A stretch of DNA of 64,000 bases, taken from assembly GCA_027489035.1 (NCBI GenBank), contig JAIYAN010000010.1, positions 1 to 64,000 of the forward strand. The letters are read 5' to 3'. The notes beneath the pieces were generated by a model, which saw nothing but the letters and a program-made list of their open reading frames with translations, was not told where the DNA came from and made no database searches. Of the stretch, positions 1 to 64,000 are shown one piece after another. The stretch is from Chitinophagaceae bacterium. GTDB taxonomy: Bacteria > Bacteroidota > Bacteroidia > Chitinophagales > Chitinophagaceae. A program made the position numbers and the translations under genes. Numbering within the stretch: the stretch's first letter is position 1; each line of letters begins with the position of its first letter.

Positions 1-107
1 ACATAACCAACATAAGTGACATTACATACTTTAGTAACGATGTTTTTTGTGTCATTTGATTTATTTTATTTGTTAAAATACGCATTGTTTTTCTATTTTC
101 TAAATTA
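1..107. other. AT-rich flank downstream of the giant secreted protein
   Basis: This short AT-rich stretch lies 3' of the large minus-strand gene. I see no gene, no convincing hairpin terminator and no repeat in it. The neighbouring gene to the left lies outside the window. Confidence 0.5.
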
Positions 108-3100
108 TTAATATGGACGTGATGCAAAGATTAATAATGTACCGTTGTTCTCGATCAACTGGATGTCGAAGATATCCGTTAATCCATCTCCATTACAATC
201 ACTCGCATCGTAACCAAATAATAATCCCGCAGCGTTGTTCTCTGTAATTTGGACGTCAAATAAATCTATCGTTCCATCCTGATTTACATCTCCTGCATAT
301 AACGCATACTTACCGCCACTTACTGATTTTAACGGATTGTTAAATCCATCGTTATACGCTGAACTTAAGCTTGTGCTAAAGTCGTAGCTAGTTGTTGACG
401 CTATCGTTACTGGCGCTGCACTCCATGTTTCAATGCTATTTCTGTGTTTCAACGCGATATAGTAACTGTTGTTTAATGTAGCACCTGGGAACACAGCTGT
501 TAATGTACCATCAGTATGTAATACCGCTGTAACACTGTAATCAGGTGTTGCTGCAGATAAATTAGCAGCACTCCATAAGTTAACTTGTACGCTATCTGTT
601 TCTGTATCGTCCGTGCTGATGCCGATGTTATACAAATTAGGAGTCATTGTTCCGCTACCTGTGTAGAATCCTTCTAAGAATGCAGTTACATTTAACGTAG
701 TAGTACATGCATTAACCGTTAAGTTCAACGTTGCTACTGAATCACAACCCGCTGCGTTGGTACTAGTGAATGTGTAAACGCCAGTAGCTGTGTACTCAGT
801 TGAATTCCATATGTATGGAAGTTCATTTGAACAAATTGAAACAGAAGCAGAACTAGCCGATGGTGTATTAATGGTCAAGTTCAATGTTGCTACTGAATCA
901 CAACCTGCTGCATTTGTACCATTAAATGTATAAACACCAGATGCAGTGTATGTTGTACCATTCCATAAGAATGAGTTACAAGCAGATTCTGTAGCAGATG
1001 ATGAAGTTGGTTGTTTAATGGTTAAATTCAACAACTCTGTATTACAACCTGTAACAACACTATAAGAACCACTTGAAGTGTAGGTAGTACTATTTACAGA
1101 CCATGTATATGAACTACAATTTGAAATCGTGGTAGTAGTAATAGAGCTTGCAACTATTGTAATGTAAGCCGTAACTACTGAATCACAACCCACTGCATTT
1201 TGATATGTATGTGCATATTCTCCGCTAGCGGTTGCAGTAACTCCCCATGGTAAATTATAAGAATCACATGCAGTAGCAGAAATCGTAGAAGATGTGCTTG
1301 CTTTAATGGTTAAATTTAATGTAGCCACTGAATCACAACCTGCAGCATTTGTACCACTATATGTGTACACACCAGAAGCTGTATATGTTGTACCATTCCA
1401 TAAGTATGAATTACAAGCAGATTCTGTTGCAGAAGATGACGTACTATTTCTGATAGTTAAGTTTAACGTTGCTACTGAATCACAACCTAATGCATTTGTA
1501 GTAGTGAATGTTTTCACACCACTAGTTGTGTAAGTTGTACCATTCCACAAGAATGAGTTACAAGCTGATTCTGTTGCAGATGATGAACTGCTATTTTTAA
1601 TAGTTAAGTTCAACGTTGCTACTGAATCACAACCTGAAGCATTTGCAACACTGAAGGTATAAACTCCAGATGCCGTATATGTTGTGCCATTCCATAAGAA
1701 TGCGTTACATGCTGTTTCTGTTGTAGTTGAAGTTGATCCTATATTGATCGTAACATTCGCTGTAACTACTGAATCACAACCTGATGAAGTTTGGTATGTG
1801 TTTGTGTAAGCGCCTGATGCTGTAACAGTTCCTCCCCAAGGCAATGAATAGCTGTTGCAACCCGATGCAATGAAGCTTGATGATGAAGAACTGTTTATGG
1901 TTAAATTCAAAGTAACTACTGAATCACAACCAGAAACGTTAGTTGTTGCAAATGTTGGTGTATTTGTTGAAGCAGTATACGTTACTCCTTTCCATGTGTA
2001 AGAATCACAAGCAACAACTGTTTCAACACCTGTATTAGAACAGCTTTCTCCAATTAAGAATGATCCAAAAGTATTTACTCCTGAAACCGCTGTATTGGTA
2101 GCTGTTGCTGTTGTAAGTGTTGGGAAAGACCATCCGCTGTTATATTTTCCAACCTTGAAATTGGCAGCAACTGCACTATTTAAAATATTACCTGAAGTAA
2201 ATCCGAAATCAATTGAATAAGTATCAAACACTAAATCGTTGCTATTTAAATTTGTATAGAAATTTAAACGATTGGTTTGACTGATGTTTGAAGTTGCAAT
2301 ATTTGGATGAGCTGCAACAATTTGAGAAACGGTTAAATTACCTGCAGTTGTAACGTTATCGAATGTTACATTAACTGGAGCATAATTCAATGAATCTGTA
2401 CCTACTTCAAACGTTGTAGTTGTTGATCCTGTTGCAATATATTTTTGAAGGTTACTTCCTATAACCCAACCATTAGAAGATCCGGTTACGCTAGCACCTT
2501 GTGCTAAAATAATGTTGTTTGATTTTTTATATAAATGTCCAGATACAAAATTCAATACACCATTAATGGTTATTGAAGGACTACCTGTAATGGTATCCAT
2601 TACACCTCTTGTGTTATTAATTGTCAAATTGTTGATACTTGTAATTTCTGTACCGAATGCAGTACCAAAATTTGATTTCAACTGTGAGGTTGATGTGTCA
2701 CTTTTACTGAAGTTGTAGTTTACATTATTTTCAAATGTTCTTCCAGTAGTACGAAGAGCGCCACCTGTAGTTCCTGTGCTATTGATACCAGCAGCAAAAG
2801 TAATGATTACAGTACTTCCGGTTCTTGCTATGAAAGAACCAGTACCATTTAATGAAGCAGTTGCAGTTGGTGTTCCAAAACTGAATCCTGCACCATTCTT
2901 AACAGTTAATGCTCCAGGTGTGTTTACCGTTTTCGCAGTTTCTAAAGAAACTACTGCAGTACCTGCAATGGTTACATTACCTGTTAATGTATTCGGAAGA
3001 CCAGCGGTAGTTTGATTTACATCACCATCAAATTGGTAGTTGGCTTTTGTACTTAACGTTTTTGTAGTTAAGATACTTCCATTAATACCACCAGAATGAC

Positions 3101-6100
3101 CTGCATAAATTGTTGCAGTAGAATCTAAAACAAATGATCCTTTTCCAGAAACCTTGTTTGAATCAACGTCAAGCTTACCCTTTACTGTTAAAGATTTCAA
3201 TGAATCCAAACTAAAGTCTGAACCTAAATTTACAGAGTCATTTAAACTAATGGTAATGTTGCTTGCAGATGTTGGTGCTGAAGTAGCAGCCGTATATCCA
3301 TCTCCGTCAGCATATTCCCAAATACTAGCATTTGAAAAACTACCACTTGCTTTTGTTCTATAATCTGCATTAGCAGGATTAGCTGAAGTTCTTACTGCTA
3401 TTACATTTGAACCATCTGTTGTAGAGTTTGCCCCAACAGTACGTACCCTGTAATAGTAAAATTTATTTGATGACAATCCTGTTGCTGTATAAGATGTTCC
3501 ACTTACAGGAATATTTCCTAATCCTGTAACAAAACTATTGGTAACACCCGTAACTGATATTTCATCAATTCTGCTTTGACCTGTCGCAGATCCACCTGAA
3601 GTGTTTATAGTTGTCAATGTAATCCAACGTAAGAATACTGATGGTTGATTTGAACATGCTGCAGGTAATGGTAAATTATTTACTACACCAGTTGTAAAAT
3701 CATTGGCAACCTTAATGGTATCCGTTAGTGTTGTCCAAGTTCCAACTGTTCCAACTCTGTATTCCAATCTAAAATCTCTTGGACCAGTTGATGTAGAACG
3801 TTGTGCTGAAGAAAGTCTTAAATAATCGTATCCTGTTGTATTTAATTCTACCATCCAATGTTTACCAACAGTTGTCCAAGTTGATGCACTAATACTTGAA
3901 TCTGGTGAAGACAATGCACCTAACTGACCGTTTATTGAAGTAGAAGGCGTTACAGAAATTGTTTTTGTTCTGTTATTAATATTGGTATTTGCTGAATCAG
4001 GCGTTAATACTGTACCGTTTCTATTATTTGCAAATGACCATTTTACAAGATTTTGTCTTGATCTCAAACTATCATTTTCACTGATATCCAATAAATAACT
4101 AGAAGCACAATTTGCTGCATTCCAACTGGCTGTAAAGCCAGAACTTGTAATGCTTGATGCTGCCGTTGCAATTGAAACATTTGGCAAGCTTGTCAATTGA
4201 CTTCCTGATAAAGGAGAAGAAGTTAAATAGCTGATTTGACCACCTGTTCCATTGTAGCTGTAAATTTTTACAAAGTAAGTTGTATTGTCAACAATTGATG
4301 ACAAAGCAACTGAAGTACCAGAACCTACATAAGCTACTGTTGCATTTCCAATTGTGTTACCAACTGAATATGTAGTTGTAGATGAAGGATTTGTATTTGG
4401 TGTTGCACCACTACTTTGAAGAACGATGTATCCTTCAGGGCTTCCAGATGCTGCAGACCAATTTGCTGTTAAACTATTACAAGTAACGTTTGTAAAATTC
4501 AAATCTGTTGCTTGTGCTGTTGGCAATGGCGCTACAGTTGTAGCACTTGCTGTAGCAGCACTTGTTGTGTAATAATGGTATGTTTCAGCATTCACACCAT
4601 CCCATGTAAATGGAATGATGGTGAAATCATACGCTGTACTTCCTGTCAATCCTGTTGAAGATGCTGATGTTGCAGATCCTGAGATTGAGCTGCTTACAAT
4701 TGTTGAACCCGAACCAGCCACTGGCGCTTGTCCGTTGGTGTTGCTGATAGATGGCGTAGTGCCTGACAATGCTCTAACTACAACATAACCATTTACAGAT
4801 GCCCCAGTTGATGGGAATGTAGCTGCAGACCAAGTTAAATTTATTTGATCTCCAGATGCAGGTGTAGCGGTGAACGAAGTTGCTGCACTTGATGGTGGAT
4901 TAGACAATGTGAAGAAAATGCTTACATTAGAATAACCCGTTGCTATTGCATTGATGGCATATCCTGCAAAATAATATTTTGTTTGAGGAGACAACCCTGT
5001 TCTTGATTGTGTAAATGTTCCTGTAGATGTACTGCCATCTACTAAATTGTTATTGTCTGTTGTAACTGTATTTGTAGAGTTATAAACAGTACCTCTTGAA
5101 GTAATAGCACTGCTGTTATCAGAATCAATAGTTGCACCTAATACAGCTGAATTTTCAGTGATTGAAGTTACTGTAGATGCAGACATTGAAGGCGCACCAG
5201 CTGGTGCAGTTACTACGTTACCTGAAGCAGGTGTTGTGATATTTACTGAAGTTGCACCTGTGCTTGACAATACAATGTTTTTTGAATTGTACACACCTGC
5301 AACCGGTGCTGATGATGATAATCTGATGCTTAATCTGCCACTAACTGTACCGTCATTTGGCACAAAAGTTACAGAACTTGAGTATGTAGCACTATCTGTA
5401 GAAACTTCAAATCCTGCTGGAGCAGTAGCTGTTAAATCCGCTACTAAGTGAGACGCTCCAATTGAGAACGTTTGAGCAGCAGATGCTGTTCCAAATTCTG
5501 TCACAAATGCACTTGTTGTTGTTGCACCTGAAATTACTGGGGTTTCAATTTCAGCAAAAGCAAATTCACCAAAACCAGTTACACCACTTGCAGTTATTGA
5601 AGTTGACGTGCTTGAAGCAACTGTTACATTGCTCCATGTTCCTGCACTGTATCTTTTAATACGAACATTCGACATATTAACTGATGCATCGATATCGCCG
5701 GCAGCAAAATTAAATGTTGGGCTGTATGATGTCAATCCATTTATTGTTGAACTTTCCGTAATGGTGAAATATTTATTGATGCTCTTATTGCTATTCAAAT
5801 GAGAAGAAGCAATTTGAGGATGATCTCCAGAAGTTGCGCCAACGGTTAAACTACCTGTTGAATCAGCAATTGTTCCGTTCAATGTAAAACTAACTGGTAA
5901 ATAAGATGTAGTATTTCCCAATTCAAAATTGGTTGAAGTAGCGTTTGCGAAAATAAACTCCTTAAAATTGCCATTTACCCAACCATTTGTACGATTAACT
6001 ACTTTTTTAGCAGTTAACACATTAGCTCCAGTTGTAACGATTCCTGTTGTTAATGATAATGTATCATTAACAACAACGTTTCCAGTTAATGTAAATCCAT

Positions 6101-9100
6101 TTGTATTATTTAAATCAACTTTATGTAATGTAACGCCACTTATTGAAGTTGTTGTAGTGTTACCTCCAATGGTTAATTTAGCTCTGTTTAAAGGACCTGG
6201 TGCATAAGTTCCAGTTCCGGTGATGTTTCCTTTTACTGTAAAGAATTGATCTGCATCATTGATTGTTCCATTTAAAACTAAATCGTTGATTACTCTGTTT
6301 GAATTTGCAAAAGTTAATGTCTTGCCAGCATTTACGGTTAAATTTATTTTTCCAATATAATAAGTTGCACTAGTTGATGGCAATTCACTTGAAGCATTAA
6401 AACTACCATTGATGATAACATTGATAACATCATTAGCGTTGTTTCCAAATTTATACTGACCACTACTTTGCGTTAAATTACCAGTAGTTCTTGTGATTAC
6501 TACGCCATTATTAAACGTAACCACATTCCCTAATCCTGCTGTAAAGTTTCCGCCGTTCATATCGAAATTACCTGTAAAAGTTGCAGCTGCAGTAGTTACT
6601 GATGCACCTGTTCCAACTTCAAAGTTTTTCAATGTTACTGCTGAAATTGTTTTTGAAGAACCGGTCATTTTAATTTCTCCAGTGCCTGTATGCGTACCAG
6701 TACCTGCGATGTTTCCGCCAACAGACAACATAAATCCACCATCATTTAATGTACCACTTGTAAGTGTTAATGCTCCTGAACAAACGATATTAGAACCCAT
6801 CGTTACTGTTGCAGGAGTTGAATTGGTATTGTTTAAAGTCAAGCTTGTTAAAGAAGTAATTGAAGATGGAATGGTAAAAGGACCAGCATCTGTTCCACCG
6901 TATGTCAACGCTCCAGTCATGGTTAATGAACCCGAACCTGAAATAGCTGGACCATTTAACGTAAGTGCATTTGCACCCATTGCTAAAGATCCGCTAGTAA
7001 GTGCTAGTGTACCGCTAACTGTTAGTGCTGCTGATGCATTGTAAGTTGCAGCTGAACTGTTGTTTAAGGTTAAATTATTGATTGCTGAAACGCCAGCTGG
7101 TATTGTAATTGGACCAGCACTTGAACCACCATAAACTAAATTAGAAGATGATGAAGTTGCAAGCGAACCTGCACCAGATGTAGTACCATTAATTGTAAGT
7201 GTGTTACCAGATACTGCGAAAGTTCCAGCTGTTAACGTAAGTACGCCATTTACGGTTACATTTCCACCCATACTTACACCCCCAGCATTATTCACTGTAA
7301 GGTTGTTTAATACTGATGAAGTTGAAGGAATTTCAAAACCTGTAAAATAAGCAGTTGAACCACCAAGGGTTACATTTACAGATGAACCAAAACTTGGAGC
7401 AGCATCTAAAGCACCAGCTGTTCTAACAATTGAAGCGCCATTTGCTAAAGTCAAAAAGCCAGACCCTGTAATTGTACTTGTTCCTGTAATATTTAAAGTA
7501 AATGTACCAGACACAGTTGTAGCGGCAGTAAACGCTTTAGGATTATCCAAACCAGAAACGGTTAAGTTGAAATAATCTGATCTTGGAGAAATATTGTAAG
7601 TACTTGCATTCGTTCCTTTGTTGTACTCTACTGTACTTGCAGCACCCAATGTCAAATTATCCGTTCCTAAGAACCCGATAGCACCACCATTAGATCCATT
7701 AACACCAGCAACGATTAAACCTTTTGCTTTTGATACAAAAATGGTTCCATTAATTGTTGCAGAACCACCACTGTTTATGGTGATAAAGTTTGTAGAACTT
7801 GCACTTGTTGAAAATTTAGAACCCGCATCTACAACCAATGCATTTTGAATAATGGTATTTCCGGTAACCAATAAGCTAACAGTGAAACCACTTCCGCCAT
7901 CCATAATTAATTTACCAAATCCCAATCCATCGGTAGGTACTGTTGACAAATTAAATCCTGCACGACAATGTACTTCTGATGTACTGTGTAATGCACCAAA
8001 TGTTGGAACGGTTAAGTTAGATAAAATCAAACTGTTAGAACCACTTGAAGCCGCAGCAATATCAATAGTACCGGTAATTGCACCAGCAGATGAAATGGTT
8101 AATGTAGTTGCTGCAGCAGATGCATCACCTAAAACAATTTTAGAACCCGTTCCAGAAACTGTCCAAGCGGCATCCGTAGTTGCACTATTTAATATTTTAT
8201 ATGTTATACCCGCTGTTGTAAAATCAGCCGGATTTGAACCTGATCCATTAGCTAAACTTGTCCAACTTGAAGTTGATGACAATGAACCTGATTGATAAAA
8301 GAAAGTACCAATTGAACCTGATACAGAAACAAGTTGAGATGATGCTCCTGTTGAAGAAACAGTTACATTACCAGAATTTGATCCTAAACCTGTTGGGCTA
8401 AAACGTGCGTATATTGTTGTACTTGTAAGGGATCCACTAGTTTGAGCAAATGCTAATCTAGAAGTGAATCCAGTAGTGCTTGAAGTAGATACCTCGAAAT
8501 TTGTTGGTGCAGTTACTATAACACTATCAGTTAAATTGTTACCTGCTATAATAAAGCTAGAAGATGAGCTACTAGAACCAGCAGCTACATTACCAAAAGC
8601 TGATAAAGCATTAGAAGTTGATGTAATTGTAGGAACAGCAGAAGCTGTTACAGAACTATTTGGAATAGCCACATTTGTTGTAGCCGCTCCTGTACTTGTT
8701 AATACGATATTAAGTCCATTATAACTGCCCTCTGTAGCAGAAGCAGCGATTCTAACATAAATAGTAGTTGAAGCAACTGTACCGCTTGAAGCTGAAACAG
8801 TTAATGATGAACTGAAAGAAGTATTGTCAGTAGACACCTCAAATCCAGCAGGGGCTGTAACTAAAATTCCATCATTTAAACTAGAACCTGAAATAGAAAA
8901 ATTTTGTGAAGCAGACGCATTACCTAATGTTGTAGCGAACCCAAGTAATGTACCACTTGTTGAAATTGAAGGATAAGTAATTACAACTTTACCTTGATAT
9001 CCCGCACCACCTGTTTTTGAAACACCGGCAGCACCACCACCACCGCCACCTACTTGGGCAGCTGCATTTGCAGTACCTGAAACCGTTGTTGGCCCAGCAC

Positions 9101-10253
9101 CTGCTCCACCACCTGTTACTGCAGCACCTAAAGTAGCTGCATTAAACACAGCAGTAGAACAAACTGTCCCAGTTACAGTTGCACTTGTTGCATTATTACC
9201 ATTTGATCCTGTGCCCGCTGAAGAACCGCCCGCGCCACTTAAATTAGATGCACAAGAAGCTATATAAACACCTGCCGATCCACTACCTCCAATATAAGAA
9301 GTTGTAGCCCCTGTTACATTTACTGCATTAATAACTGCAGTTGCAGTTGCACCTGTTCCGCCACCACCAGTCAAGGTTATAGTTGGTGCTGTTGTATATC
9401 CTGATCCTGCATTTGTTATTTGTACATAAGAAACAACACCAGTTCCGAGACTCGAAGTTCCTGTGGCAGCAACACCTGCATAAGTCAATGTAGCCGTTCC
9501 TCCAGTTGCTACTACTGCGCCGCTAGAGTGTGTAGGTGCAACTGTACCTGAAGTCCCAGCAGTAGTTACTGTATATAATTTACTTGCATTAAAAACTTGT
9601 TGATTTAAAGTATATGTTGCTCCTGATGTCCAAGCTGTACCAATTGTTACAGTAGGTGCTGAAGTATAACTAGATCCTCCAGTTACTGTGATATAGTGAA
9701 TACCTCCATTAACACCACCAAGTCCTGCCTTTTGAGAAGCAGTTCCACCATGACCACCAGTTCCACCACTAGCATATAACAAAGTACTAAACGAGGTTGT
9801 TCCTCCACTTAAACCAAACGAACCCGAAGATGAAGTTCCTCCACCATTTCCTCCAGCACCAACGGTAACCACATAAGTTTGTAAAGGTGTAACACTAATG
9901 GTTGCTTTTGAATAGTTACCACCAGCACCACCTCCACCAACATAATTATTGGCAGAACTACCAACACCGGCACCGCCGCCTCCACCGCCCCAAGCTTCAA
10001 CTTGAATTGAGGTTACTCCAGCAGGACAAGTCCATGTGTATGTACCTGCTGTAGTATAGGATGTTTGCGCATTTAAGCCTCCTATAAAAAATGAAAAAAT
10101 CAAACCAAATACCAGTAAAAACTTACTGAATAAGGATTGATTTTGGGTGCTCCTTGAAAACCCTGAAACAAATTTCACGTTGTTTTCCATGCTAGATTTC
10201 ATGTTTGTTTGATTGGATGTAAATGACTTCATGTTTAATGAATTGGTTTGCAT
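108..10253 (-). CDS. Giant secreted multi-repeat protein with dockerin-like C-terminus
   Basis: A secreted or surface protein of about 3380 aa with no recognisable catalytic domain. The N-terminus carries a long polar region before a hydrophobic signal segment ending near GGLNAQ. Several in-frame ATGs exist (10253, 10232, 10202, 10190) and a TTG at 10280; I chose the first ATG, but 10190 is equally possible. Domains in order: a glycine-rich region with GGGGGG runs (about residues 75-440), two modules with the APAGFEVS or APTNFEVS motif, long beta-rich repeats of the LTLTSGTL type, a third FEVS module, fibronectin-III-like segments, further beta repeats, then nine roughly 48-aa repeats ending in GCDSVATLNLTI. 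The last 200 aa contain two EF-hand-like loops (GDVNQDGTIDLFD and DCNGDGLTDIFD) and finish in ASRPY, not a classical T9SS domain. A LacI-type palindrome lies upstream at 10530. Adhesion or matrix function is inferred. Confidence 0.8.
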   Translation of the reverse strand: MQTNSLNMKSFTSNQTNMKSSMENNVKFVSGFSRSTQNQSLFSKFLLVFGLIFSFFIGGLNAQTSYTTAGTYTWTCPAGVTSIQVEAWGGGGGGAGVGSSANNYVGGGGAGGNYSKATISVTPLQTYVVTVGAGGNGGGTSSSGSFGLSGGTTSFSTLLYASGGTGGHGGTASQKAGLGGVNGGIHYITVTGGSSYTSAPTVTIGTAWTSGATYTLNQQVFNASKLYTVTTAGTSGTVAPTHSSGAVVATGGTATLTYAGVAATGTSSLGTGVVSYVQITNAGSGYTTAPTITLTGGGGTGATATAVINAVNVTGATTSYIGGSGSAGVYIASCASNLSGAGGSSAGTGSNGNNATSATVTGTVCSTAVFNAATLGAAVTGGGAGAGPTTVSGTANAAAQVGGGGGGAAGVSKTGGAGYQGKVVITYPSISTSGTLLGFATTLGNASASQNFSISGSSLNDGILVTAPAGFEVSTDNTSFSSSLTVSASSGTVASTTIYVRIAASATEGSYNGLNIVLTSTGAATTNVAIPNSSVTASAVPTITSTSNALSAFGNVAAGSSSSSSSFIIAGNNLTDSVIVTAPTNFEVSTSSTTGFTSRLAFAQTSGSLTSTTIYARFSPTGLGSNSGNVTVSSTGASSQLVSVSGSIGTFFYQSGSLSSTSSWTSLANGSGSNPADFTTAGITYKILNSATTDAAWTVSGTGSKIVLGDASAAATTLTISSAGAITGTIDIAAASSGSNSLILSNLTVPTFGALHSTSEVHCRAGFNLSTVPTDGLGFGKLIMDGGSGFTVSLLVTGNTIIQNALVVDAGSKFSTSASSTNFITINSGGSATINGTIFVSKAKGLIVAGVNGSNGGAIGFLGTDNLTLGAASTVEYNKGTNASTYNISPRSDYFNLTVSGLDNPKAFTAATTVSGTFTLNITGTSTITGSGFLTLANGASIVRTAGALDAAPSFGSSVNVTLGGSTAYFTGFEIPSTSSVLNNLTVNNAGGVSMGGNVTVNGVLTLTAGTFAVSGNTLTINGTTSGAGSLATSSSSNLVYGGSSAGPITIPAGVSAINNLTLNNSSAATYNASAALTVSGTLALTSGSLAMGANALTLNGPAISGSGSLTMTGALTYGGTDAGPFTIPSSITSLTSLTLNNTNSTPATVTMGSNIVCSGALTLTSGTLNDGGFMLSVGGNIAGTGTHTGTGEIKMTGSSKTISAVTLKNFEVGTGASVTTAAATFTGNFDMNGGNFTAGLGNVVTFNNGVVITRTTGNLTQSSGQYKFGNNANDVINVIINGSFNASSELPSTSATYYIGKINLTVNAGKTLTFANSNRVINDLVLNGTINDADQFFTVKGNITGTGTYAPGPLNRAKLTIGGNTTTTSISGVTLHKVDLNNTNGFTLTGNVVVNDTLSLTTGIVTTGANVLTAKKVVNRTNGWVNGNFKEFIFANATSTNFELGNTTSYLPVSFTLNGTIADSTGSLTVGATSGDHPQIASSHLNSNKSINKYFTITESSTINGLTSYSPTFNFAAGDIDASVNMSNVRIKRYSAGTWSNVTVASSTSTSITASGVTGFGEFAFAEIETPVISGATTTSAFVTEFGTASAAQTFSIGASHLVADLTATAPAGFEVSTDSATYSSSVTFVPNDGTVSGRLSIRLSSSAPVAGVYNSKNIVLSSTGATSVNITTPASGNVVTAPAGAPSMSASTVTSITENSAVLGATIDSDNSSAITSRGTVYNSTNTVTTDNNNLVDGSTSTGTFTQSRTGLSPQTKYYFAGYAINAIATGYSNVSIFFTLSNPPSSAATSFTATPASGDQINLTWSAATFPSTGASVNGYVVVRALSGTTPSISNTNGQAPVAGSGSTIVSSSISGSATSASSTGLTGSTAYDFTIIPFTWDGVNAETYHYYTTSAATASATTVAPLPTAQATDLNFTNVTCNSLTANWSAASGSPEGYIVLQSSGATPNTNPSSTTTYSVGNTIGNATVAYVGSGTSVALSSIVDNTTYFVKIYSYNGTGGQISYLTSSPLSGSQLTSLPNVSIATAASSITSSGFTASWNAANCASSYLLDISENDSLRSRQNLVKWSFANNRNGTVLTPDSANTNINNRTKTISVTPSTSINGQLGALSSPDSSISASTWTTVGKHWMVELNTTGYDYLRLSSAQRSTSTGPRDFRLEYRVGTVGTWTTLTDTIKVANDFTTGVVNNLPLPAACSNQPSVFLRWITLTTINTSGGSATGQSRIDEISVTGVTNSFVTGLGNIPVSGTSYTATGLSSNKFYYYRVRTVGANSTTDGSNVIAVRTSANPANADYRTKASGSFSNASIWEYADGDGYTAATSAPTSASNITISLNDSVNLGSDFSLDSLKSLTVKGKLDVDSNKVSGKGSFVLDSTATIYAGHSGGINGSILTTKTLSTKANYQFDGDVNQTTAGLPNTLTGNVTIAGTAVVSLETAKTVNTPGALTVKNGAGFSFGTPTATASLNGTGSFIARTGSTVIITFAAGINSTGTTGGALRTTGRTFENNVNYNFSKSDTSTSQLKSNFGTAFGTEITSINNLTINNTRGVMDTITGSPSITINGVLNFVSGHLYKKSNNIILAQGASVTGSSNGWVIGSNLQKYIATGSTTTTFEVGTDSLNYAPVNVTFDNVTTAGNLTVSQIVAAHPNIATSNISQTNRLNFYTNLNSNDLVFDTYSIDFGFTSGNILNSAVAANFKVGKYNSGWSFPTLTTATATNTAVSGVNTFGSFLIGESCSNTGVETVVACDSYTWKGVTYTASTNTPTFATTNVSGCDSVVTLNLTINSSSSSSFIASGCNSYSLPWGGTVTASGAYTNTYQTSSGCDSVVTANVTINIGSTSTTTETACNAFLWNGTTYTASGVYTFSVANASGCDSVATLNLTIKNSSSSSATESACNSFLWNGTTYTTSGVKTFTTTNALGCDSVATLNLTIRNSTSSSATESACNSYLWNGTTYTASGVYTYSGTNAAGCDSVATLNLTIKASTSSTISATACDSYNLPWGVTATASGEYAHTYQNAVGCDSVVTAYITIVASSITTTTISNCSSYTWSVNSTTYTSSGSYSVVTGCNTELLNLTIKQPTSSSATESACNSFLWNGTTYTASGVYTFNGTNAAGCDSVATLNLTINTPSASSASVSICSNELPYIWNSTEYTATGVYTFTSTNAAGCDSVATLNLTVNACTTTLNVTAFLEGFYTGSGTMTPNLYNIGISTDDTETDSVQVNLWSAANLSAATPDYSVTAVLHTDGTLTAVFPGATLNNSYYIALKHRNSIETWSAAPVTIASTTSYDFSTSLSSAYNDGFNNPLKSVSGGKYALYAGDVNQDGTIDLFDVQITENNAAGLLFGYDASDCNGDGLTDIFDIQLIENNGTLLIFASRPY
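705..2045 (-). repeat. Nine tandem ~48-aa repeats inside the giant protein
   Basis: The coding sequence holds nine consecutive repeats of about 48 residues. The typical pattern is ACNSFLWNGTTYTASG followed by GCDSVATLNLTI, with two cysteines per unit. Copies 2 and 6 use a LPWG variant, and copy 7 is shortened and lacks the GCDSV core (it has GCNTELLNLTI). The two conserved cysteines suggest an intradomain disulfide in an Ig-like fold; that is inference. Units with near-identical residues (copies 3, 4, 5 and 8) point to recent duplication or gene conversion. Confidence 0.8.
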
Positions 10254-10616
10254 TTGGTTTATTCCATTGCGTAATAGCAATGAAATTGAAATAATTATTT
10301 TATTAATTCTTGTTTTTTGAGGGTCGTAATAACTAATTATAATACGGTACGTAGGGATGTTTATGATAGGATACGGAAAACTATGTTAATTAATTACTAA
10401 TTTATGGCTTAACAAATGCCAAAACAATATTAATGATGTTGATAAAAATCTAATTATTTAAGGAACTATTTTGAAATTTGTCAACGTTCCCGAAACAATC
10501 ATAGAAAACCATTAATTTTATTCTTTGCAATCGTTACCGGCAACGATATTTATAATTATCGAAACCGCATTTTTCATATATCTTTTTATAACTCTTTTAT
10601 ATGATTTTCAACACAA
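10254..10616. other. Intergenic regulatory region upstream of giant protein
   Basis: This 363-bp AT-rich gap separates two minus-strand genes. It contains the palindrome at 10530-10547 and a weaker related sequence, AACGTTCCCGAAACAATC, at 10482-10499. No gene fits here. The palindrome lies about 285 bp upstream of the chosen start codon, so the leader may be long. Confidence 0.6.
10530..10547. promoter_or_regulatory. LacI-family operator-like palindrome (site 1)
   Basis: The 18-bp sequence ATCGTTACCGGCAACGAT is an inverted repeat with 8 of 9 symmetric pairs and a central CCGG. A central CG palindrome is the usual form of LacI/PurR-family operators. It matches 14 of 18 positions of the site upstream of the 1788-aa protein and 12 of 18 of the site in front of the lacI-type gene at 40908. 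Binding by that regulator is inferred. Confidence 0.6.
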
Positions 10617-13600
10617 TTATTTAATTATTAGAGATTCGCAAATGGATAAACCGGTTCCATTTAAACAAATCTGATATACACCAGCATTTATTGATTTTGG
10701 TAATACTACACGAATCTGATTTCCATTTGTATAAACCACCTTGTTTTGATACACTTTTCTTCCTGTTGCATCAATTAAACTAATCTGAATATCTAAAACG
10801 TTATTCATCAAGCCAGTTATGTAAAATATGCCGTCTTTCCCAACTGGATTAGGCGAGATCGTTATCATTTGAGAATTTGTTCCAAATTTTATAGAAGCGA
10901 TTTTGCTATATTGAATACTTCCGTCGATTCCAATACTTTTAACTTTATAATAATTATTCCCTTTCTCAGGATGTTGATCTACGAAATGATAAGCATTTAA
11001 TTGCATTGCATCCAAATTCCCAATCTCTGAAAAATCAACTCCGTTTGTTGAACGTAAAATTGCGTAACGTTGAATGTTAACTTCTTGATCAACGTTCCAT
11101 TTTACATTTACTTGTTTTGATTGAACGGATGCTTTTATATCGATAAAAGTTACCGGCAAAGTAGTTACTGGTCTAAATACAATTTTGAAACGACTGCTTG
11201 AATTGGCTCCAGGATTATTTGACACCACGAAATTGTAAGTTGTTGTTGATGCAAATGACAATTCCGTTTCTGTTTGTAAATATTGATCTAATAGTATTGG
11301 TTTTAAATTATTGTAGTTGATATTTTGAGGTACAAATTGAAGCTGATAAGTTGCTTGCTTCATTTGTGTCATGTTGTAGTTGATGGTGTCACTTAATAAA
11401 AAAGGCTTTCTAGTTTCTATTGACAATTGTTTGTTGTTTACCATCAATGCAAAATTTTCACCAATATTCACCATTTTACTTGCATCTTCATCATTCAAAT
11501 CATTTGTGTTAGCATTATCAAGCATTTGTGTAACTCCGTCTACTATTTCGGCTACACCATTGGTCATTTTATATACATTGGTTCTGAATGAAGAAAACAC
11601 TTGATTCTCTCTCAGCACATTTGAACTTCCGTTGAACTTTGAAGCTTCTTTAAAAGTTATTGACCCTGCACCACCCGAACCTGTTTTAACCAGGAACCCT
11701 TGACCTGATTGTATTTGCGTATTGGAAGCATTGGTATATGTAAGCGTTATAGGCGTTGGATTACCTGCTGCATCGATTGTTACCCATCCACCATTAACCC
11801 CTACCCTTGGGTCATATAAATAATATACATTGGTCAACCCAGATTTTATTGTGTTGGCACTGTTGTAGTTGATTGCAGATGCATAAGGATTGGCAACCGA
11901 TACAAATTGATTGGCTCCAGTGCCTAGTGCAACAGTAACATCTCCAATATTCAATTCACCTTTTTCTCTCAATACTGTTGTATCTGGTATATCTGACATT
12001 TGATATTTGGCACGACTTCCTCTTACAAAAACCATATATGCCTTATTGGCAATAAAATTTGTATTGGTGGTAGATAATCCAGCCCAAGACTGAGTAGCAA
12101 TATCAAAAACTTTTATGGATGTTCCTCCAGGTTGATCAAAACCAGCTCCAGAGCCAGACATATTTGTACCATAACCAGGGTTGGGGTTAGATAAATTTCC
12201 TGCTCCACCTTCTTGCCAAGCTTCATTAATGGTTTGTGCATTATGTTTCGTTGGCGGTGATAATAAACGCCATGCTTTTAAGCTACGCCCTGTATCCTGA
12301 ATTGTATTTTTTATGTTTGAAATAAAACGTTCTGTCCAAACATCTCCAGAAATTGTATTGCCCAAATTTGCGCCATTATTTGTGACATCTGCAATATAAC
12401 CTGTTCCACTTTTTTTACTACGTAAATTAAGGAACCCATTTGAAGCAAAAGTTTTACTAGAAACATTTCCAAATTTAAAAGTGCCTTGAACAATGAGTGT
12501 TGCACTTAAACTAAAATTGCCTAAAACGGTAACATTATCAGTTGATGCAAGATTGTAGGTATTTGAAAAATCGAATGGGTCCGTTGCCAATTCGCCACTA
12601 TTTACGGTTAAATTTCTTACGGTTTTATTGTTGCTTTTTAGCGTATATGTAACACCGTCAGCAATGGTCAAATCTACCTTACCTGTTGTACTTCCGGGCA
12701 ATTCATTTGATGAGGTTAGGCTACTATTTATAAACAAATTCATTAGATCCGAACCTGCTTGCCCAATTGCCATCGTACCACTATTATTGTTGATATCCCC
12801 CGAATTGCGAATAATGGTTGAATTGTTTTTCATCAAAAGGGTGTTGCCACTTCCAATGGCAATGTTACCACCACTCATTGTTAACGTTCCCGAAATGATG
12901 GCCGAACAACCGGAAGCGCCGCTGATTGAAGCTCCTGAAGCGACTTCTAAATTATTCAAGCTTGGATTTCCAGTAATGTTTTTATTGGCGCCCGTCATTT
13001 TTATTTTGCCAGCACCTATCACTATCCCTGAACCAATAATATCGCCTCCAACCAAAACGTCAGTGGTACCAATATTTAATGTTCCATTTGATAACAATAG
13101 ATTGCCAGTTAAATTTACAGCAGTACCCAATTGTATTTGAGCATTTAACCCACTACGAGAAATTCTTAGAAAGCCTAAGTTTGCAGAGTCTGTTGTGAAT
13201 TTTAATGATGTAGACAAAGCATTAGGATTTGCTCCCAAAAAATGCAAATTGGCATTGGGTTTACCTGAAATCGTTCCTGTGCTAGTTGGCAAAATATCGC
13301 CATTAATATAAAAATTGCTGGTATCTTTTAAACTTAATTGCGAAGCACCTAAAGCATTTAAATCAACAATGGTTCTAGAGCCACTCAGGTTGTAACGAAT
13401 GCCCGAGTTTAAAGTTAATGTACCATATCCTCCAGGTGTAGTAAAACTGGCAAACTCATTATCATCAAACATGGTAGCGCCAATGATGATGTTTACTTTA
13501 TCTGCTGACGTACTTCCTAAAGCTAAAAATCCATTGGATAATGTAAGTTTACTAACTTCAGAATTTCTAATAATGGTAGAACCACCGCCCATTCGTAAAA

Positions 13601-15983
13601 AATTGCCCGCATTTACCCTTAATCTACCACCGTCTAATCTTAATAATCCTGGAATAGTTCGGGTAATATTTGCAATCGCTACTCCACCAATTACCACTGT
13701 ACTTGGCACATCAGGATAAGTTAATGCGAATGAAAAAGTGTTTGCCGTTACTGGAGGAGTAGTAGCAATCGTAAACGTACCTCCAAAAACAAAGCCAAAT
13801 TCTGATGTATTTAGGCCACCTAATGTAACTGAATTGCCAGCTACAAAATTATGTGTACCAGAAGTTGTAATTGTAGCAATATTATTTGTTAGCTGAACAT
13901 TTGAGACAGTAAAAGTATTAGGTGCTGATGGCGCTTCAAATTGCAAAGTTCCACTGTTTACAGTTACGTTTGTTGGCCCAGAGGTTTCTGGCCAAAATGG
14001 ACTTGTTTTGAAAGTATTTAAAGTTGAAGTCCCTCCGCTGAAAAACAATGTTGCATTTGCTCCATAAATTATTTTGAAAGCACTTGTTTGCAATCCGAAT
14101 TTTCCTGCAAGACGCACACTGTTTGTTACATTAATGTCGGATGTTATCGTATTGTTTGAAGAAGGTGCAGACGCATCAGAGATAATTAAATTGTAGTAAT
14201 TGAATGCAGGTATGGTTTGCCCACCTGCTGCTAAATTAAAATTAAATGTATTATCGGTAGTTGGCGTTAAGTTATATGTGCCAACACCTTTTGTAAATAC
14301 ACCTGACACGCCAATGGTATCAGCTGCGACGGTTGTGTTTCCACTTGCATTACTTACCGTTAAATTGTTGTAATTGAATTTTGGAATATTTTGACCACCA
14401 GTTGAATTATAGAAATTAAAGGTATGCGGGGAAGCAATAAAAAACATATTTGGAAAACTGCCTGGATTAAAAACTCCTTGAACAAATATTGTCCCGGTGG
14501 CTAACGACTGATTTACTGTTGCATTTGATGTAATTGATAAATTGTTATAGTTTGTAGCAGGAATGGTTTGGCCACCACTTGCATTGGTAAAATTTATTGT
14601 ATTACCCGTAACCACATTTGTTGTTGATGTTGAAGCTGCGGCAAGTGTGAAACTACCAGAAATATTAATTACACCTGCCTGAAAAATCGTTCTCCCTAAT
14701 CCTGCATTTGTATTTGAAATTGAAAGATTTCTATACGTTCCTGTTACTACTGTTTGACCAGTACCACCCGAACCAACTGCATAATTTACTGTTCCAGTTG
14801 CTCCCAATCCTTGCCAATCTTTACCTGCAGGAATTGGCGCCGCACTCGTGCTGTATGTTCTTATAGTGCCGTTATTATTTACAGAAGTAAGTGCTCCAGT
14901 AATATCATAACCTCCAACCAAACTCATATCCAATGTAATCCCTACATCTACTTGCAAACTACCGCTGATGCTAATGGCAGACAATGCATTAACAGTATGT
15001 ACCGTTGTTCCTGAAATTTGAATATTGTTATATCCGCCAACACCAGATGTATTTGTATTTAGTTGTGCAGTAGAAAGACCTGGCGAAGCTGCATCTAAAC
15101 CAGAATTTTGTACCAAGCTCTGCGCTACTAACGAGGTGTATAAAACTGTACCACTATTTACAAATTTTGTTGTACTCATGTTTGGAGTAGCTCCTGTAAA
15201 TTCCAAAGTACCACCTGTTTGGATTACAATCAAATTGCACTTTGAAGTACTAGAACCTGCAATAGCATAAGAAGTACTAACTGCACTGGTTAATTTAGCC
15301 CCATTTCTAACAACAATACTAGTATCTGTTATTGCAGTGGCTGTATTACAAGCTAATATCTTACTCGCTGTAATAGAACCACTTGAAACTATTATTTTTT
15401 TACCTTTGAAACCATCTGCCAAAGTACCTACAATTCCAGCATCTAAGGCAAACTCTATGTTTAAATTTGAGTTGCCGCTACCAGTCCATTCTCCTGCGAT
15501 TATTATAGGTCGAACACCGCTAGTACCCCCACCAACTAAACGCAGTAAGCCAGTGCTTGAAGTTGCAATCATTGCGGCAAAACCAGTTGCTGTACTTGTT
15601 CCTGTATAAGTGCCATCTGCACCAGTACCAATTTCTGCTGCTGTTTGGCCAATCATAGCCCTTATTTTTCCAGACACATTTACGTTAAACGTTGAATTGA
15701 TAGTAAGAGACGCAGCGTTATTATAAACATGCAAATCTTTACAAGCCGCATCAGCTGTTGTAACTGTAATTAAATTGCCGATTTGTATATATACATTATT
15801 TGTGGAAGATGGTAAGACTGTTGCAGCTGTCCAAGTATTAACGCCTGTTCTCACTTGCCAAGTTGCAAGGGTATGCCAACTTCCAGAAGCTACAGTTCTA
15901 TAATCTCCAACTGCAGGAGTTTGCGCTTCCACATTAAAAAAGTACAATAAAATTAAAGTAACGATGAGTAAAAAATTTTTCAT
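10617..15983 (-). CDS. Giant secreted beta-repeat protein with T9SS domain
   Basis: A 1788-aa secreted protein starting MKNFLLIVTLILLYFF with signal cleavage likely after VEAQ. Most of the body is repetitive Ser/Thr/Asn-rich beta sequence, including several units with GGQTIPAFNYYNL or close variants, consistent with a beta-helix or filamentous surface protein. Around residues 1250-1600 the sequence is less repetitive. The C-terminus has a classical T9SS type A sorting domain, with ISPNPVGKDGIFYI, a DATGRKV strand motif, NAGVYQI and a terminal LIIK. That implies export by the type IX system and attachment to, or release from, the cell surface. No catalytic motif is evident. Operator-like sites lie upstream at 16242 and 16027. 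Function in adhesion or substrate binding is inferred from architecture only. Confidence 0.82.
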   Translation of the reverse strand: MKNFLLIVTLILLYFFNVEAQTPAVGDYRTVASGSWHTLATWQVRTGVNTWTAATVLPSSTNNVYIQIGNLITVTTADAACKDLHVYNNAASLTINSTFNVNVSGKIRAMIGQTAAEIGTGADGTYTGTSTATGFAAMIATSSTGLLRLVGGGTSGVRPIIIAGEWTGSGNSNLNIEFALDAGIVGTLADGFKGKKIIVSSGSITASKILACNTATAITDTSIVVRNGAKLTSAVSTSYAIAGSSTSKCNLIVIQTGGTLEFTGATPNMSTTKFVNSGTVLYTSLVAQSLVQNSGLDAASPGLSTAQLNTNTSGVGGYNNIQISGTTVHTVNALSAISISGSLQVDVGITLDMSLVGGYDITGALTSVNNNGTIRTYSTSAAPIPAGKDWQGLGATGTVNYAVGSGGTGQTVVTGTYRNLSISNTNAGLGRTIFQAGVINISGSFTLAAASTSTTNVVTGNTINFTNASGGQTIPATNYNNLSITSNATVNQSLATGTIFVQGVFNPGSFPNMFFIASPHTFNFYNSTGGQNIPKFNYNNLTVSNASGNTTVAADTIGVSGVFTKGVGTYNLTPTTDNTFNFNLAAGGQTIPAFNYYNLIISDASAPSSNNTITSDINVTNSVRLAGKFGLQTSAFKIIYGANATLFFSGGTSTLNTFKTSPFWPETSGPTNVTVNSGTLQFEAPSAPNTFTVSNVQLTNNIATITTSGTHNFVAGNSVTLGGLNTSEFGFVFGGTFTIATTPPVTANTFSFALTYPDVPSTVVIGGVAIANITRTIPGLLRLDGGRLRVNAGNFLRMGGGSTIIRNSEVSKLTLSNGFLALGSTSADKVNIIIGATMFDDNEFASFTTPGGYGTLTLNSGIRYNLSGSRTIVDLNALGASQLSLKDTSNFYINGDILPTSTGTISGKPNANLHFLGANPNALSTSLKFTTDSANLGFLRISRSGLNAQIQLGTAVNLTGNLLLSNGTLNIGTTDVLVGGDIIGSGIVIGAGKIKMTGANKNITGNPSLNNLEVASGASISGASGCSAIISGTLTMSGGNIAIGSGNTLLMKNNSTIIRNSGDINNNSGTMAIGQAGSDLMNLFINSSLTSSNELPGSTTGKVDLTIADGVTYTLKSNNKTVRNLTVNSGELATDPFDFSNTYNLASTDNVTVLGNFSLSATLIVQGTFKFGNVSSKTFASNGFLNLRSKKSGTGYIADVTNNGANLGNTISGDVWTERFISNIKNTIQDTGRSLKAWRLLSPPTKHNAQTINEAWQEGGAGNLSNPNPGYGTNMSGSGAGFDQPGGTSIKVFDIATQSWAGLSTTNTNFIANKAYMVFVRGSRAKYQMSDIPDTTVLREKGELNIGDVTVALGTGANQFVSVANPYASAINYNSANTIKSGLTNVYYLYDPRVGVNGGWVTIDAAGNPTPITLTYTNASNTQIQSGQGFLVKTGSGGAGSITFKEASKFNGSSNVLRENQVFSSFRTNVYKMTNGVAEIVDGVTQMLDNANTNDLNDEDASKMVNIGENFALMVNNKQLSIETRKPFLLSDTINYNMTQMKQATYQLQFVPQNINYNNLKPILLDQYLQTETELSFASTTTYNFVVSNNPGANSSSRFKIVFRPVTTLPVTFIDIKASVQSKQVNVKWNVDQEVNIQRYAILRSTNGVDFSEIGNLDAMQLNAYHFVDQHPEKGNNYYKVKSIGIDGSIQYSKIASIKFGTNSQMITISPNPVGKDGIFYITGLMNNVLDIQISLIDATGRKVYQNKVVYTNGNQIRVVLPKSINAGVYQICLNGTGLSICESLIIK

Positions 15984-16026
15984 GTGGTCGATACTTTTAT
16001 TTGGGGTTTAGTTTTTTATAAGATTT

Positions 16027-16044
16027 ATTGCTTTCGGTAAGGGT
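16027..16044. promoter_or_regulatory. Weak operator-like site (site 4)
   Basis: The half-site GGTAAGGGT is identical to the right half of the site at 40840-40857. The left half (ATTGCTTTC) is poorly conserved. It lies about 50 bp upstream of the start codon at 15983, similar to the 59 bp between the site at 40840 and the lacI-type start codon. Taken alone it is weak evidence. Confidence 0.35.
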
Positions 16045-16241
16045 TGCGGATAATTATAATTTAAAATTTCACAATTTTTGTTGCAAATTATAAAATTTTA
16101 GTTTGATGCGTAAGCTATTGTTTAGTTTTCAATATTATTTTACCGGATATGAGATATAATTTCTAATTTTTTAAAAGAATATTTAAAACTATCTAAATAA
16201 ATTTAACTTATGTTAATTTTTTTTTAATTTAAATTATTGGC

Positions 16242-16259
16242 ATCGTTGCCGGAAAGGGT
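16242..16259. promoter_or_regulatory. LacI-family operator-like site (site 2)
   Basis: ATCGTTGCCGGAAAGGGT has the same left half as the 10530 palindrome and agrees at 15 of 18 positions with AACGATGCCGGTAAGGGT at 40840. The palindrome itself is imperfect (6 of 9 pairs). It lies about 265 bp upstream of the start of the 1788-aa protein. Confidence 0.5.
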
Positions 16260-16389
16260 TTTGCTCTTTTTTAAAATTAGTTTTATCTTTTTACAATCAT
16301 AAATTTTAGCGCAATTATTTTAACGTTTTTTCTAAAATTATTGAAGAAACAACCGTTTTGTTTAACGAATCTCCTATTTGAATAAACGA

Positions 16390-17754
16390 CTACGCCACAA
16401 TTGCTTTGTATTTTGGCACCAATGACTTCATTAAAAACCAAGCCAATAAATAGGCTACTGCACAAAACGCAAACATGATGGTATATCCCGTTTGGATATG
16501 TCCTAACGCTTTGTATTTATCAAATAGTGCACCCCCTGTTTTGGTTACAATCACACCGCCTAATCCTCCAGCCATACCTCCAATACCAATTACAGATGCA
16601 ATTGATTTTTTAGGAAACATGTCTGAAACGGTAGTGAATAAATTGGCGCTCCAAGCCTGATGCGCAGAAGCTGCTACACCTATTAACAATACAGGCATCC
16701 AAAAACTGATGTCTCCTAAAGGCTGTGCCAATAGTACAACCAATGGAACTACCGCAATTAATAACATCGCTTTCATTCTTCCATCATAAGGTGTATACCC
16801 TTTTTTTATAAAATAAATAGGAAACCATCCACCACCGATACTCCCAAACATCGTCAAACTATACAAAACGGTTAAAGGCAAGATTATTTGTGTTCCCGTC
16901 ATGTGGTATTGATCTTTTAAATAGGCAGGTAGCCAAAACAAAAAGAACCACCAAACGCCATCCGTTAAAAACTTACCAACGGCAAATGCCCATGTTTGAT
17001 TGTAGCCTAACAATTTAACCCAAGATAACTCTGCTGTGTTTTTTATTGAATTTTCACTAACTGATTCTTCCTGATCGCTATTTATGTAATTGAATTCTTC
17101 TTTTGAAAGTCGTTTTTGATTTTCAGGTTTTTCATAAAATATGAACCAAAAAATCAACCATAAAAAGCCTATGCTACCGATAATAAAAAATGCAGCTTCC
17201 CAACCCCAGTTGGTTGCAATCCATGGAACAGTTAGTGGTGCTAAAATTGCACCTACGTTCGTTCCAGAGTTAAAAATTCCGGTGGCAAAAGCTCTTTCCT
17301 TTTTGGGGAAGTACTCAGCTGTTGCTTTAATAGCGGCAGGGAAATTACCCGATTCGCCAAAACCTAACACAGCACGCGACAACATAAAACCAGCAATTGA
17401 AACAGGCACCGCTGCAATGCCTACCCAACCCAATAAGGCAACTACACTTTCGCCCATTGGTATTGCTAATCCATGAATTGCTGCGCCTACAGACCAAATT
17501 ATGATTGCCCAAGCAAAGCCCCATTTTGTACCAAGCTTGTCTATAATTCTACCGGCAAACAACATGGAGATTGCATAACTAAACTGGAACACAGATGCAA
17601 TGTTTGCGTAATCACTATTTGTCCAACCAAATTCTTCTTCCAAAGTTGGCTTTAATAAACTCAACACTTGTCTGTCTAGATAATTTACCGTTGTTGCAAA
17701 AAACAAAAGAGAACAAATCGTCCATCTATATTTGCCAATTTTTGAAGTATCCAT
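16390..17754 (-). CDS. MFS hexuronate-type transporter (ACS family)
   Basis: An inner-membrane major facilitator of 454 aa with about 12 hydrophobic segments. The N-terminal NYLDRQVLS motif and the FGESGNFPAAIKATAEYFPKKERA stretch are typical of the anion:cation symporter group that includes ExuT and other hexuronate importers. Here it probably carries uronate or unsaturated uronate mono- or disaccharides from the periplasm into the cytoplasm. It is the last gene of the PUL run, starting 1 bp after the stop of the KDPG aldolase gene, so translational coupling is likely. Exact substrate cannot be read from sequence; galacturonate, glucuronate or 4-deoxy-5-ketouronate are candidates. Confidence 0.88.
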   Translation of the reverse strand: MDTSKIGKYRWTICSLLFFATTVNYLDRQVLSLLKPTLEEEFGWTNSDYANIASVFQFSYAISMLFAGRIIDKLGTKWGFAWAIIIWSVGAAIHGLAIPMGESVVALLGWVGIAAVPVSIAGFMLSRAVLGFGESGNFPAAIKATAEYFPKKERAFATGIFNSGTNVGAILAPLTVPWIATNWGWEAAFFIIGSIGFLWLIFWFIFYEKPENQKRLSKEEFNYINSDQEESVSENSIKNTAELSWVKLLGYNQTWAFAVGKFLTDGVWWFFLFWLPAYLKDQYHMTGTQIILPLTVLYSLTMFGSIGGGWFPIYFIKKGYTPYDGRMKAMLLIAVVPLVVLLAQPLGDISFWMPVLLIGVAASAHQAWSANLFTTVSDMFPKKSIASVIGIGGMAGGLGGVIVTKTGGALFDKYKALGHIQTGYTIMFAFCAVAYLLAWFLMKSLVPKYKAIVA

Positions 17755-17755
17755 T

Positions 17756-18415
17756 TTATTTGGTTTTTATCGTTTGTAAAAGTGCCAGCACTTGTGTTGT
17801 TGCTGATTCTATTTCTGTGTAATTTTTTTCTTCCATTAATTTTTTGCTAATAAGCTTACTGCCCATGCCTACTGCACAAACGCCTGCTTTAAACCAACTT
17901 TCAATGCTTTCTTTTGTAGTATCCACACCGCCTGTAGGCATGAATAATAATTTAGGAAAGATCTCTTTTATTGAACTTAAAAATTCAGGACCCAGCATAT
18001 TACCAGGAAATAATTTAATAAAAGTTACGCCGCTATTTTCGGCAGCGATAATTTCTGTTGGCGTCATACATCCCGGCGCATATAGCATACCGATAGTGTT
18101 CGCTTTTTCGGCAACTTCTTTTACAAAACCTGGACTTACCAAAAAATCTGCACCTGCAGCAATGTAATCTTCTGCTTGTTGGAGATTTTTTATCGTTCCT
18201 ACGCCTAATAACATTTCGGGCATTTCTGCATTTCTAACCTCAACCATTTTTTTGAAATTATTTAATGCGGCTTCTCCACGATTGGTGTACTCAACAGCTT
18301 TAACGCCTGCTTTGTAAATAGCACGTAAAATTTCAACACTTACTGTTTCATATGCATTGAAATATAATGGCAATATGCCTTGATTGATTATTGCTTCTGT
18401 AGCTTTTTGTTTCAT
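17756..18415 (-). CDS. eda: 2-keto-3-deoxy-6-phosphogluconate aldolase
   Basis: A class I aldolase (219 aa) of the KDPG/KHG family that splits KDPG into pyruvate and glyceraldehyde-3-phosphate in the cytoplasm. The Schiff-base lysine is in FIKLFPG (K134 from the chosen start), and the partner glutamate is in VEYTNRG (E42); GVGTIKN and MPTGGVD also match the family. The start MKQKATEA at 18415 gives the usual length. A longer reading to 18475 would run through A/C-rich repeat DNA and is rejected. It follows the KDG kinase gene and precedes the transporter by 1 bp, completing the route from uronate to central metabolism. Confidence 0.93.
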   Translation of the reverse strand: MKQKATEAIINQGILPLYFNAYETVSVEILRAIYKAGVKAVEYTNRGEAALNNFKKMVEVRNAEMPEMLLGVGTIKNLQQAEDYIAAGADFLVSPGFVKEVAEKANTIGMLYAPGCMTPTEIIAAENSGVTFIKLFPGNMLGPEFLSSIKEIFPKLLFMPTGGVDTTKESIESWFKAGVCAVGMGSKLISKKLMEEKNYTEIESATTQVLALLQTIKTK

Positions 18416-18417
18416 AT

Positions 18418-18523
18418 AGAAAAATGTTTGTGGTTTGGCGTTTGTGTTTTGGTGTTTGGTGTTGGAACGAATCACTATCTTGAATCTATCATCCAGAATC
18501 TAATATCCCGAATCCAATTTTTA
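18418..18523 (-). repeat. Intergenic mosaic repeat between kdgK and eda
   Basis: The gap between two co-directional genes is filled with low-complexity DNA. Read on the coding strand, about two and a half 14-bp units (related to TGGATTCGGGATAT) come first, then an A/C-rich block (AACACCAAACACC and CGCCAAACCACAAACATTTTT) that ends three bases before the eda start codon. The same A/C block occurs at 44387, 47135 and 59171. The 14-bp block touches the kdgK stop codon. Confidence 0.75.
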
Positions 18524-19546
18524 TCTCTGCACTCTTCCGCTTCCATCTCCTTTAACCAAATCTTTAACCTCTGCTAATGTAGCATGGTTTAAATCACCTG
18601 GAATGGTATGTTTTATTGCACTTGCCGCAACACCAAATTCAGCAGCATCTGCCATTGGCATTCCTGTTACCAAACCATAAATCAAACCACTTGCAAAACT
18701 ATCTCCACTTCCTACACGATCTACAATACGAACATTGTATTGTTTGGTATGATAAAATTCGTTTCCATCATAAACTAATGCACTCCATCCATTATCACTT
18801 GCACTATGACTTTCTCTTAAAGAAGATGCAATAAATTTAAATCCGAATTTTTCTTTCATTTGATGAAACACATCTTTAAAACCATCCAAATTTAATTCGC
18901 CTTTTGTAACGTCGGTATCCTTAGCTTTAAAGCCTAATGTAGTATCAGCGTCTTCTTCATTACCAATACACACATCTACATATTGACACAACCTGCTCAT
19001 TACCTCTCTTGCTTTTTCTTTGCTCCACAATTTTTTTCTATAGTTTAAATCGATACTTGTAGTGATGCCTTTTGCTTTCGCTGCTTTTAAAGCCGCTTCT
19101 GTTAATGCAGCAGCCTTATCACTTAATGCGGGTGTAATTCCTGTTGTATGAAACCAATCAGCACCTTCAAATATTTTATCAAAATCAAATTCACTTGCAT
19201 CAACATCAGCAATAGACGCTCCTGCTCTATCATACACCACTTGAGATGCACGCATTGAAGCACCCGTTTCTAAAAAATAAATGCCTAAACGATCTCCACC
19301 CCTAGCGATATATTGCGTATCAACACCATAACGACGCAAGTGATTAATTGCTGATTGACCAATTGGATTTGCGGGCACTTTAGTTACAAATGTTCCGTTT
19401 AACCCATAATTACATAATGCTGCAGCCACGTTAGCTTCGCCACCACCATATGTGATATCGAATGTATCTGCTTGCACAAATCTTTTGAAATCAGGTGTTG
19501 ATAAACGGAGCATGATTTCTCCCATAGTAACTACTTTTTTTGACAT
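18521..19546 (-). CDS. kdgK: 2-keto-3-deoxygluconate kinase
   Basis: A PfkB/ribokinase-family sugar kinase (341 aa) that phosphorylates KDG to KDPG in the cytoplasm. Visible motifs are GGGEANVAAAL near the N-terminus, the substrate-contact region DRLGIYFLETGA, and the C-terminal PfkB signature RVGSGDSFASGLIYG containing the catalytic Asp and the anion hole. Its position directly before the KDPG aldolase gene and within a uronate PUL supports KDG rather than fructose or another sugar as substrate. The start ATG at 19546 gives a full-length family member. Confidence 0.92.
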   Translation of the reverse strand: MSKKVVTMGEIMLRLSTPDFKRFVQADTFDITYGGGEANVAAALCNYGLNGTFVTKVPANPIGQSAINHLRRYGVDTQYIARGGDRLGIYFLETGASMRASQVVYDRAGASIADVDASEFDFDKIFEGADWFHTTGITPALSDKAAALTEAALKAAKAKGITTSIDLNYRKKLWSKEKAREVMSRLCQYVDVCIGNEEDADTTLGFKAKDTDVTKGELNLDGFKDVFHQMKEKFGFKFIASSLRESHSASDNGWSALVYDGNEFYHTKQYNVRIVDRVGSGDSFASGLIYGLVTGMPMADAAEFGVAASAIKHTIPGDLNHATLAEVKDLVKGDGSGRVQR

Positions 19547-19593
19547 AGCTTTTTGTTTTTTTCTTTTGTTTAATTAAAATATTTTATCGGTTT

Positions 19594-22125
19594 TTATTTA
19601 TTAATAATCAATGGTAATAATCTTGATGCAGACTCAGCATTTATTTGTATCGAATACCTACCATTTGAAATGCCATGTAATGAAATTATTTCACGAATTA
19701 CACCCGCCTCTTTTAATTTGTTTTTACAAAGGGTTTTTATTTTTTCACCATCCTCATTCAACAAACAAACAGATACTGTTGATGGTACATTCAACGTATA
19801 TTCTAAAGTAGATTCGAGATTTGATTGCCTAGGGTATAAAATTGAATTTCCTATAGCATTTAGATTGTTTTGATTTCTACCAACGGTGTTGTTGTTTATT
19901 AAACATTCGCATCCATTGTATGATTGACTTGAGCTTGTTGTTTGAACCAAAAACTGCATCCAATCTCCAGAACTTTTAAAATCATTTGTTGCGCCAGATG
20001 CATATACTCTAGCCCTGATTTCGCCTGTAGAAGAGATATACATTAAAGGCGTGGTTGTTGTATACGAAATGGCAACATCCGAAGAAGACACATTGCGACT
20101 GTCTATTTGAGTCCAACTTGATGTTAAGAAATTGTAGAGGTATAGAATCTGCGTATTTGATGAAGAATTATTCCCGTCATAATTTAATGTGAACTGAGTA
20201 ACAGATGAAGGCGATTGAGTAATTTTCACACTGCCATACCAATCTGTTTTTCTACCATTTTGATTGATAGAATTCACCACAAAATAGCTAGAATTGTTTG
20301 TGGTTAGATTTCCGAAAATTCCAGTTTGAATACTGCCAGATAAAACGGTTGTTGAATTGGGAACGTAAGTTATTAAGTTATTTACATTAAGATTCTGACT
20401 TACACTAGTTGCGGCAGTATAATAATTATCTCCAGCCTGAGAAGCAGTAATTGTAGAAACGCCAACGCCAACAATATGAATTAATCCATTTACGATTGTA
20501 GCCACGCTTGTATTTGAACTAGTAAGGGTAACCGTTAGTCCCGAACTTGCGGTAGCATTGGAAACGAAATCACTATCATTATAAAACTTGGTTGAAAGTG
20601 CAGGGAAAGAAATGGTTTGTGTTTGTCTGAGCGGCTCCAAACGTTCCGACAATTGTTTCATAAACAAACTTGGAATTGCAGAAATGCGCGTACCACTCGA
20701 CTCAACAATTCCCAAAGGTTCTGTAGTCATGCCACCTACATTCGTAATTTCGTTAAACACACAACCTATAGCCCAGTTTCTATTATCACCTTGAGGATCT
20801 TGTAAAATCATTTTATCACCTTCGCAGTTCCAAAACATAATTTGGGCACCAGCCCAACCATGACCGGTACCTGAACTGGTACGATTTTGTACATTCATTT
20901 TACCGTTTATGGCAAAAATGTTATCGTACAAAATTCCTGTAGACCAACGATGATGAGGACCAATATCATTGTATTGATTTGTAGCCGTACAATTATAAAA
21001 AACCACAGGACCATTGGATCTGCTGCCATTTACAAAATCATGTCGTCCTTTGCGTGTGAAACAATTTTGCACCAAACTTCTTTGTCCATCCACATTAAAT
21101 GAATAACGTCTACCCCCTTCAATAAGTGATTTAGGATCGAAATTTCTACAATCCTGAACCGTAATCCATGCAGCACCATCCAATACATGTACAGCGGAAT
21201 AAGCAAAATAGTAAACATCTAAATCTTTTGCCCAACCATTGATGATGTTATAAAATGTAACGGCTTCCCAACCATGATTTTCGTCTGTTTCAGAAGCATA
21301 AGTTGAAGAAACGCACATATTTTCAATGCCACATTTTTCTATACGATTTGATGTATATCGAAACAATTCTGCAGTGGCATAAGTAGTATCAATATGATCG
21401 ACAATTGGCGCATCAAGGGAAATTACATTTCCGCTTACAGCAGATACTTTTCTTTCAACATAAACATCATAAGCGCTAAATGTCCAACCCCATTGAGCCA
21501 TCGATAATAAATCTACCCAAGATTGTTTGGGTATCCTGTGCAACATAACTTTATCGCCAGTTACGAAAGTATGTCCTGAAGCTACGGTAACTTGATTGGT
21601 ACCAAATGGCACATACGCATCTATAATTGCTTTTTTAGATGTGTAACTTAAATCTGTACCTCCGTTTCCTGAGAAATAGAATAAACTTATAGGTGCAGTT
21701 TTGGTGCAAACGAAATGAGTACCGGTTGTGCTATCTTTTCCTTCTCCTCTTAAAACTATTCCACTTGCATTTATTTTTATAGAATCACTAATCAAATATT
21801 TTCCAGCTTTAAAAAGAATTGTTCCTCTAAATCCATTGGCATCTAAAGGCAATGCGGCTACTTCATTAATTGCATTCTGAACATTGGTTAAATTATCTCC
21901 ACTAACAGGATATACTGTGCGAACAACACCAACAGTTGGTATGGGCGATTCGCTATTCATATACCCAACACCACTAAAATCTGGCACTTTGTTCCCTTTG
22001 CTATCAGCTGTGTAAACAAGCTTTCCATTTGAACCAACAGAAACTAATGTTGATGTTTGTGCATCAGAAAAGTGAAACACGAATAACAACAAAATAGAAA
22101 ATATCGTTTTAATCAAATTTTGCAT
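19594..22125 (-). CDS. Secreted beta-helix protein, possible polysaccharide lyase
   Basis: An 843-aa exported protein with signal peptide MQNLIKTIFSILLLFVFHFSDAQ. Residues roughly 30-490 resemble the right-handed parallel beta-helix (pectate-lyase superfamily) fold: an opening VYPVSGDNLTNVQNAINE segment, an FKAGKYLISDSI strand, GIVLRGEGKD, then repeated His/Asn-rich coils (KGRHDFVNGSRSNGPVVFYNC, GPHHRWSTGILYDN). I cannot assign it to a known lyase family. Next comes an Ig-like module (TLTSSNTSVATIVNGLIHIVG), a DWYGSVKITQSPSS module, and a T9SS-type C-terminus ending in LIINK. The two middle modules are shared with the PL6 protein two genes upstream. The family could include lyases, epimerases or hydrolases; activity on the same uronan is inferred. 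Confidence 0.75.
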   Translation of the reverse strand: MQNLIKTIFSILLLFVFHFSDAQTSTLVSVGSNGKLVYTADSKGNKVPDFSGVGYMNSESPIPTVGVVRTVYPVSGDNLTNVQNAINEVAALPLDANGFRGTILFKAGKYLISDSIKINASGIVLRGEGKDSTTGTHFVCTKTAPISLFYFSGNGGTDLSYTSKKAIIDAYVPFGTNQVTVASGHTFVTGDKVMLHRIPKQSWVDLLSMAQWGWTFSAYDVYVERKVSAVSGNVISLDAPIVDHIDTTYATAELFRYTSNRIEKCGIENMCVSSTYASETDENHGWEAVTFYNIINGWAKDLDVYYFAYSAVHVLDGAAWITVQDCRNFDPKSLIEGGRRYSFNVDGQRSLVQNCFTRKGRHDFVNGSRSNGPVVFYNCTATNQYNDIGPHHRWSTGILYDNIFAINGKMNVQNRTSSGTGHGWAGAQIMFWNCEGDKMILQDPQGDNRNWAIGCVFNEITNVGGMTTEPLGIVESSGTRISAIPSLFMKQLSERLEPLRQTQTISFPALSTKFYNDSDFVSNATASSGLTVTLTSSNTSVATIVNGLIHIVGVGVSTITASQAGDNYYTAATSVSQNLNVNNLITYVPNSTTVLSGSIQTGIFGNLTTNNSSYFVVNSINQNGRKTDWYGSVKITQSPSSVTQFTLNYDGNNSSSNTQILYLYNFLTSSWTQIDSRNVSSSDVAISYTTTTPLMYISSTGEIRARVYASGATNDFKSSGDWMQFLVQTTSSSQSYNGCECLINNNTVGRNQNNLNAIGNSILYPRQSNLESTLEYTLNVPSTVSVCLLNEDGEKIKTLCKNKLKEAGVIREIISLHGISNGRYSIQINAESASRLLPLIINK

Positions 22126-22142
22126 AGGTTATTAAAAATCAA

Positions 22143-23738
22143 CTATTTTTTTTGTTGAGATTTTAAGTATTCTAACATTTTTTCGTGTACTTCTTTTACT
22201 GCTTTTTTATATGATGCATCATCCGCCACATTTACTTTTTCTAATGGATCTTTTTGATAATCATAAAATTCTTTAGCGTAAACTCTATCATCTGAATATA
22301 CATCCGTTGTACTTCTAAAATTATTGTTTAACCAAATAGTATAACGATAACGATCTGTTCTAATACTATACCCCATAAGCTTTCTATTCTTATAACCTAA
22401 TTTGGTAAATTCTTCTTTTGAAAGATTTCTTGGATATTGACTCATGGCATATTCATTTACAACAGCTGTTTTATTTTGCATAACAGGTTTCAAACTTTTA
22501 CCTTGTAAAAATTTCGGAATTTCTAGGTTCGACAAATCGCAAAGTGTTGGGAATACATCTAGATGTTCAGCTAAAGATTTTGTAGTACCCGCTTTCAATC
22601 CTGGTGCTGCAAAAATCAATGGTGCACGGGTAGCTTGCTCAAAATTGGTATGCTTTCCCCACATATCATGATCGCCTAAATGCCAACCATGATCGCCCCA
22701 TAAAACAATTACAGTGTTGTTTAACTCGCCTAGAGAATCAAGTGTATTCAACAACAAACCAACCTGAGCATCTACGTAAGAAATAGCTGCATAATATGCG
22801 TGAACCAATTCCTTTTGTTTTTCTATTTTCAAACCTGCCCTTAAAGATTCTTTCGAAGATGTTGTATATGCTGGAATATCTGTATAGTTGCGCAACTCTC
22901 CTGATGATTCATAGGCAACGAATACTTCATTTTTGGCATGCTCTTGAAACTCAGCAATGGGCATATCCTCTCTTTTGTATAAATCCCAATATTTTTTTGG
23001 AGACACGAAAGGTAAATGCGGTTTATGAAAACCTACTGCAAAGAAAAACGGCTGTTTCCCTTTTGATAAATTGATGATTGATTTCTTTGCTATTAATGCT
23101 GTAACTCCATCTTCATAAGCATTATCGGGTAAATCCAAACATTCTGATGAAGGCTTTGTAGCACCTGTAGTACTTTCACCATCACCTTCTTTTTTATCCT
23201 CTTTTACTTCTGCAGCAATAGCCGCTTTGGTGGCAGGATCTTGATAATGTTTTTTCGCTGGCTCGCCCAATCGATTTGCATAATCAGCAGCAGTTGGTTT
23301 GATAAATGGAATACTCCATGATGGCTCATCAAACTTTTTATCTGTACAAGAAGGATGATAAATTTTTCCAACGCCAGAGGTAACATAACCTTGACTTATA
23401 AAATACTGTGGAAGTGTTATTACATTAGGATTCATGTCGCGCATTTTGGTTTTCAAATCCCAAATTTTTGTTGAATCCGGACGTAAGCCAGTCATCAAAC
23501 TTGCACGAGTAGGCCCGCAAACAGCTTGCTGACAATAGTTTGAAAGAAACACGGTTCCCATTTTTGCCAATCGATCTATATTAGGTGTTTTCACAATGGT
23601 GTTTCCATAGCAACCTAATTCGGGTTTCAAATCGTCTATTGCTATAAATAAAACATTAGGCTTAGATTTTTTTTGTGCAGAAGCATCAGAAAAAACAGAT
23701 ACAAATACGGATAGAATCAATAAAATACGATTGGTCAT
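22143..23738 (-). CDS. Secreted S1-family sulfatase, iduronate-2-sulfatase-like
   Basis: A 531-aa formylglycine-dependent sulfatase with signal peptide ending at DASAQ. Metal-binding Asp35-Asp36 are in FIAIDDLKPELGCYG; the maturation motif is C74-G-P-T-R78, where Cys74 would be converted to formylglycine. WGDHGWHLGDHDMWGKHTNF matches the iduronate-2-sulfatase branch (SulfAtlas S1_7-like). It would remove sulfate esters from a carbohydrate in the periplasm or at the surface. It lies 17 bp after the PL6 gene and 17 bp before the beta-helix gene. A sulfatase is not part of typical alginate loci, because alginate is not sulfated, so its presence widens the possible substrate range. No maturase gene is visible in the window. 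Confidence 0.9.
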   Translation of the reverse strand: MTNRILLILSVFVSVFSDASAQKKSKPNVLFIAIDDLKPELGCYGNTIVKTPNIDRLAKMGTVFLSNYCQQAVCGPTRASLMTGLRPDSTKIWDLKTKMRDMNPNVITLPQYFISQGYVTSGVGKIYHPSCTDKKFDEPSWSIPFIKPTAADYANRLGEPAKKHYQDPATKAAIAAEVKEDKKEGDGESTTGATKPSSECLDLPDNAYEDGVTALIAKKSIINLSKGKQPFFFAVGFHKPHLPFVSPKKYWDLYKREDMPIAEFQEHAKNEVFVAYESSGELRNYTDIPAYTTSSKESLRAGLKIEKQKELVHAYYAAISYVDAQVGLLLNTLDSLGELNNTVIVLWGDHGWHLGDHDMWGKHTNFEQATRAPLIFAAPGLKAGTTKSLAEHLDVFPTLCDLSNLEIPKFLQGKSLKPVMQNKTAVVNEYAMSQYPRNLSKEEFTKLGYKNRKLMGYSIRTDRYRYTIWLNNNFRSTTDVYSDDRVYAKEFYDYQKDPLEKVNVADDASYKKAVKEVHEKMLEYLKSQQKK

Positions 23739-23755
23739 TTTAATTTTTAATTTTT

Positions 23756-26581
23756 TTATCTATTAATAATAAATTTCACGGAAGTCGAATTTTCTTTGGT
23801 ATCCAAATGGATAAAATAAATTCCATTGGATAAGGCTTCCGTTGGAATTGAAATTCTTTGTACACCTATTAAAGAGAATTCATCTTTTATAATCTTTTTT
23901 ACAAGTTTGCCATTGACATCGTATATGCCAATATTGACAGGTGTGGTTTGGTTTACTTGATATTGTAAATACGTTCCTCCTTTTGTAGGATTTGGGAACA
24001 ATACCACTTTTTCAATATTGCTTTTCGGAGTTGCAACACGGCTAAATCCACTGCCCAAAGTGTCTATCAAACAATTGCAAGCATCTGCATTACGAACCGC
24101 GCTATTGGATTGAACAACAAACTGCATCCAATCGCCTGAGCTCGAAAAGTTACTTGTTCCTCCTGAACTATACACCCTCAATCTGATTTCTCCTGTTGAA
24201 GAAATAAAATTAGCCGGTGTATTTTGCACGTTAGTAATTGATACATCTGTAGTAGAAACCGTTCTACTATCAATTGATGTCCATGCTAAAGTTGACCAAT
24301 TGTACAGAGACAAAATTTGCGTTCTAGAATTGCTGTTTTTGCCATCATAATTGATGGTTAATTTAGAAATCGAACTAGGCAATTGAGAAATTCTAACAGC
24401 ACCATACCAATCTACTACTCTTGTATTTCTAGTAGTAGAATTCACTACAAAATAGCTTGCATTGTTTGTACTTAAATTTCCGTTTGTTCCACTATTTAAG
24501 GTTCCATTTAAAATAGTTGTAGTTGTAGGCACATAAGTGTAAGATGTAGTAACACTAAGCAATTGAACAACAGCTACTGCTGGCGTATATATTGAATTAC
24601 CTGCTTGCGTAGCCGTAATGTTAGCATATCCTGCAGCATTAATATGTATTTGATTATTGATAATGGTTGCTACTGAAGCATTTGAACTAGAATAAATAAC
24701 CCCTAACCCTGAGGTTGATGTTGCACCTGGATTAAAATCTGCATCTCCAACTAGTTTTGCAGGGATAGCTGAAAAACTGATTGTTTGTGATAATCCAGTT
24801 ACCGTTAAGGTTTGACTAACACTTTGAGCAGCAGTATAAAAGGCGTTTCCAGCTTGTGAAGCAGTGATTACGCAACTTCCATAACCTACTAAATGAATAT
24901 TTCCGTTGACTATTGTTGCGATATTGGTATTAGAACTAGTTAAAGTGACTGGCATACCTGATGATGCAGTAGCACCAGAACTAAAATCTGCAGCATTTAC
25001 AACTTTAGTTGGAATAGCAGGAAAACTAATGGTTTGCGCTTGTATAGGCTGTGTAGGTTTACCTGCGCCAACCAAATTGCTATCCAAAGGAAAATTCAAA
25101 AAAGATCCTGAACCATTTATTTCATCGCATCCAATATCAAATACCGAACTTCTGGTTTGTCCTTGTGCATCTAAATTTGAAATCAAACTTGCATACGTTG
25201 ACGTATTTACAGCAGCATCTTGTACATTAGATGGAGGAGTTAAAATTCCATTTGCCCTACTTCCAAAAGTTAATGTTGCAGATGTAAATCCTGAAGTATT
25301 TGTCATTACCAAACCACTTGGCGCATTGTATACATTCCCCTCAGCTGAATACGTTAATGTACGATTAGCCGTATCATTATAAGCAGCTTGACCAGCAGAC
25401 ATTTTTATTACATTATTTGCAATTTTAAGTCCTTTAGGTTGATAGATTGCCAATCCGTTATCAGTATGTCCAATTCTAATTCCCGGACCGCCACTACAAT
25501 TCACAATTGTATTAAAAGCTACAATCGCACTATCTGCCGGAAGATAAGCACCATCTAAAACAAGCGGGTTTAAACTATCAGATACCGGATAATAACCATT
25601 AAAAATAACAATAGGCGTTCTCATCGATGTTAAACTGCCACTACTACCTAATAATCCTTCAAAATAATTATTAAATATCTTATGACCTTTATCAATAATT
25701 CTCACCCCATAAGAACCCGTTTTAGTGGCATCATTATTTATAAAAAAGTTGCCGTAAACAGTACAATATTTACCCATTCTTAAGGTTAACCCCCCATTGC
25801 AATTTTTAAATGTGTTGTAACGATATGTGTTGTAATACGATTTGTTTGAAATAATTTCAGGTTCTGCTTGCGTACAATTTTCAAATAAATTATACTCAAT
25901 GATGTTGTACCCAAATGTTCTAGAGTTATTACCTACACCCACTCTTATTGTTTCTCCTCCATTTCCACCCATGTAACTTCTTCCTAAAAAATAGTTTGAA
26001 TCAATTCTGTGGAATGTAGATATTGACCTGTCGGGGAATGTAGCCGTACTATACCAAATCACTACTGTGGCTCTAGGATTTGATTTATTAATGAATGTAC
26101 AATGATCTAATCGATTATTTGTTCCAAATAAACCTGCCCATTCATTTTCTGTAGAATCAGATGAATTGTAATTATCAATTAAGATGTTTGAAATCCTTGA
26201 ATAATTTGCCAATACAGAAGATGAAGATCTAAATGACAAAACAGGATTTGTTGATGAATTACCGTTTGCAAATTTAAATCCATCTACTAAAATTTTTGTA
26301 CCACTAAATTGCAGATATGTTGACCCAGTAAATATTACACCTAAACGGGTTTGTGCTTTTAACACAATCCAATTGCTGGTTGAATTATTGTTTGAATTTA
26401 CCAAATTGATTTGCCCCCAATTATATGTTCCATTGGCAACGATAATCGTATCACCACCACGGGCAGCCGTAAACGCTGTTCTCAATGTAGTCAATGTATT
26501 TACCGTTGTTCTTACTGCAAATGATGAATTTGCAAACAAGCAAAATAAAATCAAAAAAGTTGACTTTAAAATATTTTTCAT
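23756..26581 (-). CDS. Secreted PL6-family lyase (alginate lyase/chondroitinase B type)
   Basis: A 941-aa exported polysaccharide lyase with signal peptide ending at SSFAV. The parallel beta-helix catalytic domain spans about residues 25-490. Catalytic residues can be placed by spacing: Ca-binding Glu240 and Glu242, base Lys247 in EIISNKS, and acid Arg268 in LTLRMG. This reproduces the E213/E215/K220/R241 spacing of the characterised PL6 enzyme AlyGC. The usual RHG after the catalytic arginine is RMG here (Met269). C-terminal to the lyase are two or three SSNTNIATIVNG Ig-like modules, the DWYGAVRISQLPSS module also found in the 843-aa beta-helix protein, and a T9SS domain (LFPNPTKGGTYLQY, terminal FIINR). 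It probably makes unsaturated uronate oligosaccharides; alginate is favoured over dermatan by the PL17 neighbour. Confidence 0.9.
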   Translation of the reverse strand: MKNILKSTFLILFCLFANSSFAVRTTVNTLTTLRTAFTAARGGDTIIVANGTYNWGQINLVNSNNNSTSNWIVLKAQTRLGVIFTGSTYLQFSGTKILVDGFKFANGNSSTNPVLSFRSSSSVLANYSRISNILIDNYNSSDSTENEWAGLFGTNNRLDHCTFINKSNPRATVVIWYSTATFPDRSISTFHRIDSNYFLGRSYMGGNGGETIRVGVGNNSRTFGYNIIEYNLFENCTQAEPEIISNKSYYNTYRYNTFKNCNGGLTLRMGKYCTVYGNFFINNDATKTGSYGVRIIDKGHKIFNNYFEGLLGSSGSLTSMRTPIVIFNGYYPVSDSLNPLVLDGAYLPADSAIVAFNTIVNCSGGPGIRIGHTDNGLAIYQPKGLKIANNVIKMSAGQAAYNDTANRTLTYSAEGNVYNAPSGLVMTNTSGFTSATLTFGSRANGILTPPSNVQDAAVNTSTYASLISNLDAQGQTRSSVFDIGCDEINGSGSFLNFPLDSNLVGAGKPTQPIQAQTISFPAIPTKVVNAADFSSGATASSGMPVTLTSSNTNIATIVNGNIHLVGYGSCVITASQAGNAFYTAAQSVSQTLTVTGLSQTISFSAIPAKLVGDADFNPGATSTSGLGVIYSSSNASVATIINNQIHINAAGYANITATQAGNSIYTPAVAVVQLLSVTTSYTYVPTTTTILNGTLNSGTNGNLSTNNASYFVVNSTTRNTRVVDWYGAVRISQLPSSISKLTINYDGKNSNSRTQILSLYNWSTLAWTSIDSRTVSTTDVSITNVQNTPANFISSTGEIRLRVYSSGGTSNFSSSGDWMQFVVQSNSAVRNADACNCLIDTLGSGFSRVATPKSNIEKVVLFPNPTKGGTYLQYQVNQTTPVNIGIYDVNGKLVKKIIKDEFSLIGVQRISIPTEALSNGIYFIHLDTKENSTSVKFIINR

Positions 26582-26593
26582 TTTAGTGATTTT

Positions 26594-27532
26594 TTAATTT
26601 TTGAATGGATCTAAACCCATAATAAATGCTATAATTTGAGAAGCTAATTCCGCATTTTTTTCTTTGGTGAATTTTCCATGTCCTCCACCTTCTACAGTAA
26701 TCAACTGAGATTTCACGCCAACATCTTGATACATTTTCAACAAATCAACCGACTGTTTGTATGGTACCGTTGAATCAGCATCTCCATGAATGATTAAAGT
26801 AGGCGGACTGTTTTTTGAAATATAATTTACAGGAGAAACGGACATGGCAAATTTCTGATCATTTTTTTTAGGGCCTAACCAATCACCAGGAGAGCGACTT
26901 TTCCTAACTGCAGGTCCATAATCTGTATAAGCCCAAGCCCATACATCTGTAATGCCCCATTTATCAATAATCGCTGAAACTTTTATTTTTCCATCGAATT
27001 TGCAATTTGTATCAAATATTGAATTATTGCCCAACAAACCTGTCATCAAAGCAAGATGACCACCTGCCGAACCACCCATAACTGCAATTTTATTTACATC
27101 GATATTAAATTGTTTCGCATTTTTAATCATGTAAATAAGCGCACATCTTACATCTTCAACTGCAGCTGGAGCAGTTGCATAATTGGTCATTCTGTACTCA
27201 ACGTTTACAACTGTAAAGCCTGCTTTAAAAAAAGCATGAAACCCTCCCTGAGACTCTTTCACGCCATTTTTCCAACCACCACCATGAATGTTAATGATAA
27301 CCGGAGTAGGTTTTGAATTTTGTGGTTGATAATAAATATCCATCCTGCCATTCCAATCTCCTACATTTGTGTACACTTCATCAAGATTTGCTTTATACGT
27401 AGCAGGATACTCTATTGGCTTGTATTTTTTTAATGAATCTGGTTTAATACTTTCTGATTCTTGTGCAAAAGAAAACAAAACAGTGTTTAGTGCAATAAAA
27501 AGACAGACAAATTGTAGTAGGTGTTTTTTCAT
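26594..27532 (-). CDS. Secreted alpha/beta-hydrolase esterase, copy 2
   Basis: A 312-aa exported carbohydrate esterase-like protein with a signal peptide ending at SFAQ. The oxyanion motif HGGGW is at residues 83-87, the nucleophile Ser155 in GGSAGG, the acid Asp253 in HGDADSTVP and His285 in EGGGHGKF. This is the BD-FAE/acetyl-xylan-esterase-like alpha/beta-hydrolase group. It is a tandem paralogue of the gene immediately upstream, separated by 10 bp. Removing O-acetyl groups from the polymer, as found on bacterial alginate, is a plausible role but inferred. Confidence 0.85.
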   Translation of the reverse strand: MKKHLLQFVCLFIALNTVLFSFAQESESIKPDSLKKYKPIEYPATYKANLDEVYTNVGDWNGRMDIYYQPQNSKPTPVIINIHGGGWKNGVKESQGGFHAFFKAGFTVVNVEYRMTNYATAPAAVEDVRCALIYMIKNAKQFNIDVNKIAVMGGSAGGHLALMTGLLGNNSIFDTNCKFDGKIKVSAIIDKWGITDVWAWAYTDYGPAVRKSRSPGDWLGPKKNDQKFAMSVSPVNYISKNSPPTLIIHGDADSTVPYKQSVDLLKMYQDVGVKSQLITVEGGGHGKFTKEKNAELASQIIAFIMGLDPFKN

Positions 27533-27542
27533 GTTTGGATTA

Positions 27543-28472
27543 TTATTTTTTAAACGCTTCTATATTTTTAATAAAATTTAAAATCACAACATTCAGTTCT
27601 GCGTTTTTTTCTTTCGTGAATTTTCCGTGTCCACCACCTTCAACAGTTATAAATTCTGTTTGAACCCCATTATCTTTTAAAAGTTTATACAATACTTCTG
27701 ATTGATTATAAGCAATAGAAGAATCTGCGTTGCCATGAATAATTAATGTAGGTGGACTTTTTTTATTTACATAGGAAACCGGCGATACAGATTTCGCAAA
27801 CTTTTCATCATTTTGTTTATCGCCTAACCATTCTTTGCCATTGTAATTTTTGCGTACTGCCGGACCATAATTGGTGTACATTTTAGCCCAAACATCTGAG
27901 CATCCATACTTATCGATAATTGCGGCTACTTTAATGTTTTTTGTACCTGGGCAATTGCCATCAAAAATTGAATTGTTGCCTAAAAGCCCTGTCATAAGCG
28001 CAAGATGTCCGCCAGCAGAACCGCCCATAACAACAATACGATTTACATCTATGTTGAATTTCTTTGCGTTTGTGATAAGATAAATTAAAGCGCACCTAAC
28101 ATCTTCCACGGCAGCGGGTGCTTTGGCTTGAGGAGACATTCTATATTCAACATTAGCCACACTAAATCCTTCTTTAAAAAATGGAGAAAAGCCACCTTGA
28201 TTTTCTTTAACGCCGTTCTTCCATCCTCCACCATGAATATTAATTAAAAGTGGTGTAGGTACTGAAGATTGTGGTTGATAATATAAATCCAACTTTCCAT
28301 CCCAATCCCCCACTTTTGTGTACACCTCATCAAGATTTGCCTTAAAGCCGGTAGGATAAACAACTGGCTTATACGTTTTAGCTGTTGAACTTTCTGTTTC
28401 CTGTGCTTTTGAACAAAGGTTAGAAAAAACAAAACTGCAAACTAACGCAAATATGTAGACGAAATTATACAT
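27543..28472 (-). CDS. Secreted alpha/beta-hydrolase esterase, copy 1
   Basis: A 309-aa exported esterase, paralogous to the following gene along most of its length. Key residues are HGGGW at 80-84, Ser152 in GGSAGG, Asp250 in HGNADSS and His282 in GGGHGKF. The signal segment ends near SKAQ; Cys20 is present but without a canonical lipobox. The two copies differ most in the lid segment (residues about 170-225) and after the acidic residue, where this copy has SSIAY instead of STVPY, so they may act on different acyl positions. The start codon lies 2 bp downstream of the SusD stop. Confidence 0.85.
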   Translation of the reverse strand: MYNFVYIFALVCSFVFSNLCSKAQETESSTAKTYKPVVYPTGFKANLDEVYTKVGDWDGKLDLYYQPQSSVPTPLLINIHGGGWKNGVKENQGGFSPFFKEGFSVANVEYRMSPQAKAPAAVEDVRCALIYLITNAKKFNIDVNRIVVMGGSAGGHLALMTGLLGNNSIFDGNCPGTKNIKVAAIIDKYGCSDVWAKMYTNYGPAVRKNYNGKEWLGDKQNDEKFAKSVSPVSYVNKKSPPTLIIHGNADSSIAYNQSEVLYKLLKDNGVQTEFITVEGGGHGKFTKEKNAELNVVILNFIKNIEAFKK

Positions 28473-28474
28473 AA

Positions 28475-30016
28475 TTAGTACCCAGGATTTTGAGCAATTA
28501 CAATTGTAGTGTTAATGTCAATTTCTCTTTGAGGTATTGGCAATAATAATTTTTCAGGAGTAACTAGATTTTGCAGTTCAATTAAACTCAAAGCTTGAGG
28601 ATATTGAGCATAATGTGTAGAATACATATTTGAAAAATGATTTTTCAAAACAACAATTGGATCAATTGTATTCAATGTAGTTTTAAATCGAACCAAATCA
28701 AACCAGCGCTGATTTTCAAAAGCAAACTCCCATCTTCTTTCGTCTGACAGTGCTTTTTCAAATGCAGCTTCTGTAGTTATGTTTGTTAAAGGAAGCAACC
28801 CTGCTCTAACTTTTATTTGATTGATCAATGCAACACTATTTGGCGAATACCCTTGCGCTTCTGCCAACATCAACAATACATCCGCATAACGAATTACAGG
28901 CCAGTCATTTTCTCCATCATCTTCATAAATCAAATTGGAGATGTATTTTTTTATGTAAAATTTTCCAAAATAAATGCTCATATTAAAATCATCTCTTTTA
29001 TCTACCAAGGTATCATAGCCACCTAGTGTTTTTCTAAAAAGTTCCCTTGATGGAAAATTTAATCCTCTACCATCTCCGTTTACAATCGCTTGTCCGCTCC
29101 CACTTGGAGCAAATAAATTTGCAAATGGAGAGCCAAGCCCTACTTTCCCTGATTTATATCTAATAGCAAACAATATTTCATTATTCATTTCATTGTTTGT
29201 AGAAAATACATTTGAATACGTTGCTTGCAAGCCATAACCACTATTGCTTATAACATCTTGCAACAAAGCGATAGCTTCTGTTTTTCTATTTAGAGTTAAA
29301 TACACCTTTGCCATCAATGCTTTTGCACACCATGTATTTGCTCTACCAAAATCATTAGGATTTATTGCATTAAAATTAGCTGAAGCACCATTGTCTATTG
29401 TATTTTGCAAATCAGCAATAATTAATTTATAGATTTCATCAACCGAAGACCTGTTGATATATTTAGCATCCGGAGGTGATACAGGTTTGTCTATTAAAAA
29501 CACACCACCAAATAATCTTACCAAATTAAAATAATGATGAGCTCTGATAAACGACGCTTGTGATGAAAGACGTTTTCTATCTTGAAGGGTAACTGGAATT
29601 GAAATAGAATCGTAAGTTAATGAACCATCTTCTTTGTTATAATTTACTTTAAGATTTGACATTACTTTATTTACATTGTAAATATTGTAGTAAGTATTTA
29701 GCCAATAGTCATATATGCCAGAGTGTGAAGTGGCTGGCATGAACATATCCAAATCACTTAATTCACGATTATCAGAACTTGCGCTTGTAGGACTTCCCAT
29801 CAAGGTGTTATCACTTCTTAACTCAGTAACCATCCACTCGTTGTACAAAGGTTTTTGCATGCCGTTGTAACAACCGGTCAATGCTTTTTCAACATCGCTG
29901 GTATTTTGATAAAAGGCTTGATCGTATAAATTAGAAGGCGGATAAACATCAATCATTTTATTACAACTGGTAAATGCAAATATTGATGCGACAAAATATA
30001 AACTTAACTTTTTCAT
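28475..30016 (-). CDS. SusD/RagB-family glycan-binding lipoprotein
   Basis: An outer-membrane surface lipoprotein of 513 aa that forms the lid of the SusC transporter and binds oligosaccharides. The signal peptide ends in a lipobox, FAFTSC, with the lipidated cysteine at about residue 18. SusD-family features include the TPR-like N-terminal half and the conserved RWEFAFENQRWFDLVRF segment. The ATG at 30016 is chosen because it starts directly before the signal peptide; a TTG at 30040 would add only a polar extension. It follows the SusC gene by 27 bp, the standard order. Confidence 0.93.
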   Translation of the reverse strand: MKKLSLYFVASIFAFTSCNKMIDVYPPSNLYDQAFYQNTSDVEKALTGCYNGMQKPLYNEWMVTELRSDNTLMGSPTSASSDNRELSDLDMFMPATSHSGIYDYWLNTYYNIYNVNKVMSNLKVNYNKEDGSLTYDSISIPVTLQDRKRLSSQASFIRAHHYFNLVRLFGGVFLIDKPVSPPDAKYINRSSVDEIYKLIIADLQNTIDNGASANFNAINPNDFGRANTWCAKALMAKVYLTLNRKTEAIALLQDVISNSGYGLQATYSNVFSTNNEMNNEILFAIRYKSGKVGLGSPFANLFAPSGSGQAIVNGDGRGLNFPSRELFRKTLGGYDTLVDKRDDFNMSIYFGKFYIKKYISNLIYEDDGENDWPVIRYADVLLMLAEAQGYSPNSVALINQIKVRAGLLPLTNITTEAAFEKALSDERRWEFAFENQRWFDLVRFKTTLNTIDPIVVLKNHFSNMYSTHYAQYPQALSLIELQNLVTPEKLLLPIPQREIDINTTIVIAQNPGY

Positions 30017-30043
30017 TTTATGATTATTAATATTATTCAATGA

Positions 30044-33000
30044 TTAAAAATTTAGATCTACACCAAATACAAAAGTTTGAGGTATTGGGAAACTCCCACG
30101 TTGATATCCACCTACTAACGCAGAGCCATAAGGCCCTGACGTTACCCTTGCTTCTGGATTTATTCCTCTGTAACCTTTTGCTGTATGGAAATATAAATTC
30201 TGAGCTGATAAATACAGTCTCAGACTGCTAATTTTGGCAAACTTAATTTTATCATCAGGGAATTTATACCCTAGGTTAATTTCTCTTAAAGCATAATAAG
30301 ATGCATCTTCAATAACATAATCTGTCAACAACCAATTGAAAGCTGCTTTGTTATAATTTGGTGTTTTACCATCCCCTGGAAATAATGGAGAAATATATCT
30401 ATTGGAATTGTAATTTCTAACCAATTTCTTTACATCATCATAATTCGGGTCACCATTAATTAACGAGCCACCTTGAACGCCTTGGAAAGTAAAACTCAAA
30501 TCAAATTGATTATATGTAATAGTATTGGTAACACCCCATGTAAAATCAGGATAAGGAGAACCCAATACCGTTCTGTCTTTAATGTCTATTACATTATCTC
30601 CATTAATATCAACAATTTTTAATTGTCCTGGTACAAATACATTAGCCAATTGACTGCTTAACCCATTTGCTTGAGCCGCATCAATTTCAGCCTGTGACAA
30701 CCAAATCCCATCCGTTTTATATCCAAAATATTGAATTAATGGAAGACCAACTTTATTCAAATACAATTCATTTCTTTCGCCTTCATTAAGCAAAAACGAT
30801 TCTTGTCCTAACTCTAATATCTTGTTTTGGGTATGAGAAATATTTGCCGCTGTACTCCATTTAAAATTACGTTTAGTTACATTGATAGAATTTAATTGCA
30901 ATTCGATACCCGTATTTTTCAAACTTCCAATATTATTCCAACTGGCTGGAACACCTGAATAAGCTACGGTTGCTTGTTGTAATAATAATTTATCCGTTTT
31001 AGAATTGTAATAATCAACCGTAATGCCCAATCTTCCTTTTAGGATGGATAAGTCCATCCCATAGTTTGCTTGAAATGTTGACTCCCATGTAATGTCTTTA
31101 TTTGAACGGATTGTAGCAGATGTAGATTGTCCGGTATTCACATTTCCTGTACCATTTCCAAATGAATAATTAGAAATGTATAATAAATCAAGGAAGCCAA
31201 AATCAAGAATTCTGTTGTTACCAGAAACGCCATAACTCGCTCTCCATTTTAATTTCGAAATCCATTTTACTTTATTCATGAATTTCTCTTTATCCATTGC
31301 CCATCCTGCAGATACAGAAGGGAATGTACCCCATTTATTTCCAGGACCAAAATATGAACTACCATCCGTTCTAAAACTTGCTGAAATCAAATACTTGCTT
31401 TTGTAATTATAATTCACCCTACCTAAATAAGAAATCAATGCTACGGTATTATTAGACCCAAAGGTTGATCCTTTATCAATGATACTGGCATTGTTGTATG
31501 TTCTGATGTTATCGCTAGGAAAATCCAAGCCTGTTACTTGGTCTTTTTTTGTTTTAGTGGTTTGCATCGTGAAGCCAGCCAACACATTGAAGTTATGGTC
31601 TTTTACTACTTTGTTATACGTAAATGTTTGTTCTGAAAGTAAATCAACAAACATATTATCTGTAAACACACCTCTACTAACTAAACCATCAGCTTCAGCA
31701 TTTCTATTGCTCCAATTTAATCCATTGCTTTTATTGATGTACATCGTAGATAAAGATTTAAAATCTAAACCTTTAAAAAGTTTGATGGTTAAATCTGCAG
31801 ATGATTGCAAACGATATTCTTTATTTTCAATAAATGTATTATTTAAAATAGCAGATGGAGAGTTGGTGCTAGAATTGAACGCATCAGAGATACCTCCCGG
31901 ATCCCAATAAGTACCGTTTGGCATATAACCAGCATAATATAAATTATTAAAATGACGAGGCTGTGCAAAGTCTCCAACATTAAGCGTTGACCACTGCGGA
32001 TTTTGACCTACCAAACCCAAAGTTGCTGCATTGTGTTTTACAGGAAGGAAACTTGCATAACGTACAAATGTGGTATAGTTTACAGAAGGAGATTCTCTTC
32101 TTGAATATGAAGGATTAATATTAACGACCAATTTTACTTTGCTTGTTAAATTAACGTCTATGCGTGTACGAACATTAAATCTATCAAATTCACTATTGCG
32201 CATCAAACCTTCGTCTTTTTGATAGCCTCCAGAAATATAATATTTCACATCACTTTTACCACCAGAAACACTCAACAATATATTTTGAAACATTCCTGTT
32301 CTCAATGCTTGGTCTTGCCAATTGGTACCTTTTCCACCAAACAATGCATTTTCTATTATATAACCAGCTCTTTCATTATTGGTAGCAATTGTAGCTTCAG
32401 TAGGTGCTGGCACGCTTGGATCTTGTGCTCTTAAAGAAGCTTCGTAATATAAATTGTTTAGGTATTCTGTTGTTGTAAACACATCATAGCGTTTGTAATC
32501 TTGTTTTGCACCAACTGAATATTTGAAAACATATTTCGCCTTTTCAGACTTACCAGCTTTCGTTGTAATTAAAATAACGCCACTTGCTCCACGCGAACCA
32601 TATATTGCTGCAGAAGCAGCATCTTTTAAAATCTCTACCGATTCAACATCCGCCATATTTACATAGGCAAGTCCATCAGGAACAGGTTGTCCATCAACAA
32701 CAACCAACGGACTAGCTCCAGCATAAATAGAGCTAATACCTCTAACGGTTACCTTTGGGGGCGCACCTGCTTCAGATGATAAATTTTGAACTTGAACACC
32801 TGCAATTTTACCTTGTAATGCTTGATCTAACCTTACAACAGGCGCCTCATCTAATTTGTCATCTTTAAATTTCGTAATCGCTCCGGTTACATCACCACGT
32901 CTTTGTGTTCCATATCCAATAACCACCACTTCCGCATTGTCACTAATGGAAGGCACCATCTGAACATTTACTTCGTTTGTGTTTTTATCTAACTGTAACA

Positions 33001-33241
33001 TTTGAGTAGCAAAGCCAATGCTAGAGAAAATTAAAGTGACTTTTGATTGTTTTACTGAAATAGTAAACGTACCGTCTTTCTTTGTAGAAGTTCCAGACTT
33101 GGATTTGTCAACAACAATATTAACACCTTCAAGCTTTTCTCCGGTAGTTTTATTTGTTACAGTTCCAGTAATCTCTCTTTTTTGCGCATGCCCTATTAAT
33201 ACAGCAAACAAAAACACCAATGTGTAAAAACCTTTTTTCAT
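30044..33241 (-). CDS. SusC/RagA-family TonB-dependent transporter
   Basis: A 1065-aa outer-membrane TonB-dependent oligosaccharide importer. After the signal peptide (ending GHAQ) comes a carboxypeptidase-regulatory-like domain (about residues 22-100), then the plug domain with VVVIGYGTQRRGDVTGAI and the ALQGKIAGVQV and YGSRGASGVILITTK segments, followed by the beta-barrel and a C-terminal aromatic residue (GVDLNF). It pairs with SusD and is energised by TonB-ExbBD encoded elsewhere. There is no extra N-terminal DUF4880/STN domain, so direct anti-sigma signalling is not indicated; control probably goes through the LacI-type regulator. Confidence 0.95.
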   Translation of the reverse strand: MKKGFYTLVFLFAVLIGHAQKREITGTVTNKTTGEKLEGVNIVVDKSKSGTSTKKDGTFTISVKQSKVTLIFSSIGFATQMLQLDKNTNEVNVQMVPSISDNAEVVVIGYGTQRRGDVTGAITKFKDDKLDEAPVVRLDQALQGKIAGVQVQNLSSEAGAPPKVTVRGISSIYAGASPLVVVDGQPVPDGLAYVNMADVESVEILKDAASAAIYGSRGASGVILITTKAGKSEKAKYVFKYSVGAKQDYKRYDVFTTTEYLNNLYYEASLRAQDPSVPAPTEATIATNNERAGYIIENALFGGKGTNWQDQALRTGMFQNILLSVSGGKSDVKYYISGGYQKDEGLMRNSEFDRFNVRTRIDVNLTSKVKLVVNINPSYSRRESPSVNYTTFVRYASFLPVKHNAATLGLVGQNPQWSTLNVGDFAQPRHFNNLYYAGYMPNGTYWDPGGISDAFNSSTNSPSAILNNTFIENKEYRLQSSADLTIKLFKGLDFKSLSTMYINKSNGLNWSNRNAEADGLVSRGVFTDNMFVDLLSEQTFTYNKVVKDHNFNVLAGFTMQTTKTKKDQVTGLDFPSDNIRTYNNASIIDKGSTFGSNNTVALISYLGRVNYNYKSKYLISASFRTDGSSYFGPGNKWGTFPSVSAGWAMDKEKFMNKVKWISKLKWRASYGVSGNNRILDFGFLDLLYISNYSFGNGTGNVNTGQSTSATIRSNKDITWESTFQANYGMDLSILKGRLGITVDYYNSKTDKLLLQQATVAYSGVPASWNNIGSLKNTGIELQLNSINVTKRNFKWSTAANISHTQNKILELGQESFLLNEGERNELYLNKVGLPLIQYFGYKTDGIWLSQAEIDAAQANGLSSQLANVFVPGQLKIVDINGDNVIDIKDRTVLGSPYPDFTWGVTNTITYNQFDLSFTFQGVQGGSLINGDPNYDDVKKLVRNYNSNRYISPLFPGDGKTPNYNKAAFNWLLTDYVIEDASYYALREINLGYKFPDDKIKFAKISSLRLYLSAQNLYFHTAKGYRGINPEARVTSGPYGSALVGGYQRGSFPIPQTFVFGVDLNF

Positions 33242-33256
33242 TTTTCTTATTTTTCT

Positions 33257-34471
33257 TTAGTCGATTAATGTGGTTAGATGAAGGATTGATTGATCCGCTT
33301 TTTTATCCAAATTTTTGTAAAACCCGGGTAAGCAACTTGAGCATTTATATTTATAGTGTCCTTTTGCCAATAAGCTAGAATACTCATCATATTCAAACGG
33401 CTTTATTTGTTGTCCAATCCAATCTTTTTCATTGGCAAGGTATGGTACCAACACTTCAAACCCTTTTTTAATTGATTTTCCTTTTGGGGTTTCATAATTC
33501 CAAAGATCTTCATTTAAAAAACTTCCCATTTGGGCAATCCAAAATAAAGGTTCTAAAATAAAAGCTTCATAATGCAAAGAGATTGTTCTTTCCATCTCTA
33601 GTGGGAAGAAACCCGTTTCATCCATTTGAGATTCTAATCTTTCTTTAACGCTTTCTATTGTAGCTTTTGCTGCTTTATTATTTTTTGTAAACAATGCAAA
33701 ACCCAATTTCTGAGCATCATACCAAATTCCGTGATTGTTTTTTGCATTCATTTCTTCTATACCATTTTTGCTGGTAGAAAACCATTCAAGATATGCTTTA
33801 AACCAATCCTCCATACCTGCTTGTTCTTTTGAAGTCCAATGTTTTGAATGCTGTAGCAACCCAATGGCATCAATTACCAACACAAATTCTCTGCTTTCGA
33901 TTAATCCAATTCCACGTCCATCATTTTTACCTTTAATGGCTTGAGCAAAATTTAAGTTCGGATTCATTTTCGTTGCCGGATCTAAAAACCATGCTTTAAT
34001 TTGTGCTACTGCTTTTTCAGCATATTTTTCATCTTCTGAAAAATAATAAGCAAGGGCTAACTTTTCAACCGATTTTATCATCAACCCAATATTCGCTTTG
34101 TCTTTATAATCTTTTGTTTCAGGATTTATTTCACCATCTCTTCTGATATATGGAAGACCATTTGGCTTTTTGGGGTCAGGCCAAAAATAAATGGCAATGG
34201 TCATGTAATCATGCATATCACCACTCGGTGGGATTTGTTTTTTTTCCATCACCGTGTACAATTCCTTCACCGCCAACGCCTCATCTGCTACACTCAATAA
34301 TTTATTATACGATGGCAAAAGCCTAGGATCGTTCTGTTTGACCTTTGCTTTATTTATTTCCAATGCATTTCTATCCATCGCAAAAACATTCAATTTGCTT
34401 TCCTGTGATTTTGCCATGCTTATAATAAACATCGAAAATGTAAATAGCCAATAAAATTTATTTTTTATCAT
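33257..34471 (-). CDS. Secreted alginate lyase-fold protein (PF05426; PL38/PL5-like)
   Basis: A 404-aa exported alpha/alpha-toroid lyase with signal peptide ending near AKSQ. The stretch YFWPDPKKPNGLPYIRRDGE, the SREFVLVIDA helix, NNHGIWYDAQ with the conserved Asn-His pair, and ERTISLHYEAF match the alginate-lyase domain as seen in Bacteroidota PL38-type enzymes. PL38 members act on polymannuronate, and some on glucuronan. It is probably an endo- or exo-lyase in the periplasm or on the surface, because it lacks a T9SS domain. It sits 7 bp after the MBG-repeat protein gene and 15 bp before susC. Confidence 0.82.
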   Translation of the reverse strand: MIKNKFYWLFTFSMFIISMAKSQESKLNVFAMDRNALEINKAKVKQNDPRLLPSYNKLLSVADEALAVKELYTVMEKKQIPPSGDMHDYMTIAIYFWPDPKKPNGLPYIRRDGEINPETKDYKDKANIGLMIKSVEKLALAYYFSEDEKYAEKAVAQIKAWFLDPATKMNPNLNFAQAIKGKNDGRGIGLIESREFVLVIDAIGLLQHSKHWTSKEQAGMEDWFKAYLEWFSTSKNGIEEMNAKNNHGIWYDAQKLGFALFTKNNKAAKATIESVKERLESQMDETGFFPLEMERTISLHYEAFILEPLFWIAQMGSFLNEDLWNYETPKGKSIKKGFEVLVPYLANEKDWIGQQIKPFEYDEYSSLLAKGHYKYKCSSCLPGFYKNLDKKADQSILHLTTLID

Positions 34472-34478
34472 AATTTAC

Positions 34479-37400
34479 TTATTTGATGATACGCAGCCAT
34501 CTTGTTACTGCACCTTTTTTACCCCTGAATACAACTAAATAATTACCAGACGCTACATTGTTTACAATTAAATTTGAAGCAGAAAATCCTTTATTTACTA
34601 AGATGTCTTTTTGAGCCAAAAATCTGCCTTGAGCATCATACACCATTAATTTACCAATATCTGTTTGTGGTGAAAAGAATTTCACATACACTTGTCCGTT
34701 ATTATAATACGAAACCATTGTTTGAACAGTGCTATCCTCCGGATTTATAGTTAATGAACCACTTCTATATGTAATTTCATAATTATTCGCATCAGCACCA
34801 CCCGCTACAACACTATAAACGCCGGGGGTTGAATTCAAATTTGCTGTTGTTGTAATCATTGGTTGCGCAGAAAGTGCAGAAGTTGTTTCACCTAAAACAA
34901 ATCCGTTGTAATCTAACGTAAAAGCAGGATTTGCTGTTCCTTCGATTTTAAAAGTATCTCTAACGCTTATGAGTAGTGGTGCTTTATTTACAACTACGGT
35001 TATAAGCACATCATTTGCAGGGAAATAAGCATCATTGCCAGGTTGTGATACTACAATTGTTGCTGTACCAACGCCTACGATTTGAAGTGTTGAACCATTT
35101 ACAGTTACTACAGAAGTATTTGAGCTCGTCATTACAAGCGGAATGCTGTTATTAGTACTATTTACCTGTAAATTATAAGTTGATGTGCCGTAAGTAATCG
35201 CAGGTACATTACTATATGAAATCGTTTGATTTTGTTTTGCCAAAACCGTTAATGTTCCAGCTACAAAATTAATTTCGTAATTAGAAGCGGTTGCTCCTGA
35301 AACTGTAATTGGATAACTACCAGGCGTAGATGCTGTTACAGCTGTTGTGCTTAAATCAACCTGTGTAATTAAAACAGATTCATTTTCTGCATAAACAAAC
35401 CCTGTGTAAGAAGCCGTTAATGCAGGGTTTGCTGTCCCTTCAAATTTCGTTAAATCATTCGCCGTAATGGTAAGATTTGCTTTATTAATAGTTAATGTTT
35501 GTGTTTGTGAGGCAGAAAGATAAACACCATCAGTTTCTTGTGAAGCATTTATATCTGTAGTCCCAACACCAACAATATGAATAACCCCTGTACTTGAAAC
35601 CGTTGCTACAGAAGTATTTGAGCTTGTGTATACAATTGGCTGAGCGGTATTCAAACTTGTAGCACCCGAGCTAAAGTCAGGATTCCCATAAGTTCTATTA
35701 GCAAGGGCATTAAAAGTAAATGCTGATATTAATGGAACCGAACCTATACTATAGTTGCCTGTAGATGTTGTTGGACCAAATGCTGTGTTAGTTGTATTGT
35801 TACCTGTACCAAATGGAGCATCCCATGTAGTGCCTGTATTTTTTATAATGCCGATTCTTGAATTGGCTTGTGTTGTAAACAAACCTCCTTCCAACAATTC
35901 ATCCCAACCAAAGTTTAATCCAATGTCGCCTGTACCTGAAGAACGGCCTACTTTCCAAACAGCATTTACCACTTTAGATAATTCAGCAGGTATTAATGGC
36001 GTTCCATTCACCAACCCATTATCTGTGATGCCTTCAAATACAGAAGCCAACAACGTTGACGAGTTTGTAGACGAAAAAATTACAGGTAAATAGTATGTTG
36101 CAGAGCCAACAGGGAAAAGTTTTGCCCCATTAACAAGATCAATTCTTAAAGTACCTGTATTCGTTCCATTACTCAATGCAACAATATGCTTTGCATTTGT
36201 AAATGGTGCTCCGCCAATGTCTTTTCCATTTTTTATTCTAATGGTATCTGTAGCACGAATAGAAAACAAACCGGAATTTATAGTTAATACACTATCAATT
36301 GTAGCAGAACGATTTGATGTACATGCTGCATTGAAGGTTACATTTCTCATGGTTGAAATAACAACAACACTAAAGGGTTGTGTTGTTGGTGCATCAAAAA
36401 AATAATCGGTCAAACTTGAAAGCGACAAAGTACCTACGCCACTTAACCCACCATCAATGCCGTTTATATTAGATGTACGTAAAACAGGAATTCCTCCTGA
36501 AATAGTTACGTTTGTTGGTGTTGCCGTTAATGCATTTGAAATGGTGATTGTACTTGCACTCGATGAAGTACCAATTATAAATGTATTGGCTGGTATTCCG
36601 TTTCCAGTAATCTGCAATCCGTTTGCAACGCCAGCTGTGTTTGTTGTACCATTATAAACCGTTGCATCTAAAACAATTGTAAAACTTCCAACTGCAGCGG
36701 AGGTAACATTTGAAGTAACCGGAACTGAATAAACCGTTCTAAAAGATCCTGTTCCAGAAATGGTTTTATTTTGAAGATTTAATGTTCCGTTATTGGAAGA
36801 AGTAGAAGTACCGTTTATGATGAGATTTGCGTTTAAAGTAACATTTGAACTAGGAGAAATGGTAAATGCACCAATTGGCTCAAAAGTACCATTACCACTG
36901 ATTGTTTGTGGAGTTAGTCCTTTCATTAATAATGTAGAAGAAGTGAATCCTGTGGCAGATCCAAACACTCCATTATTTACAATATTTCCTGAAATTGAAG
37001 AAGAACCTGATGCTTTCAAATAAAAACTAGATCCTGCATCTATGGTTAAATTATCAATATTATAAAAAGCATCCCCAACAACTACTGCTCCTCCACCGAT
37101 TTCAACATTTGAATATTTTCTTGTGCTGAATAAATTAGATGAAGTAACCGTTGCACTTGGGATTGAAGATTCAATTCTAAAAGTACTACCAGGCTTTAAT
37201 TCTATTGGATTAAAACTACTTGTATTTGTGTACACGTTATTGCCTCCTAGAAATGTTAACTTAGAACCACTGTTAAATACAATAGCACCAGGAACACCAC
37301 TATTAGAACCAAATGGATATTGACTACTTGAAGTTCCCGATGAAGAAAATGTATTATTGGCTTTTACCCTACATTCAGAACCATTTTCAAAGAAAATAGC

Positions 37401-37940
37401 ACCGCCAGTTTGGGTATTTAAAGCAGTTAATTTTGATGCACCATTTATTAAAAATAAATTTCCAAAAACCCTACCTGTAGCAGTTGCAGCTAAAGCTATG
37501 TTATTACCTGCTGAATCTATTACGCTGTTTTGCACAGTAGAATTTAATGTACAACCTGCATTAACCAATAAATCCTCCGCATTTGTAGCATCTCCATTGA
37601 TTGTTATTGATCCAGTACTCGCCGTAGATCTAACTAAAGTTAAATTCGCCCCATTTCTTAAAATAAGTTGAGCTAATGTTGTTGAGCCACAGGTTGCTGT
37701 AATATTACCAACTGTTGGCGTTGACCCTCCTACGTTAGTCCCATCAACTATTAATATATCAGTTGCCGCTGATATAGTCCTTGCTGTTCCAGAACCATCC
37801 AAGGCGGTATTCCATCTGCTATTGGTGGTGAAACTTACAGTTGTGGTTATTCCGGTTCCTCCAACCCAATAATAAGTTGTTTGAGAAAATGTAAATAATG
37901 ACGAGCAAATTAATGTCATTACAAATAATAGATTTTTCAT
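34479..37940 (-). CDS. Secreted MBG-repeat surface protein with T9SS domain
   Basis: A 1153-aa exported protein (signal peptide MKNLLFVMTLICSSLFTFSQ) with no catalytic motif. The N-terminal 700 residues are Ser/Thr/Asn-rich beta repeats, similar in style to the two giant proteins near the left end. From about residue 750 there are alternating Ig-like (SSNTSVATVSSTGVIHIVG) and MBG-type modules; two copies contain KFEGTANPALTASYTGFV or KIEGTANPAFTLDYNGFV. The C-terminus is T9SS-like (MVYDAQGRFLAQ, final LRIIK). Because the gene is embedded in the PUL between kdgF and the PL38-like lyase, a role in binding the polysaccharide or anchoring enzymes at the surface is inferred. Confidence 0.8.
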   Translation of the reverse strand: MKNLLFVMTLICSSLFTFSQTTYYWVGGTGITTTVSFTTNSRWNTALDGSGTARTISAATDILIVDGTNVGGSTPTVGNITATCGSTTLAQLILRNGANLTLVRSTASTGSITINGDATNAEDLLVNAGCTLNSTVQNSVIDSAGNNIALAATATGRVFGNLFLINGASKLTALNTQTGGAIFFENGSECRVKANNTFSSSGTSSSQYPFGSNSGVPGAIVFNSGSKLTFLGGNNVYTNTSSFNPIELKPGSTFRIESSIPSATVTSSNLFSTRKYSNVEIGGGAVVVGDAFYNIDNLTIDAGSSFYLKASGSSSISGNIVNNGVFGSATGFTSSTLLMKGLTPQTISGNGTFEPIGAFTISPSSNVTLNANLIINGTSTSSNNGTLNLQNKTISGTGSFRTVYSVPVTSNVTSAAVGSFTIVLDATVYNGTTNTAGVANGLQITGNGIPANTFIIGTSSSASTITISNALTATPTNVTISGGIPVLRTSNINGIDGGLSGVGTLSLSSLTDYFFDAPTTQPFSVVVISTMRNVTFNAACTSNRSATIDSVLTINSGLFSIRATDTIRIKNGKDIGGAPFTNAKHIVALSNGTNTGTLRIDLVNGAKLFPVGSATYYLPVIFSSTNSSTLLASVFEGITDNGLVNGTPLIPAELSKVVNAVWKVGRSSGTGDIGLNFGWDELLEGGLFTTQANSRIGIIKNTGTTWDAPFGTGNNTTNTAFGPTTSTGNYSIGSVPLISAFTFNALANRTYGNPDFSSGATSLNTAQPIVYTSSNTSVATVSSTGVIHIVGVGTTDINASQETDGVYLSASQTQTLTINKANLTITANDLTKFEGTANPALTASYTGFVYAENESVLITQVDLSTTAVTASTPGSYPITVSGATASNYEINFVAGTLTVLAKQNQTISYSNVPAITYGTSTYNLQVNSTNNSIPLVMTSSNTSVVTVNGSTLQIVGVGTATIVVSQPGNDAYFPANDVLITVVVNKAPLLISVRDTFKIEGTANPAFTLDYNGFVLGETTSALSAQPMITTTANLNSTPGVYSVVAGGADANNYEITYRSGSLTINPEDSTVQTMVSYYNNGQVYVKFFSPQTDIGKLMVYDAQGRFLAQKDILVNKGFSASNLIVNNVASGNYLVVFRGKKGAVTRWLRIIK

Positions 37941-38017
37941 TTTTTATTTTTTATTTTCTAATTTATTCAGAGGGGCTGATATCATTCAATATCAGTTAAA
38001 TGTTCAAAAAAAAATCA

Positions 38018-38377
38018 TTATTGAAAAAAGTCTTCTCTCATTGGATTAAATACATCTACCAATACCCCTTCTTCCAAGCAAACAACTCCATGTACTAAAT
38101 TTGATTCCACATAAAAAACATCTCCTGCATTCAAAATTTGTTTTACGCCATCTATCTGAACTTCAAACGAACCACTTTCAATTAATGTCATTTGAATATG
38201 CGGGTGTTGGTGTAAGGTACCAATTCCGTCTTTATCAAAAGCTACCCTAACCATCATCAGATTTTTATCGTAAGCCAATATCTTTCTTTTCACGCCTGGA
38301 GCCATTTGTTGCCATTCAATTGTAGTTCCATTTACAAAAGGTTGTTGTGTTAGCTCCATTGATTGTGTTGTTGACAT
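38018..38377 (-). CDS. KdgF-like cupin, unsaturated uronate ring-opening
   Basis: A small single-domain cupin (119 aa) of the KdgF type, which speeds conversion of 4,5-unsaturated uronate monomers to their linear keto forms. Metal-binding residues are visible as HQHPHIQ (His56, His58, Gln62) and His96 in NLVHGVV. KdgF-like genes occur in both pectin and alginate loci. No signal peptide is visible, so it acts in the cytoplasm. It follows the PL17 gene by 34 bp, the enzyme expected to produce its substrate. Confidence 0.85.
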   Translation of the reverse strand: MSTTQSMELTQQPFVNGTTIEWQQMAPGVKRKILAYDKNLMMVRVAFDKDGIGTLHQHPHIQMTLIESGSFEVQIDGVKQILNAGDVFYVESNLVHGVVCLEEGVLVDVFNPMREDFFQ

Positions 38378-38411
38378 AAATTTAATTTTTGAAATTTTTA
38401 AAGTTGTGTTT

Positions 38412-40613
38412 TTATTTTAAATTTTTATTGTTGTATCTAATTAAAAAAGGTCCATTCCATTTCATCTTTTCACCTTCATAAAAATATTCATGAAGGCTTG
38501 ATTTATTGTTATCATTATTGCATTGTATGACAAGCAAATTCTGTTTGTTAATTACAACTTCAGCAACAGTGTACATCGCATCATCTTGTAATTTATTTAT
38601 AGCGCTCACTACAGAATTTGTATAAGAAGAAATTTCTGTTACTGGATCAAAATTACCATGCGATTCTATTACATTGATGAATGTTTGATTTTGACTTTTT
38701 GTTCTTAAAATATAAGAAGGGTCGTGTCTTAAATTAAAATTAGGATCACTAGCCCCAACCCTTGTAAAATGGGCTGTTGCGCTATCTGAAGACAAGCTAG
38801 AAATGGTATAAAATGTACGATGATTCAAATAGGTAAACTGAGTAAATAAAGGCAATTTTTCCGACACTGCTTCTTGCCATAAATGCTGATACCCATTTTT
38901 AATTCCCAATGTTTTTTGTTCGGTTAAAAATGATTTGTATTTAAAATTCGTTTTCATCATAGTGCCCAAATAATTAAACGGCAAATCGTATTGGTGAACA
39001 GAATCTGATTTTGTTTTAAAAATGTCTAATACCAATTTTTGATTCACATCTGGTAATTGAATCATAAAAAGGGTTCGATACAATTTTACATTCGAGTATG
39101 CATTATCGTCATACGAAGAAACGACTTGAACATTTTTACCCGATAAATCACAGTAAAAAACATTGCCATGATGTTGTTCGCTAATCTTCTCAATACCTTT
39201 ATAATGACTAGTTTCATCAACTGTAATCGTATTGTGCGCAATGGTTTGTTGTGCATAAGAATTTGTTTCTGGCAAATATCTTCCACCCCATTTGTGTTCA
39301 ATATTAATATAACGAACAGCTCCATAATCTTGAAGCACCTCATTGCCTTTATCGTACAATTGAATATTTAATTTGTCATAATGACCATGTGACAAACCAT
39401 GGGAACTATATTTAAAAATCAAAGACATTAAATCATTTCCTTTTCCATTTCTTAAAACAGTAACCCCGCCACTTTTACCATCCGCACCATCAACATACTG
39501 TGCCGATTTGTAAGGAAAGCTTAAGTTTTTATTTCCAGTTTTTTTCAAGTTGTTGCTTATTTCTACTCCACCTTTATTTAATAAAATTCGATTTTGTGCT
39601 TTTGCAACGGGTAGATAAGCCGGATCAACACCATAGGCTTTACTTGCAATATCTACAGCAACCACCAATTCATTTGAACTGTACGTCTTTTCTTTTAACG
39701 CATCATTAAAGCTGTAAAAAGACCCATCGGTATTGGTTAAGTTTAAACAAACGTCCAATGCTTTTTTCAAAATGCTATCTCTATGTTGAAATATTTTCAA
39801 TGATGGTTTTACTTGTTGAATCGCATTTGCAAAATAAAAGAAAGGCAACACTGCATATCTGGTATAATAAGGCCCTTCATTATAATAACCATCCGGAGCA
39901 AACAATCCATCTAAATGTGCTATAAAACCAGCCTTGCCATCTTTTTCTGTTCCATAAAGGGCCATATTCAAATAATCATCATTGTCGGTAGCAATACCAA
40001 CTATGCCGACTCCCGCACAAGCCCAAACTGCATGGTTGTGAATAAGATTAAACCAAGGCTTAATGTCTTTTGTGAAATAATCTACCAATGGCTTAAATGC
40101 GCCATCTGCAATTTGCTTGCGCTCAGCAACAGTTAGATAATCGTGAATACAATCAAAAGCCAATCCAGCAAATACCAACCAATTGGCATCATTTAATGCT
40201 TGCCAAAATAATCTTCCTGGCGAACTGCTTGTTGCCTGAGGATGTTTAACCAAGGTTGGATTTAGTGCCACGTATTTTAGAAATAATTTCTTTACAACTT
40301 CCGCATATTTCTTATCGCCTGTAAGCTGATACATTTGTCCTGCATCAAACATCAATAGATAATTTGTTTTGTGTTTATCGTGGGTATAGCCTCCAGCAGC
40401 ATCTTTTGGAACAGGCACATCAATATCTAAACCCAATTGGGCATCAACTTTAGATTTTAAATCTAGAAATGATTTTTTAGCTCCGTCATTGGATGCAATA
40501 TTTTGTTTTACAAATTGAAACTCTGCTTTATTAGCAAAAGCTACGGGATGCACCTGTGCAAATGAATGCAGCTGAATAATGCAAATAATTAATATTGTAC
40601 CAATGTATTTCAT
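38412..40613 (-). CDS. PL17-family oligoalginate lyase
   Basis: A 733-aa exo-acting lyase that removes unsaturated uronate monomers from alginate oligosaccharides. It has a signal peptide ending at SFAQ, an alpha-toroid N-terminal domain and a heparinase II/III-type C-terminal beta domain (from about residue 380, starting SHGLSHGHYDKLNI). Asn193-His194 in IHNHAVW and Tyr250 in GPYYTRYA have the same spacing as the catalytic N201-H202 and Y258 of Alg17c. No T9SS domain is seen, so a periplasmic site is likely. It is the first gene of the minus-strand PUL, and its promoter region is shared with the divergent lacI-type gene. Confidence 0.92.
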   Translation of the reverse strand: MKYIGTILIICIIQLHSFAQVHPVAFANKAEFQFVKQNIASNDGAKKSFLDLKSKVDAQLGLDIDVPVPKDAAGGYTHDKHKTNYLLMFDAGQMYQLTGDKKYAEVVKKLFLKYVALNPTLVKHPQATSSSPGRLFWQALNDANWLVFAGLAFDCIHDYLTVAERKQIADGAFKPLVDYFTKDIKPWFNLIHNHAVWACAGVGIVGIATDNDDYLNMALYGTEKDGKAGFIAHLDGLFAPDGYYNEGPYYTRYAVLPFFYFANAIQQVKPSLKIFQHRDSILKKALDVCLNLTNTDGSFYSFNDALKEKTYSSNELVVAVDIASKAYGVDPAYLPVAKAQNRILLNKGGVEISNNLKKTGNKNLSFPYKSAQYVDGADGKSGGVTVLRNGKGNDLMSLIFKYSSHGLSHGHYDKLNIQLYDKGNEVLQDYGAVRYINIEHKWGGRYLPETNSYAQQTIAHNTITVDETSHYKGIEKISEQHHGNVFYCDLSGKNVQVVSSYDDNAYSNVKLYRTLFMIQLPDVNQKLVLDIFKTKSDSVHQYDLPFNYLGTMMKTNFKYKSFLTEQKTLGIKNGYQHLWQEAVSEKLPLFTQFTYLNHRTFYTISSLSSDSATAHFTRVGASDPNFNLRHDPSYILRTKSQNQTFINVIESHGNFDPVTEISSYTNSVVSAINKLQDDAMYTVAEVVINKQNLLVIQCNNDNNKSSLHEYFYEGEKMKWNGPFLIRYNNKNLK

Positions 40614-40839
40614 AATAAATTATATCGTAAACAACCTTTCCAAAAATCAAAAATTACTAAGGAAAAGATATCCAAAAACTTTGACAATAGAATCTTGAAT
40701 ATCTTGTAATATTATCGGCAAATGTTTAATTAAGCGGATTGAAAATGATTGTATTTTATCTAAATAATAATCATAAAACTTAATTATTTTTCAAGATTAA
40801 CAAACAAATAATAAAAATTCACAAAGACTAAAACATGAA

Positions 40840-40866
40840 AACGATGCCGGTAAGGGTGCCGGTAAT
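40840..40866. promoter_or_regulatory. Tandem operator-like cluster at lacI/PUL promoter (site 3)
   Basis: AACGATGCCGGTAAGGGT (40840-40857) agrees at 15 of 18 positions with the site at 16242, and a second overlapping GCCGGTAA half-site follows immediately (40858-40865). LacI-family regulators usually bind near their own gene, so this is the best candidate operator for the product of the gene at 40908. It overlaps the region just upstream of the TATCTTTG box, which suggests repression by blocking polymerase. Confidence 0.6.
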
Positions 40867-40867
40867 T

Positions 40868-40875
40868 TATCTTTG
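40868..40875 (+). promoter_or_regulatory. Promoter -7 box for the lacI-type gene
   Basis: TATCTTTG matches the Bacteroidota -7 consensus TAnnTTTG exactly and lies 33 bp before the start codon. No good TTG element is seen at the -33 distance; that position is occupied by the operator-like cluster. Confidence 0.5.
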
Positions 40876-40907
40876 CAATTCAAAAACAATACATAATTTT
40901 ACGCCTC

Positions 40908-41927
40908 ATGGAAAGGCAAACTACTATAAAAGATATCGCATTAGCTTTACGATTGTCCACATCAACGGTTAGTCGGGCGCTCAGAGATGCCGCCGATGTT
41001 AGCATTGAAACCAGAAAAGCGGTTAAAGCGCTTGCTGAAGAATTGGATTATCAACCCAACAAACTAGCACTTAGTCTTTTAAAAAACCAAACCAACACCA
41101 TTGGGGTTATTATTCCCAACTTAGATTATGTAATGGCAACAATGGTAAAAGGTATTGATGAAGTTGCCCTTGAAGCTGGTTATACCGTTATGGTTTGCCA
41201 AAGTGATGAAAGTTTTGGTAGAGAAATTTTAAATACAAAACGTTTATTAGATAGCTTAGTTGATGGATTTATTGTTTCCGTTTCTAGCGAAACAATGGTT
41301 TACGAACACATCAAAAAAATTCAAACAAAAAAAATCCCACTTGTACTTTTTGATAGAGTCATAAATAATATCAATGTTCCAAAAATATTTCTAGACAACG
41401 TTGAAGGCGCACGTTTGGCAACACAACATCTAGTAGATCAAGGATACAAAAGAATCGCCATTTTAGCCGGCCCAGAAAATCTTGGCATTAGCAACGATCG
41501 AAAAGCTGGGTTCATGCAAACCCTCAAACAAAATAAAATCACTTTAGATAAAAACCATATTATCCATTGTGATTTTAATCAAGAATATGCATACATCGCT
41601 GCTAAAGAATTGCTTTCGATGAACAAAAGACCCGATGCAATTTTCGCCATAAGTGACAGATTAGCCATTGGGGCAATGCTTGCCATCAAAGAAGCTGGAT
41701 TAAAAATGCCTAAAGATTTTGGATTGGCTGGTTTTAACAATGAGCCTGTTACAAAATTATTGACACCTTCAATCACCAGTGTAGAAATGTTTTCTTTCGA
41801 AATGGGTAAAGCCACTGCAAAAATGTTTCTTGAAATGCTTCATTCTGATGAAGACATGTCTGATAAAGAAATTATCATTAAACCCAAATTGGTTATTAGG
41901 GAATCTTCACGTAGAATTTCAGAATAA
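40908..41927 (+). CDS. LacI-family transcriptional regulator of the PUL
   Basis: A 339-aa regulator with an N-terminal LacI helix-turn-helix (TTIKDIALALRLSTSTVSRAL, about residues 5-25), a hinge segment YQPNKLALSL, and a periplasmic-binding-protein-like effector domain beginning TNTIGVIIPNLDY. It likely senses a sugar acid intermediate such as KDG or a deoxyketouronate and controls the divergent 24-kb PUL plus kduI and kduD downstream of it. Operator-like palindromes occur 59 bp upstream of its own start and also in front of the two giant secreted protein genes. Whether it represses or activates cannot be decided from sequence. Confidence 0.9.
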   Translation: MERQTTIKDIALALRLSTSTVSRALRDAADVSIETRKAVKALAEELDYQPNKLALSLLKNQTNTIGVIIPNLDYVMATMVKGIDEVALEAGYTVMVCQSDESFGREILNTKRLLDSLVDGFIVSVSSETMVYEHIKKIQTKKIPLVLFDRVINNINVPKIFLDNVEGARLATQHLVDQGYKRIAILAGPENLGISNDRKAGFMQTLKQNKITLDKNHIIHCDFNQEYAYIAAKELLSMNKRPDAIFAISDRLAIGAMLAIKEAGLKMPKDFGLAGFNNEPVTKLLTPSITSVEMFSFEMGKATAKMFLEMLHSDEDMSDKEIIIKPKLVIRESSRRISE

Positions 41928-41989
41928 TAGAAATCAGAAAATCTTAAACAATTTTTCAAATTATATCTTTTAAATAAAAAACAAACATC

Positions 41990-42808
41990 ATGAAAATCAT
42001 TCACGCGGTACATCCCGAAGATTTTGTAAAGTACACAACAGAACAAATCAGAGAAAAATTTTTATTGGATAAACTTGTTCAAGATGGACAAGTAAATTGT
42101 GTTTACACCCATTACGACAGGATGGTTGTTGGTGCAGCAAAACCTTCAAACGGTGCTTTAGAATTGGGCAATCACGATCAATTGAAAAGCAATTTCTTTT
42201 TAGAAAGAAGAGAAATGGGCATCATCAATATTGGCGGTACAGGTAAAATCACTGTTGACGGAGATTCATTTGAATTAAACAAATTGGATTGCTTATACAT
42301 CGGTAAAGGAAAACAAGCGGTTAGCTTTGAAGGCGCTGAATCTAAATTCATTTTCTTTTCTTGTCCTGCTCATGCTGAACATCCTGTTCAAATGATGAAA
42401 TCAGCAGATGCAACTCCAGCAGAAATGGGTTCTTCTGAAACAGCAAATCACCGTACCATCAACAAATACGTTCATCCTGATGGATTAAAAAGTTGTCAAT
42501 TGATGCTTGGTGTTACCAATTTCAAACCAGGTAGCATCTGGAATACCATGCCTTCTCATTTACACGACAGAAGAATGGAAGCTTATTTCTATTTCGATTT
42601 ACCAGAATCACAAAGAATTATTCACTTCATGGGAGAACCTCATGAAACAAGGCATATGTTTTTAAACAATGAAGAAGGTATAGTATCTCCATCATGGAGC
42701 ATACATAGTGGCGTTGCAACAGCTGCTTATTCTTTCATTTGGGCGATGGCTGGTGAAAACAGTTCATTTGCTGATATGGATTTCGTAAACATCATGAACT
42801 TAAAATAA
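41990..42808 (+). CDS. kduI: 5-keto-4-deoxyuronate isomerase
   Basis: A 272-aa cupin-type metal isomerase that converts 5-keto-4-deoxyuronate (DKI) to 2,5-diketo-3-deoxygluconate (DKII) in the cytoplasm. The zinc-site region PSHLHDRRMEAYFYFDL and the C-terminal SPSWSIHSGVATAAYSFIWAM agree with KduI. It lies 62 bp after the regulator gene and 7 bp before kduD. KduI is classical for pectin and glycosaminoglycan breakdown; alginate loci more often use a DEH reductase directly, so its presence here matters for substrate assignment. Confidence 0.93.
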   Translation: MKIIHAVHPEDFVKYTTEQIREKFLLDKLVQDGQVNCVYTHYDRMVVGAAKPSNGALELGNHDQLKSNFFLERREMGIINIGGTGKITVDGDSFELNKLDCLYIGKGKQAVSFEGAESKFIFFSCPAHAEHPVQMMKSADATPAEMGSSETANHRTINKYVHPDGLKSCQLMLGVTNFKPGSIWNTMPSHLHDRRMEAYFYFDLPESQRIIHFMGEPHETRHMFLNNEEGIVSPSWSIHSGVATAAYSFIWAMAGENSSFADMDFVNIMNLK

Positions 42809-42815
42809 TTTCAAC

Positions 42816-43577
42816 ATGTTAAATTTCAGGGTAGATAACAAAGTTGCCATTGTAACGGGCTGCAACAAAGGAATTGGATTGGCAATAGCTCAAGCTTTGG
42901 CTGAAAGTGGCGCAGACATTATTGGTGTTAGCAGCAAAATGAAAGAATCGGGCCAAGAGGTAGAAAAAGTAGTAACCTCAGCTGGAAGAAAATTTTATGC
43001 ATATAACGCTGATTTTACCAACCGCGAATCGCTTTATCAATTTATTGCTGATGTTCAAAAAGATCATCCACGTATCGATATTTTGATCAATAATGCTGGT
43101 CATATTTTACGCAATCCTGTTGCAGAACATTCTGATGAATTTTGGGATACCATCATCGACATCAATTTGAATTCTCAATTTATTCTAACCAGAGAAATTG
43201 GTAAACAAATGATTAAAAATGGTTACGGTAAAATTGTATTCACCGCTTCCTTATTGAGTTTCCAAGGAGGAATTAATGTTCCAGGATATGCAGCAAGCAA
43301 GGGTGCTGTAGCTTCATTATTAAAAGCATTTGCCAACGAATGGGCTAAATATGGCATCACCGTGAACGGAATTGCCCCTGGTTATATCGCTACAGATAAT
43401 ACCGCATTATTACGTGCTGATCCAGATAGAAACGCTTCAATATTGTCGAGAATTCCTGCCGGAAAATGGGGTGACGCAACAGATTTAGCTGGAGGATTTG
43501 TATTCCTTTCCTCCCCTGCTTCTGATTATGTCAATGGTACCATTTTAACCATTGACGGAGGCTGGATGGGTAGATAA
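42816..43577 (+). CDS. kduD: KduD-type short-chain dehydrogenase (DKII/DEH reductase)
   Basis: A 253-aa NAD(P)-dependent short-chain dehydrogenase with TGCNKGIG at the cofactor site, NNAG, the catalytic YAASK and C-terminal DGGWMGR. Next to kduI it should reduce 2,5-diketo-3-deoxygluconate to KDG. Related SDRs in alginate degraders reduce DEH to the same product, and the sequence alone does not separate these two roles. The product feeds KdgK encoded on the other strand. Confidence 0.9.
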   Translation: MLNFRVDNKVAIVTGCNKGIGLAIAQALAESGADIIGVSSKMKESGQEVEKVVTSAGRKFYAYNADFTNRESLYQFIADVQKDHPRIDILINNAGHILRNPVAEHSDEFWDTIIDINLNSQFILTREIGKQMIKNGYGKIVFTASLLSFQGGINVPGYAASKGAVASLLKAFANEWAKYGITVNGIAPGYIATDNTALLRADPDRNASILSRIPAGKWGDATDLAGGFVFLSSPASDYVNGTILTIDGGWMGR

Positions 43578-43654
43578 TATTTTTCAAAATCAATAATTTG
43601 TACCCCTATTTTTTATTTGGGAATACAAGTTTTAATTTTGAATTTTGTTGACTA

Positions 43655-44299
43655 ATGTCATTTAAACCCATTTATACAAAAAGTAAAGTCTATTTAATCA
43701 GTTTCTTACTGGTTTTTGTAGGCTTTACTTTTTTTTTAGCCTATTATGGAAAAGCAAAATCATTCATTTTACTTAATCCATATCACACCAAATGGCTAGA
43801 TCTATTTTTTTCTAAATTCACGTTTTTAGGAGATGGATTATTTGTTGTTATTCTTGCCGTAATTCTATTTTTTACTTTAAAAACACAACGCTTATCCATT
43901 CTCATTTTAATCTCTTACATCGTATCTGGATTGCTTGCACAATTATTGAAACATAGTTTTAATGCACCAAGACCGAAAGTGTTCTTTAAACCCGAAGAAT
44001 ACCAGCACTTTATAGATGGAGTGAGTATTGCTAATCGTGAAAGTTTCCCTTCGGGACATACCACATCTGCATTTGCATTAGCTTTTATATTGGCTCACTC
44101 AACAAATAAAAAATCATTTCAAATCATTCTACTCCTGTTAGCTATTGCCGCAGGTTATTCAAGAATTTATTTAGGTCAGCACTTTCTAACCGATGTACTT
44201 TTCGGTGCATTTTTAGGTACTTTCATTTCGGCACTAACGATTTTTGTTTCAAACAAAGTGGCGTATAGGAAACCGTTGAAGTTTAATAGGGGTTTGTGA
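43655..44299 (+). CDS. PAP2-family membrane phosphatase
   Basis: A 214-aa integral-membrane phosphatase with about six hydrophobic segments. The three PAP2 motifs are present: KHSFNAPRP, PSGHT, and SRIYLGQHFLTD, which supplies the catalytic His and Asp. Likely substrates are undecaprenyl pyrophosphate or other lipid phosphates at the inner membrane. The stop codon TGA lies inside the first unit of a 9-bp tandem repeat (GGTTTGTGA), so the final residues may have been altered when the repeat invaded. Confidence 0.88.
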   Translation: MSFKPIYTKSKVYLISFLLVFVGFTFFLAYYGKAKSFILLNPYHTKWLDLFFSKFTFLGDGLFVVILAVILFFTLKTQRLSILILISYIVSGLLAQLLKHSFNAPRPKVFFKPEEYQHFIDGVSIANRESFPSGHTTSAFALAFILAHSTNKKSFQIILLLLAIAAGYSRIYLGQHFLTDVLFGAFLGTFISALTIFVSNKVAYRKPLKFNRGL

Positions 44300-44452
44300 G
44301 GTTTGAGAGGTTTGTGAGGTTTGAGAGGTTTGAGAGGTTTGAGAGGTTTGAGAGGTTCAAGAGGTTCAATTAGTTCAAAAGGTTAACAACGCCAAACACC
44401 AAACACAAAACACAAAACACAAACTATAAACTATAAACTACAAACCACAAAC
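44291..44452 (+). repeat. Intergenic mosaic repeat between PAP2 gene and DUF4954 gene
   Basis: On the coding strand there are about eight 9-bp units (GGTTTGAGA/GGTTTGTGA, 44291-44362), then a GGTTCAAT/GTTCAAAAGG block, then an A/C-rich block of roughly 7-bp units (CCAAACA, AAACTAT) ending in CCACAAACATTTTT. The same order of blocks occurs in the carA-aroQ gap at 47135-47266, in the opposite genomic orientation but the same orientation relative to the downstream gene. Confidence 0.8.
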
Positions 44453-44549
44453 ATTTTTATCTGCTTCATAGGTAAAGAAATTAATTTTTGCTATCTTTCG
44501 ACATAGATTTTGAGGCGTAAATGACTATTCTTTTAATAAAAAAAATTGG

Positions 44550-46670
44550 ATGAACATAATAAACAAGCACCCTGTTTCAGAAATTGGCTACCATTTTATA
44601 GAAGTTCAATATTTGCCAAAAGGTAAAAACGAATACCACCTAAGGGATAAACAGCGCAATTCCAATAAAGACTTTTTTCATCTTACAGAAAAGCAAAAAG
44701 AACAACTAATTGCAAACAACAATAACTCAGATAATTGGCAAAATATACTGGTAACCAAAAAATTTAGGCCTGAGTTAATTAAGAACAATAATTTTTTCGG
44801 GTTAATTCGCATTGGCGATTTGAGTGCTATATATCATGAATTTCATAATTTCAAAATGGTTGAAGGCATTTACAACAGCACTATTATTAGCTCCGATATT
44901 GGTAATCATGTATGTATTGACAAAGTAGATTATTTAAGTCACTACATTATTGACGATGATGTATTGATTGCCAATGTAAATGAGTTGGCAACTACTGAAA
45001 AAGCGAAATTTGGAAACGGCATTTTAAAAGATGGCGAAGTTGAGGAAAAGCAAAGAATGGTCATTGAGGTTTCCAATGAAAACGGGGGAAGAAAAATTAT
45101 ACCTTATGACGGAATGCTTGCGGGTGATGCTTATATGTGGAGCAAATACAGAGACGATTTATTGTTACTTGAAAAGTTCAAAGAATTGACGGAAAAGAAA
45201 TTTGATAACCAACGTGGTTATTATGGAAAGATTGGCAGTAGAACAGTTATCAAGAATTGTAGAATTATCAAAGACACCATAATCGGGTCAGATGCTTACA
45301 TTAAAGGCGCCAACAAACTAAAAAACCTAACCATTAATAGTGATGCCGATAGAAAATCACAAATTGGTGAAGGGTGCGAATTGGTAAATGGTATAATCGG
45401 ATATGGTTGTAGGATTTTTTATGGTGTAAAAGCGGTTCGTTTTATTGCCGCATCTCATTCTCAATTGAAATATGGCGCAAGATTAATCAATTCTTATTTG
45501 GGAAATAATTCTACCATCTCATGTTGTGAAGTATTAAACAGTCTTATTTTTCCGGCTCATGAGCAGCACCACAACAATTCATTTCTATGTGCTTCTACCA
45601 TAATGGGACAAAGCAATATTGCTGCCGGGGCAACGATTGGCAGTAATCACAATAGCAGAAGTGCTGATGGCGAAATAATGGCAGCACGTGGCTTCTGGCC
45701 TGGATTATGTGTGAGTTTAAAACACAATTCTAAATTCGCAAGCTTTAGCATGATTGCTAAGGGAGATTACATGAGCGAACTAAATATCCCTGTGCCATTT
45801 AGTTTAATCAGCAATGATGTAGCAAATGACAGGTTAATCATCATGCCTGCTTATTGGTTTATGTACAACATGTACGCGCTTGCCAGAAATGCTTGGAAAT
45901 CGGAAGATCGCGACCAACGTCAACATAAAGTACAACACCTTGAATTTGACTATCTAGCTCCTGATACCATCAATGAAATGCTTGATTCTATACATCTTTT
46001 TAATACACTTTTACCAAATGAAAATGGAGAAGCTGAAATAAAAGGTTGGGAAAATAGCAAACGCAAAATCATCATAACAAAAGTGCCACAGGCAAAAAAA
46101 ACATTTTCAGAAATGATAAAGTTGCACGCCTGTTTGCAAATACTAAAACACATCAATATTCACAAAACAGAAAGTTTCGATACTTTAATCAAGCAATTAA
46201 AATTCAAATCGGTAAGAAGTAAATGGTTAAACATTGGTGGACAAATGATTTTGACAGATGAATTAGAAAAACTTAAAAAGAATATTAAAACAAACAAAAT
46301 AAAAAGCTGGGATGATGTGCACCGTTTTTATGTAATACAAGGTGGGAAATATGAACAAGACAAAACGACTCACGCGATAACTGCATTAATGGAATTGCTT
46401 CATTTAAAATCTAAAGATTTTACACCTGCTTACTTTAAATCATTATTAAAAGAATCCATTGCCATAAAAAAATGGATGACTGAAAATATTGAAACTTCTA
46501 GAGCAAAAGATTATACTAGCAACTTTAGAAAAATGATGTACGAGAACGATGAAGAAATGAATCAAGTTATTGGAAAGCTTGATGAAAACAGTTTTATTAA
46601 AGCACAAAAAACTGATTTTGGAATTTGGGAAAAGAATATCAATTCGCTGATAAAAAAGTGGAAGATTTAA
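44550..46670 (+). CDS. DUF4954 family left-handed beta-helix protein
   Basis: A 706-aa cytoplasmic protein of unknown function, matching the Bacteroidota DUF4954 family by its overall sequence character. The central part (about residues 70-400) has hexapeptide-like repeats such as NGIIGYGCRIFYGVKAVRF, GARLINSYLGNNSTISCCEV and MGQSNIAAGATIGSNH, typical of the left-handed beta-helix found in acyl- and nucleotidyl-transferases. A conserved AHEQHHNNSFLCAS segment is rich in possible catalytic histidines. The C-terminal 270 residues are helical. A transferase acting on a sugar nucleotide is a reasonable guess from the fold only. Confidence 0.75.
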   Translation: MNIINKHPVSEIGYHFIEVQYLPKGKNEYHLRDKQRNSNKDFFHLTEKQKEQLIANNNNSDNWQNILVTKKFRPELIKNNNFFGLIRIGDLSAIYHEFHNFKMVEGIYNSTIISSDIGNHVCIDKVDYLSHYIIDDDVLIANVNELATTEKAKFGNGILKDGEVEEKQRMVIEVSNENGGRKIIPYDGMLAGDAYMWSKYRDDLLLLEKFKELTEKKFDNQRGYYGKIGSRTVIKNCRIIKDTIIGSDAYIKGANKLKNLTINSDADRKSQIGEGCELVNGIIGYGCRIFYGVKAVRFIAASHSQLKYGARLINSYLGNNSTISCCEVLNSLIFPAHEQHHNNSFLCASTIMGQSNIAAGATIGSNHNSRSADGEIMAARGFWPGLCVSLKHNSKFASFSMIAKGDYMSELNIPVPFSLISNDVANDRLIIMPAYWFMYNMYALARNAWKSEDRDQRQHKVQHLEFDYLAPDTINEMLDSIHLFNTLLPNENGEAEIKGWENSKRKIIITKVPQAKKTFSEMIKLHACLQILKHINIHKTESFDTLIKQLKFKSVRSKWLNIGGQMILTDELEKLKKNIKTNKIKSWDDVHRFYVIQGGKYEQDKTTHAITALMELLHLKSKDFTPAYFKSLLKESIAIKKWMTENIETSRAKDYTSNFRKMMYENDEEMNQVIGKLDENSFIKAQKTDFGIWEKNINSLIKKWKI

Positions 46671-47095
46671 TTCGCAGTTTTATTTAAAAGCCATTGCAAA
46701 GCGAGTTCATAGCCTTTTAATCCTAATCCACTAATAACACCTTTTGCTTTTGCGGAAACATGAGAAATCGATCTAAAAGAGTCTCTTGAAAAAATATTAG
46801 AGATGTGCACTTCAATTACTGGAGTTGCTATTGACGCTATTGCGTCCCCTATTGCCACTGATGTATGTGTATAGCCCGCAGGATTTAAAATAATTCCATC
46901 ACATTCTTTTCCTGCTCGTTGTAATTCATTGATTAATTCCCCTTCAACATTACTTTGAAAATAATGAAAAATTATAGCAGGATAAGTATTTTTCAATTCC
47001 TCAATAAACGATTCAAATGTCTGACTTCCATAAACATCAACTTCTCGACTCCCGAGTAAATTTAAATTTGGACCGTTAATTATTGAGATTTTCAT
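46667..47095 (-). CDS. aroQ: Type II 3-dehydroquinate dehydratase
   Basis: A 142-aa type II dehydroquinase, the third step of the shikimate pathway, forming dodecamers in the cytoplasm. It shows GPNLNLLGSRE with the active-site loop and Tyr in VDVYG, HYFQSNVEGELI, the ILNPAGYTHTSVAI signature, and the catalytic-His region EVHISNIFSRDSFR. Its 3' end overlaps the convergent DUF4954 gene by 4 bp. Upstream lies a mosaic repeat that separates it from carA. Confidence 0.95.
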   Translation of the reverse strand: MKISIINGPNLNLLGSREVDVYGSQTFESFIEELKNTYPAIIFHYFQSNVEGELINELQRAGKECDGIILNPAGYTHTSVAIGDAIASIATPVIEVHISNIFSRDSFRSISHVSAKAKGVISGLGLKGYELALQWLLNKTAN

Positions 47096-47134
47096 GGGAT
47101 AAAATTAAAAAGTAAAAAGTCAAAAATCAAAAAT

Positions 47135-47266
47135 TGTTTGTGGTTTGTTGTTTTTGGTTTGGCGTTTGGTGTTTGGCGTTTGGTGTTTGGCGTTTGAACC
47201 TTTTGAACTTATTGAACCTCATAAACCTCTCAAACATCTCAAACACCCCAAACATCTTAAACCTCT
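47135..47266 (-). repeat. Intergenic mosaic repeat between carA and aroQ
   Basis: Read in the direction of transcription, GGTTTGAGA-like 9- to 10-bp units begin right after the carA stop, then GGTTCAATAAG/GTTCAAAAGG, then an A/C-rich block (CGCCAAACACCAAACGCC repeated) ending CCACAAACAATTTTTG, followed by TTTTTGACTTTTTACTTTTT up to the aroQ start. The block order equals that at 44291-44452. Confidence 0.8.
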
Positions 47267-48370
47267 CTACCCTACCCCATTCATCGCAATAAAATCATCA
47301 AACAAATATCTACTATCATGCGGACCGGGCGTGGCTTCTGGGTGATACTGAACAGAAAAAGCTTTTTTTCCTTTTATTCTAATCCCTTCAATACTATCAT
47401 CATTTAAATTCACATGCGTGATCTCTATAGCAGGATTAAGTTTCACCGCATTTGCATCAATACCAAAACCATGATTTTGTGTAGTTATTTCAGACTTACC
47501 TGTAATTAGATTTTTTACAGGATGATTCAAACCACGATGTCCATGATGCATTTTAAAGGTCGATATTCCATTTGCAAGCGCAAGTAATTGATGGCCTAAA
47601 CATATACCAAAAATTGGCATATCGGCTTCTAAAATCTGCTGTACCGTCTTGATAGCATAATCCATCGGTGCTGGATCACCCGGGCCATTGCTAATGAAAT
47701 ATCCCGTAGGGTTAAATTCCTTTAATGTTTCGAAATTGGTTTTTGCATTAAATACTTTTATAAAAGCACCACGTTCCACCAAACAATTTAAAATATTTTG
47801 TTTTACCCCAAAATCTAGCACAGCAATGCGTATTTTACTATTCTCATCTCCAAGAGTGTAACTTTCTTTTGTACTAACTGTTGAAGCCAGTTCCAAACCA
47901 TCCATAGATGGTACTTCTAACAACATCGACTTCAATTGCTCCACATCATTAATTTCTGAAGAGATGATACAATTCATTGCGCCGTAAACCCTTACATGCG
48001 CAACTAAAGCCCTTGTATCTAATCCATTAATGGCTACTATTTGTTGTTCTTCTAAATATTGCTGTAGTGATTTGTCGCCTAAAAAACGACTAAACTTTTC
48101 TTCTAAATTTCTACCGATTATGGCTTTTACTTTTATGGAATTACTTTCTACATCTACTAAGTTTGTTCCGTAATTACCAATATGTACGTTGTTCATTATG
48201 AGGACTTGTCCAAAATAACTTGGATCTGTAAATACTTCTTGGTAACCAGTCATGCCTGTATTGAAACAAATCTCTCCGGTTGCAGTACCTATTTTCCCAA
48301 ATCCAAGTCCTTGAAAAACTGTTCCATCAGATAGAACTAGTGTTGCGATATTTTTTTGTTGTGCGTCCAT
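47267..48370 (-). CDS. carA: Carbamoyl-phosphate synthase small subunit
   Basis: The 367-aa glutamine amidotransferase subunit that supplies ammonia to CarB for carbamoyl phosphate, used in arginine and pyrimidine synthesis. The N-terminal CPSase domain contains FNTGMTGYQEV; the class I amidotransferase half has the nucleophile in GICLGHQLLA and the His-Glu pair in QYHPEATPGP. The start at 48370 (MDAQQKN) gives the normal length; an upstream TTG/ATG extension to 48412 is not supported. It is separated from rplQ by a strong terminator, so it has its own promoter. Confidence 0.95.
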   Translation of the reverse strand: MDAQQKNIATLVLSDGTVFQGLGFGKIGTATGEICFNTGMTGYQEVFTDPSYFGQVLIMNNVHIGNYGTNLVDVESNSIKVKAIIGRNLEEKFSRFLGDKSLQQYLEEQQIVAINGLDTRALVAHVRVYGAMNCIISSEINDVEQLKSMLLEVPSMDGLELASTVSTKESYTLGDENSKIRIAVLDFGVKQNILNCLVERGAFIKVFNAKTNFETLKEFNPTGYFISNGPGDPAPMDYAIKTVQQILEADMPIFGICLGHQLLALANGISTFKMHHGHRGLNHPVKNLITGKSEITTQNHGFGIDANAVKLNPAIEITHVNLNDDSIEGIRIKGKKAFSVQYHPEATPGPHDSRYLFDDFIAMNGVG

Positions 48371-48424
48371 TTTATAATAATTATGCAAATAAAGTAAGTC
48401 TATTTTAAACAAAAAAAAATAATC

Positions 48425-48451
48425 AAAAAAAAGCCCCGAAATTTTCGGGGC
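48425..48451 (-). terminator. Intrinsic terminator of the alpha ribosomal operon
   Basis: A GC-rich hairpin (GCCCCGAAA paired with TTTTCGGGGC across 48433-48451) is followed on the minus strand by eight T residues (48425-48432). It lies about 20 bp beyond the rplQ stop and closes the alpha operon. Confidence 0.9.
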
Positions 48452-48472
48452 GATATTTTTAATTCAATTCAA

Positions 48473-49021
48473 TTAAGCTTCTGTTGTTTCAGCGTCATCG
48501 CTTGCTGTTTCAGCTGTAGCTTCTGTTGAAGTTTCTGCTACTTCTTCAGTTGCTACTTCTTCAGTTGTTCCTGCTACTTTTTTCTTACCAGCACGACGTG
48601 TTTTCTTAACAGTTTCAGTTGCTGCAGAAATTGAATTGCCATAAATTTCATTAAAATCAACCAATTCAATCATTGCCATTTCTGCGTTATCACCAATACG
48701 AGCCCCCAATTTAATGATACGAGTATATCCTCCTGGACGATCAGCTACTTTTGGCGCAACTACAGTGAAAAGTTCTTTAACAGCAGCTTTATCGTTAAGA
48801 TAACTAAACACAATTCTATGGTTGTGCATAATTGTTTCTTTACTATCTGTTGCTTTTGTCTTAGTAATTAGCGGTTCGATGTAAGTACGTAAAGTTTTAG
48901 CTTTTGCTAAAGTAGTTGTAATACGCTTGTACGTAATCAACTGACAACCCAAATTCATCAATAACGCTTTTCTATGAGAAGCTGTTCTGCTTAAATTATT
49001 ATTTTTATTTCCGTGACGCAT
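48473..49021 (-). CDS. rplQ: 50S ribosomal protein L17
   Basis: A large-subunit ribosomal protein of 182 aa. The first 120 residues are the conserved L17 core ([24 protein letters not shown]). The last 50 residues form an Ala/Thr/Glu-rich acidic tail, a common Bacteroidota extension. It is the last gene of the alpha operon, followed by a strong terminator. Confidence 0.97.
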
Positions 49022-49122
49022 GACTTTTTATTTTTTTACCCTGTACCGTGTCAGGAATTACAAGGTTTGTGAATTAAATTATTTATTTTGTTGAGATAAA
49101 CTTCAACAATCAAAAGTTGATA

Positions 49123-50121
49123 TTAAGACTCGTCGTCTAATTTCAATTTGCTTAAATCCATTCCGAAGCTTAAACCTCTTTCATGCAAAACCTGATCGAT
49201 TTCACTTAAAGATTTTTGGCCAAAGTTTCTGAATTTCATTAAATCTTCTTGTTCGTATTGTACAAGTTCGCTTAAAGAATTGATTTTAGCCGCTTTTAAA
49301 CAGTTGAACGCACGAACTGAAAGATCTAAATCTTCAAGTGGTGTTTTAAGCATTTTACGTAATTGTAAGGTATGCTCATCAACCATATCTTCTTTCTTAT
49401 CTTCTTTGGTATCAAAAGTGATATTTTCATCAGTAATGATCATCAAATGTTGAATAAGTATACGACTAGCTTGTTTAACCGCTTCTTCAGGATGAATAGT
49501 ACCATCAGTAACCACTTCCATGATTAATTTTTCAAAATCGGTACGTTGTTCTACCCTTGTATTTTCAATCAAATATTTTACATTTTTGATTGGCGTATAA
49601 ATCGCATCAACAGGAATATATCCAAAATGAGATGATTTGTCTTTATGATCTTCCGCTGGAACGTAACCTCTACCTCTTCCGATAGAAATTTCGATATCCA
49701 ATTTAGCGTTACTATCCAAAGTGCAAATCAATAATTCTGGGTTCATTACTTCAAAAGTAGGTGAAACCTCAGCAATCATTCCTGCTGTGAATTCTGTTTT
49801 ATTTTTTATAGATAATGTAACTTTTTCAGAAGTAACATCATTTTCTAATTTGCATTTCAAACGAACTTGCTTTAAGTTCAGAATGATTTCTGTTACGTCT
49901 TCGGTAATGCCTTTTAATGTTGCAAATTCATGGTCAGCACCAACGATATTGATACCTGTAATTGCATACCCTTCCAATGAATTTAACAAAACCCTACGTA
50001 AAGCATTTCCAATGGTAACACCGTATCCTGGTTCTAATGGACGGAATTCAAATTGAGCTTCGAAATCGTTAGCTTTTTGCAGAACAATTTTGTCTGGTTT
50101 AACAAAATTAAATATTCCCAT
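49123..50121 (-). CDS. rpoA: DNA-directed RNA polymerase subunit alpha
   Basis: A 332-aa alpha subunit of RNA polymerase. The N-terminal assembly domain includes GYGVTIGNALRRVLLNSLEGYAI, and the C-terminal domain (from about residue 250) includes the DNA- and activator-contacting LDLSVRAFNCLKAAKINSL helix-hairpin-helix region. It lies between rpsD and rplQ in the standard order. Confidence 0.98.
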   Translation of the reverse strand: MGIFNFVKPDKIVLQKANDFEAQFEFRPLEPGYGVTIGNALRRVLLNSLEGYAITGINIVGADHEFATLKGITEDVTEIILNLKQVRLKCKLENDVTSEKVTLSIKNKTEFTAGMIAEVSPTFEVMNPELLICTLDSNAKLDIEISIGRGRGYVPAEDHKDKSSHFGYIPVDAIYTPIKNVKYLIENTRVEQRTDFEKLIMEVVTDGTIHPEEAVKQASRILIQHLMIITDENITFDTKEDKKEDMVDEHTLQLRKMLKTPLEDLDLSVRAFNCLKAAKINSLSELVQYEQEDLMKFRNFGQKSLSEIDQVLHERGLSFGMDLSKLKLDDES

Positions 50122-50201
50122 TTTGTATGTTGTTTAATTGTTTTTAAAATATCCGGAGTTACCGGTTGATTTTGAGTTTAGCAAATATGAAATCAATCAG
50201 A

Positions 50202-50807
50202 TTACTTACTATAAAGTTCAACGATAAGTTGCTCTTTAATGTTTTCAGGTATGCTTTCTCTTTCTGGATAAGCAATGAATGTACCTTTCATTTCAGCTTC
50301 GCTCCAATCCAACCAACTGAATTTAGGATTTTTTCCTTTTAAATTTCCAGTAATGATTGTGTTAGCAGCACTCTTATTTTTCAATCCAATTACGTCACCA
50401 GGAACACAATTATATGAAGGAATATTTACTACATCTCCGTTTACAGTAATGTGCTTATGACTTACCATTTGACGAGCTGCTTGACGACTTGGTGCGATAC
50501 CTAATCTGAAAACAGTATTGTCTAAACGAGCTTCTAATAATTTAATTAAGTTTTCACCAGTTACTCCTTTTCTACGAGCAGCTTCTTCAAAAGTTTTACG
50601 GAATTGTTTTTCCAACAAACCATAAGTGTATTTTGCTTTTTGCTTCTCTTTCAACTGAACACCATATTCGCTAAGCGTTTTACGCTTTTTGTTAGCGCCA
50701 TGTTGTCCTGGAGGGTTACTGTTTTTAGTTAACCACTTGCCATTGCCAGTGATGGGTTCTCCGAATCTGCGGGAGATTTTCGTTTTGGGGCCTGTGTAGC
50801 GTGCCAT
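50202..50807 (-). CDS. rpsD: 30S ribosomal protein S4
   Basis: A 201-aa primary 16S rRNA-binding protein with the family opening [18 protein letters not shown] and an S4 RNA-binding domain ([30 protein letters not shown]). S4 is the usual autoregulator of alpha operons. There is no zinc-finger cysteine set, so this is the zinc-independent form. Confidence 0.98.
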
Positions 50808-50891
50808 AGTTTTTATATTGACCTTTTAGTGTCGATATATCATTAAAAGGTCTTTTAAAATAAATGATATACCCGTTATAAAATAAATTGA

Positions 50892-51305
50892 CTATACTCT
50901 TCTTTTCTTTGGAGGACGACATCCATTATGCGGCATTGGCGTGATATCTTTAATCATAGATACTTCCAAACCACTTTGTGATAAAGATCTGATTGCGCCT
51001 TCACGACCACTACCTGGACCTTTAACATAAACGTCAACACGCTTCAAACCAGCATCGATAGCTGTTTTTGCAGCATCAGCGCCAGCCATTTGAGCTGCGT
51101 AAGGCGTATTTTTCTTACTACCTCTAAAACCCATTTTACCAGCTGATGACCAAGAAATAACTTGACCACTTTTGTTTGTCAAACTGATAATGATGTTATT
51201 GAAAGTTGCAGAAATATGTGCATCTCCGTAGCTTTCAACTTTTACGATTCTTTTTTTCGCCGCTGCTTTTGCGCTTTGGCCTTTTTGATTTTGTCCTTTT
51301 GCCAT
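50892..51305 (-). CDS. rpsK: 30S ribosomal protein S11
   Basis: A 137-aa protein of the 30S platform with [17 protein letters not shown], the GRGS-like [12 protein letters not shown] segment and C-terminal [13 protein letters not shown]. The start codon follows a 229-nt structured spacer after rpsM, which is unusual for this operon. Confidence 0.98.
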
Positions 51306-51534
51306 GACTTTTTTTAGTTAGGTGATCTTAAAATATTTCTGATTGCTCAGAATTGAACAAACCCTCCTGCTGACTTATAAAGCTATCCAGCGCTTGTTCG
51401 GTAATAAGTCTTTTGATATTTAAAGTTTCAAATACCAATATTGTTGAAATAACTTTATTTAGTAATTATTTTCTTGAATTCAATTGGGTGTTTAAAAGTT
51501 TATACACCTCATTTCGATAATCAGAAATCAATTA
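51306..51534 (-). ncRNA. Structured spacer between rpsM and rpsK, candidate leader
   Basis: A 229-nt gap inside the alpha operon. On the transcribed (minus) strand it can form a perfect 7-bp stem GACTTAT/ATAAGTC (plus coordinates 51414-51420 with 51372-51378) enclosing a 35-nt loop with a possible inner AAGC/GCTT pairing, and a hairpin TTCTGA-GCAA-TCAGAA with a GNRA tetraloop at 51337-51352, 31 nt before the rpsK start. An AGGAGGG purine run (51362-51368) sits between them. No ORF of credible length was found. A ribosomal-protein autoregulatory element is a hypothesis only. Confidence 0.35.
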
Positions 51535-51912
51535 TTACTTAGTTACTTTTTTCTTACCTGCAACTGTTTTACGCTTACCTTTTCTAGTACGGCTGTTGGT
51601 ACGCGTTCTTTGTCCACGTAAAGGCAACCCTTTACGATGACGTAAACCACGATAACAAGCGATATCAAGCAAACGCTTAATGTTCATCTGGGTTTCACTA
51701 CGAAGTGCACCTTCAGTTTTGAACTCGTTGTTAATTACATTACGAATAGCAGTTTGCTCTTCGTCATTCCACTGATTTACTTTTTTATTCAAATCAATGT
51801 TTGATTTGGTTAAAATGTACTTTGCAGTAGATCGGCCAATACCATAGATGTAAGTAAGTCCGATTTCTCCTCTTTTATTTTTTGGTAAATCTATACCGGC
51901 AATACGAGCCAT
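51535..51912 (-). CDS. rpsM: 30S ribosomal protein S13
   Basis: A 125-aa protein of the 30S head with [26 protein letters not shown], the helix-two-turn-helix core and basic C-terminal tail [20 protein letters not shown]. It follows rpmJ by 37 bp. Confidence 0.98.
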
Positions 51913-51949
51913 ATATTGTATACTTTTTTGATTTTACGATGTTGTTTAA

Positions 51950-52066
51950 TTACCCTTGCTTTTGCTTAAAGCGTGGATTCTTTTTGTTGATTACGTACAA
52001 ACGTCCTTTCCTTCTCACAATTTTGCAATCTACGCTGCGTTTTTTAATTGAAGCTCTTACCTTCAT
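51950..52066 (-). CDS. rpmJ: 50S ribosomal protein L36
   Basis: A 38-aa ribosomal protein beginning [20 protein letters not shown] and ending in RFKQKQG before a TAA stop. It has the family Cys14 and basic composition but not the full zinc-ribbon cysteine/histidine set (the usual third and fourth ligands are absent), so it is the zinc-independent type. Position between infA and rpsM is canonical. Confidence 0.95.
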
Positions 52067-52110
52067 TTTTTTTGGTTTTATCTGTTTATAATTGCTGCAA
52101 ACAGCAGTGT

Positions 52111-52329
52111 TTACTTGTATCTAAAGATTATTCGTCCTCTTGTTAAATCATATGGACTCATTTCTACACCTACTTTATCGCCTGGTAAAATTCGAATATA
52201 ATGCATACGCATTTTGCCAGAAATAGTCGCCAAAATCTCATGGCCATTTTCTAATTTTACCTTAAACATTGCGTTACTCAATGCTTCGATAATCGATCCG
52301 TCTTGTTTTATTAATGCTTGCTTGGCCAT
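52111..52329 (-). CDS. infA: Translation initiation factor IF-1
   Basis: A 72-aa OB-fold initiation factor ([47 protein letters not shown], terminal GRIIFRYK). The start at 52329 gives the standard length; longer upstream reading is rejected. It is the first gene of the alpha operon here; the secY/map genes that usually precede it are not present, because a divergent lipoprotein gene lies upstream. Confidence 0.97.
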
Positions 52330-52342
52330 AAAATTTGGAGCG

Positions 52343-52350
52343 CGAAGATA
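52343..52350 (-). promoter_or_regulatory. Candidate promoter -7 box for the infA operon
   Basis: On the minus strand the sequence TATCTTCG (then CGC) resembles the Bacteroidota -7 box and ends 13 nt before the infA start codon. An identical TATCTTCGC lies upstream of tgt. A -33 element is not clear, and the implied leader is only a few nucleotides. Confidence 0.4.
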
Positions 52351-52410
52351 AGATAAATTATTTAACAAGTAAATATTTTTTACTAATTTTACATTCAAAA
52401 CTAAAAAAAA

Positions 52411-53103
52411 ATGAAAAAAATTATTATTTCAGCCCTTTTTATCGCCTCAATGGCCACTTCTTGCAAAAAAGATGATCCCGGAACCGGAACCCCGACAATT
52501 TCTAAATTCATTACAACCACACCCGGAACAACATGGACTTATCAAACTACCGATAATTCCACTTCAGAAGTTAGTACTTACACGCGTACTTCTTCAGACA
52601 GAGACACTACAATCAGTAATAAAGTGTACCACATTTTTATTAATACAGATATCAACGATACTACAGAAGCTTATTACAACAACACCGGAAATGATTATTA
52701 TCAATTTTCAACTTTGGCTGCTGCCTTAGATCCAATTGACTTGAATTACTTAAACGATGCTAAAATTGTTGGTGAAACTTGGAATCAAGTCGTTACAGCT
52801 CCGGTACCAAACTCTCCAATTCCATTATCACTTACAATTCGAATTAACTATTCTGTTGTAGAAAAAGGTTCAAGTTTGGTGGTTAACGGTAAAACATACA
52901 CTAATGTAACAAAAGTAAAATCTGATATTACCATTGATCCAATACCTTTCGTAACTGTTTCTACAACTTCCAACATATACAACTATTACGCACCAAAATA
53001 TGGTTTAATTAAAAGCGACTTCAATTTAATTGCATCTCTTAGTGGAGCAGAAGTTATCAATACTAATACAACCGATATATTGATGAGTTCAAGCATTCAG
53101 TAA
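52411..53103 (+). CDS. Hypothetical lipoprotein
   Basis: A 230-aa lipoprotein of unknown function. The signal peptide [18 protein letters not shown] has a lipobox with Cys18, followed by [10 protein letters not shown], an acidic stretch typical of surface-exposed Bacteroidota lipoproteins. The mature part is beta-rich with many Thr/Ser/Asn residues and no recognised motif. It is transcribed divergently from infA and followed by a strong bidirectional terminator. Confidence 0.85.
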
Positions 53104-53122
53104 GAAAATCATTTTTAGAAAT

Positions 53123-53160
53123 AAAAAAGAGGCAGTCTGAAATATGACTGCCTCTTTTTT
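53123..53160. terminator. Bidirectional intrinsic terminator
   Basis: A 15-bp perfect stem (AAAAAAGAGGCAGTC paired with GACTGCCTCTTTTTT) with an 8-nt loop follows the lipoprotein stop codon by about 20 bp. T-runs on both strands allow function in either direction. Confidence 0.92.
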
Positions 53161-53361
53161 ATTTACAATCTCTATCCTTCAAAAAAACAAATCACAGATT
53201 TCAATGACACTCCTACGGAGCTTTTATTATCTATAATTGAACTCTTCTTTTGATATTTTGCTCCTACGGAGCTGCAAATTGATTTAATTGCCAAAACTGT
53301 TCGAAATAGCCATAACTACATCGGTGTGAAATTATAATCGAAAGTGAAAAAAATTAAGCAT
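53161..53361. other. Intergenic stretch between two terminators
   Basis: About 200 bp bracketed by two terminators whose stems share GAGGC. I see no gene. It contains two copies of a short palindrome, CTCCTACGGAG, at 53210 and 53261. Confidence 0.6.
53209..53272. repeat. Pair of CTCCTACGGAG palindromes
   Basis: The sequence CTCCTACGGAGCT occurs twice about 51 bp apart (53210-53222 and 53261-53273); the second copy extends to GCTCCTACGGAGC, with 5-bp arms around TAC. Such short GC-rich palindromes in an AT-rich intergenic region resemble a dispersed repeat family. Confidence 0.6.
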
Positions 53362-53363
53362 AA

Positions 53364-53400
53364 AAAAAGAGGCAACCAAAAAATTTGGTTGCCTCTTTTT
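53364..53400 (-). terminator. Intrinsic terminator of the OmpA-like gene
   Basis: A 17-bp perfect stem (AAAAAGAGGCAACCAAA paired with TTTGGTTGCCTCTTTTT) with a 3-nt loop lies about 20 bp past the OmpA-like stop codon on the minus strand. Confidence 0.92.
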
Positions 53401-53418
53401 CATTTAAGTTAAAGTGTT

Positions 53419-54138
53419 TTATTTATTCTCCAGTATCGTCACTTCAGTCCTTCTGTTTTCTGCTCTTCCATCAGCTGTTTTATTGTCTGAAATTGGTTTA
53501 GAACTTCCATATCCTTTGGTAACAATCCTTGTTTCATCTATACCACTTGCAACAAGATATGCTTTTACGGTGTTGGCTCTATCTGCAGATAATTTAATAT
53601 TACTAGCAGCACTTCCTACATTATCTGTATGACCTCCTAATTCTATCCTATCATCCTCTTTCCTTTTCATATAAGCAACCAATTCATCTAGCACAGGAAA
53701 TGCTGATTCTTGCAATGTAGCTTTGCCGTTGTCGAAATTACAATTATCCAATACAAAGCTTTTTGAAGGCTGGAATTGATAGTTTACAACAAATGGATTC
53801 TTATAATATTGCTTCCCTTGTAATCCGGGAATTACCAAAGAGTCTATACTTACAGAATCTTTAAATCCTAAGATAAATATACTGTATACATCCCCTGCAG
53901 GCAAACGTGTTGAAAATTTTCCGTTGTCATCTGTTAAGGCAGAATATTCTTTATCATATTTTTTGCTACGAAACATCATGATTTCATGCGGCAATGGCAC
54001 ATTCTTGAAATCGGTAATCGTTACATCCACCTGCGCATCCTTTGGTGTTGACGCATCTTGTACTGGTGTGGTTTGACTAAAACTTGTAAATGGAAATGCA
54101 AATAAAAGTTGCACTAAAAAAAGACGGATTGTTTTCAT
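53419..54138 (-). CDS. OmpA-family peptidoglycan-binding protein
   Basis: A 239-aa exported protein (signal peptide ending FTSFSQ). Residues about 35-110 form a carboxypeptidase-regulatory or transthyretin-like beta domain (VDVTITDFKNVPLPHEIMMF). Residues about 130-235 are an OmpA-like peptidoglycan-binding domain, with IELGGHTDNVGSAASNIKLS and ADRANTVKAYLVASG, and the closing RAENRRTEV. It likely tethers outer-membrane components to the cell wall. No beta-barrel is present. Confidence 0.9.
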   Translation of the reverse strand: MKTIRLFLVQLLFAFPFTSFSQTTPVQDASTPKDAQVDVTITDFKNVPLPHEIMMFRSKKYDKEYSALTDDNGKFSTRLPAGDVYSIFILGFKDSVSIDSLVIPGLQGKQYYKNPFVVNYQFQPSKSFVLDNCNFDNGKATLQESAFPVLDELVAYMKRKEDDRIELGGHTDNVGSAASNIKLSADRANTVKAYLVASGIDETRIVTKGYGSSKPISDNKTADGRAENRRTEVTILENK

Positions 54139-54220
54139 TTTGCTTATTTATTTTTAAAGAATAAAGATATTAATTTTAATGATTTGAAGGCGATTTGATT
54201 TGTTATCAAAACGAAATAAA

Positions 54221-55360
54221 TTACAATTTCTGCTGCATTTTTACCACCATTTCCCTTTTCCAACTTGCAAAATCCCCTGCTATTATTCGATTTCGAGCTT
54301 CTTTTACCAACCATAAATAAAATGCTAAATTATGTACACTAGCAATGGTTAACCCCAAAAACTCTTTTGCTTTTAATAAATGTTTTAAATATGCTTTTGA
54401 ATAATACGCACTCATTTCACAACCAATGGTTTCGTCTATCGGAGAAAAATCTCGCTCCCATTTTTTATTGTCGATGTTGATTATTCCATTTGCCGTGAAC
54501 AACATCGCATTTCGGCCATTGCGTGTTGGCATAACACAATCAAACATATCAATACCCATCTCAATGCATTCTAAAATATTCCATGGCGTGCCCACCCCCA
54601 TTAAATAACGCGGTTTTTCTTGTGGCAAATGATCACAACAAAGCGCACATATTTCATACATTTTATCGATAGGTTCACCAACACTTAATCCGCCAATGGC
54701 ATTTCCATTTGCATTCTTACTACTGATATATTCGCATGAAAATTTTCGCAAATCATGATGTACACCACCCTGAACAATTGGAAACAAATTTTGTGTATAG
54801 CCATATTTATCCTGCGTTTCATTAAAGCGATTAAAACATCGATCAAGCCAACGATGCGTAAGCTCCATAGATTTTTTTGCATATCCATATTCACTTCCAC
54901 CCGGCGGGCATTCATCAAAAGCCATCATAATATCGCCGCCTATTATCCGCTGTGTATCCATCACATTTTCGGGTGTAAACAAATGCTTACTGCCATCAAT
55001 ATGCGATTGAAACACTACTCCTTCTTCTGTAATTTTTCTGCTTTTTGCCAAAGAAAAGACTTGAAATCCACCACTATCTGTTAAAATCGGTCTATCCCAA
55101 CCATTGAATTTATGTAACCCGCCAGCAAATTCTAAAGTTTCCAACCCTGGCCTAAGGTATAAATGATAGGTATTTCCCAAAATAATTTGGGCACCTACAT
55201 CGGTTTTTAACTGCTGTTGTGAAACGGCCTTTACACTTCCCACCGTTCCCACAGGCATAAAAATCGGCGTTTGAATTTCGCCATGATCCGTAATGATATT
55301 ACCAGCCCGAGCATTTGATTGCAAATCTTTTTGTTCAACCGTAAACTTCAAATCAGCCAT
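54221..55360 (-). CDS. tgt: tRNA-guanine transglycosylase
   Basis: A 379-aa TIM-barrel enzyme that exchanges G34 for preQ1 in tRNAs with GUN anticodons, in queuosine synthesis. Active-site features include LTDSGGFQVFSL, the GGLSVGEP loop and the nucleophilic-Asp region MFDCVMPTRNGRN. The usual zinc motif CxCxxC...H is degraded: where three cysteines are expected the sequence reads ETIGCEMSAYYS, keeping only the middle cysteine, with the final His retained in VHNL. A TATCTTCGC promoter-like box lies just upstream. Confidence 0.95.
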   Translation of the reverse strand: MADLKFTVEQKDLQSNARAGNIITDHGEIQTPIFMPVGTVGSVKAVSQQQLKTDVGAQIILGNTYHLYLRPGLETLEFAGGLHKFNGWDRPILTDSGGFQVFSLAKSRKITEEGVVFQSHIDGSKHLFTPENVMDTQRIIGGDIMMAFDECPPGGSEYGYAKKSMELTHRWLDRCFNRFNETQDKYGYTQNLFPIVQGGVHHDLRKFSCEYISSKNANGNAIGGLSVGEPIDKMYEICALCCDHLPQEKPRYLMGVGTPWNILECIEMGIDMFDCVMPTRNGRNAMLFTANGIINIDNKKWERDFSPIDETIGCEMSAYYSKAYLKHLLKAKEFLGLTIASVHNLAFYLWLVKEARNRIIAGDFASWKREMVVKMQQKL

Positions 55361-55378
55361 TGATGATATTTTTTATTG

Positions 55379-55386
55379 CGAAGATA
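55379..55386 (-). promoter_or_regulatory. Candidate promoter -7 box for tgt
   Basis: TATCTTCG on the minus strand, 18 nt before the tgt start codon, is identical to the box in front of infA. No -33 element is clear. Confidence 0.35.
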
Positions 55387-55422
55387 AAATTTTAAAAATG
55401 CTTTTTAAGGAACGCAACATTA

Positions 55423-56583
55423 ATGAATGTAAACCATATTTTTGCATTGATGATGATGAATAATTTACTTTCCAACTGGCAGCTGATCATTTTTATAATT
55501 TTTTGTGTGATTAGCTTCATTCAATTGTTTTATTTGCTTTTCTTTTTTGGCAGATTGGCTTTATATAAGCAAAAACCGAAAGCTACTAGTCAAACCCATC
55601 CCGTTAGCGTTATTATATGCGCCAGAGATGAAGCAGGTAATATTGCTCAAAACCTTCCAGGCATCTTGGTTCAAGAATACAGTACAACGCACGAAATCGT
55701 TGTTGTGAATGACAACTCTTATGATGACAGCAAATATGTACTTGAAGAATTACAAAAAACCTTTAAACAATTAAACATTATTGAATTAACACAAGAAGCT
55801 AAAATGATACCCGGCAAAAAGTTTCCGCTTGCTATTGGGTTAAAATCGGCAAGGCATGAAATCGTATTGCTTACAGATGCAGACTGCGTTCCAGCAAGTG
55901 AGAATTGGATTCAATCTATGCAAGCTTGTTTTGACGATCAAACAGAAATCGTATTGGGTTACAGCCCTTATCACAAACAAAAATCCTTTTTAAACAAGCT
56001 TATCCGATGGGAAACATTTCATACTGCCATTCAATATTTAAGCTATGCCTTGTGGGGCTTGCCTTACATGGGTGTTGGTAGAAATTTAAGCTACAAGAAA
56101 AAGTTGTTTTATCAACACAAAGGCTTTTCCGCACACAACAATATTCCTGGTGGTGATGATGATTTGTTTGTAAACATGGCAGCAAATTCAAAAAACACAA
56201 AAATCAATATTGATCCCGATGCATTTACTTTAAGCAAACCTGCAGGTTCTTGGAAAAAATGGATTAAACAGAAAAAAAGACATTATACGACAAGCAAATA
56301 CTATAAAAAATCGCATAAATTTTTACTTGGATTATTTTCACTTTCTCAATTTTTATTCTATCCAAGTTTAATTGCTGCTTGTATATTTTTCAGTTGGAAA
56401 TTATCGTTAGTTATTTTCGGATGTAGATTCATTATTCAATTTTTAATCTATGCTAAAACATTGACTAAATTAAACGAAAAAGACCTTATCCCATTGATTC
56501 CATTTTTTGATATTTGGATGTTTGTTTACTACTTAATATTTGCCACATCATTATTTAAAAAACCAAGTCCTGCATGGAAATAA
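55423..56583 (+). CDS. Membrane family 2 glycosyltransferase
   Basis: A 386-aa GT2 transferase. An N-terminal membrane segment (about residues 15-45) precedes the GT-A domain with VSVIICARDEAGNI and the DxD-like LTDADCVP, then GGDDDLFVN and a QKKRHYTTSKYY segment typical of processive or lipid-linked GT2 enzymes. Two to three membrane helices follow at the C-terminus. The stop codon overlaps rsmG by 10 bp, so the two are co-translated. Substrate is unknown. Confidence 0.85.
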   Translation: MNVNHIFALMMMNNLLSNWQLIIFIIFCVISFIQLFYLLFFFGRLALYKQKPKATSQTHPVSVIICARDEAGNIAQNLPGILVQEYSTTHEIVVVNDNSYDDSKYVLEELQKTFKQLNIIELTQEAKMIPGKKFPLAIGLKSARHEIVLLTDADCVPASENWIQSMQACFDDQTEIVLGYSPYHKQKSFLNKLIRWETFHTAIQYLSYALWGLPYMGVGRNLSYKKKLFYQHKGFSAHNNIPGGDDDLFVNMAANSKNTKINIDPDAFTLSKPAGSWKKWIKQKKRHYTTSKYYKKSHKFLLGLFSLSQFLFYPSLIAACIFFSWKLSLVIFGCRFIIQFLIYAKTLTKLNEKDLIPLIPFFDIWMFVYYLIFATSLFKKPSPAWK

Positions 56584-57206
56584 TTGAAAAATACTTTGCT
56601 GATTTTACACCCGAGCAAACACGTCAATTGGGTTTATTAAAACCGCTATACACCGAATGGAACGAAAAAATAAATGTGATTAGTCGGAAGGATATTGACA
56701 ACTTTTATTTGCATCATGTACTTCATTCGTTAACCATTGCAACTACTTTTGAATTTCAGAAAAACACAACCATCATGGATCTCGGTTGTGGCGGTGGATT
56801 CCCAGGAATTCCTTTAGCGATATTTTTTCCGGAAACGAATTTTTATTTGGTAGATAGCATCAATAAGAAATTAAATGTGGTACGTGAAATTGCAGAAACC
56901 GTAGGACTAACTAACATAACGGTAAAACATACCCGCGCAGAAGATATTAAGGACCAAAAATTTGAAGCGGTGATATCAAGAGCAGTTGCGCCTCTCAAAG
57001 ATTTATGGAGATGGAGTAAACCCTTAATGAAAAAACATCCAACTACAAACGAAAATGCTCCAAATGGTTTGATTTGTTTAAAGGGTGGAGATCTAACACA
57101 AGAAATACAAGAAAGCACTTGTAAGCCTTTTGTGTGGAGCATAGATAAGATATTTCCAGAGCCACATTTTAAAGACAAGTATTTATTGTATCAGCCTTAC
57201 AAGTAA
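56574..57206 (+). CDS. rsmG: 16S rRNA (guanine-527-N7)-methyltransferase
   Basis: A 210-aa SAM-dependent methyltransferase that modifies G527 of 16S rRNA. Visible are the SAM motif IMDLGCGGGFPGIPLA, the LVDSINKKLNVV strand and the ISRAVAPL motif. It overlaps the glycosyltransferase gene by 10 bp. Confidence 0.94.
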   Translation: MEIIEKYFADFTPEQTRQLGLLKPLYTEWNEKINVISRKDIDNFYLHHVLHSLTIATTFEFQKNTTIMDLGCGGGFPGIPLAIFFPETNFYLVDSINKKLNVVREIAETVGLTNITVKHTRAEDIKDQKFEAVISRAVAPLKDLWRWSKPLMKKHPTTNENAPNGLICLKGGDLTQEIQESTCKPFVWSIDKIFPEPHFKDKYLLYQPYK

Positions 57207-57234
57207 TTTCAATAAAAGGCAAAGCCCAAATAAT

Positions 57235-59166
57235 TTACCAACTCAACTCAATCAAATTATTTTTCCTTTCTACATCAGCCATTCGCTTTGATGGATCTAC
57301 TTCCGCTTTCGTTAAAGTTGTAAGCTTTTTATTGATACTAACGGTGTAGGTTGGATGTGTCCATTTCCACGCATCTTCTAAAATGTTAGGATGTTTGTTA
57401 TTTTCTGCTGATTTAAAACCGTACATTAAATTCAAAGGAACCACATGCATTTCAGAAGTTCCGTCTTTAAAAGTTAATTTCAAATCAATAGGCATTGGCA
57501 TTTGCCCAATTCTTTTAATTCTAATTTTTGTCGCGCCATTTTCTTCCCACAAACTATCAATGGCATAATCGATGGCTTTTGTAGTGCTCACCCAATATTC
57601 TTTATACCAATCCAATTGCAAACCGCTTACTTTCTCAGCAACACGAATAAAATCAGTTGCATTGGGATGTTTGAATTTCCAAGTGTTATAATATTCGAGT
57701 AAGACCTCATCTCTTTTTTTCTCGCCAATAATATATCCGAGTTGTTCTACAAAAACCTGACCTTTTGAATAGGCATCAATACTATACGCAAAATTATTGT
57801 TGTAATGATCAGCATGTGTGGTCATTGGCTCTTCTAATTTGCTATTTACCAAAGAAAAATAATTGGCATAAGCACTGCAATGATTTTCGGGTAAGCTCTG
57901 TATTAATTTTTTAAGCTTTTCATTGTTTGGATTTTCTTTCAGTGCATCTTCATACTCTGCAATAGAAGTTTTGTGTTCATAAAAATTAGAAACCAGTTCT
58001 TCACCGAAACTTGTAAAGCCCTCATCCATCCATGCATACAAACTTTCATTGGTACCTAAAATCATTTGATACCAATTGTGCATCCATTCGTGAAATGCAG
58101 TACCAATTGAAGCCGAGCTAATCAACGTTGCCATCGCATATTCCATTCCACCATCACCCCCATGAATAAACGAATACTGAGGATACGGATATTTACCAAA
58201 ATGACTTTCAATAAATGGCAATACCGTTGATGCTGCATCTAATACCTTTTTCCATGCCGTATCATTATTTGGATTATTGGGGATATAATTATAAATGACA
58301 TGAAGCATTGGACCGTTCGGCATTTTTTTAGAAAGATGCTTAAAATCGGGGTCTGCCGCCCAAACAAAATCATGGATTTTTTCGCCTTTGAAATGCCATT
58401 TTCTTTTATTAGAAAATACGGGTTTTAATTCCGTTCCAGCAGTATCATATCCCCAACCAATTTCTTTTGCATTCACCAACACGCCTGTACCACCAATTTT
58501 ATACGACTTATCGATGTTAATGGTTACATCAAAATCACCCCAAACACCATAAAACTCACGCGCAACATAAGGTGTTGGATGCCACCCTTCATAATCGTAT
58601 TCACACATTTTTGGATACCATTGACTCATGCTGTAACGAACGCCAGTATTGGGATTGTCTCTACCACTTCTTCTAACCTGCAAAGGAACTTGGGCTTCAA
58701 ATTCCATATCAAATGTAACCGTGGATTTAGGTAAAATTGGTGTTGTAAGATTTACTTCCAAAATCGTTTCATGGTATTTGAATGATTGTGGAATTCCATT
58801 CATCTTCAACGATTTTATTTTTTGATAGCCGATTTCATTTTCTTTCAAATTTAAAATGCGGTCTTTTACCCTTCCATCCCAATCTTGTCTACCATTTATC
58901 AATTGCTTACCCAACTCCCTACTTCTTACATCCATGCTGCTATTCGGTTGAAATGCATTCCAATACAGATGATAAAACACCTTGTCTAATTTATCGGTTG
59001 AATTGTTTTGGTATTGTAATTTCTGTGTACCGGAAAATCGATTGGTTAAGGTATCAACATCAATGTTCATCGTGTACTTAACAGACTGCTGCCATCTTTC
59101 TGGCTGAGCAAACAAACTTGTTGTACTAAAAAAGCAAAGGAAGAAAAAAAGATGATTTAGTTTCAT
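57235..59166 (-). CDS. Secreted M1-family metallopeptidase
   Basis: A 643-aa exported aminopeptidase-type zinc protease (signal peptide ending LFAQ). The zinc site is His359-Glu360-x-x-His363 (HEWMH) with the third ligand Glu382 in MDEGF, the exact HExxH-18-E spacing. The exopeptidase motif usually written GxMEN appears as GGMEYA. Ends without a T9SS domain, so it is probably periplasmic. The start codon is immediately preceded by the A/C-rich mosaic repeat. Confidence 0.9.
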   Translation of the reverse strand: MKLNHLFFFLCFFSTTSLFAQPERWQQSVKYTMNIDVDTLTNRFSGTQKLQYQNNSTDKLDKVFYHLYWNAFQPNSSMDVRSRELGKQLINGRQDWDGRVKDRILNLKENEIGYQKIKSLKMNGIPQSFKYHETILEVNLTTPILPKSTVTFDMEFEAQVPLQVRRSGRDNPNTGVRYSMSQWYPKMCEYDYEGWHPTPYVAREFYGVWGDFDVTINIDKSYKIGGTGVLVNAKEIGWGYDTAGTELKPVFSNKRKWHFKGEKIHDFVWAADPDFKHLSKKMPNGPMLHVIYNYIPNNPNNDTAWKKVLDAASTVLPFIESHFGKYPYPQYSFIHGGDGGMEYAMATLISSASIGTAFHEWMHNWYQMILGTNESLYAWMDEGFTSFGEELVSNFYEHKTSIAEYEDALKENPNNEKLKKLIQSLPENHCSAYANYFSLVNSKLEEPMTTHADHYNNNFAYSIDAYSKGQVFVEQLGYIIGEKKRDEVLLEYYNTWKFKHPNATDFIRVAEKVSGLQLDWYKEYWVSTTKAIDYAIDSLWEENGATKIRIKRIGQMPMPIDLKLTFKDGTSEMHVVPLNLMYGFKSAENNKHPNILEDAWKWTHPTYTVSINKKLTTLTKAEVDPSKRMADVERKNNLIELSW

Positions 59167-59312
59167 ATGAAAAATGTTTGTGGTTTGTTGTTTATGGTTT
59201 GTTGTTTGTGGTTTGGTGTTTGGTGTTTGGTGTTAAAAAGGGAAGATGATTCAACCATTTAACCATTAAACATTAAACCAGCAAAGCGATTTAAACATTT
59301 TTATTCCAGCAT
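59167..59312 (-). repeat. Intergenic mosaic repeat between rsmI and the M1 peptidase
   Basis: On the coding strand a GGTTTAATG/TTTAATGGTTAAATGG block is followed by an A/C-rich block (AACACCAAACACC repeats and CCACAAACAACAAACC) that ends in CCACAAACATTTTTCAT directly before the M1 peptidase ATG. The last 20 bases nearly equal those in front of eda. Confidence 0.75.
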
Positions 59313-59981
59313 CTAATCCTTCTTCCCTTCCACCACAATTACAATCTCTCCTTTTACAGATTTGGCGTTAAAATAATCGTGCACCTCTTGTAAACTTCCG
59401 CGTTTGTTTTCTTCGAATTTTTTAGACAATTCTCGACTAACACTACATTTACGTTCGGCTCCAAAATATTCTATGAAATGACTTAGTGTTTTTACCAATC
59501 GCATTGGACTTTCATAAAAGATCATCGTACGCTCTTCCAAAGCCATTCTTTTTAAAAAGGTTTGTCTGCCTTTTTTAAGGGGCAAAAAACCTTCAAAACA
59601 AAAACTGTCCGTTGGCAATCCACTGTTCACCAAAGCTGGGACAAAAGCTGTTGCACCAGGCAGACAGTTTACTTCTATTCCCTTTTCTACACATGCTTTA
59701 ACCAACAAATATGCAGGATCACTAATGCCGGGTGTACCTGCATCTGTAATCAACGCCATCGTTTTACCCATCAACAATTGATCAATTAAATGACTAACTA
59801 TCTTATGTTCATTATGCTGATGATAGGAAGAAATGGGCTTGTGAATATTGTAATGCTTCAGCAAAACGGATGAAGTTCTGGTATCTTCCGCTAAAATTAA
59901 ATCCACCGCATTTAGCAACTCCACCGCTCTGTAAGTCATATCGGATAAATTGCCAATTGGCGTAGGAATCAAATAAAGCAT
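59313..59981 (-). CDS. rsmI: 16S rRNA 2'-O-ribose C1402 methyltransferase
   Basis: A 222-aa tetrapyrrole-methylase-fold SAM enzyme that methylates the ribose of C1402. It shows TPIGNLSDMTYRA, the LILAEDTRTSSVLL segment, LITDAGTPGISDPAY and CLPGATAFVPALVNSGLP. It lacks the C-terminal extension of the longer E. coli enzyme, as is normal for short family members. Confidence 0.94.
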   Translation of the reverse strand: MLYLIPTPIGNLSDMTYRAVELLNAVDLILAEDTRTSSVLLKHYNIHKPISSYHQHNEHKIVSHLIDQLLMGKTMALITDAGTPGISDPAYLLVKACVEKGIEVNCLPGATAFVPALVNSGLPTDSFCFEGFLPLKKGRQTFLKRMALEERTMIFYESPMRLVKTLSHFIEYFGAERKCSVSRELSKKFEENKRGSLQEVHDYFNAKSVKGEIVIVVEGKKD

Positions 59982-59995
59982 CGGTTGAAAATAAA

Positions 59996-60241
59996 TTATA
60001 AAATAGTTACTTCAAACATTTCCATCACCATATTTGCCAACAATTTAGTGGCTGCATCTGTTGCCATTTGATGGGCTTCTTCTTTAGAATTGGCTTCAAT
60101 TTGCAAATCGATTTGTTTGCCTATACGTACATCTGAAATACCTGACAGTCCTAAATTATGCAAACCGCCTAATACTGCCTTTCCTTGTGGATCCAATAAA
60201 TCTTTTAAAGGCATAACTTTTATTTGTGCAATAAATATCAT
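59996..60241 (-). CDS. purS: Phosphoribosylformylglycinamidine synthase subunit PurS
   Basis: An 81-aa protein of the multi-subunit FGAM synthase (with PurL and PurQ encoded elsewhere). The family pattern VMPLKDLLDPQGKAVLGGLHNLG is clear. Its start codon overlaps the pssA stop (ATGA), so the genes are translationally coupled. Confidence 0.9.
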   Translation of the reverse strand: MIFIAQIKVMPLKDLLDPQGKAVLGGLHNLGLSGISDVRIGKQIDLQIEANSKEEAHQMATDAATKLLANMVMEMFEVTIL

Positions 60242-61005
60242 GATAACTTTTTTTTGTTGAGCAAAGATAAAATAATGTAACTAAGAAATAGAATCGGAAT
60301 TGCTAACCATTTTAAAAAAATACTGCTTATTATTCCAATTACAAATAATAAAATCACTGGAAATAATTCTTGCTTGTTTTTGAAATTTATTTTTAATGAA
60401 AACATTGGGATATTGCTTACCATTAGCCAAGAAATGCCAATAATAATTACATACCAAAACCATTTATTTAACAACAAAAACAATATTTGATCATAAGCGC
60501 ATGTCCAATATATCAAAGGAAAAGAAGCAATAAACAAACCGACAGCAGGTGTAGGCATTCCTCTAAATACTTTAGATTGCGTGGTATCCAAATTAAACTT
60601 TGCCAATCGAAAAGCGGCAGCCATTGCTATGATGAAAGCAGGCATCAATAAAATCAAAGACACCTCAATCCCTCCTTCCGCAGTTGCAAAACTCATTCGT
60701 AAAAATTGATACACAATCATTGAAGGTGCAACACCAAAACTAACTACATCAGCCAAAGAATCGAGCTGCTTGCCCATTTCGGAACTAGCGTTTAATAACC
60801 TTGCTACAAAGCCATCGAGAAAATCAATAACAGCGGCAAGTCCTATACATAATGAAGCCATCCAAATCTTTTCGGGAATATCTACAAATTGACTTCCTTC
60901 AAAATCGTAATGAATAACAATGCCGTTTTGTAAAACAAAAACAATGGCCAAGCAACCAAAAAACAAATTCAATAGGGTAAATAAATTGGGGATATTTTTC
61001 ATCAA
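60238..61005 (-). CDS. pssA: CDP-diacylglycerol-serine O-phosphatidyltransferase
   Basis: A 255-aa inner-membrane CDP-alcohol phosphotransferase making phosphatidylserine, the precursor of phosphatidylethanolamine. The catalytic motif DG-x2-AR-x8-G-x3-D-x3-D is present as DGFVARLLNASSEMGKQLDS plus LAD. About eight membrane segments are visible. It overlaps purS by 4 bp. Confidence 0.92.
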   Translation of the reverse strand: MMKNIPNLFTLLNLFFGCLAIVFVLQNGIVIHYDFEGSQFVDIPEKIWMASLCIGLAAVIDFLDGFVARLLNASSEMGKQLDSLADVVSFGVAPSMIVYQFLRMSFATAEGGIEVSLILLMPAFIIAMAAAFRLAKFNLDTTQSKVFRGMPTPAVGLFIASFPLIYWTCAYDQILFLLLNKWFWYVIIIGISWLMVSNIPMFSLKINFKNKQELFPVILLFVIGIISSIFLKWLAIPILFLSYIILSLLNKKKLS

Positions 61006-61017
61006 ATTAATTGTTGA

Positions 61018-62307
61018 TTATTTTTTCATTAAAGCTTCAATCTCTTCCACTGTTATAGGAATGTTTTTCATAAGATCTTTATTGCCATTTTTGGTAATCC
61101 AGAAATTATTTTCAATGCGAATACCCATTTGTTCTTCTTCAATATAAATTCCTGGTTCAACAGTAAATACCATCCCAGCTTTTATTGGTGCTGTTCTTGT
61201 ACCTAAATCATGTACATCAATACCCAAATGATGTGATATGCCATGGTATAGATACTTGCTAAATGCACGATTATCTGCATCTTCATTTTTCACATCCGAT
61301 TTTGAAATCAAACCTATTTTTTGAAACACAAGACTGGCCTCATCCCCTACTTTTTTGGTGTAATCAATGATGCTAATCCCAGGTTTTAAAATACTTGCCG
61401 CATATAAATGCAAATGCAAACAAGCATTATATACTTCTTTTTGTCTTTTTGAAAATTTTCCATTTACAGGAATGGTACGTGATAAATCAGCGCAATAATT
61501 TCCGTATTCCGCACCAAAATCCATAAGGATTAATTCTCCATCTTTACACACCTGATTATTATCTACATAATGTAATGTTCTAGCACGATCACCTGATGCT
61601 ATGATTGAACCATATGCAGGACCAGTGGCACGTTGCGATAGAAACGAATGATAAATTTCGGCATCTATTTCATACTCCATTACACCAGGTTTTATAAATT
61701 TTAATAACCTTCTAAATGTAACATCTGTAATATCAATGGCTTTTTGCATCACCTCAATTTCAAGTGGTGTTTTTATAGCGCGTAATACTTTCAAAATTTT
61801 TGCACTTCTTTCATAATGATGTAATGGAAAACGCTCACGCATTAATCTAGCATATCGATAATCTCTTACTTCAACATAATTTGACCTTCTGTCATTTTCA
61901 TTGGTATTCAAATAAATGGTATCTGCTAGATGAACCCATGCTTGCAAAAGCCCTTCAAGCATGTCTAACCAAATAATCGTTTTAATGCCAGAAATACCTT
62001 CTGCTTCAAGCTTTCTTAAACGATGACCATCCCATTTTTCCTTCACTTCATTTGGTCTAGTTAATACAAGTACTTCCCTAAATTTAGGATCAGGATTATC
62101 AGGGAATAAAACCAACATGGTATCCTCTTGTTCAACGCCCGTAAGCCAAATCAAATCAGAGTTTTGTTTGAATTTATGTACCTGATCTGCATTGGTAGGC
62201 AGCTCATCATTACTGTTAAAAATGGCAATCGCATTTTTCGACATGTGTGAAACGAATCTTTCTCGATTCTTAATAAAAATTGATGGATTTAATGGAAGAT
62301 ACTTCAT
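61018..62307 (-). CDS. pepP: Xaa-Pro aminopeptidase P
   Basis: A 429-aa cytoplasmic M24B metallopeptidase that removes N-terminal residues preceding proline. It has an N-terminal aminopeptidase P domain (about 1-150) and the pita-bread catalytic domain. Metal ligands are visible as LMDFGAEYGNYCADLSR (two Asp), GISHHLGIDVHD (His), VEPGIYI (Glu) and GIRIENNF (Glu). It ends 12 bp before the pssA start. Confidence 0.93.
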   Translation of the reverse strand: MKYLPLNPSIFIKNRERFVSHMSKNAIAIFNSNDELPTNADQVHKFKQNSDLIWLTGVEQEDTMLVLFPDNPDPKFREVLVLTRPNEVKEKWDGHRLRKLEAEGISGIKTIIWLDMLEGLLQAWVHLADTIYLNTNENDRRSNYVEVRDYRYARLMRERFPLHHYERSAKILKVLRAIKTPLEIEVMQKAIDITDVTFRRLLKFIKPGVMEYEIDAEIYHSFLSQRATGPAYGSIIASGDRARTLHYVDNNQVCKDGELILMDFGAEYGNYCADLSRTIPVNGKFSKRQKEVYNACLHLHLYAASILKPGISIIDYTKKVGDEASLVFQKIGLISKSDVKNEDADNRAFSKYLYHGISHHLGIDVHDLGTRTAPIKAGMVFTVEPGIYIEEEQMGIRIENNFWITKNGNKDLMKNIPITVEEIEALMKK

Positions 62308-62658
62308 GATTGAATATTTATTTTTTTATTACATCCTACACCATGATTCTGGCCTATAGTTAATTTAACTAGATTGGTTATGGGTATTGATGATGTAAAT
62401 TATTTTTTAAAAATACAAGATACCTTATTATCGTATAATGGAGAAATAGAAACTTAATTTCTATAATTTTTAAAAAATAAAACTCATTTAAAATTAGATG
62501 CATTTTAGTCAAACTATACTAACCTTATTTAGAAGAAAATCAAAAAATAACAACTCATAGACAATTATTTTGAATTTCAACTAAATTTTACACTATATTT
62601 TAAACCGAACTATAGAAATATGATTACTACATTTGTTTTTTAATCAAACCAAAGCAAC
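62308..62658. other. AT-rich divergent promoter region pepP/pckA
   Basis: A 351-bp very AT-rich gap between divergent genes. Apart from a promoter-like TACATTTG near the pckA end, no gene, hairpin or repeat stands out. Confidence 0.6.
62628..62635 (+). promoter_or_regulatory. Candidate promoter -7 box for pckA
   Basis: TACATTTG fits the TAnnTTTG consensus and lies 23 nt before the pckA start codon. No clear TTG at the -33 distance. Confidence 0.4.
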
Positions 62659-64000
62659 ATGTCATTAACTACAATTATGGAACCGCCAATCAAGTCAATA
62701 GAGAACCTTGGAATTGTAAATTCAGTAAACGTACATTACCAAACAACTCCACAAGAACTTATAGATGCAACGCTTTTAAGAAAAGAAGGTATCTTAAATG
62801 ATTCAGGCGCGTTAATAATTAATACCGGTGAATTTACAGGTAGAAGCCCTAAAGACAAATTCATCGTAAAGGATGAGATAACAAAAGACACCATTAACTG
62901 GAACAATTTCAACATCCCAATAGAAGGGAAATATTTCGATATCCTTTATAAAAAAATGATGGATTATCTTTCATCGAAAGAAATTTGGGTGAGGGACTGT
63001 GGCGCATGTGCAGATCCAAACTATCATTTGAATATACGAGTTATCAATGAAAACCCTTGGAGTAATTTATTTGCTTACAATATGTTTTTACGTCCTGAAG
63101 AAAAAGAGTTACAAAATTTCAAACCGGATTGGCATATTATTCAAGCGCCAAACTTTAAGGCAGATGCAAAAACTGACGGCACAAGACAACATAATTTTGC
63201 CATTGTAAATTTTACAAAAAAAATAATACTGATTGGTGGAACTGGATATACCGGTGAAATGAAAAAAGGTATTTTCACAATTTTGAATTACATCTTACCT
63301 CAAGAAAAAAATGTGTTGAGTATGCATTGCTCAGCAAACATGGGTAAAGAAGGCGACACTGCAATTTTCTTTGGATTAAGTGGCACAGGTAAAACAACAT
63401 TGAGTGCTGACCCAAATAGAAGTTTGATTGGAGATGATGAACATGGATGGACAAATGATTCGGTTTTTAATTTTGAAGGCGGTTGCTATGCAAAAACAAT
63501 TGATTTAAGTGAAGAGAAAGAACCAGAAATTTTCCATGCCATTAAAACCGGGGCGTTGGTTGAAAACGTAACTTTTATAAACAATTCAAACAAGATTGAT
63601 TTTAAAAGTAAAGAAATAACAGAAAATACAAGAGTAAGTTATCCATTGCATTTCATCAGCAATGCATTAATTCCATCTATTGGAAAAACACCTAAAAATA
63701 TTTTCTTTTTAACAGCTGATGCTTACGGGATTTTACCTCCAATTAGCAAATTAAATCCAGGCCAAGCCATGTATCAATTCATCAGTGGATACACCGCAAA
63801 AGTTGCAGGTACAGAAGCTGGCGTTGTTGAACCAAAATCTACATTCAGTGCTTGTTTTGGTGCACCCTTCATGCCATTACATCCAGGAAAATATGCTGAA
63901 ATGTTGGGCAATAAAATGCGTGAGCACGAAGTAAATGTTTGGATGATAAATACCGGCTGGAGCGGTGGACCATATGGAATTGGCCATCGCATGAATTTAC
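62659..64000 (+). CDS. pckA: ATP-dependent phosphoenolpyruvate carboxykinase (partial)
   Basis: The first 447 codons of an ATP-type PEPCK (usual length about 530-540 aa), cut by the right edge of the window. It converts oxaloacetate to phosphoenolpyruvate for gluconeogenesis. The frame opens MSLTTIMEPPIKSIENLG at 62659. Visible motifs are TGRSPKDKF, the substrate/metal site segment and the kinase P-loop GLSGTGKTTLSADP followed by IGDDEHGW, then ENTRVSYPLHFI and GYTAKVAGTEAGV. No internal stop was found in this frame. Confidence 0.95.
   Translation, partial: MSLTTIMEPPIKSIENLGIVNSVNVHYQTTPQELIDATLLRKEGILNDSGALIINTGEFTGRSPKDKFIVKDEITKDTINWNNFNIPIEGKYFDILYKKMMDYLSSKEIWVRDCGACADPNYHLNIRVINENPWSNLFAYNMFLRPEEKELQNFKPDWHIIQAPNFKADAKTDGTRQHNFAIVNFTKKIILIGGTGYTGEMKKGIFTILNYILPQEKNVLSMHCSANMGKEGDTAIFFGLSGTGKTTLSADPNRSLIGDDEHGWTNDSVFNFEGGCYAKTIDLSEEKEPEIFHAIKTGALVENVTFINNSNKIDFKSKEITENTRVSYPLHFISNALIPSIGKTPKNIFFLTADAYGILPPISKLNPGQAMYQFISGYTAKVAGTEAGVVEPKSTFSACFGAPFMPLHPGKYAEMLGNKMREHEVNVWMINTGWSGGPYGIGHRMNL

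Follow-up and report, generated by a model that had tools for sequence, protein, structure and literature searches.

Whether the breakdown of a uronan and the display of two giant proteins are controlled together is the question raised by this locus, where a sequence-only reading had found a LacI-type palindrome in front of a PUL and of both giant genes and had proposed a single regulon. With the same control site, the probable target of a single sugar-sensing regulator, before the PUL and both giants, polymer consumption and giant display look like one programme, and this would, if true, provide a testable genetic link between polymer sensing and a cell surface that may hold the polymer. Such a link between sensing and surface is a central question for particle-attached Bacteroidota.

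Gene content of the locus

The window, by which we mean the whole 64,000-nucleotide stretch that was analysed, covers positions 1-64000 of contig C10 in a 3.04-Mb assembly of 26 contigs, and the genes of concern here are the following.

108..10280, minus strand: 3390-aa protein with Gly_rich_2, fn3 and repeats (domain search)
10617..15983, minus strand: 1788-aa protein with a signal-like N-terminus, a weak T9SS sorting domain and a C-terminal part common to other giants (domain and homology search)
16390..38377, minus strand: remaining PUL genes (domain search)
38412..40613, minus strand: opening gene of the PUL, encoding an alginate lyase / heparinase II/III-like protein (domains)
40908..41927, plus strand: LacI-family regulator, presumed reader of the operators (Pfam LacI and Peripla_BP domains)
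41990..43577, plus strand: KduI-family protein and SDR dehydrogenase, probably belonging with lacI (gene order conserved across many relatives)

The lacI gene diverges from the minus-strand PUL, beyond which the genes for the 1788-aa and 3390-aa proteins follow on the same strand as the PUL. The product of the first PUL gene is one that we take to be of PL17 type from its pair of domains, and the remaining genes encode a cupin (KdgF-like), an MBG protein, an alginate lyase (PF05426), SusC, SusD, two BD-FAE esterases, a chondroitinase B-type lyase (PL6-type), a sulfatase, an 843-aa protein, a PfkB (KDG-type) kinase, a KDPG aldolase and an MFS transporter. The SusC/SusD pair, the alginate lyases and the KDG kinase and KDPG aldolase domains place the cluster, by its predicted products, among alginate PULs. 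Because a sulfatase (22143-23738) and two BD-FAE-type esterases (26594-28472) are also present inside it, the gene content suggests an acetylated, perhaps sulfated, uronan as the substrate rather than plain algal alginate, and bacterial alginate is a candidate. The 843-aa protein (19594-22125) had no Pfam match at E 0.001 and no NCBIfam match, and its homologues are present in the PULs of two relatives (G015 and G070).

Confident domains in the giants were limited to the glycine-rich and fn3 domains of the 3390-aa protein, in which neither Pfam nor NCBIfam revealed a T9SS sorting domain; in the 1788-aa protein Por_Secre_tail reached 20.0 bits, below the cut-off of 27. The C-terminus of the 3390-aa protein (108-300, residues 3329-3390) resembles a dockerin-like pair weakly (Dockerin_1, 17 bits, cut-off 22.9). 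Residues 1-700 of the 1788-aa protein were modelled as beta-rich (pLDDT 68.7), with no match at E 0.001 or better in a fold search against the PDB, and its C-terminal 680 residues gave a poor model (pLDDT 56.9). When the PDB was searched by sequence, this protein had no match and the 3390-aa protein a single weak one (E 0.048). The role of the giants in particle attachment suggested by the sequence-only reading is a prediction.

Putative operators before the PUL and both giant genes

Three sites in the window were recognised as putative LacI-type operators, none of them assigned to a strand.

10530..10547: single palindrome ATCGTTACCGGCAACGAT, upstream of the 3390-aa gene (motif, matrix and genome pattern)
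16242..16259: operator ATCGTTGCCGGAAAGGGT, upstream of the 1788-aa gene (motif, matrix and genome pattern)
40840..40866: tandem operator AACGATGCCGGTAAGGGTGCCGGTAAT between lacI and the PUL, with two CCGG cores 12 bp apart (conservation among lacI orthologues)

The motif proposed earlier was found without mismatch at 10530-10547 and 16242-16259 and with two mismatches at 40840-40857, and when up to three mismatches were allowed it gave seven strand matches in the window against 0.96 expected. Each of the three lies in a gap between long ORFs, as had been claimed, and so do the 8 of 9 symmetric pairs at 10530 agree with the earlier description (16242 has 6 of 9 and 40840 has 5 of 9). The distances from operator centre to start codon were likewise reproduced at 285.5, 267.5 and 235.5 bp, the first being counted from ATG 10253 and depending on the ambiguous start of the larger gene (TTG 10280, ATG 10253 or ATG 10232). 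Absent from the earlier account was the 27-bp tandem operator of which the 40840 site is a part. A symmetrised weight matrix, trained on 29 lacI operators from other genomes and none from the window, ranked the same three positions highest (40840, 27.3; 10530, 24.9; 16242, 24.7), followed by a position at 13.9, and the best of 15 Markov-shuffled windows reached 13.2. In addition, GCCGGAAAGGGT at the 16242 site is the lacI operator core of several orthologues.

A fourth, weaker site had been reported at 16027, where we found no match within three mismatches and a best nearby matrix score of 6.4 (rank 15 of 63,983), compared with 24.7-27.3 at the three main sites; it was dropped as an operator. 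Its likeness to the lacI operator falls in a leader that is conserved among the closest relatives only.

The regulator itself carries PF00356 (51.8 bits, cut-off 27), PF00532 and PF13377, and has CcpA and PurR as its best PDB relatives. Orthologues at least 63% identical occur in 30 of 93 genus genomes, the next best match being 41%, and a CCGG-N8-CCGG tandem operator stands 60-85 bp before lacI in all 30 of them, as for example CCGGTAACGTTACCGGTAACGTTACCGG in G023 (L057), with the arms departing most strongly in G057 (L048). The presence of the motif before lacI in every orthologue supports the earlier suggestion that this LacI would be the reader of the palindrome. The sites are even palindromes with a central CG, co-conserved with the regulator, as is expected of LacI operators, though 16242 and 40840 are imperfectly paired.

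Outside this set, 41 further named LacI loci were examined, one of which (L157) is G057 itself. Six of them have, no more than 450 bp before lacI, a palindrome centred on CCGG in which 8 or 9 of the 9 pairs are symmetric, and four others a GCGG-centred variant with 7 or 8 pairs, the remaining 31 having other palindromes or none. Alginate-type PUL genes adjoin three of the six (L158, Hymenobacter artigasi L159 and Dyadobacter jejuensis L160), and the palindromes of these three follow the same consensus as the genus operators. The nearest named relatives of LacI, 79-97% identical, come from MAGs titled Chitinophagaceae, Chitinophaga, uncultured Bacteroidetes and Ferruginibacter, and judging from isolate names a freshwater origin is probable. 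One MAG contig with this PUL (L155) carries the public title Streptomyces griseus, which is surely a label error.

The pattern AWCGNTNCCGGNAASGNT, designed from the window sites and the lacI operators, was matched exactly at only three places in the 3.04-Mb assembly, all of them the window sites; the reversed pattern had no match there. No exact match fell inside any gene, so that the regulon idea came through the genome scan that had been proposed as its check. When CGTTNCCGGNAANGRT was searched with one mismatch, five other places in the genome were obtained, four of them in ORFs and one intergenic (C3:256941), whose flanking genes do not look uronan-related. A profile search of the same genome gave 18.5 bits at 40840, 15.0 at C11:66733, 14.2 at 16242, 13.7 at 10530 and 12.1 at C22:2097. 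The last of these sits in an open frame, and C11:66733, which outscores both giant sites, is one further intergenic site and belongs to a pectin operon.

Conservation in relatives was followed in the 17 genomes whose LacI reaches 80% identity. Eleven of them (G000, G006, G007, G070, G073, G078, G080, G081, G082, G083 and G091) match the pattern exactly in front of a giant homologue on the same contig. For G015 and G059 the contig stops close to the site and does not reach the next gene, and in G067, G077, G085 and G087 the sole exact match is the one at lacI, the giant loci not having been located there. A KDG kinase, sought in eight genomes as a means of locating missing giants, was present in four, with no operator in those four loci. 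G075 also has a site before a giant, though no LacI there passed E 1e-40. In total, 17 giant genes in 12 genomes (window included) are preceded by a site, its edge lying 191-318 bp from the mechanical ORF start: 3390-type genes in G006, G075, G078, G081, G082 and G083 (the protein match in G082 being weak, E 1e-6) and 1788-type genes in G006, G007, G070, G073, G078, G080, G081, G083 and G091. An exception is the 1788-type gene of G082, which follows an MFS gene by 88 bp and has no site. Several site-bearing giants share no more than 34-46% identity where they can be aligned, and the persistence of the sites despite this divergence indicates that they outlast the coding sequence.

Operators also precede giants in two single-contig genomes (G001:C1:2045008 and G002:C1:53264), in which LacI is only 39-41% identical and there is no close orthologue. 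A third glycine-rich giant in G078 (L093, G078:C30:6042) has an operator with a gap of about 800 bp, on a contig other than that of lacI; growth of the regulon beyond the locus is possible there. The C-terminal part of the 1788-aa protein (from about residue 1145; 10620-12551) matches giants in 63 of the 93 genomes at E 1e-60 or better and has four further matches in its own genome; among the matches listed are C9:53343, C11:9211 and C10:179071, near which the genome scans found no operator, the upstream gap of the C9 gene having also been scanned directly.

Of the proposed regulon, the link between the PUL and the giants therefore stands as a prediction, having survived the scan of its own genome and with sites kept before diverging giants, and what fell was the fourth site. 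We consider it about 80% probable that LacI (40908-41927) binds the CCGG-centred operators at 40840-40866, 16242 and 10530 and would thereby place the uronan PUL, the two giant genes beside it and lacI itself under one signal as a local regulon, to which TTAGA boxes, probably with a second dimeric factor, would also belong.

A second box in register with the operator

The gaps between the operators and the genes contain further elements, all on the minus strand, with slots counted in bp from the nearer CCGG.

40705..40714: candidate core promoter in the PUL gap, a conserved TAATATTACA block (conservation)
40759..40763: TTAGA box of the PUL promoter, slot 87 (spacing analysis)
16192..16196: TTAGA box of the 1788-aa gene promoter, slot 56 (spacing analysis)
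16162..16166: TTAGA box of the 1788-aa gene promoter, slot 86 (spacing analysis)
10449..10453: TTAGA box of the 3390-aa gene promoter, slot 87 (spacing analysis)

The TTAGA box is a newly found element that the sequence-only reading had overlooked, and it occurs in all three window gaps at nearly the same distance from the nearer operator core (PUL, 87 bp; 1788, 86 bp; 3390, 87 bp). Across 36 promoters (49 minus 13 near-duplicates; 23 PUL, 7 1788-type and 6 3390-type), 23 of the 28 TTAGA boxes located 10-100 bp from the operator were within 1 bp of 25, 56 or 87, and the pile-up at 87 amounted to 15, the largest in 2000 Markov shuffles being 4. An exact TTAGA was in a slot in 19 promoters (11/23 PUL, 5/7 1788-type and 3/6 3390-type) and in none of the slots of the other 17. 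TCTAA, the box in reverse, is most frequent at 35 and 66, which makes the element an inverted repeat, TTAGA-N5-TCTAA, placed at 31-bp steps. Dyads with at least 8 of 10 letters lay in slots in 28 of 41 cases (mean 0.5 and maximum 4 in 500 shuffles), and these counts follow from a spacing rule derived post hoc and are inflated by the relatedness of the promoters, the slots nevertheless differing among lineages.

The promoter of L093, which was not used to derive the rule, has TTAGA at 87 and 118. No TTAGA was found in slots at the sites of G001, G002, G016, G033, G057 and G082 (SusC), and among 12 operators that belong to LacI relatives other than the 30 orthologues, read in both directions, only L158 had an 8/10 dyad in a slot (88). 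On its own the exact dyad TTAGA-N5-TCTAA does not serve as a useful marker, since 62 of the 93 genus genomes contain it and its single occurrence in the own genome is intragenic.

A second dimeric factor would probably bind the TTAGA halves, in register with the operator. Rather tentatively, at somewhat less than even odds, we propose a two-factor promoter ruler, in which the LacI operator and one or more dyads at 31-bp multiples (three helical turns) would align a LacI dimer and the second dimeric factor on one face of the DNA and mark a regulon of glycan breakdown and giant surface proteins, the slots (25, 56, 87 and 118) shifting in evolution while the phase is kept. The phased second box offers a concrete route to regulon members and to the missing factor.

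With regard to the core promoter, an ATTACA block was found 138-140 bp from the operator in 13 of 23 PUL and 4 of 7 1788-type promoters. A search for the Bacteroidota -7 box TAnnTTTG from 12 to 191 bp from the operator gave no decisive position, and a scan for sigma-70 promoters and terminators stayed at chance level. The operators, at 235-285 bp from the start codons, are farther out than is usual for LacI factors, over 75% of whose sites were reported at 30-140 bp and about 7% beyond 200 bp (PMC4052901). According to the account of Flavobacterium psychrophilum, 5' leaders are short in that species (median 24, mean 65 bp; PMC9723704), and if short leaders are valid here, the operators would lie far upstream of the transcription starts.

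DEH, KDG, a uronate oligomer or another breakdown product is the likely inducer, and we favour repression relieved by it (about 60%) over activation (about 40%). Simple occlusion would fit less well than looping or a block on the second factor, given that the candidate core promoters are downstream of the operators. A less probable but serious variant, compatible with the main explanation, is that LacI acts from upstream as an activator together with the second factor: the operators are about 140 bp upstream of the ATTACA block in the PUL and 1788-type gaps, the lacI start follows them after about 55 bp, and phased upstream boxes would suit cooperating activators. Against this variant, LacI factors are mostly repressors, and a -7-like box 12-26 bp from the operator, present in 11 of 30 PUL gaps compared with 5.8 expected, would fit occlusion.

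Paralogous regulators and known systems

The same genome has a second uronan cluster, at G000:C11:56000-92000 (L250 and L251), with pectinesterases, GH28, GH43 and a pectate lyase, as well as mannitol-dehydrogenase- and altronate-dehydratase-type enzymes and a KDG kinase 97% identical to that of the window. Its LacI paralogue is 35% identical to the window LacI. That the giant sites are read by another LacI paralogue, such as this one at C11:82787 by the pectin PUL, and that the giants belong to another or a shared uronate regulon, we regard as unlikely. The recognition helices are similar, with STVSRALRD in both; the operator-like C11:66733 precedes a GH28 gene about 16 kb from the paralogue; a LacI 38-39% identical adjoins a CCGG-centred palindrome in G026, G013 and G054; and G001 and G002 keep the site before giants with only their distant LacI. 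Of 30 pattern loci, classified one per genome and including the lacI sites used to design the pattern, 17 were intergenic, 12 of them among the 15 in genomes with a LacI orthologue and five among the 15 in genomes without, these five being the three beside the 38-39% paralogue and the two before giants in G001 and G002. The paralogue-side sites, however, carry a TTGCGTAAA flank, no CG-centred palindrome reaching 7 of 9 pairs is present in the promoter gap of the paralogue itself in G000, and the giants adjoin the alginate-type PUL. Moreover, TTAGA is absent from the slots at G026, G054 and C11:66733, whereas the PUL and giant sites share them, which argues for separate regulons; cross-talk between the alginate-type and pectin LacI systems is possible.

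Some pattern matches are noise, the 93 genus genomes giving 96 strand matches for AWCGNTNCCGGNAASGNT and 19 for its reverse (palindromes counted twice) and 13 of the 30 loci lying inside ORFs, but that the sites as a whole are chance matches or functionless leftovers of neighbouring sequence is very improbable in view of their retention before divergent giants, the gap in matrix score (24.7 vs 13.9) and the preferred spacing to TTAGA.

Control of the PUL and the giants by the window LacI, our preferred reading, resembles the local sugar regulons described in a survey of LacI factors in its even palindrome with a central CG, its autoregulation and its sugar-acid pathway genes (PMC4052901). Overlapping tandem sites in that survey peak at about 13 bp, the spacing here being 12 bp, and the predicted giant secreted targets, the more distant sites and the phased second box set this locus apart from the regulons it describes (PMC4052901). 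In Zobellia galactanivorans an alginate PUL is also controlled through single, double or triple operators, by AusR, described as the first identified regulator of alginate catabolism; AusR is of the GntR family, unlike the LacI here, and giant-protein targets are not mentioned in the portions of the reports cited (PMC8286568, PMC7874173). The regulator linked to the present PUL has LacI and periplasmic-binding domains only, and an annotation as LacI regulator was reported for 8 of 29 cases in clusters of alginate genes (PMC7874173). Searching the open-access literature by title and start of abstract, we found no report in which an alginate PUL and giant or adhesin proteins are connected by a LacI operator, and searches on the group and alginate gave no title on PUL regulation in Chitinophagaceae.

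The operator of GntR of E. coli, a gammaproteobacterial protein with other target genes than those here, is CCGG-centred. This LacI-family gluconate regulator has, as here, overlapping operators (PMC4052901). Closer by phylum are UxmR (BT3613, mannuronate) and KdgR (BT0487) of Bacteroides thetaiotaomicron, which are likewise LacI-family uronate regulators of Bacteroidota, predicted by comparative genomics (PMC3878776); they belong to a different class of the phylum, and their likeness to the LacI of this locus is one of family and predicted function.
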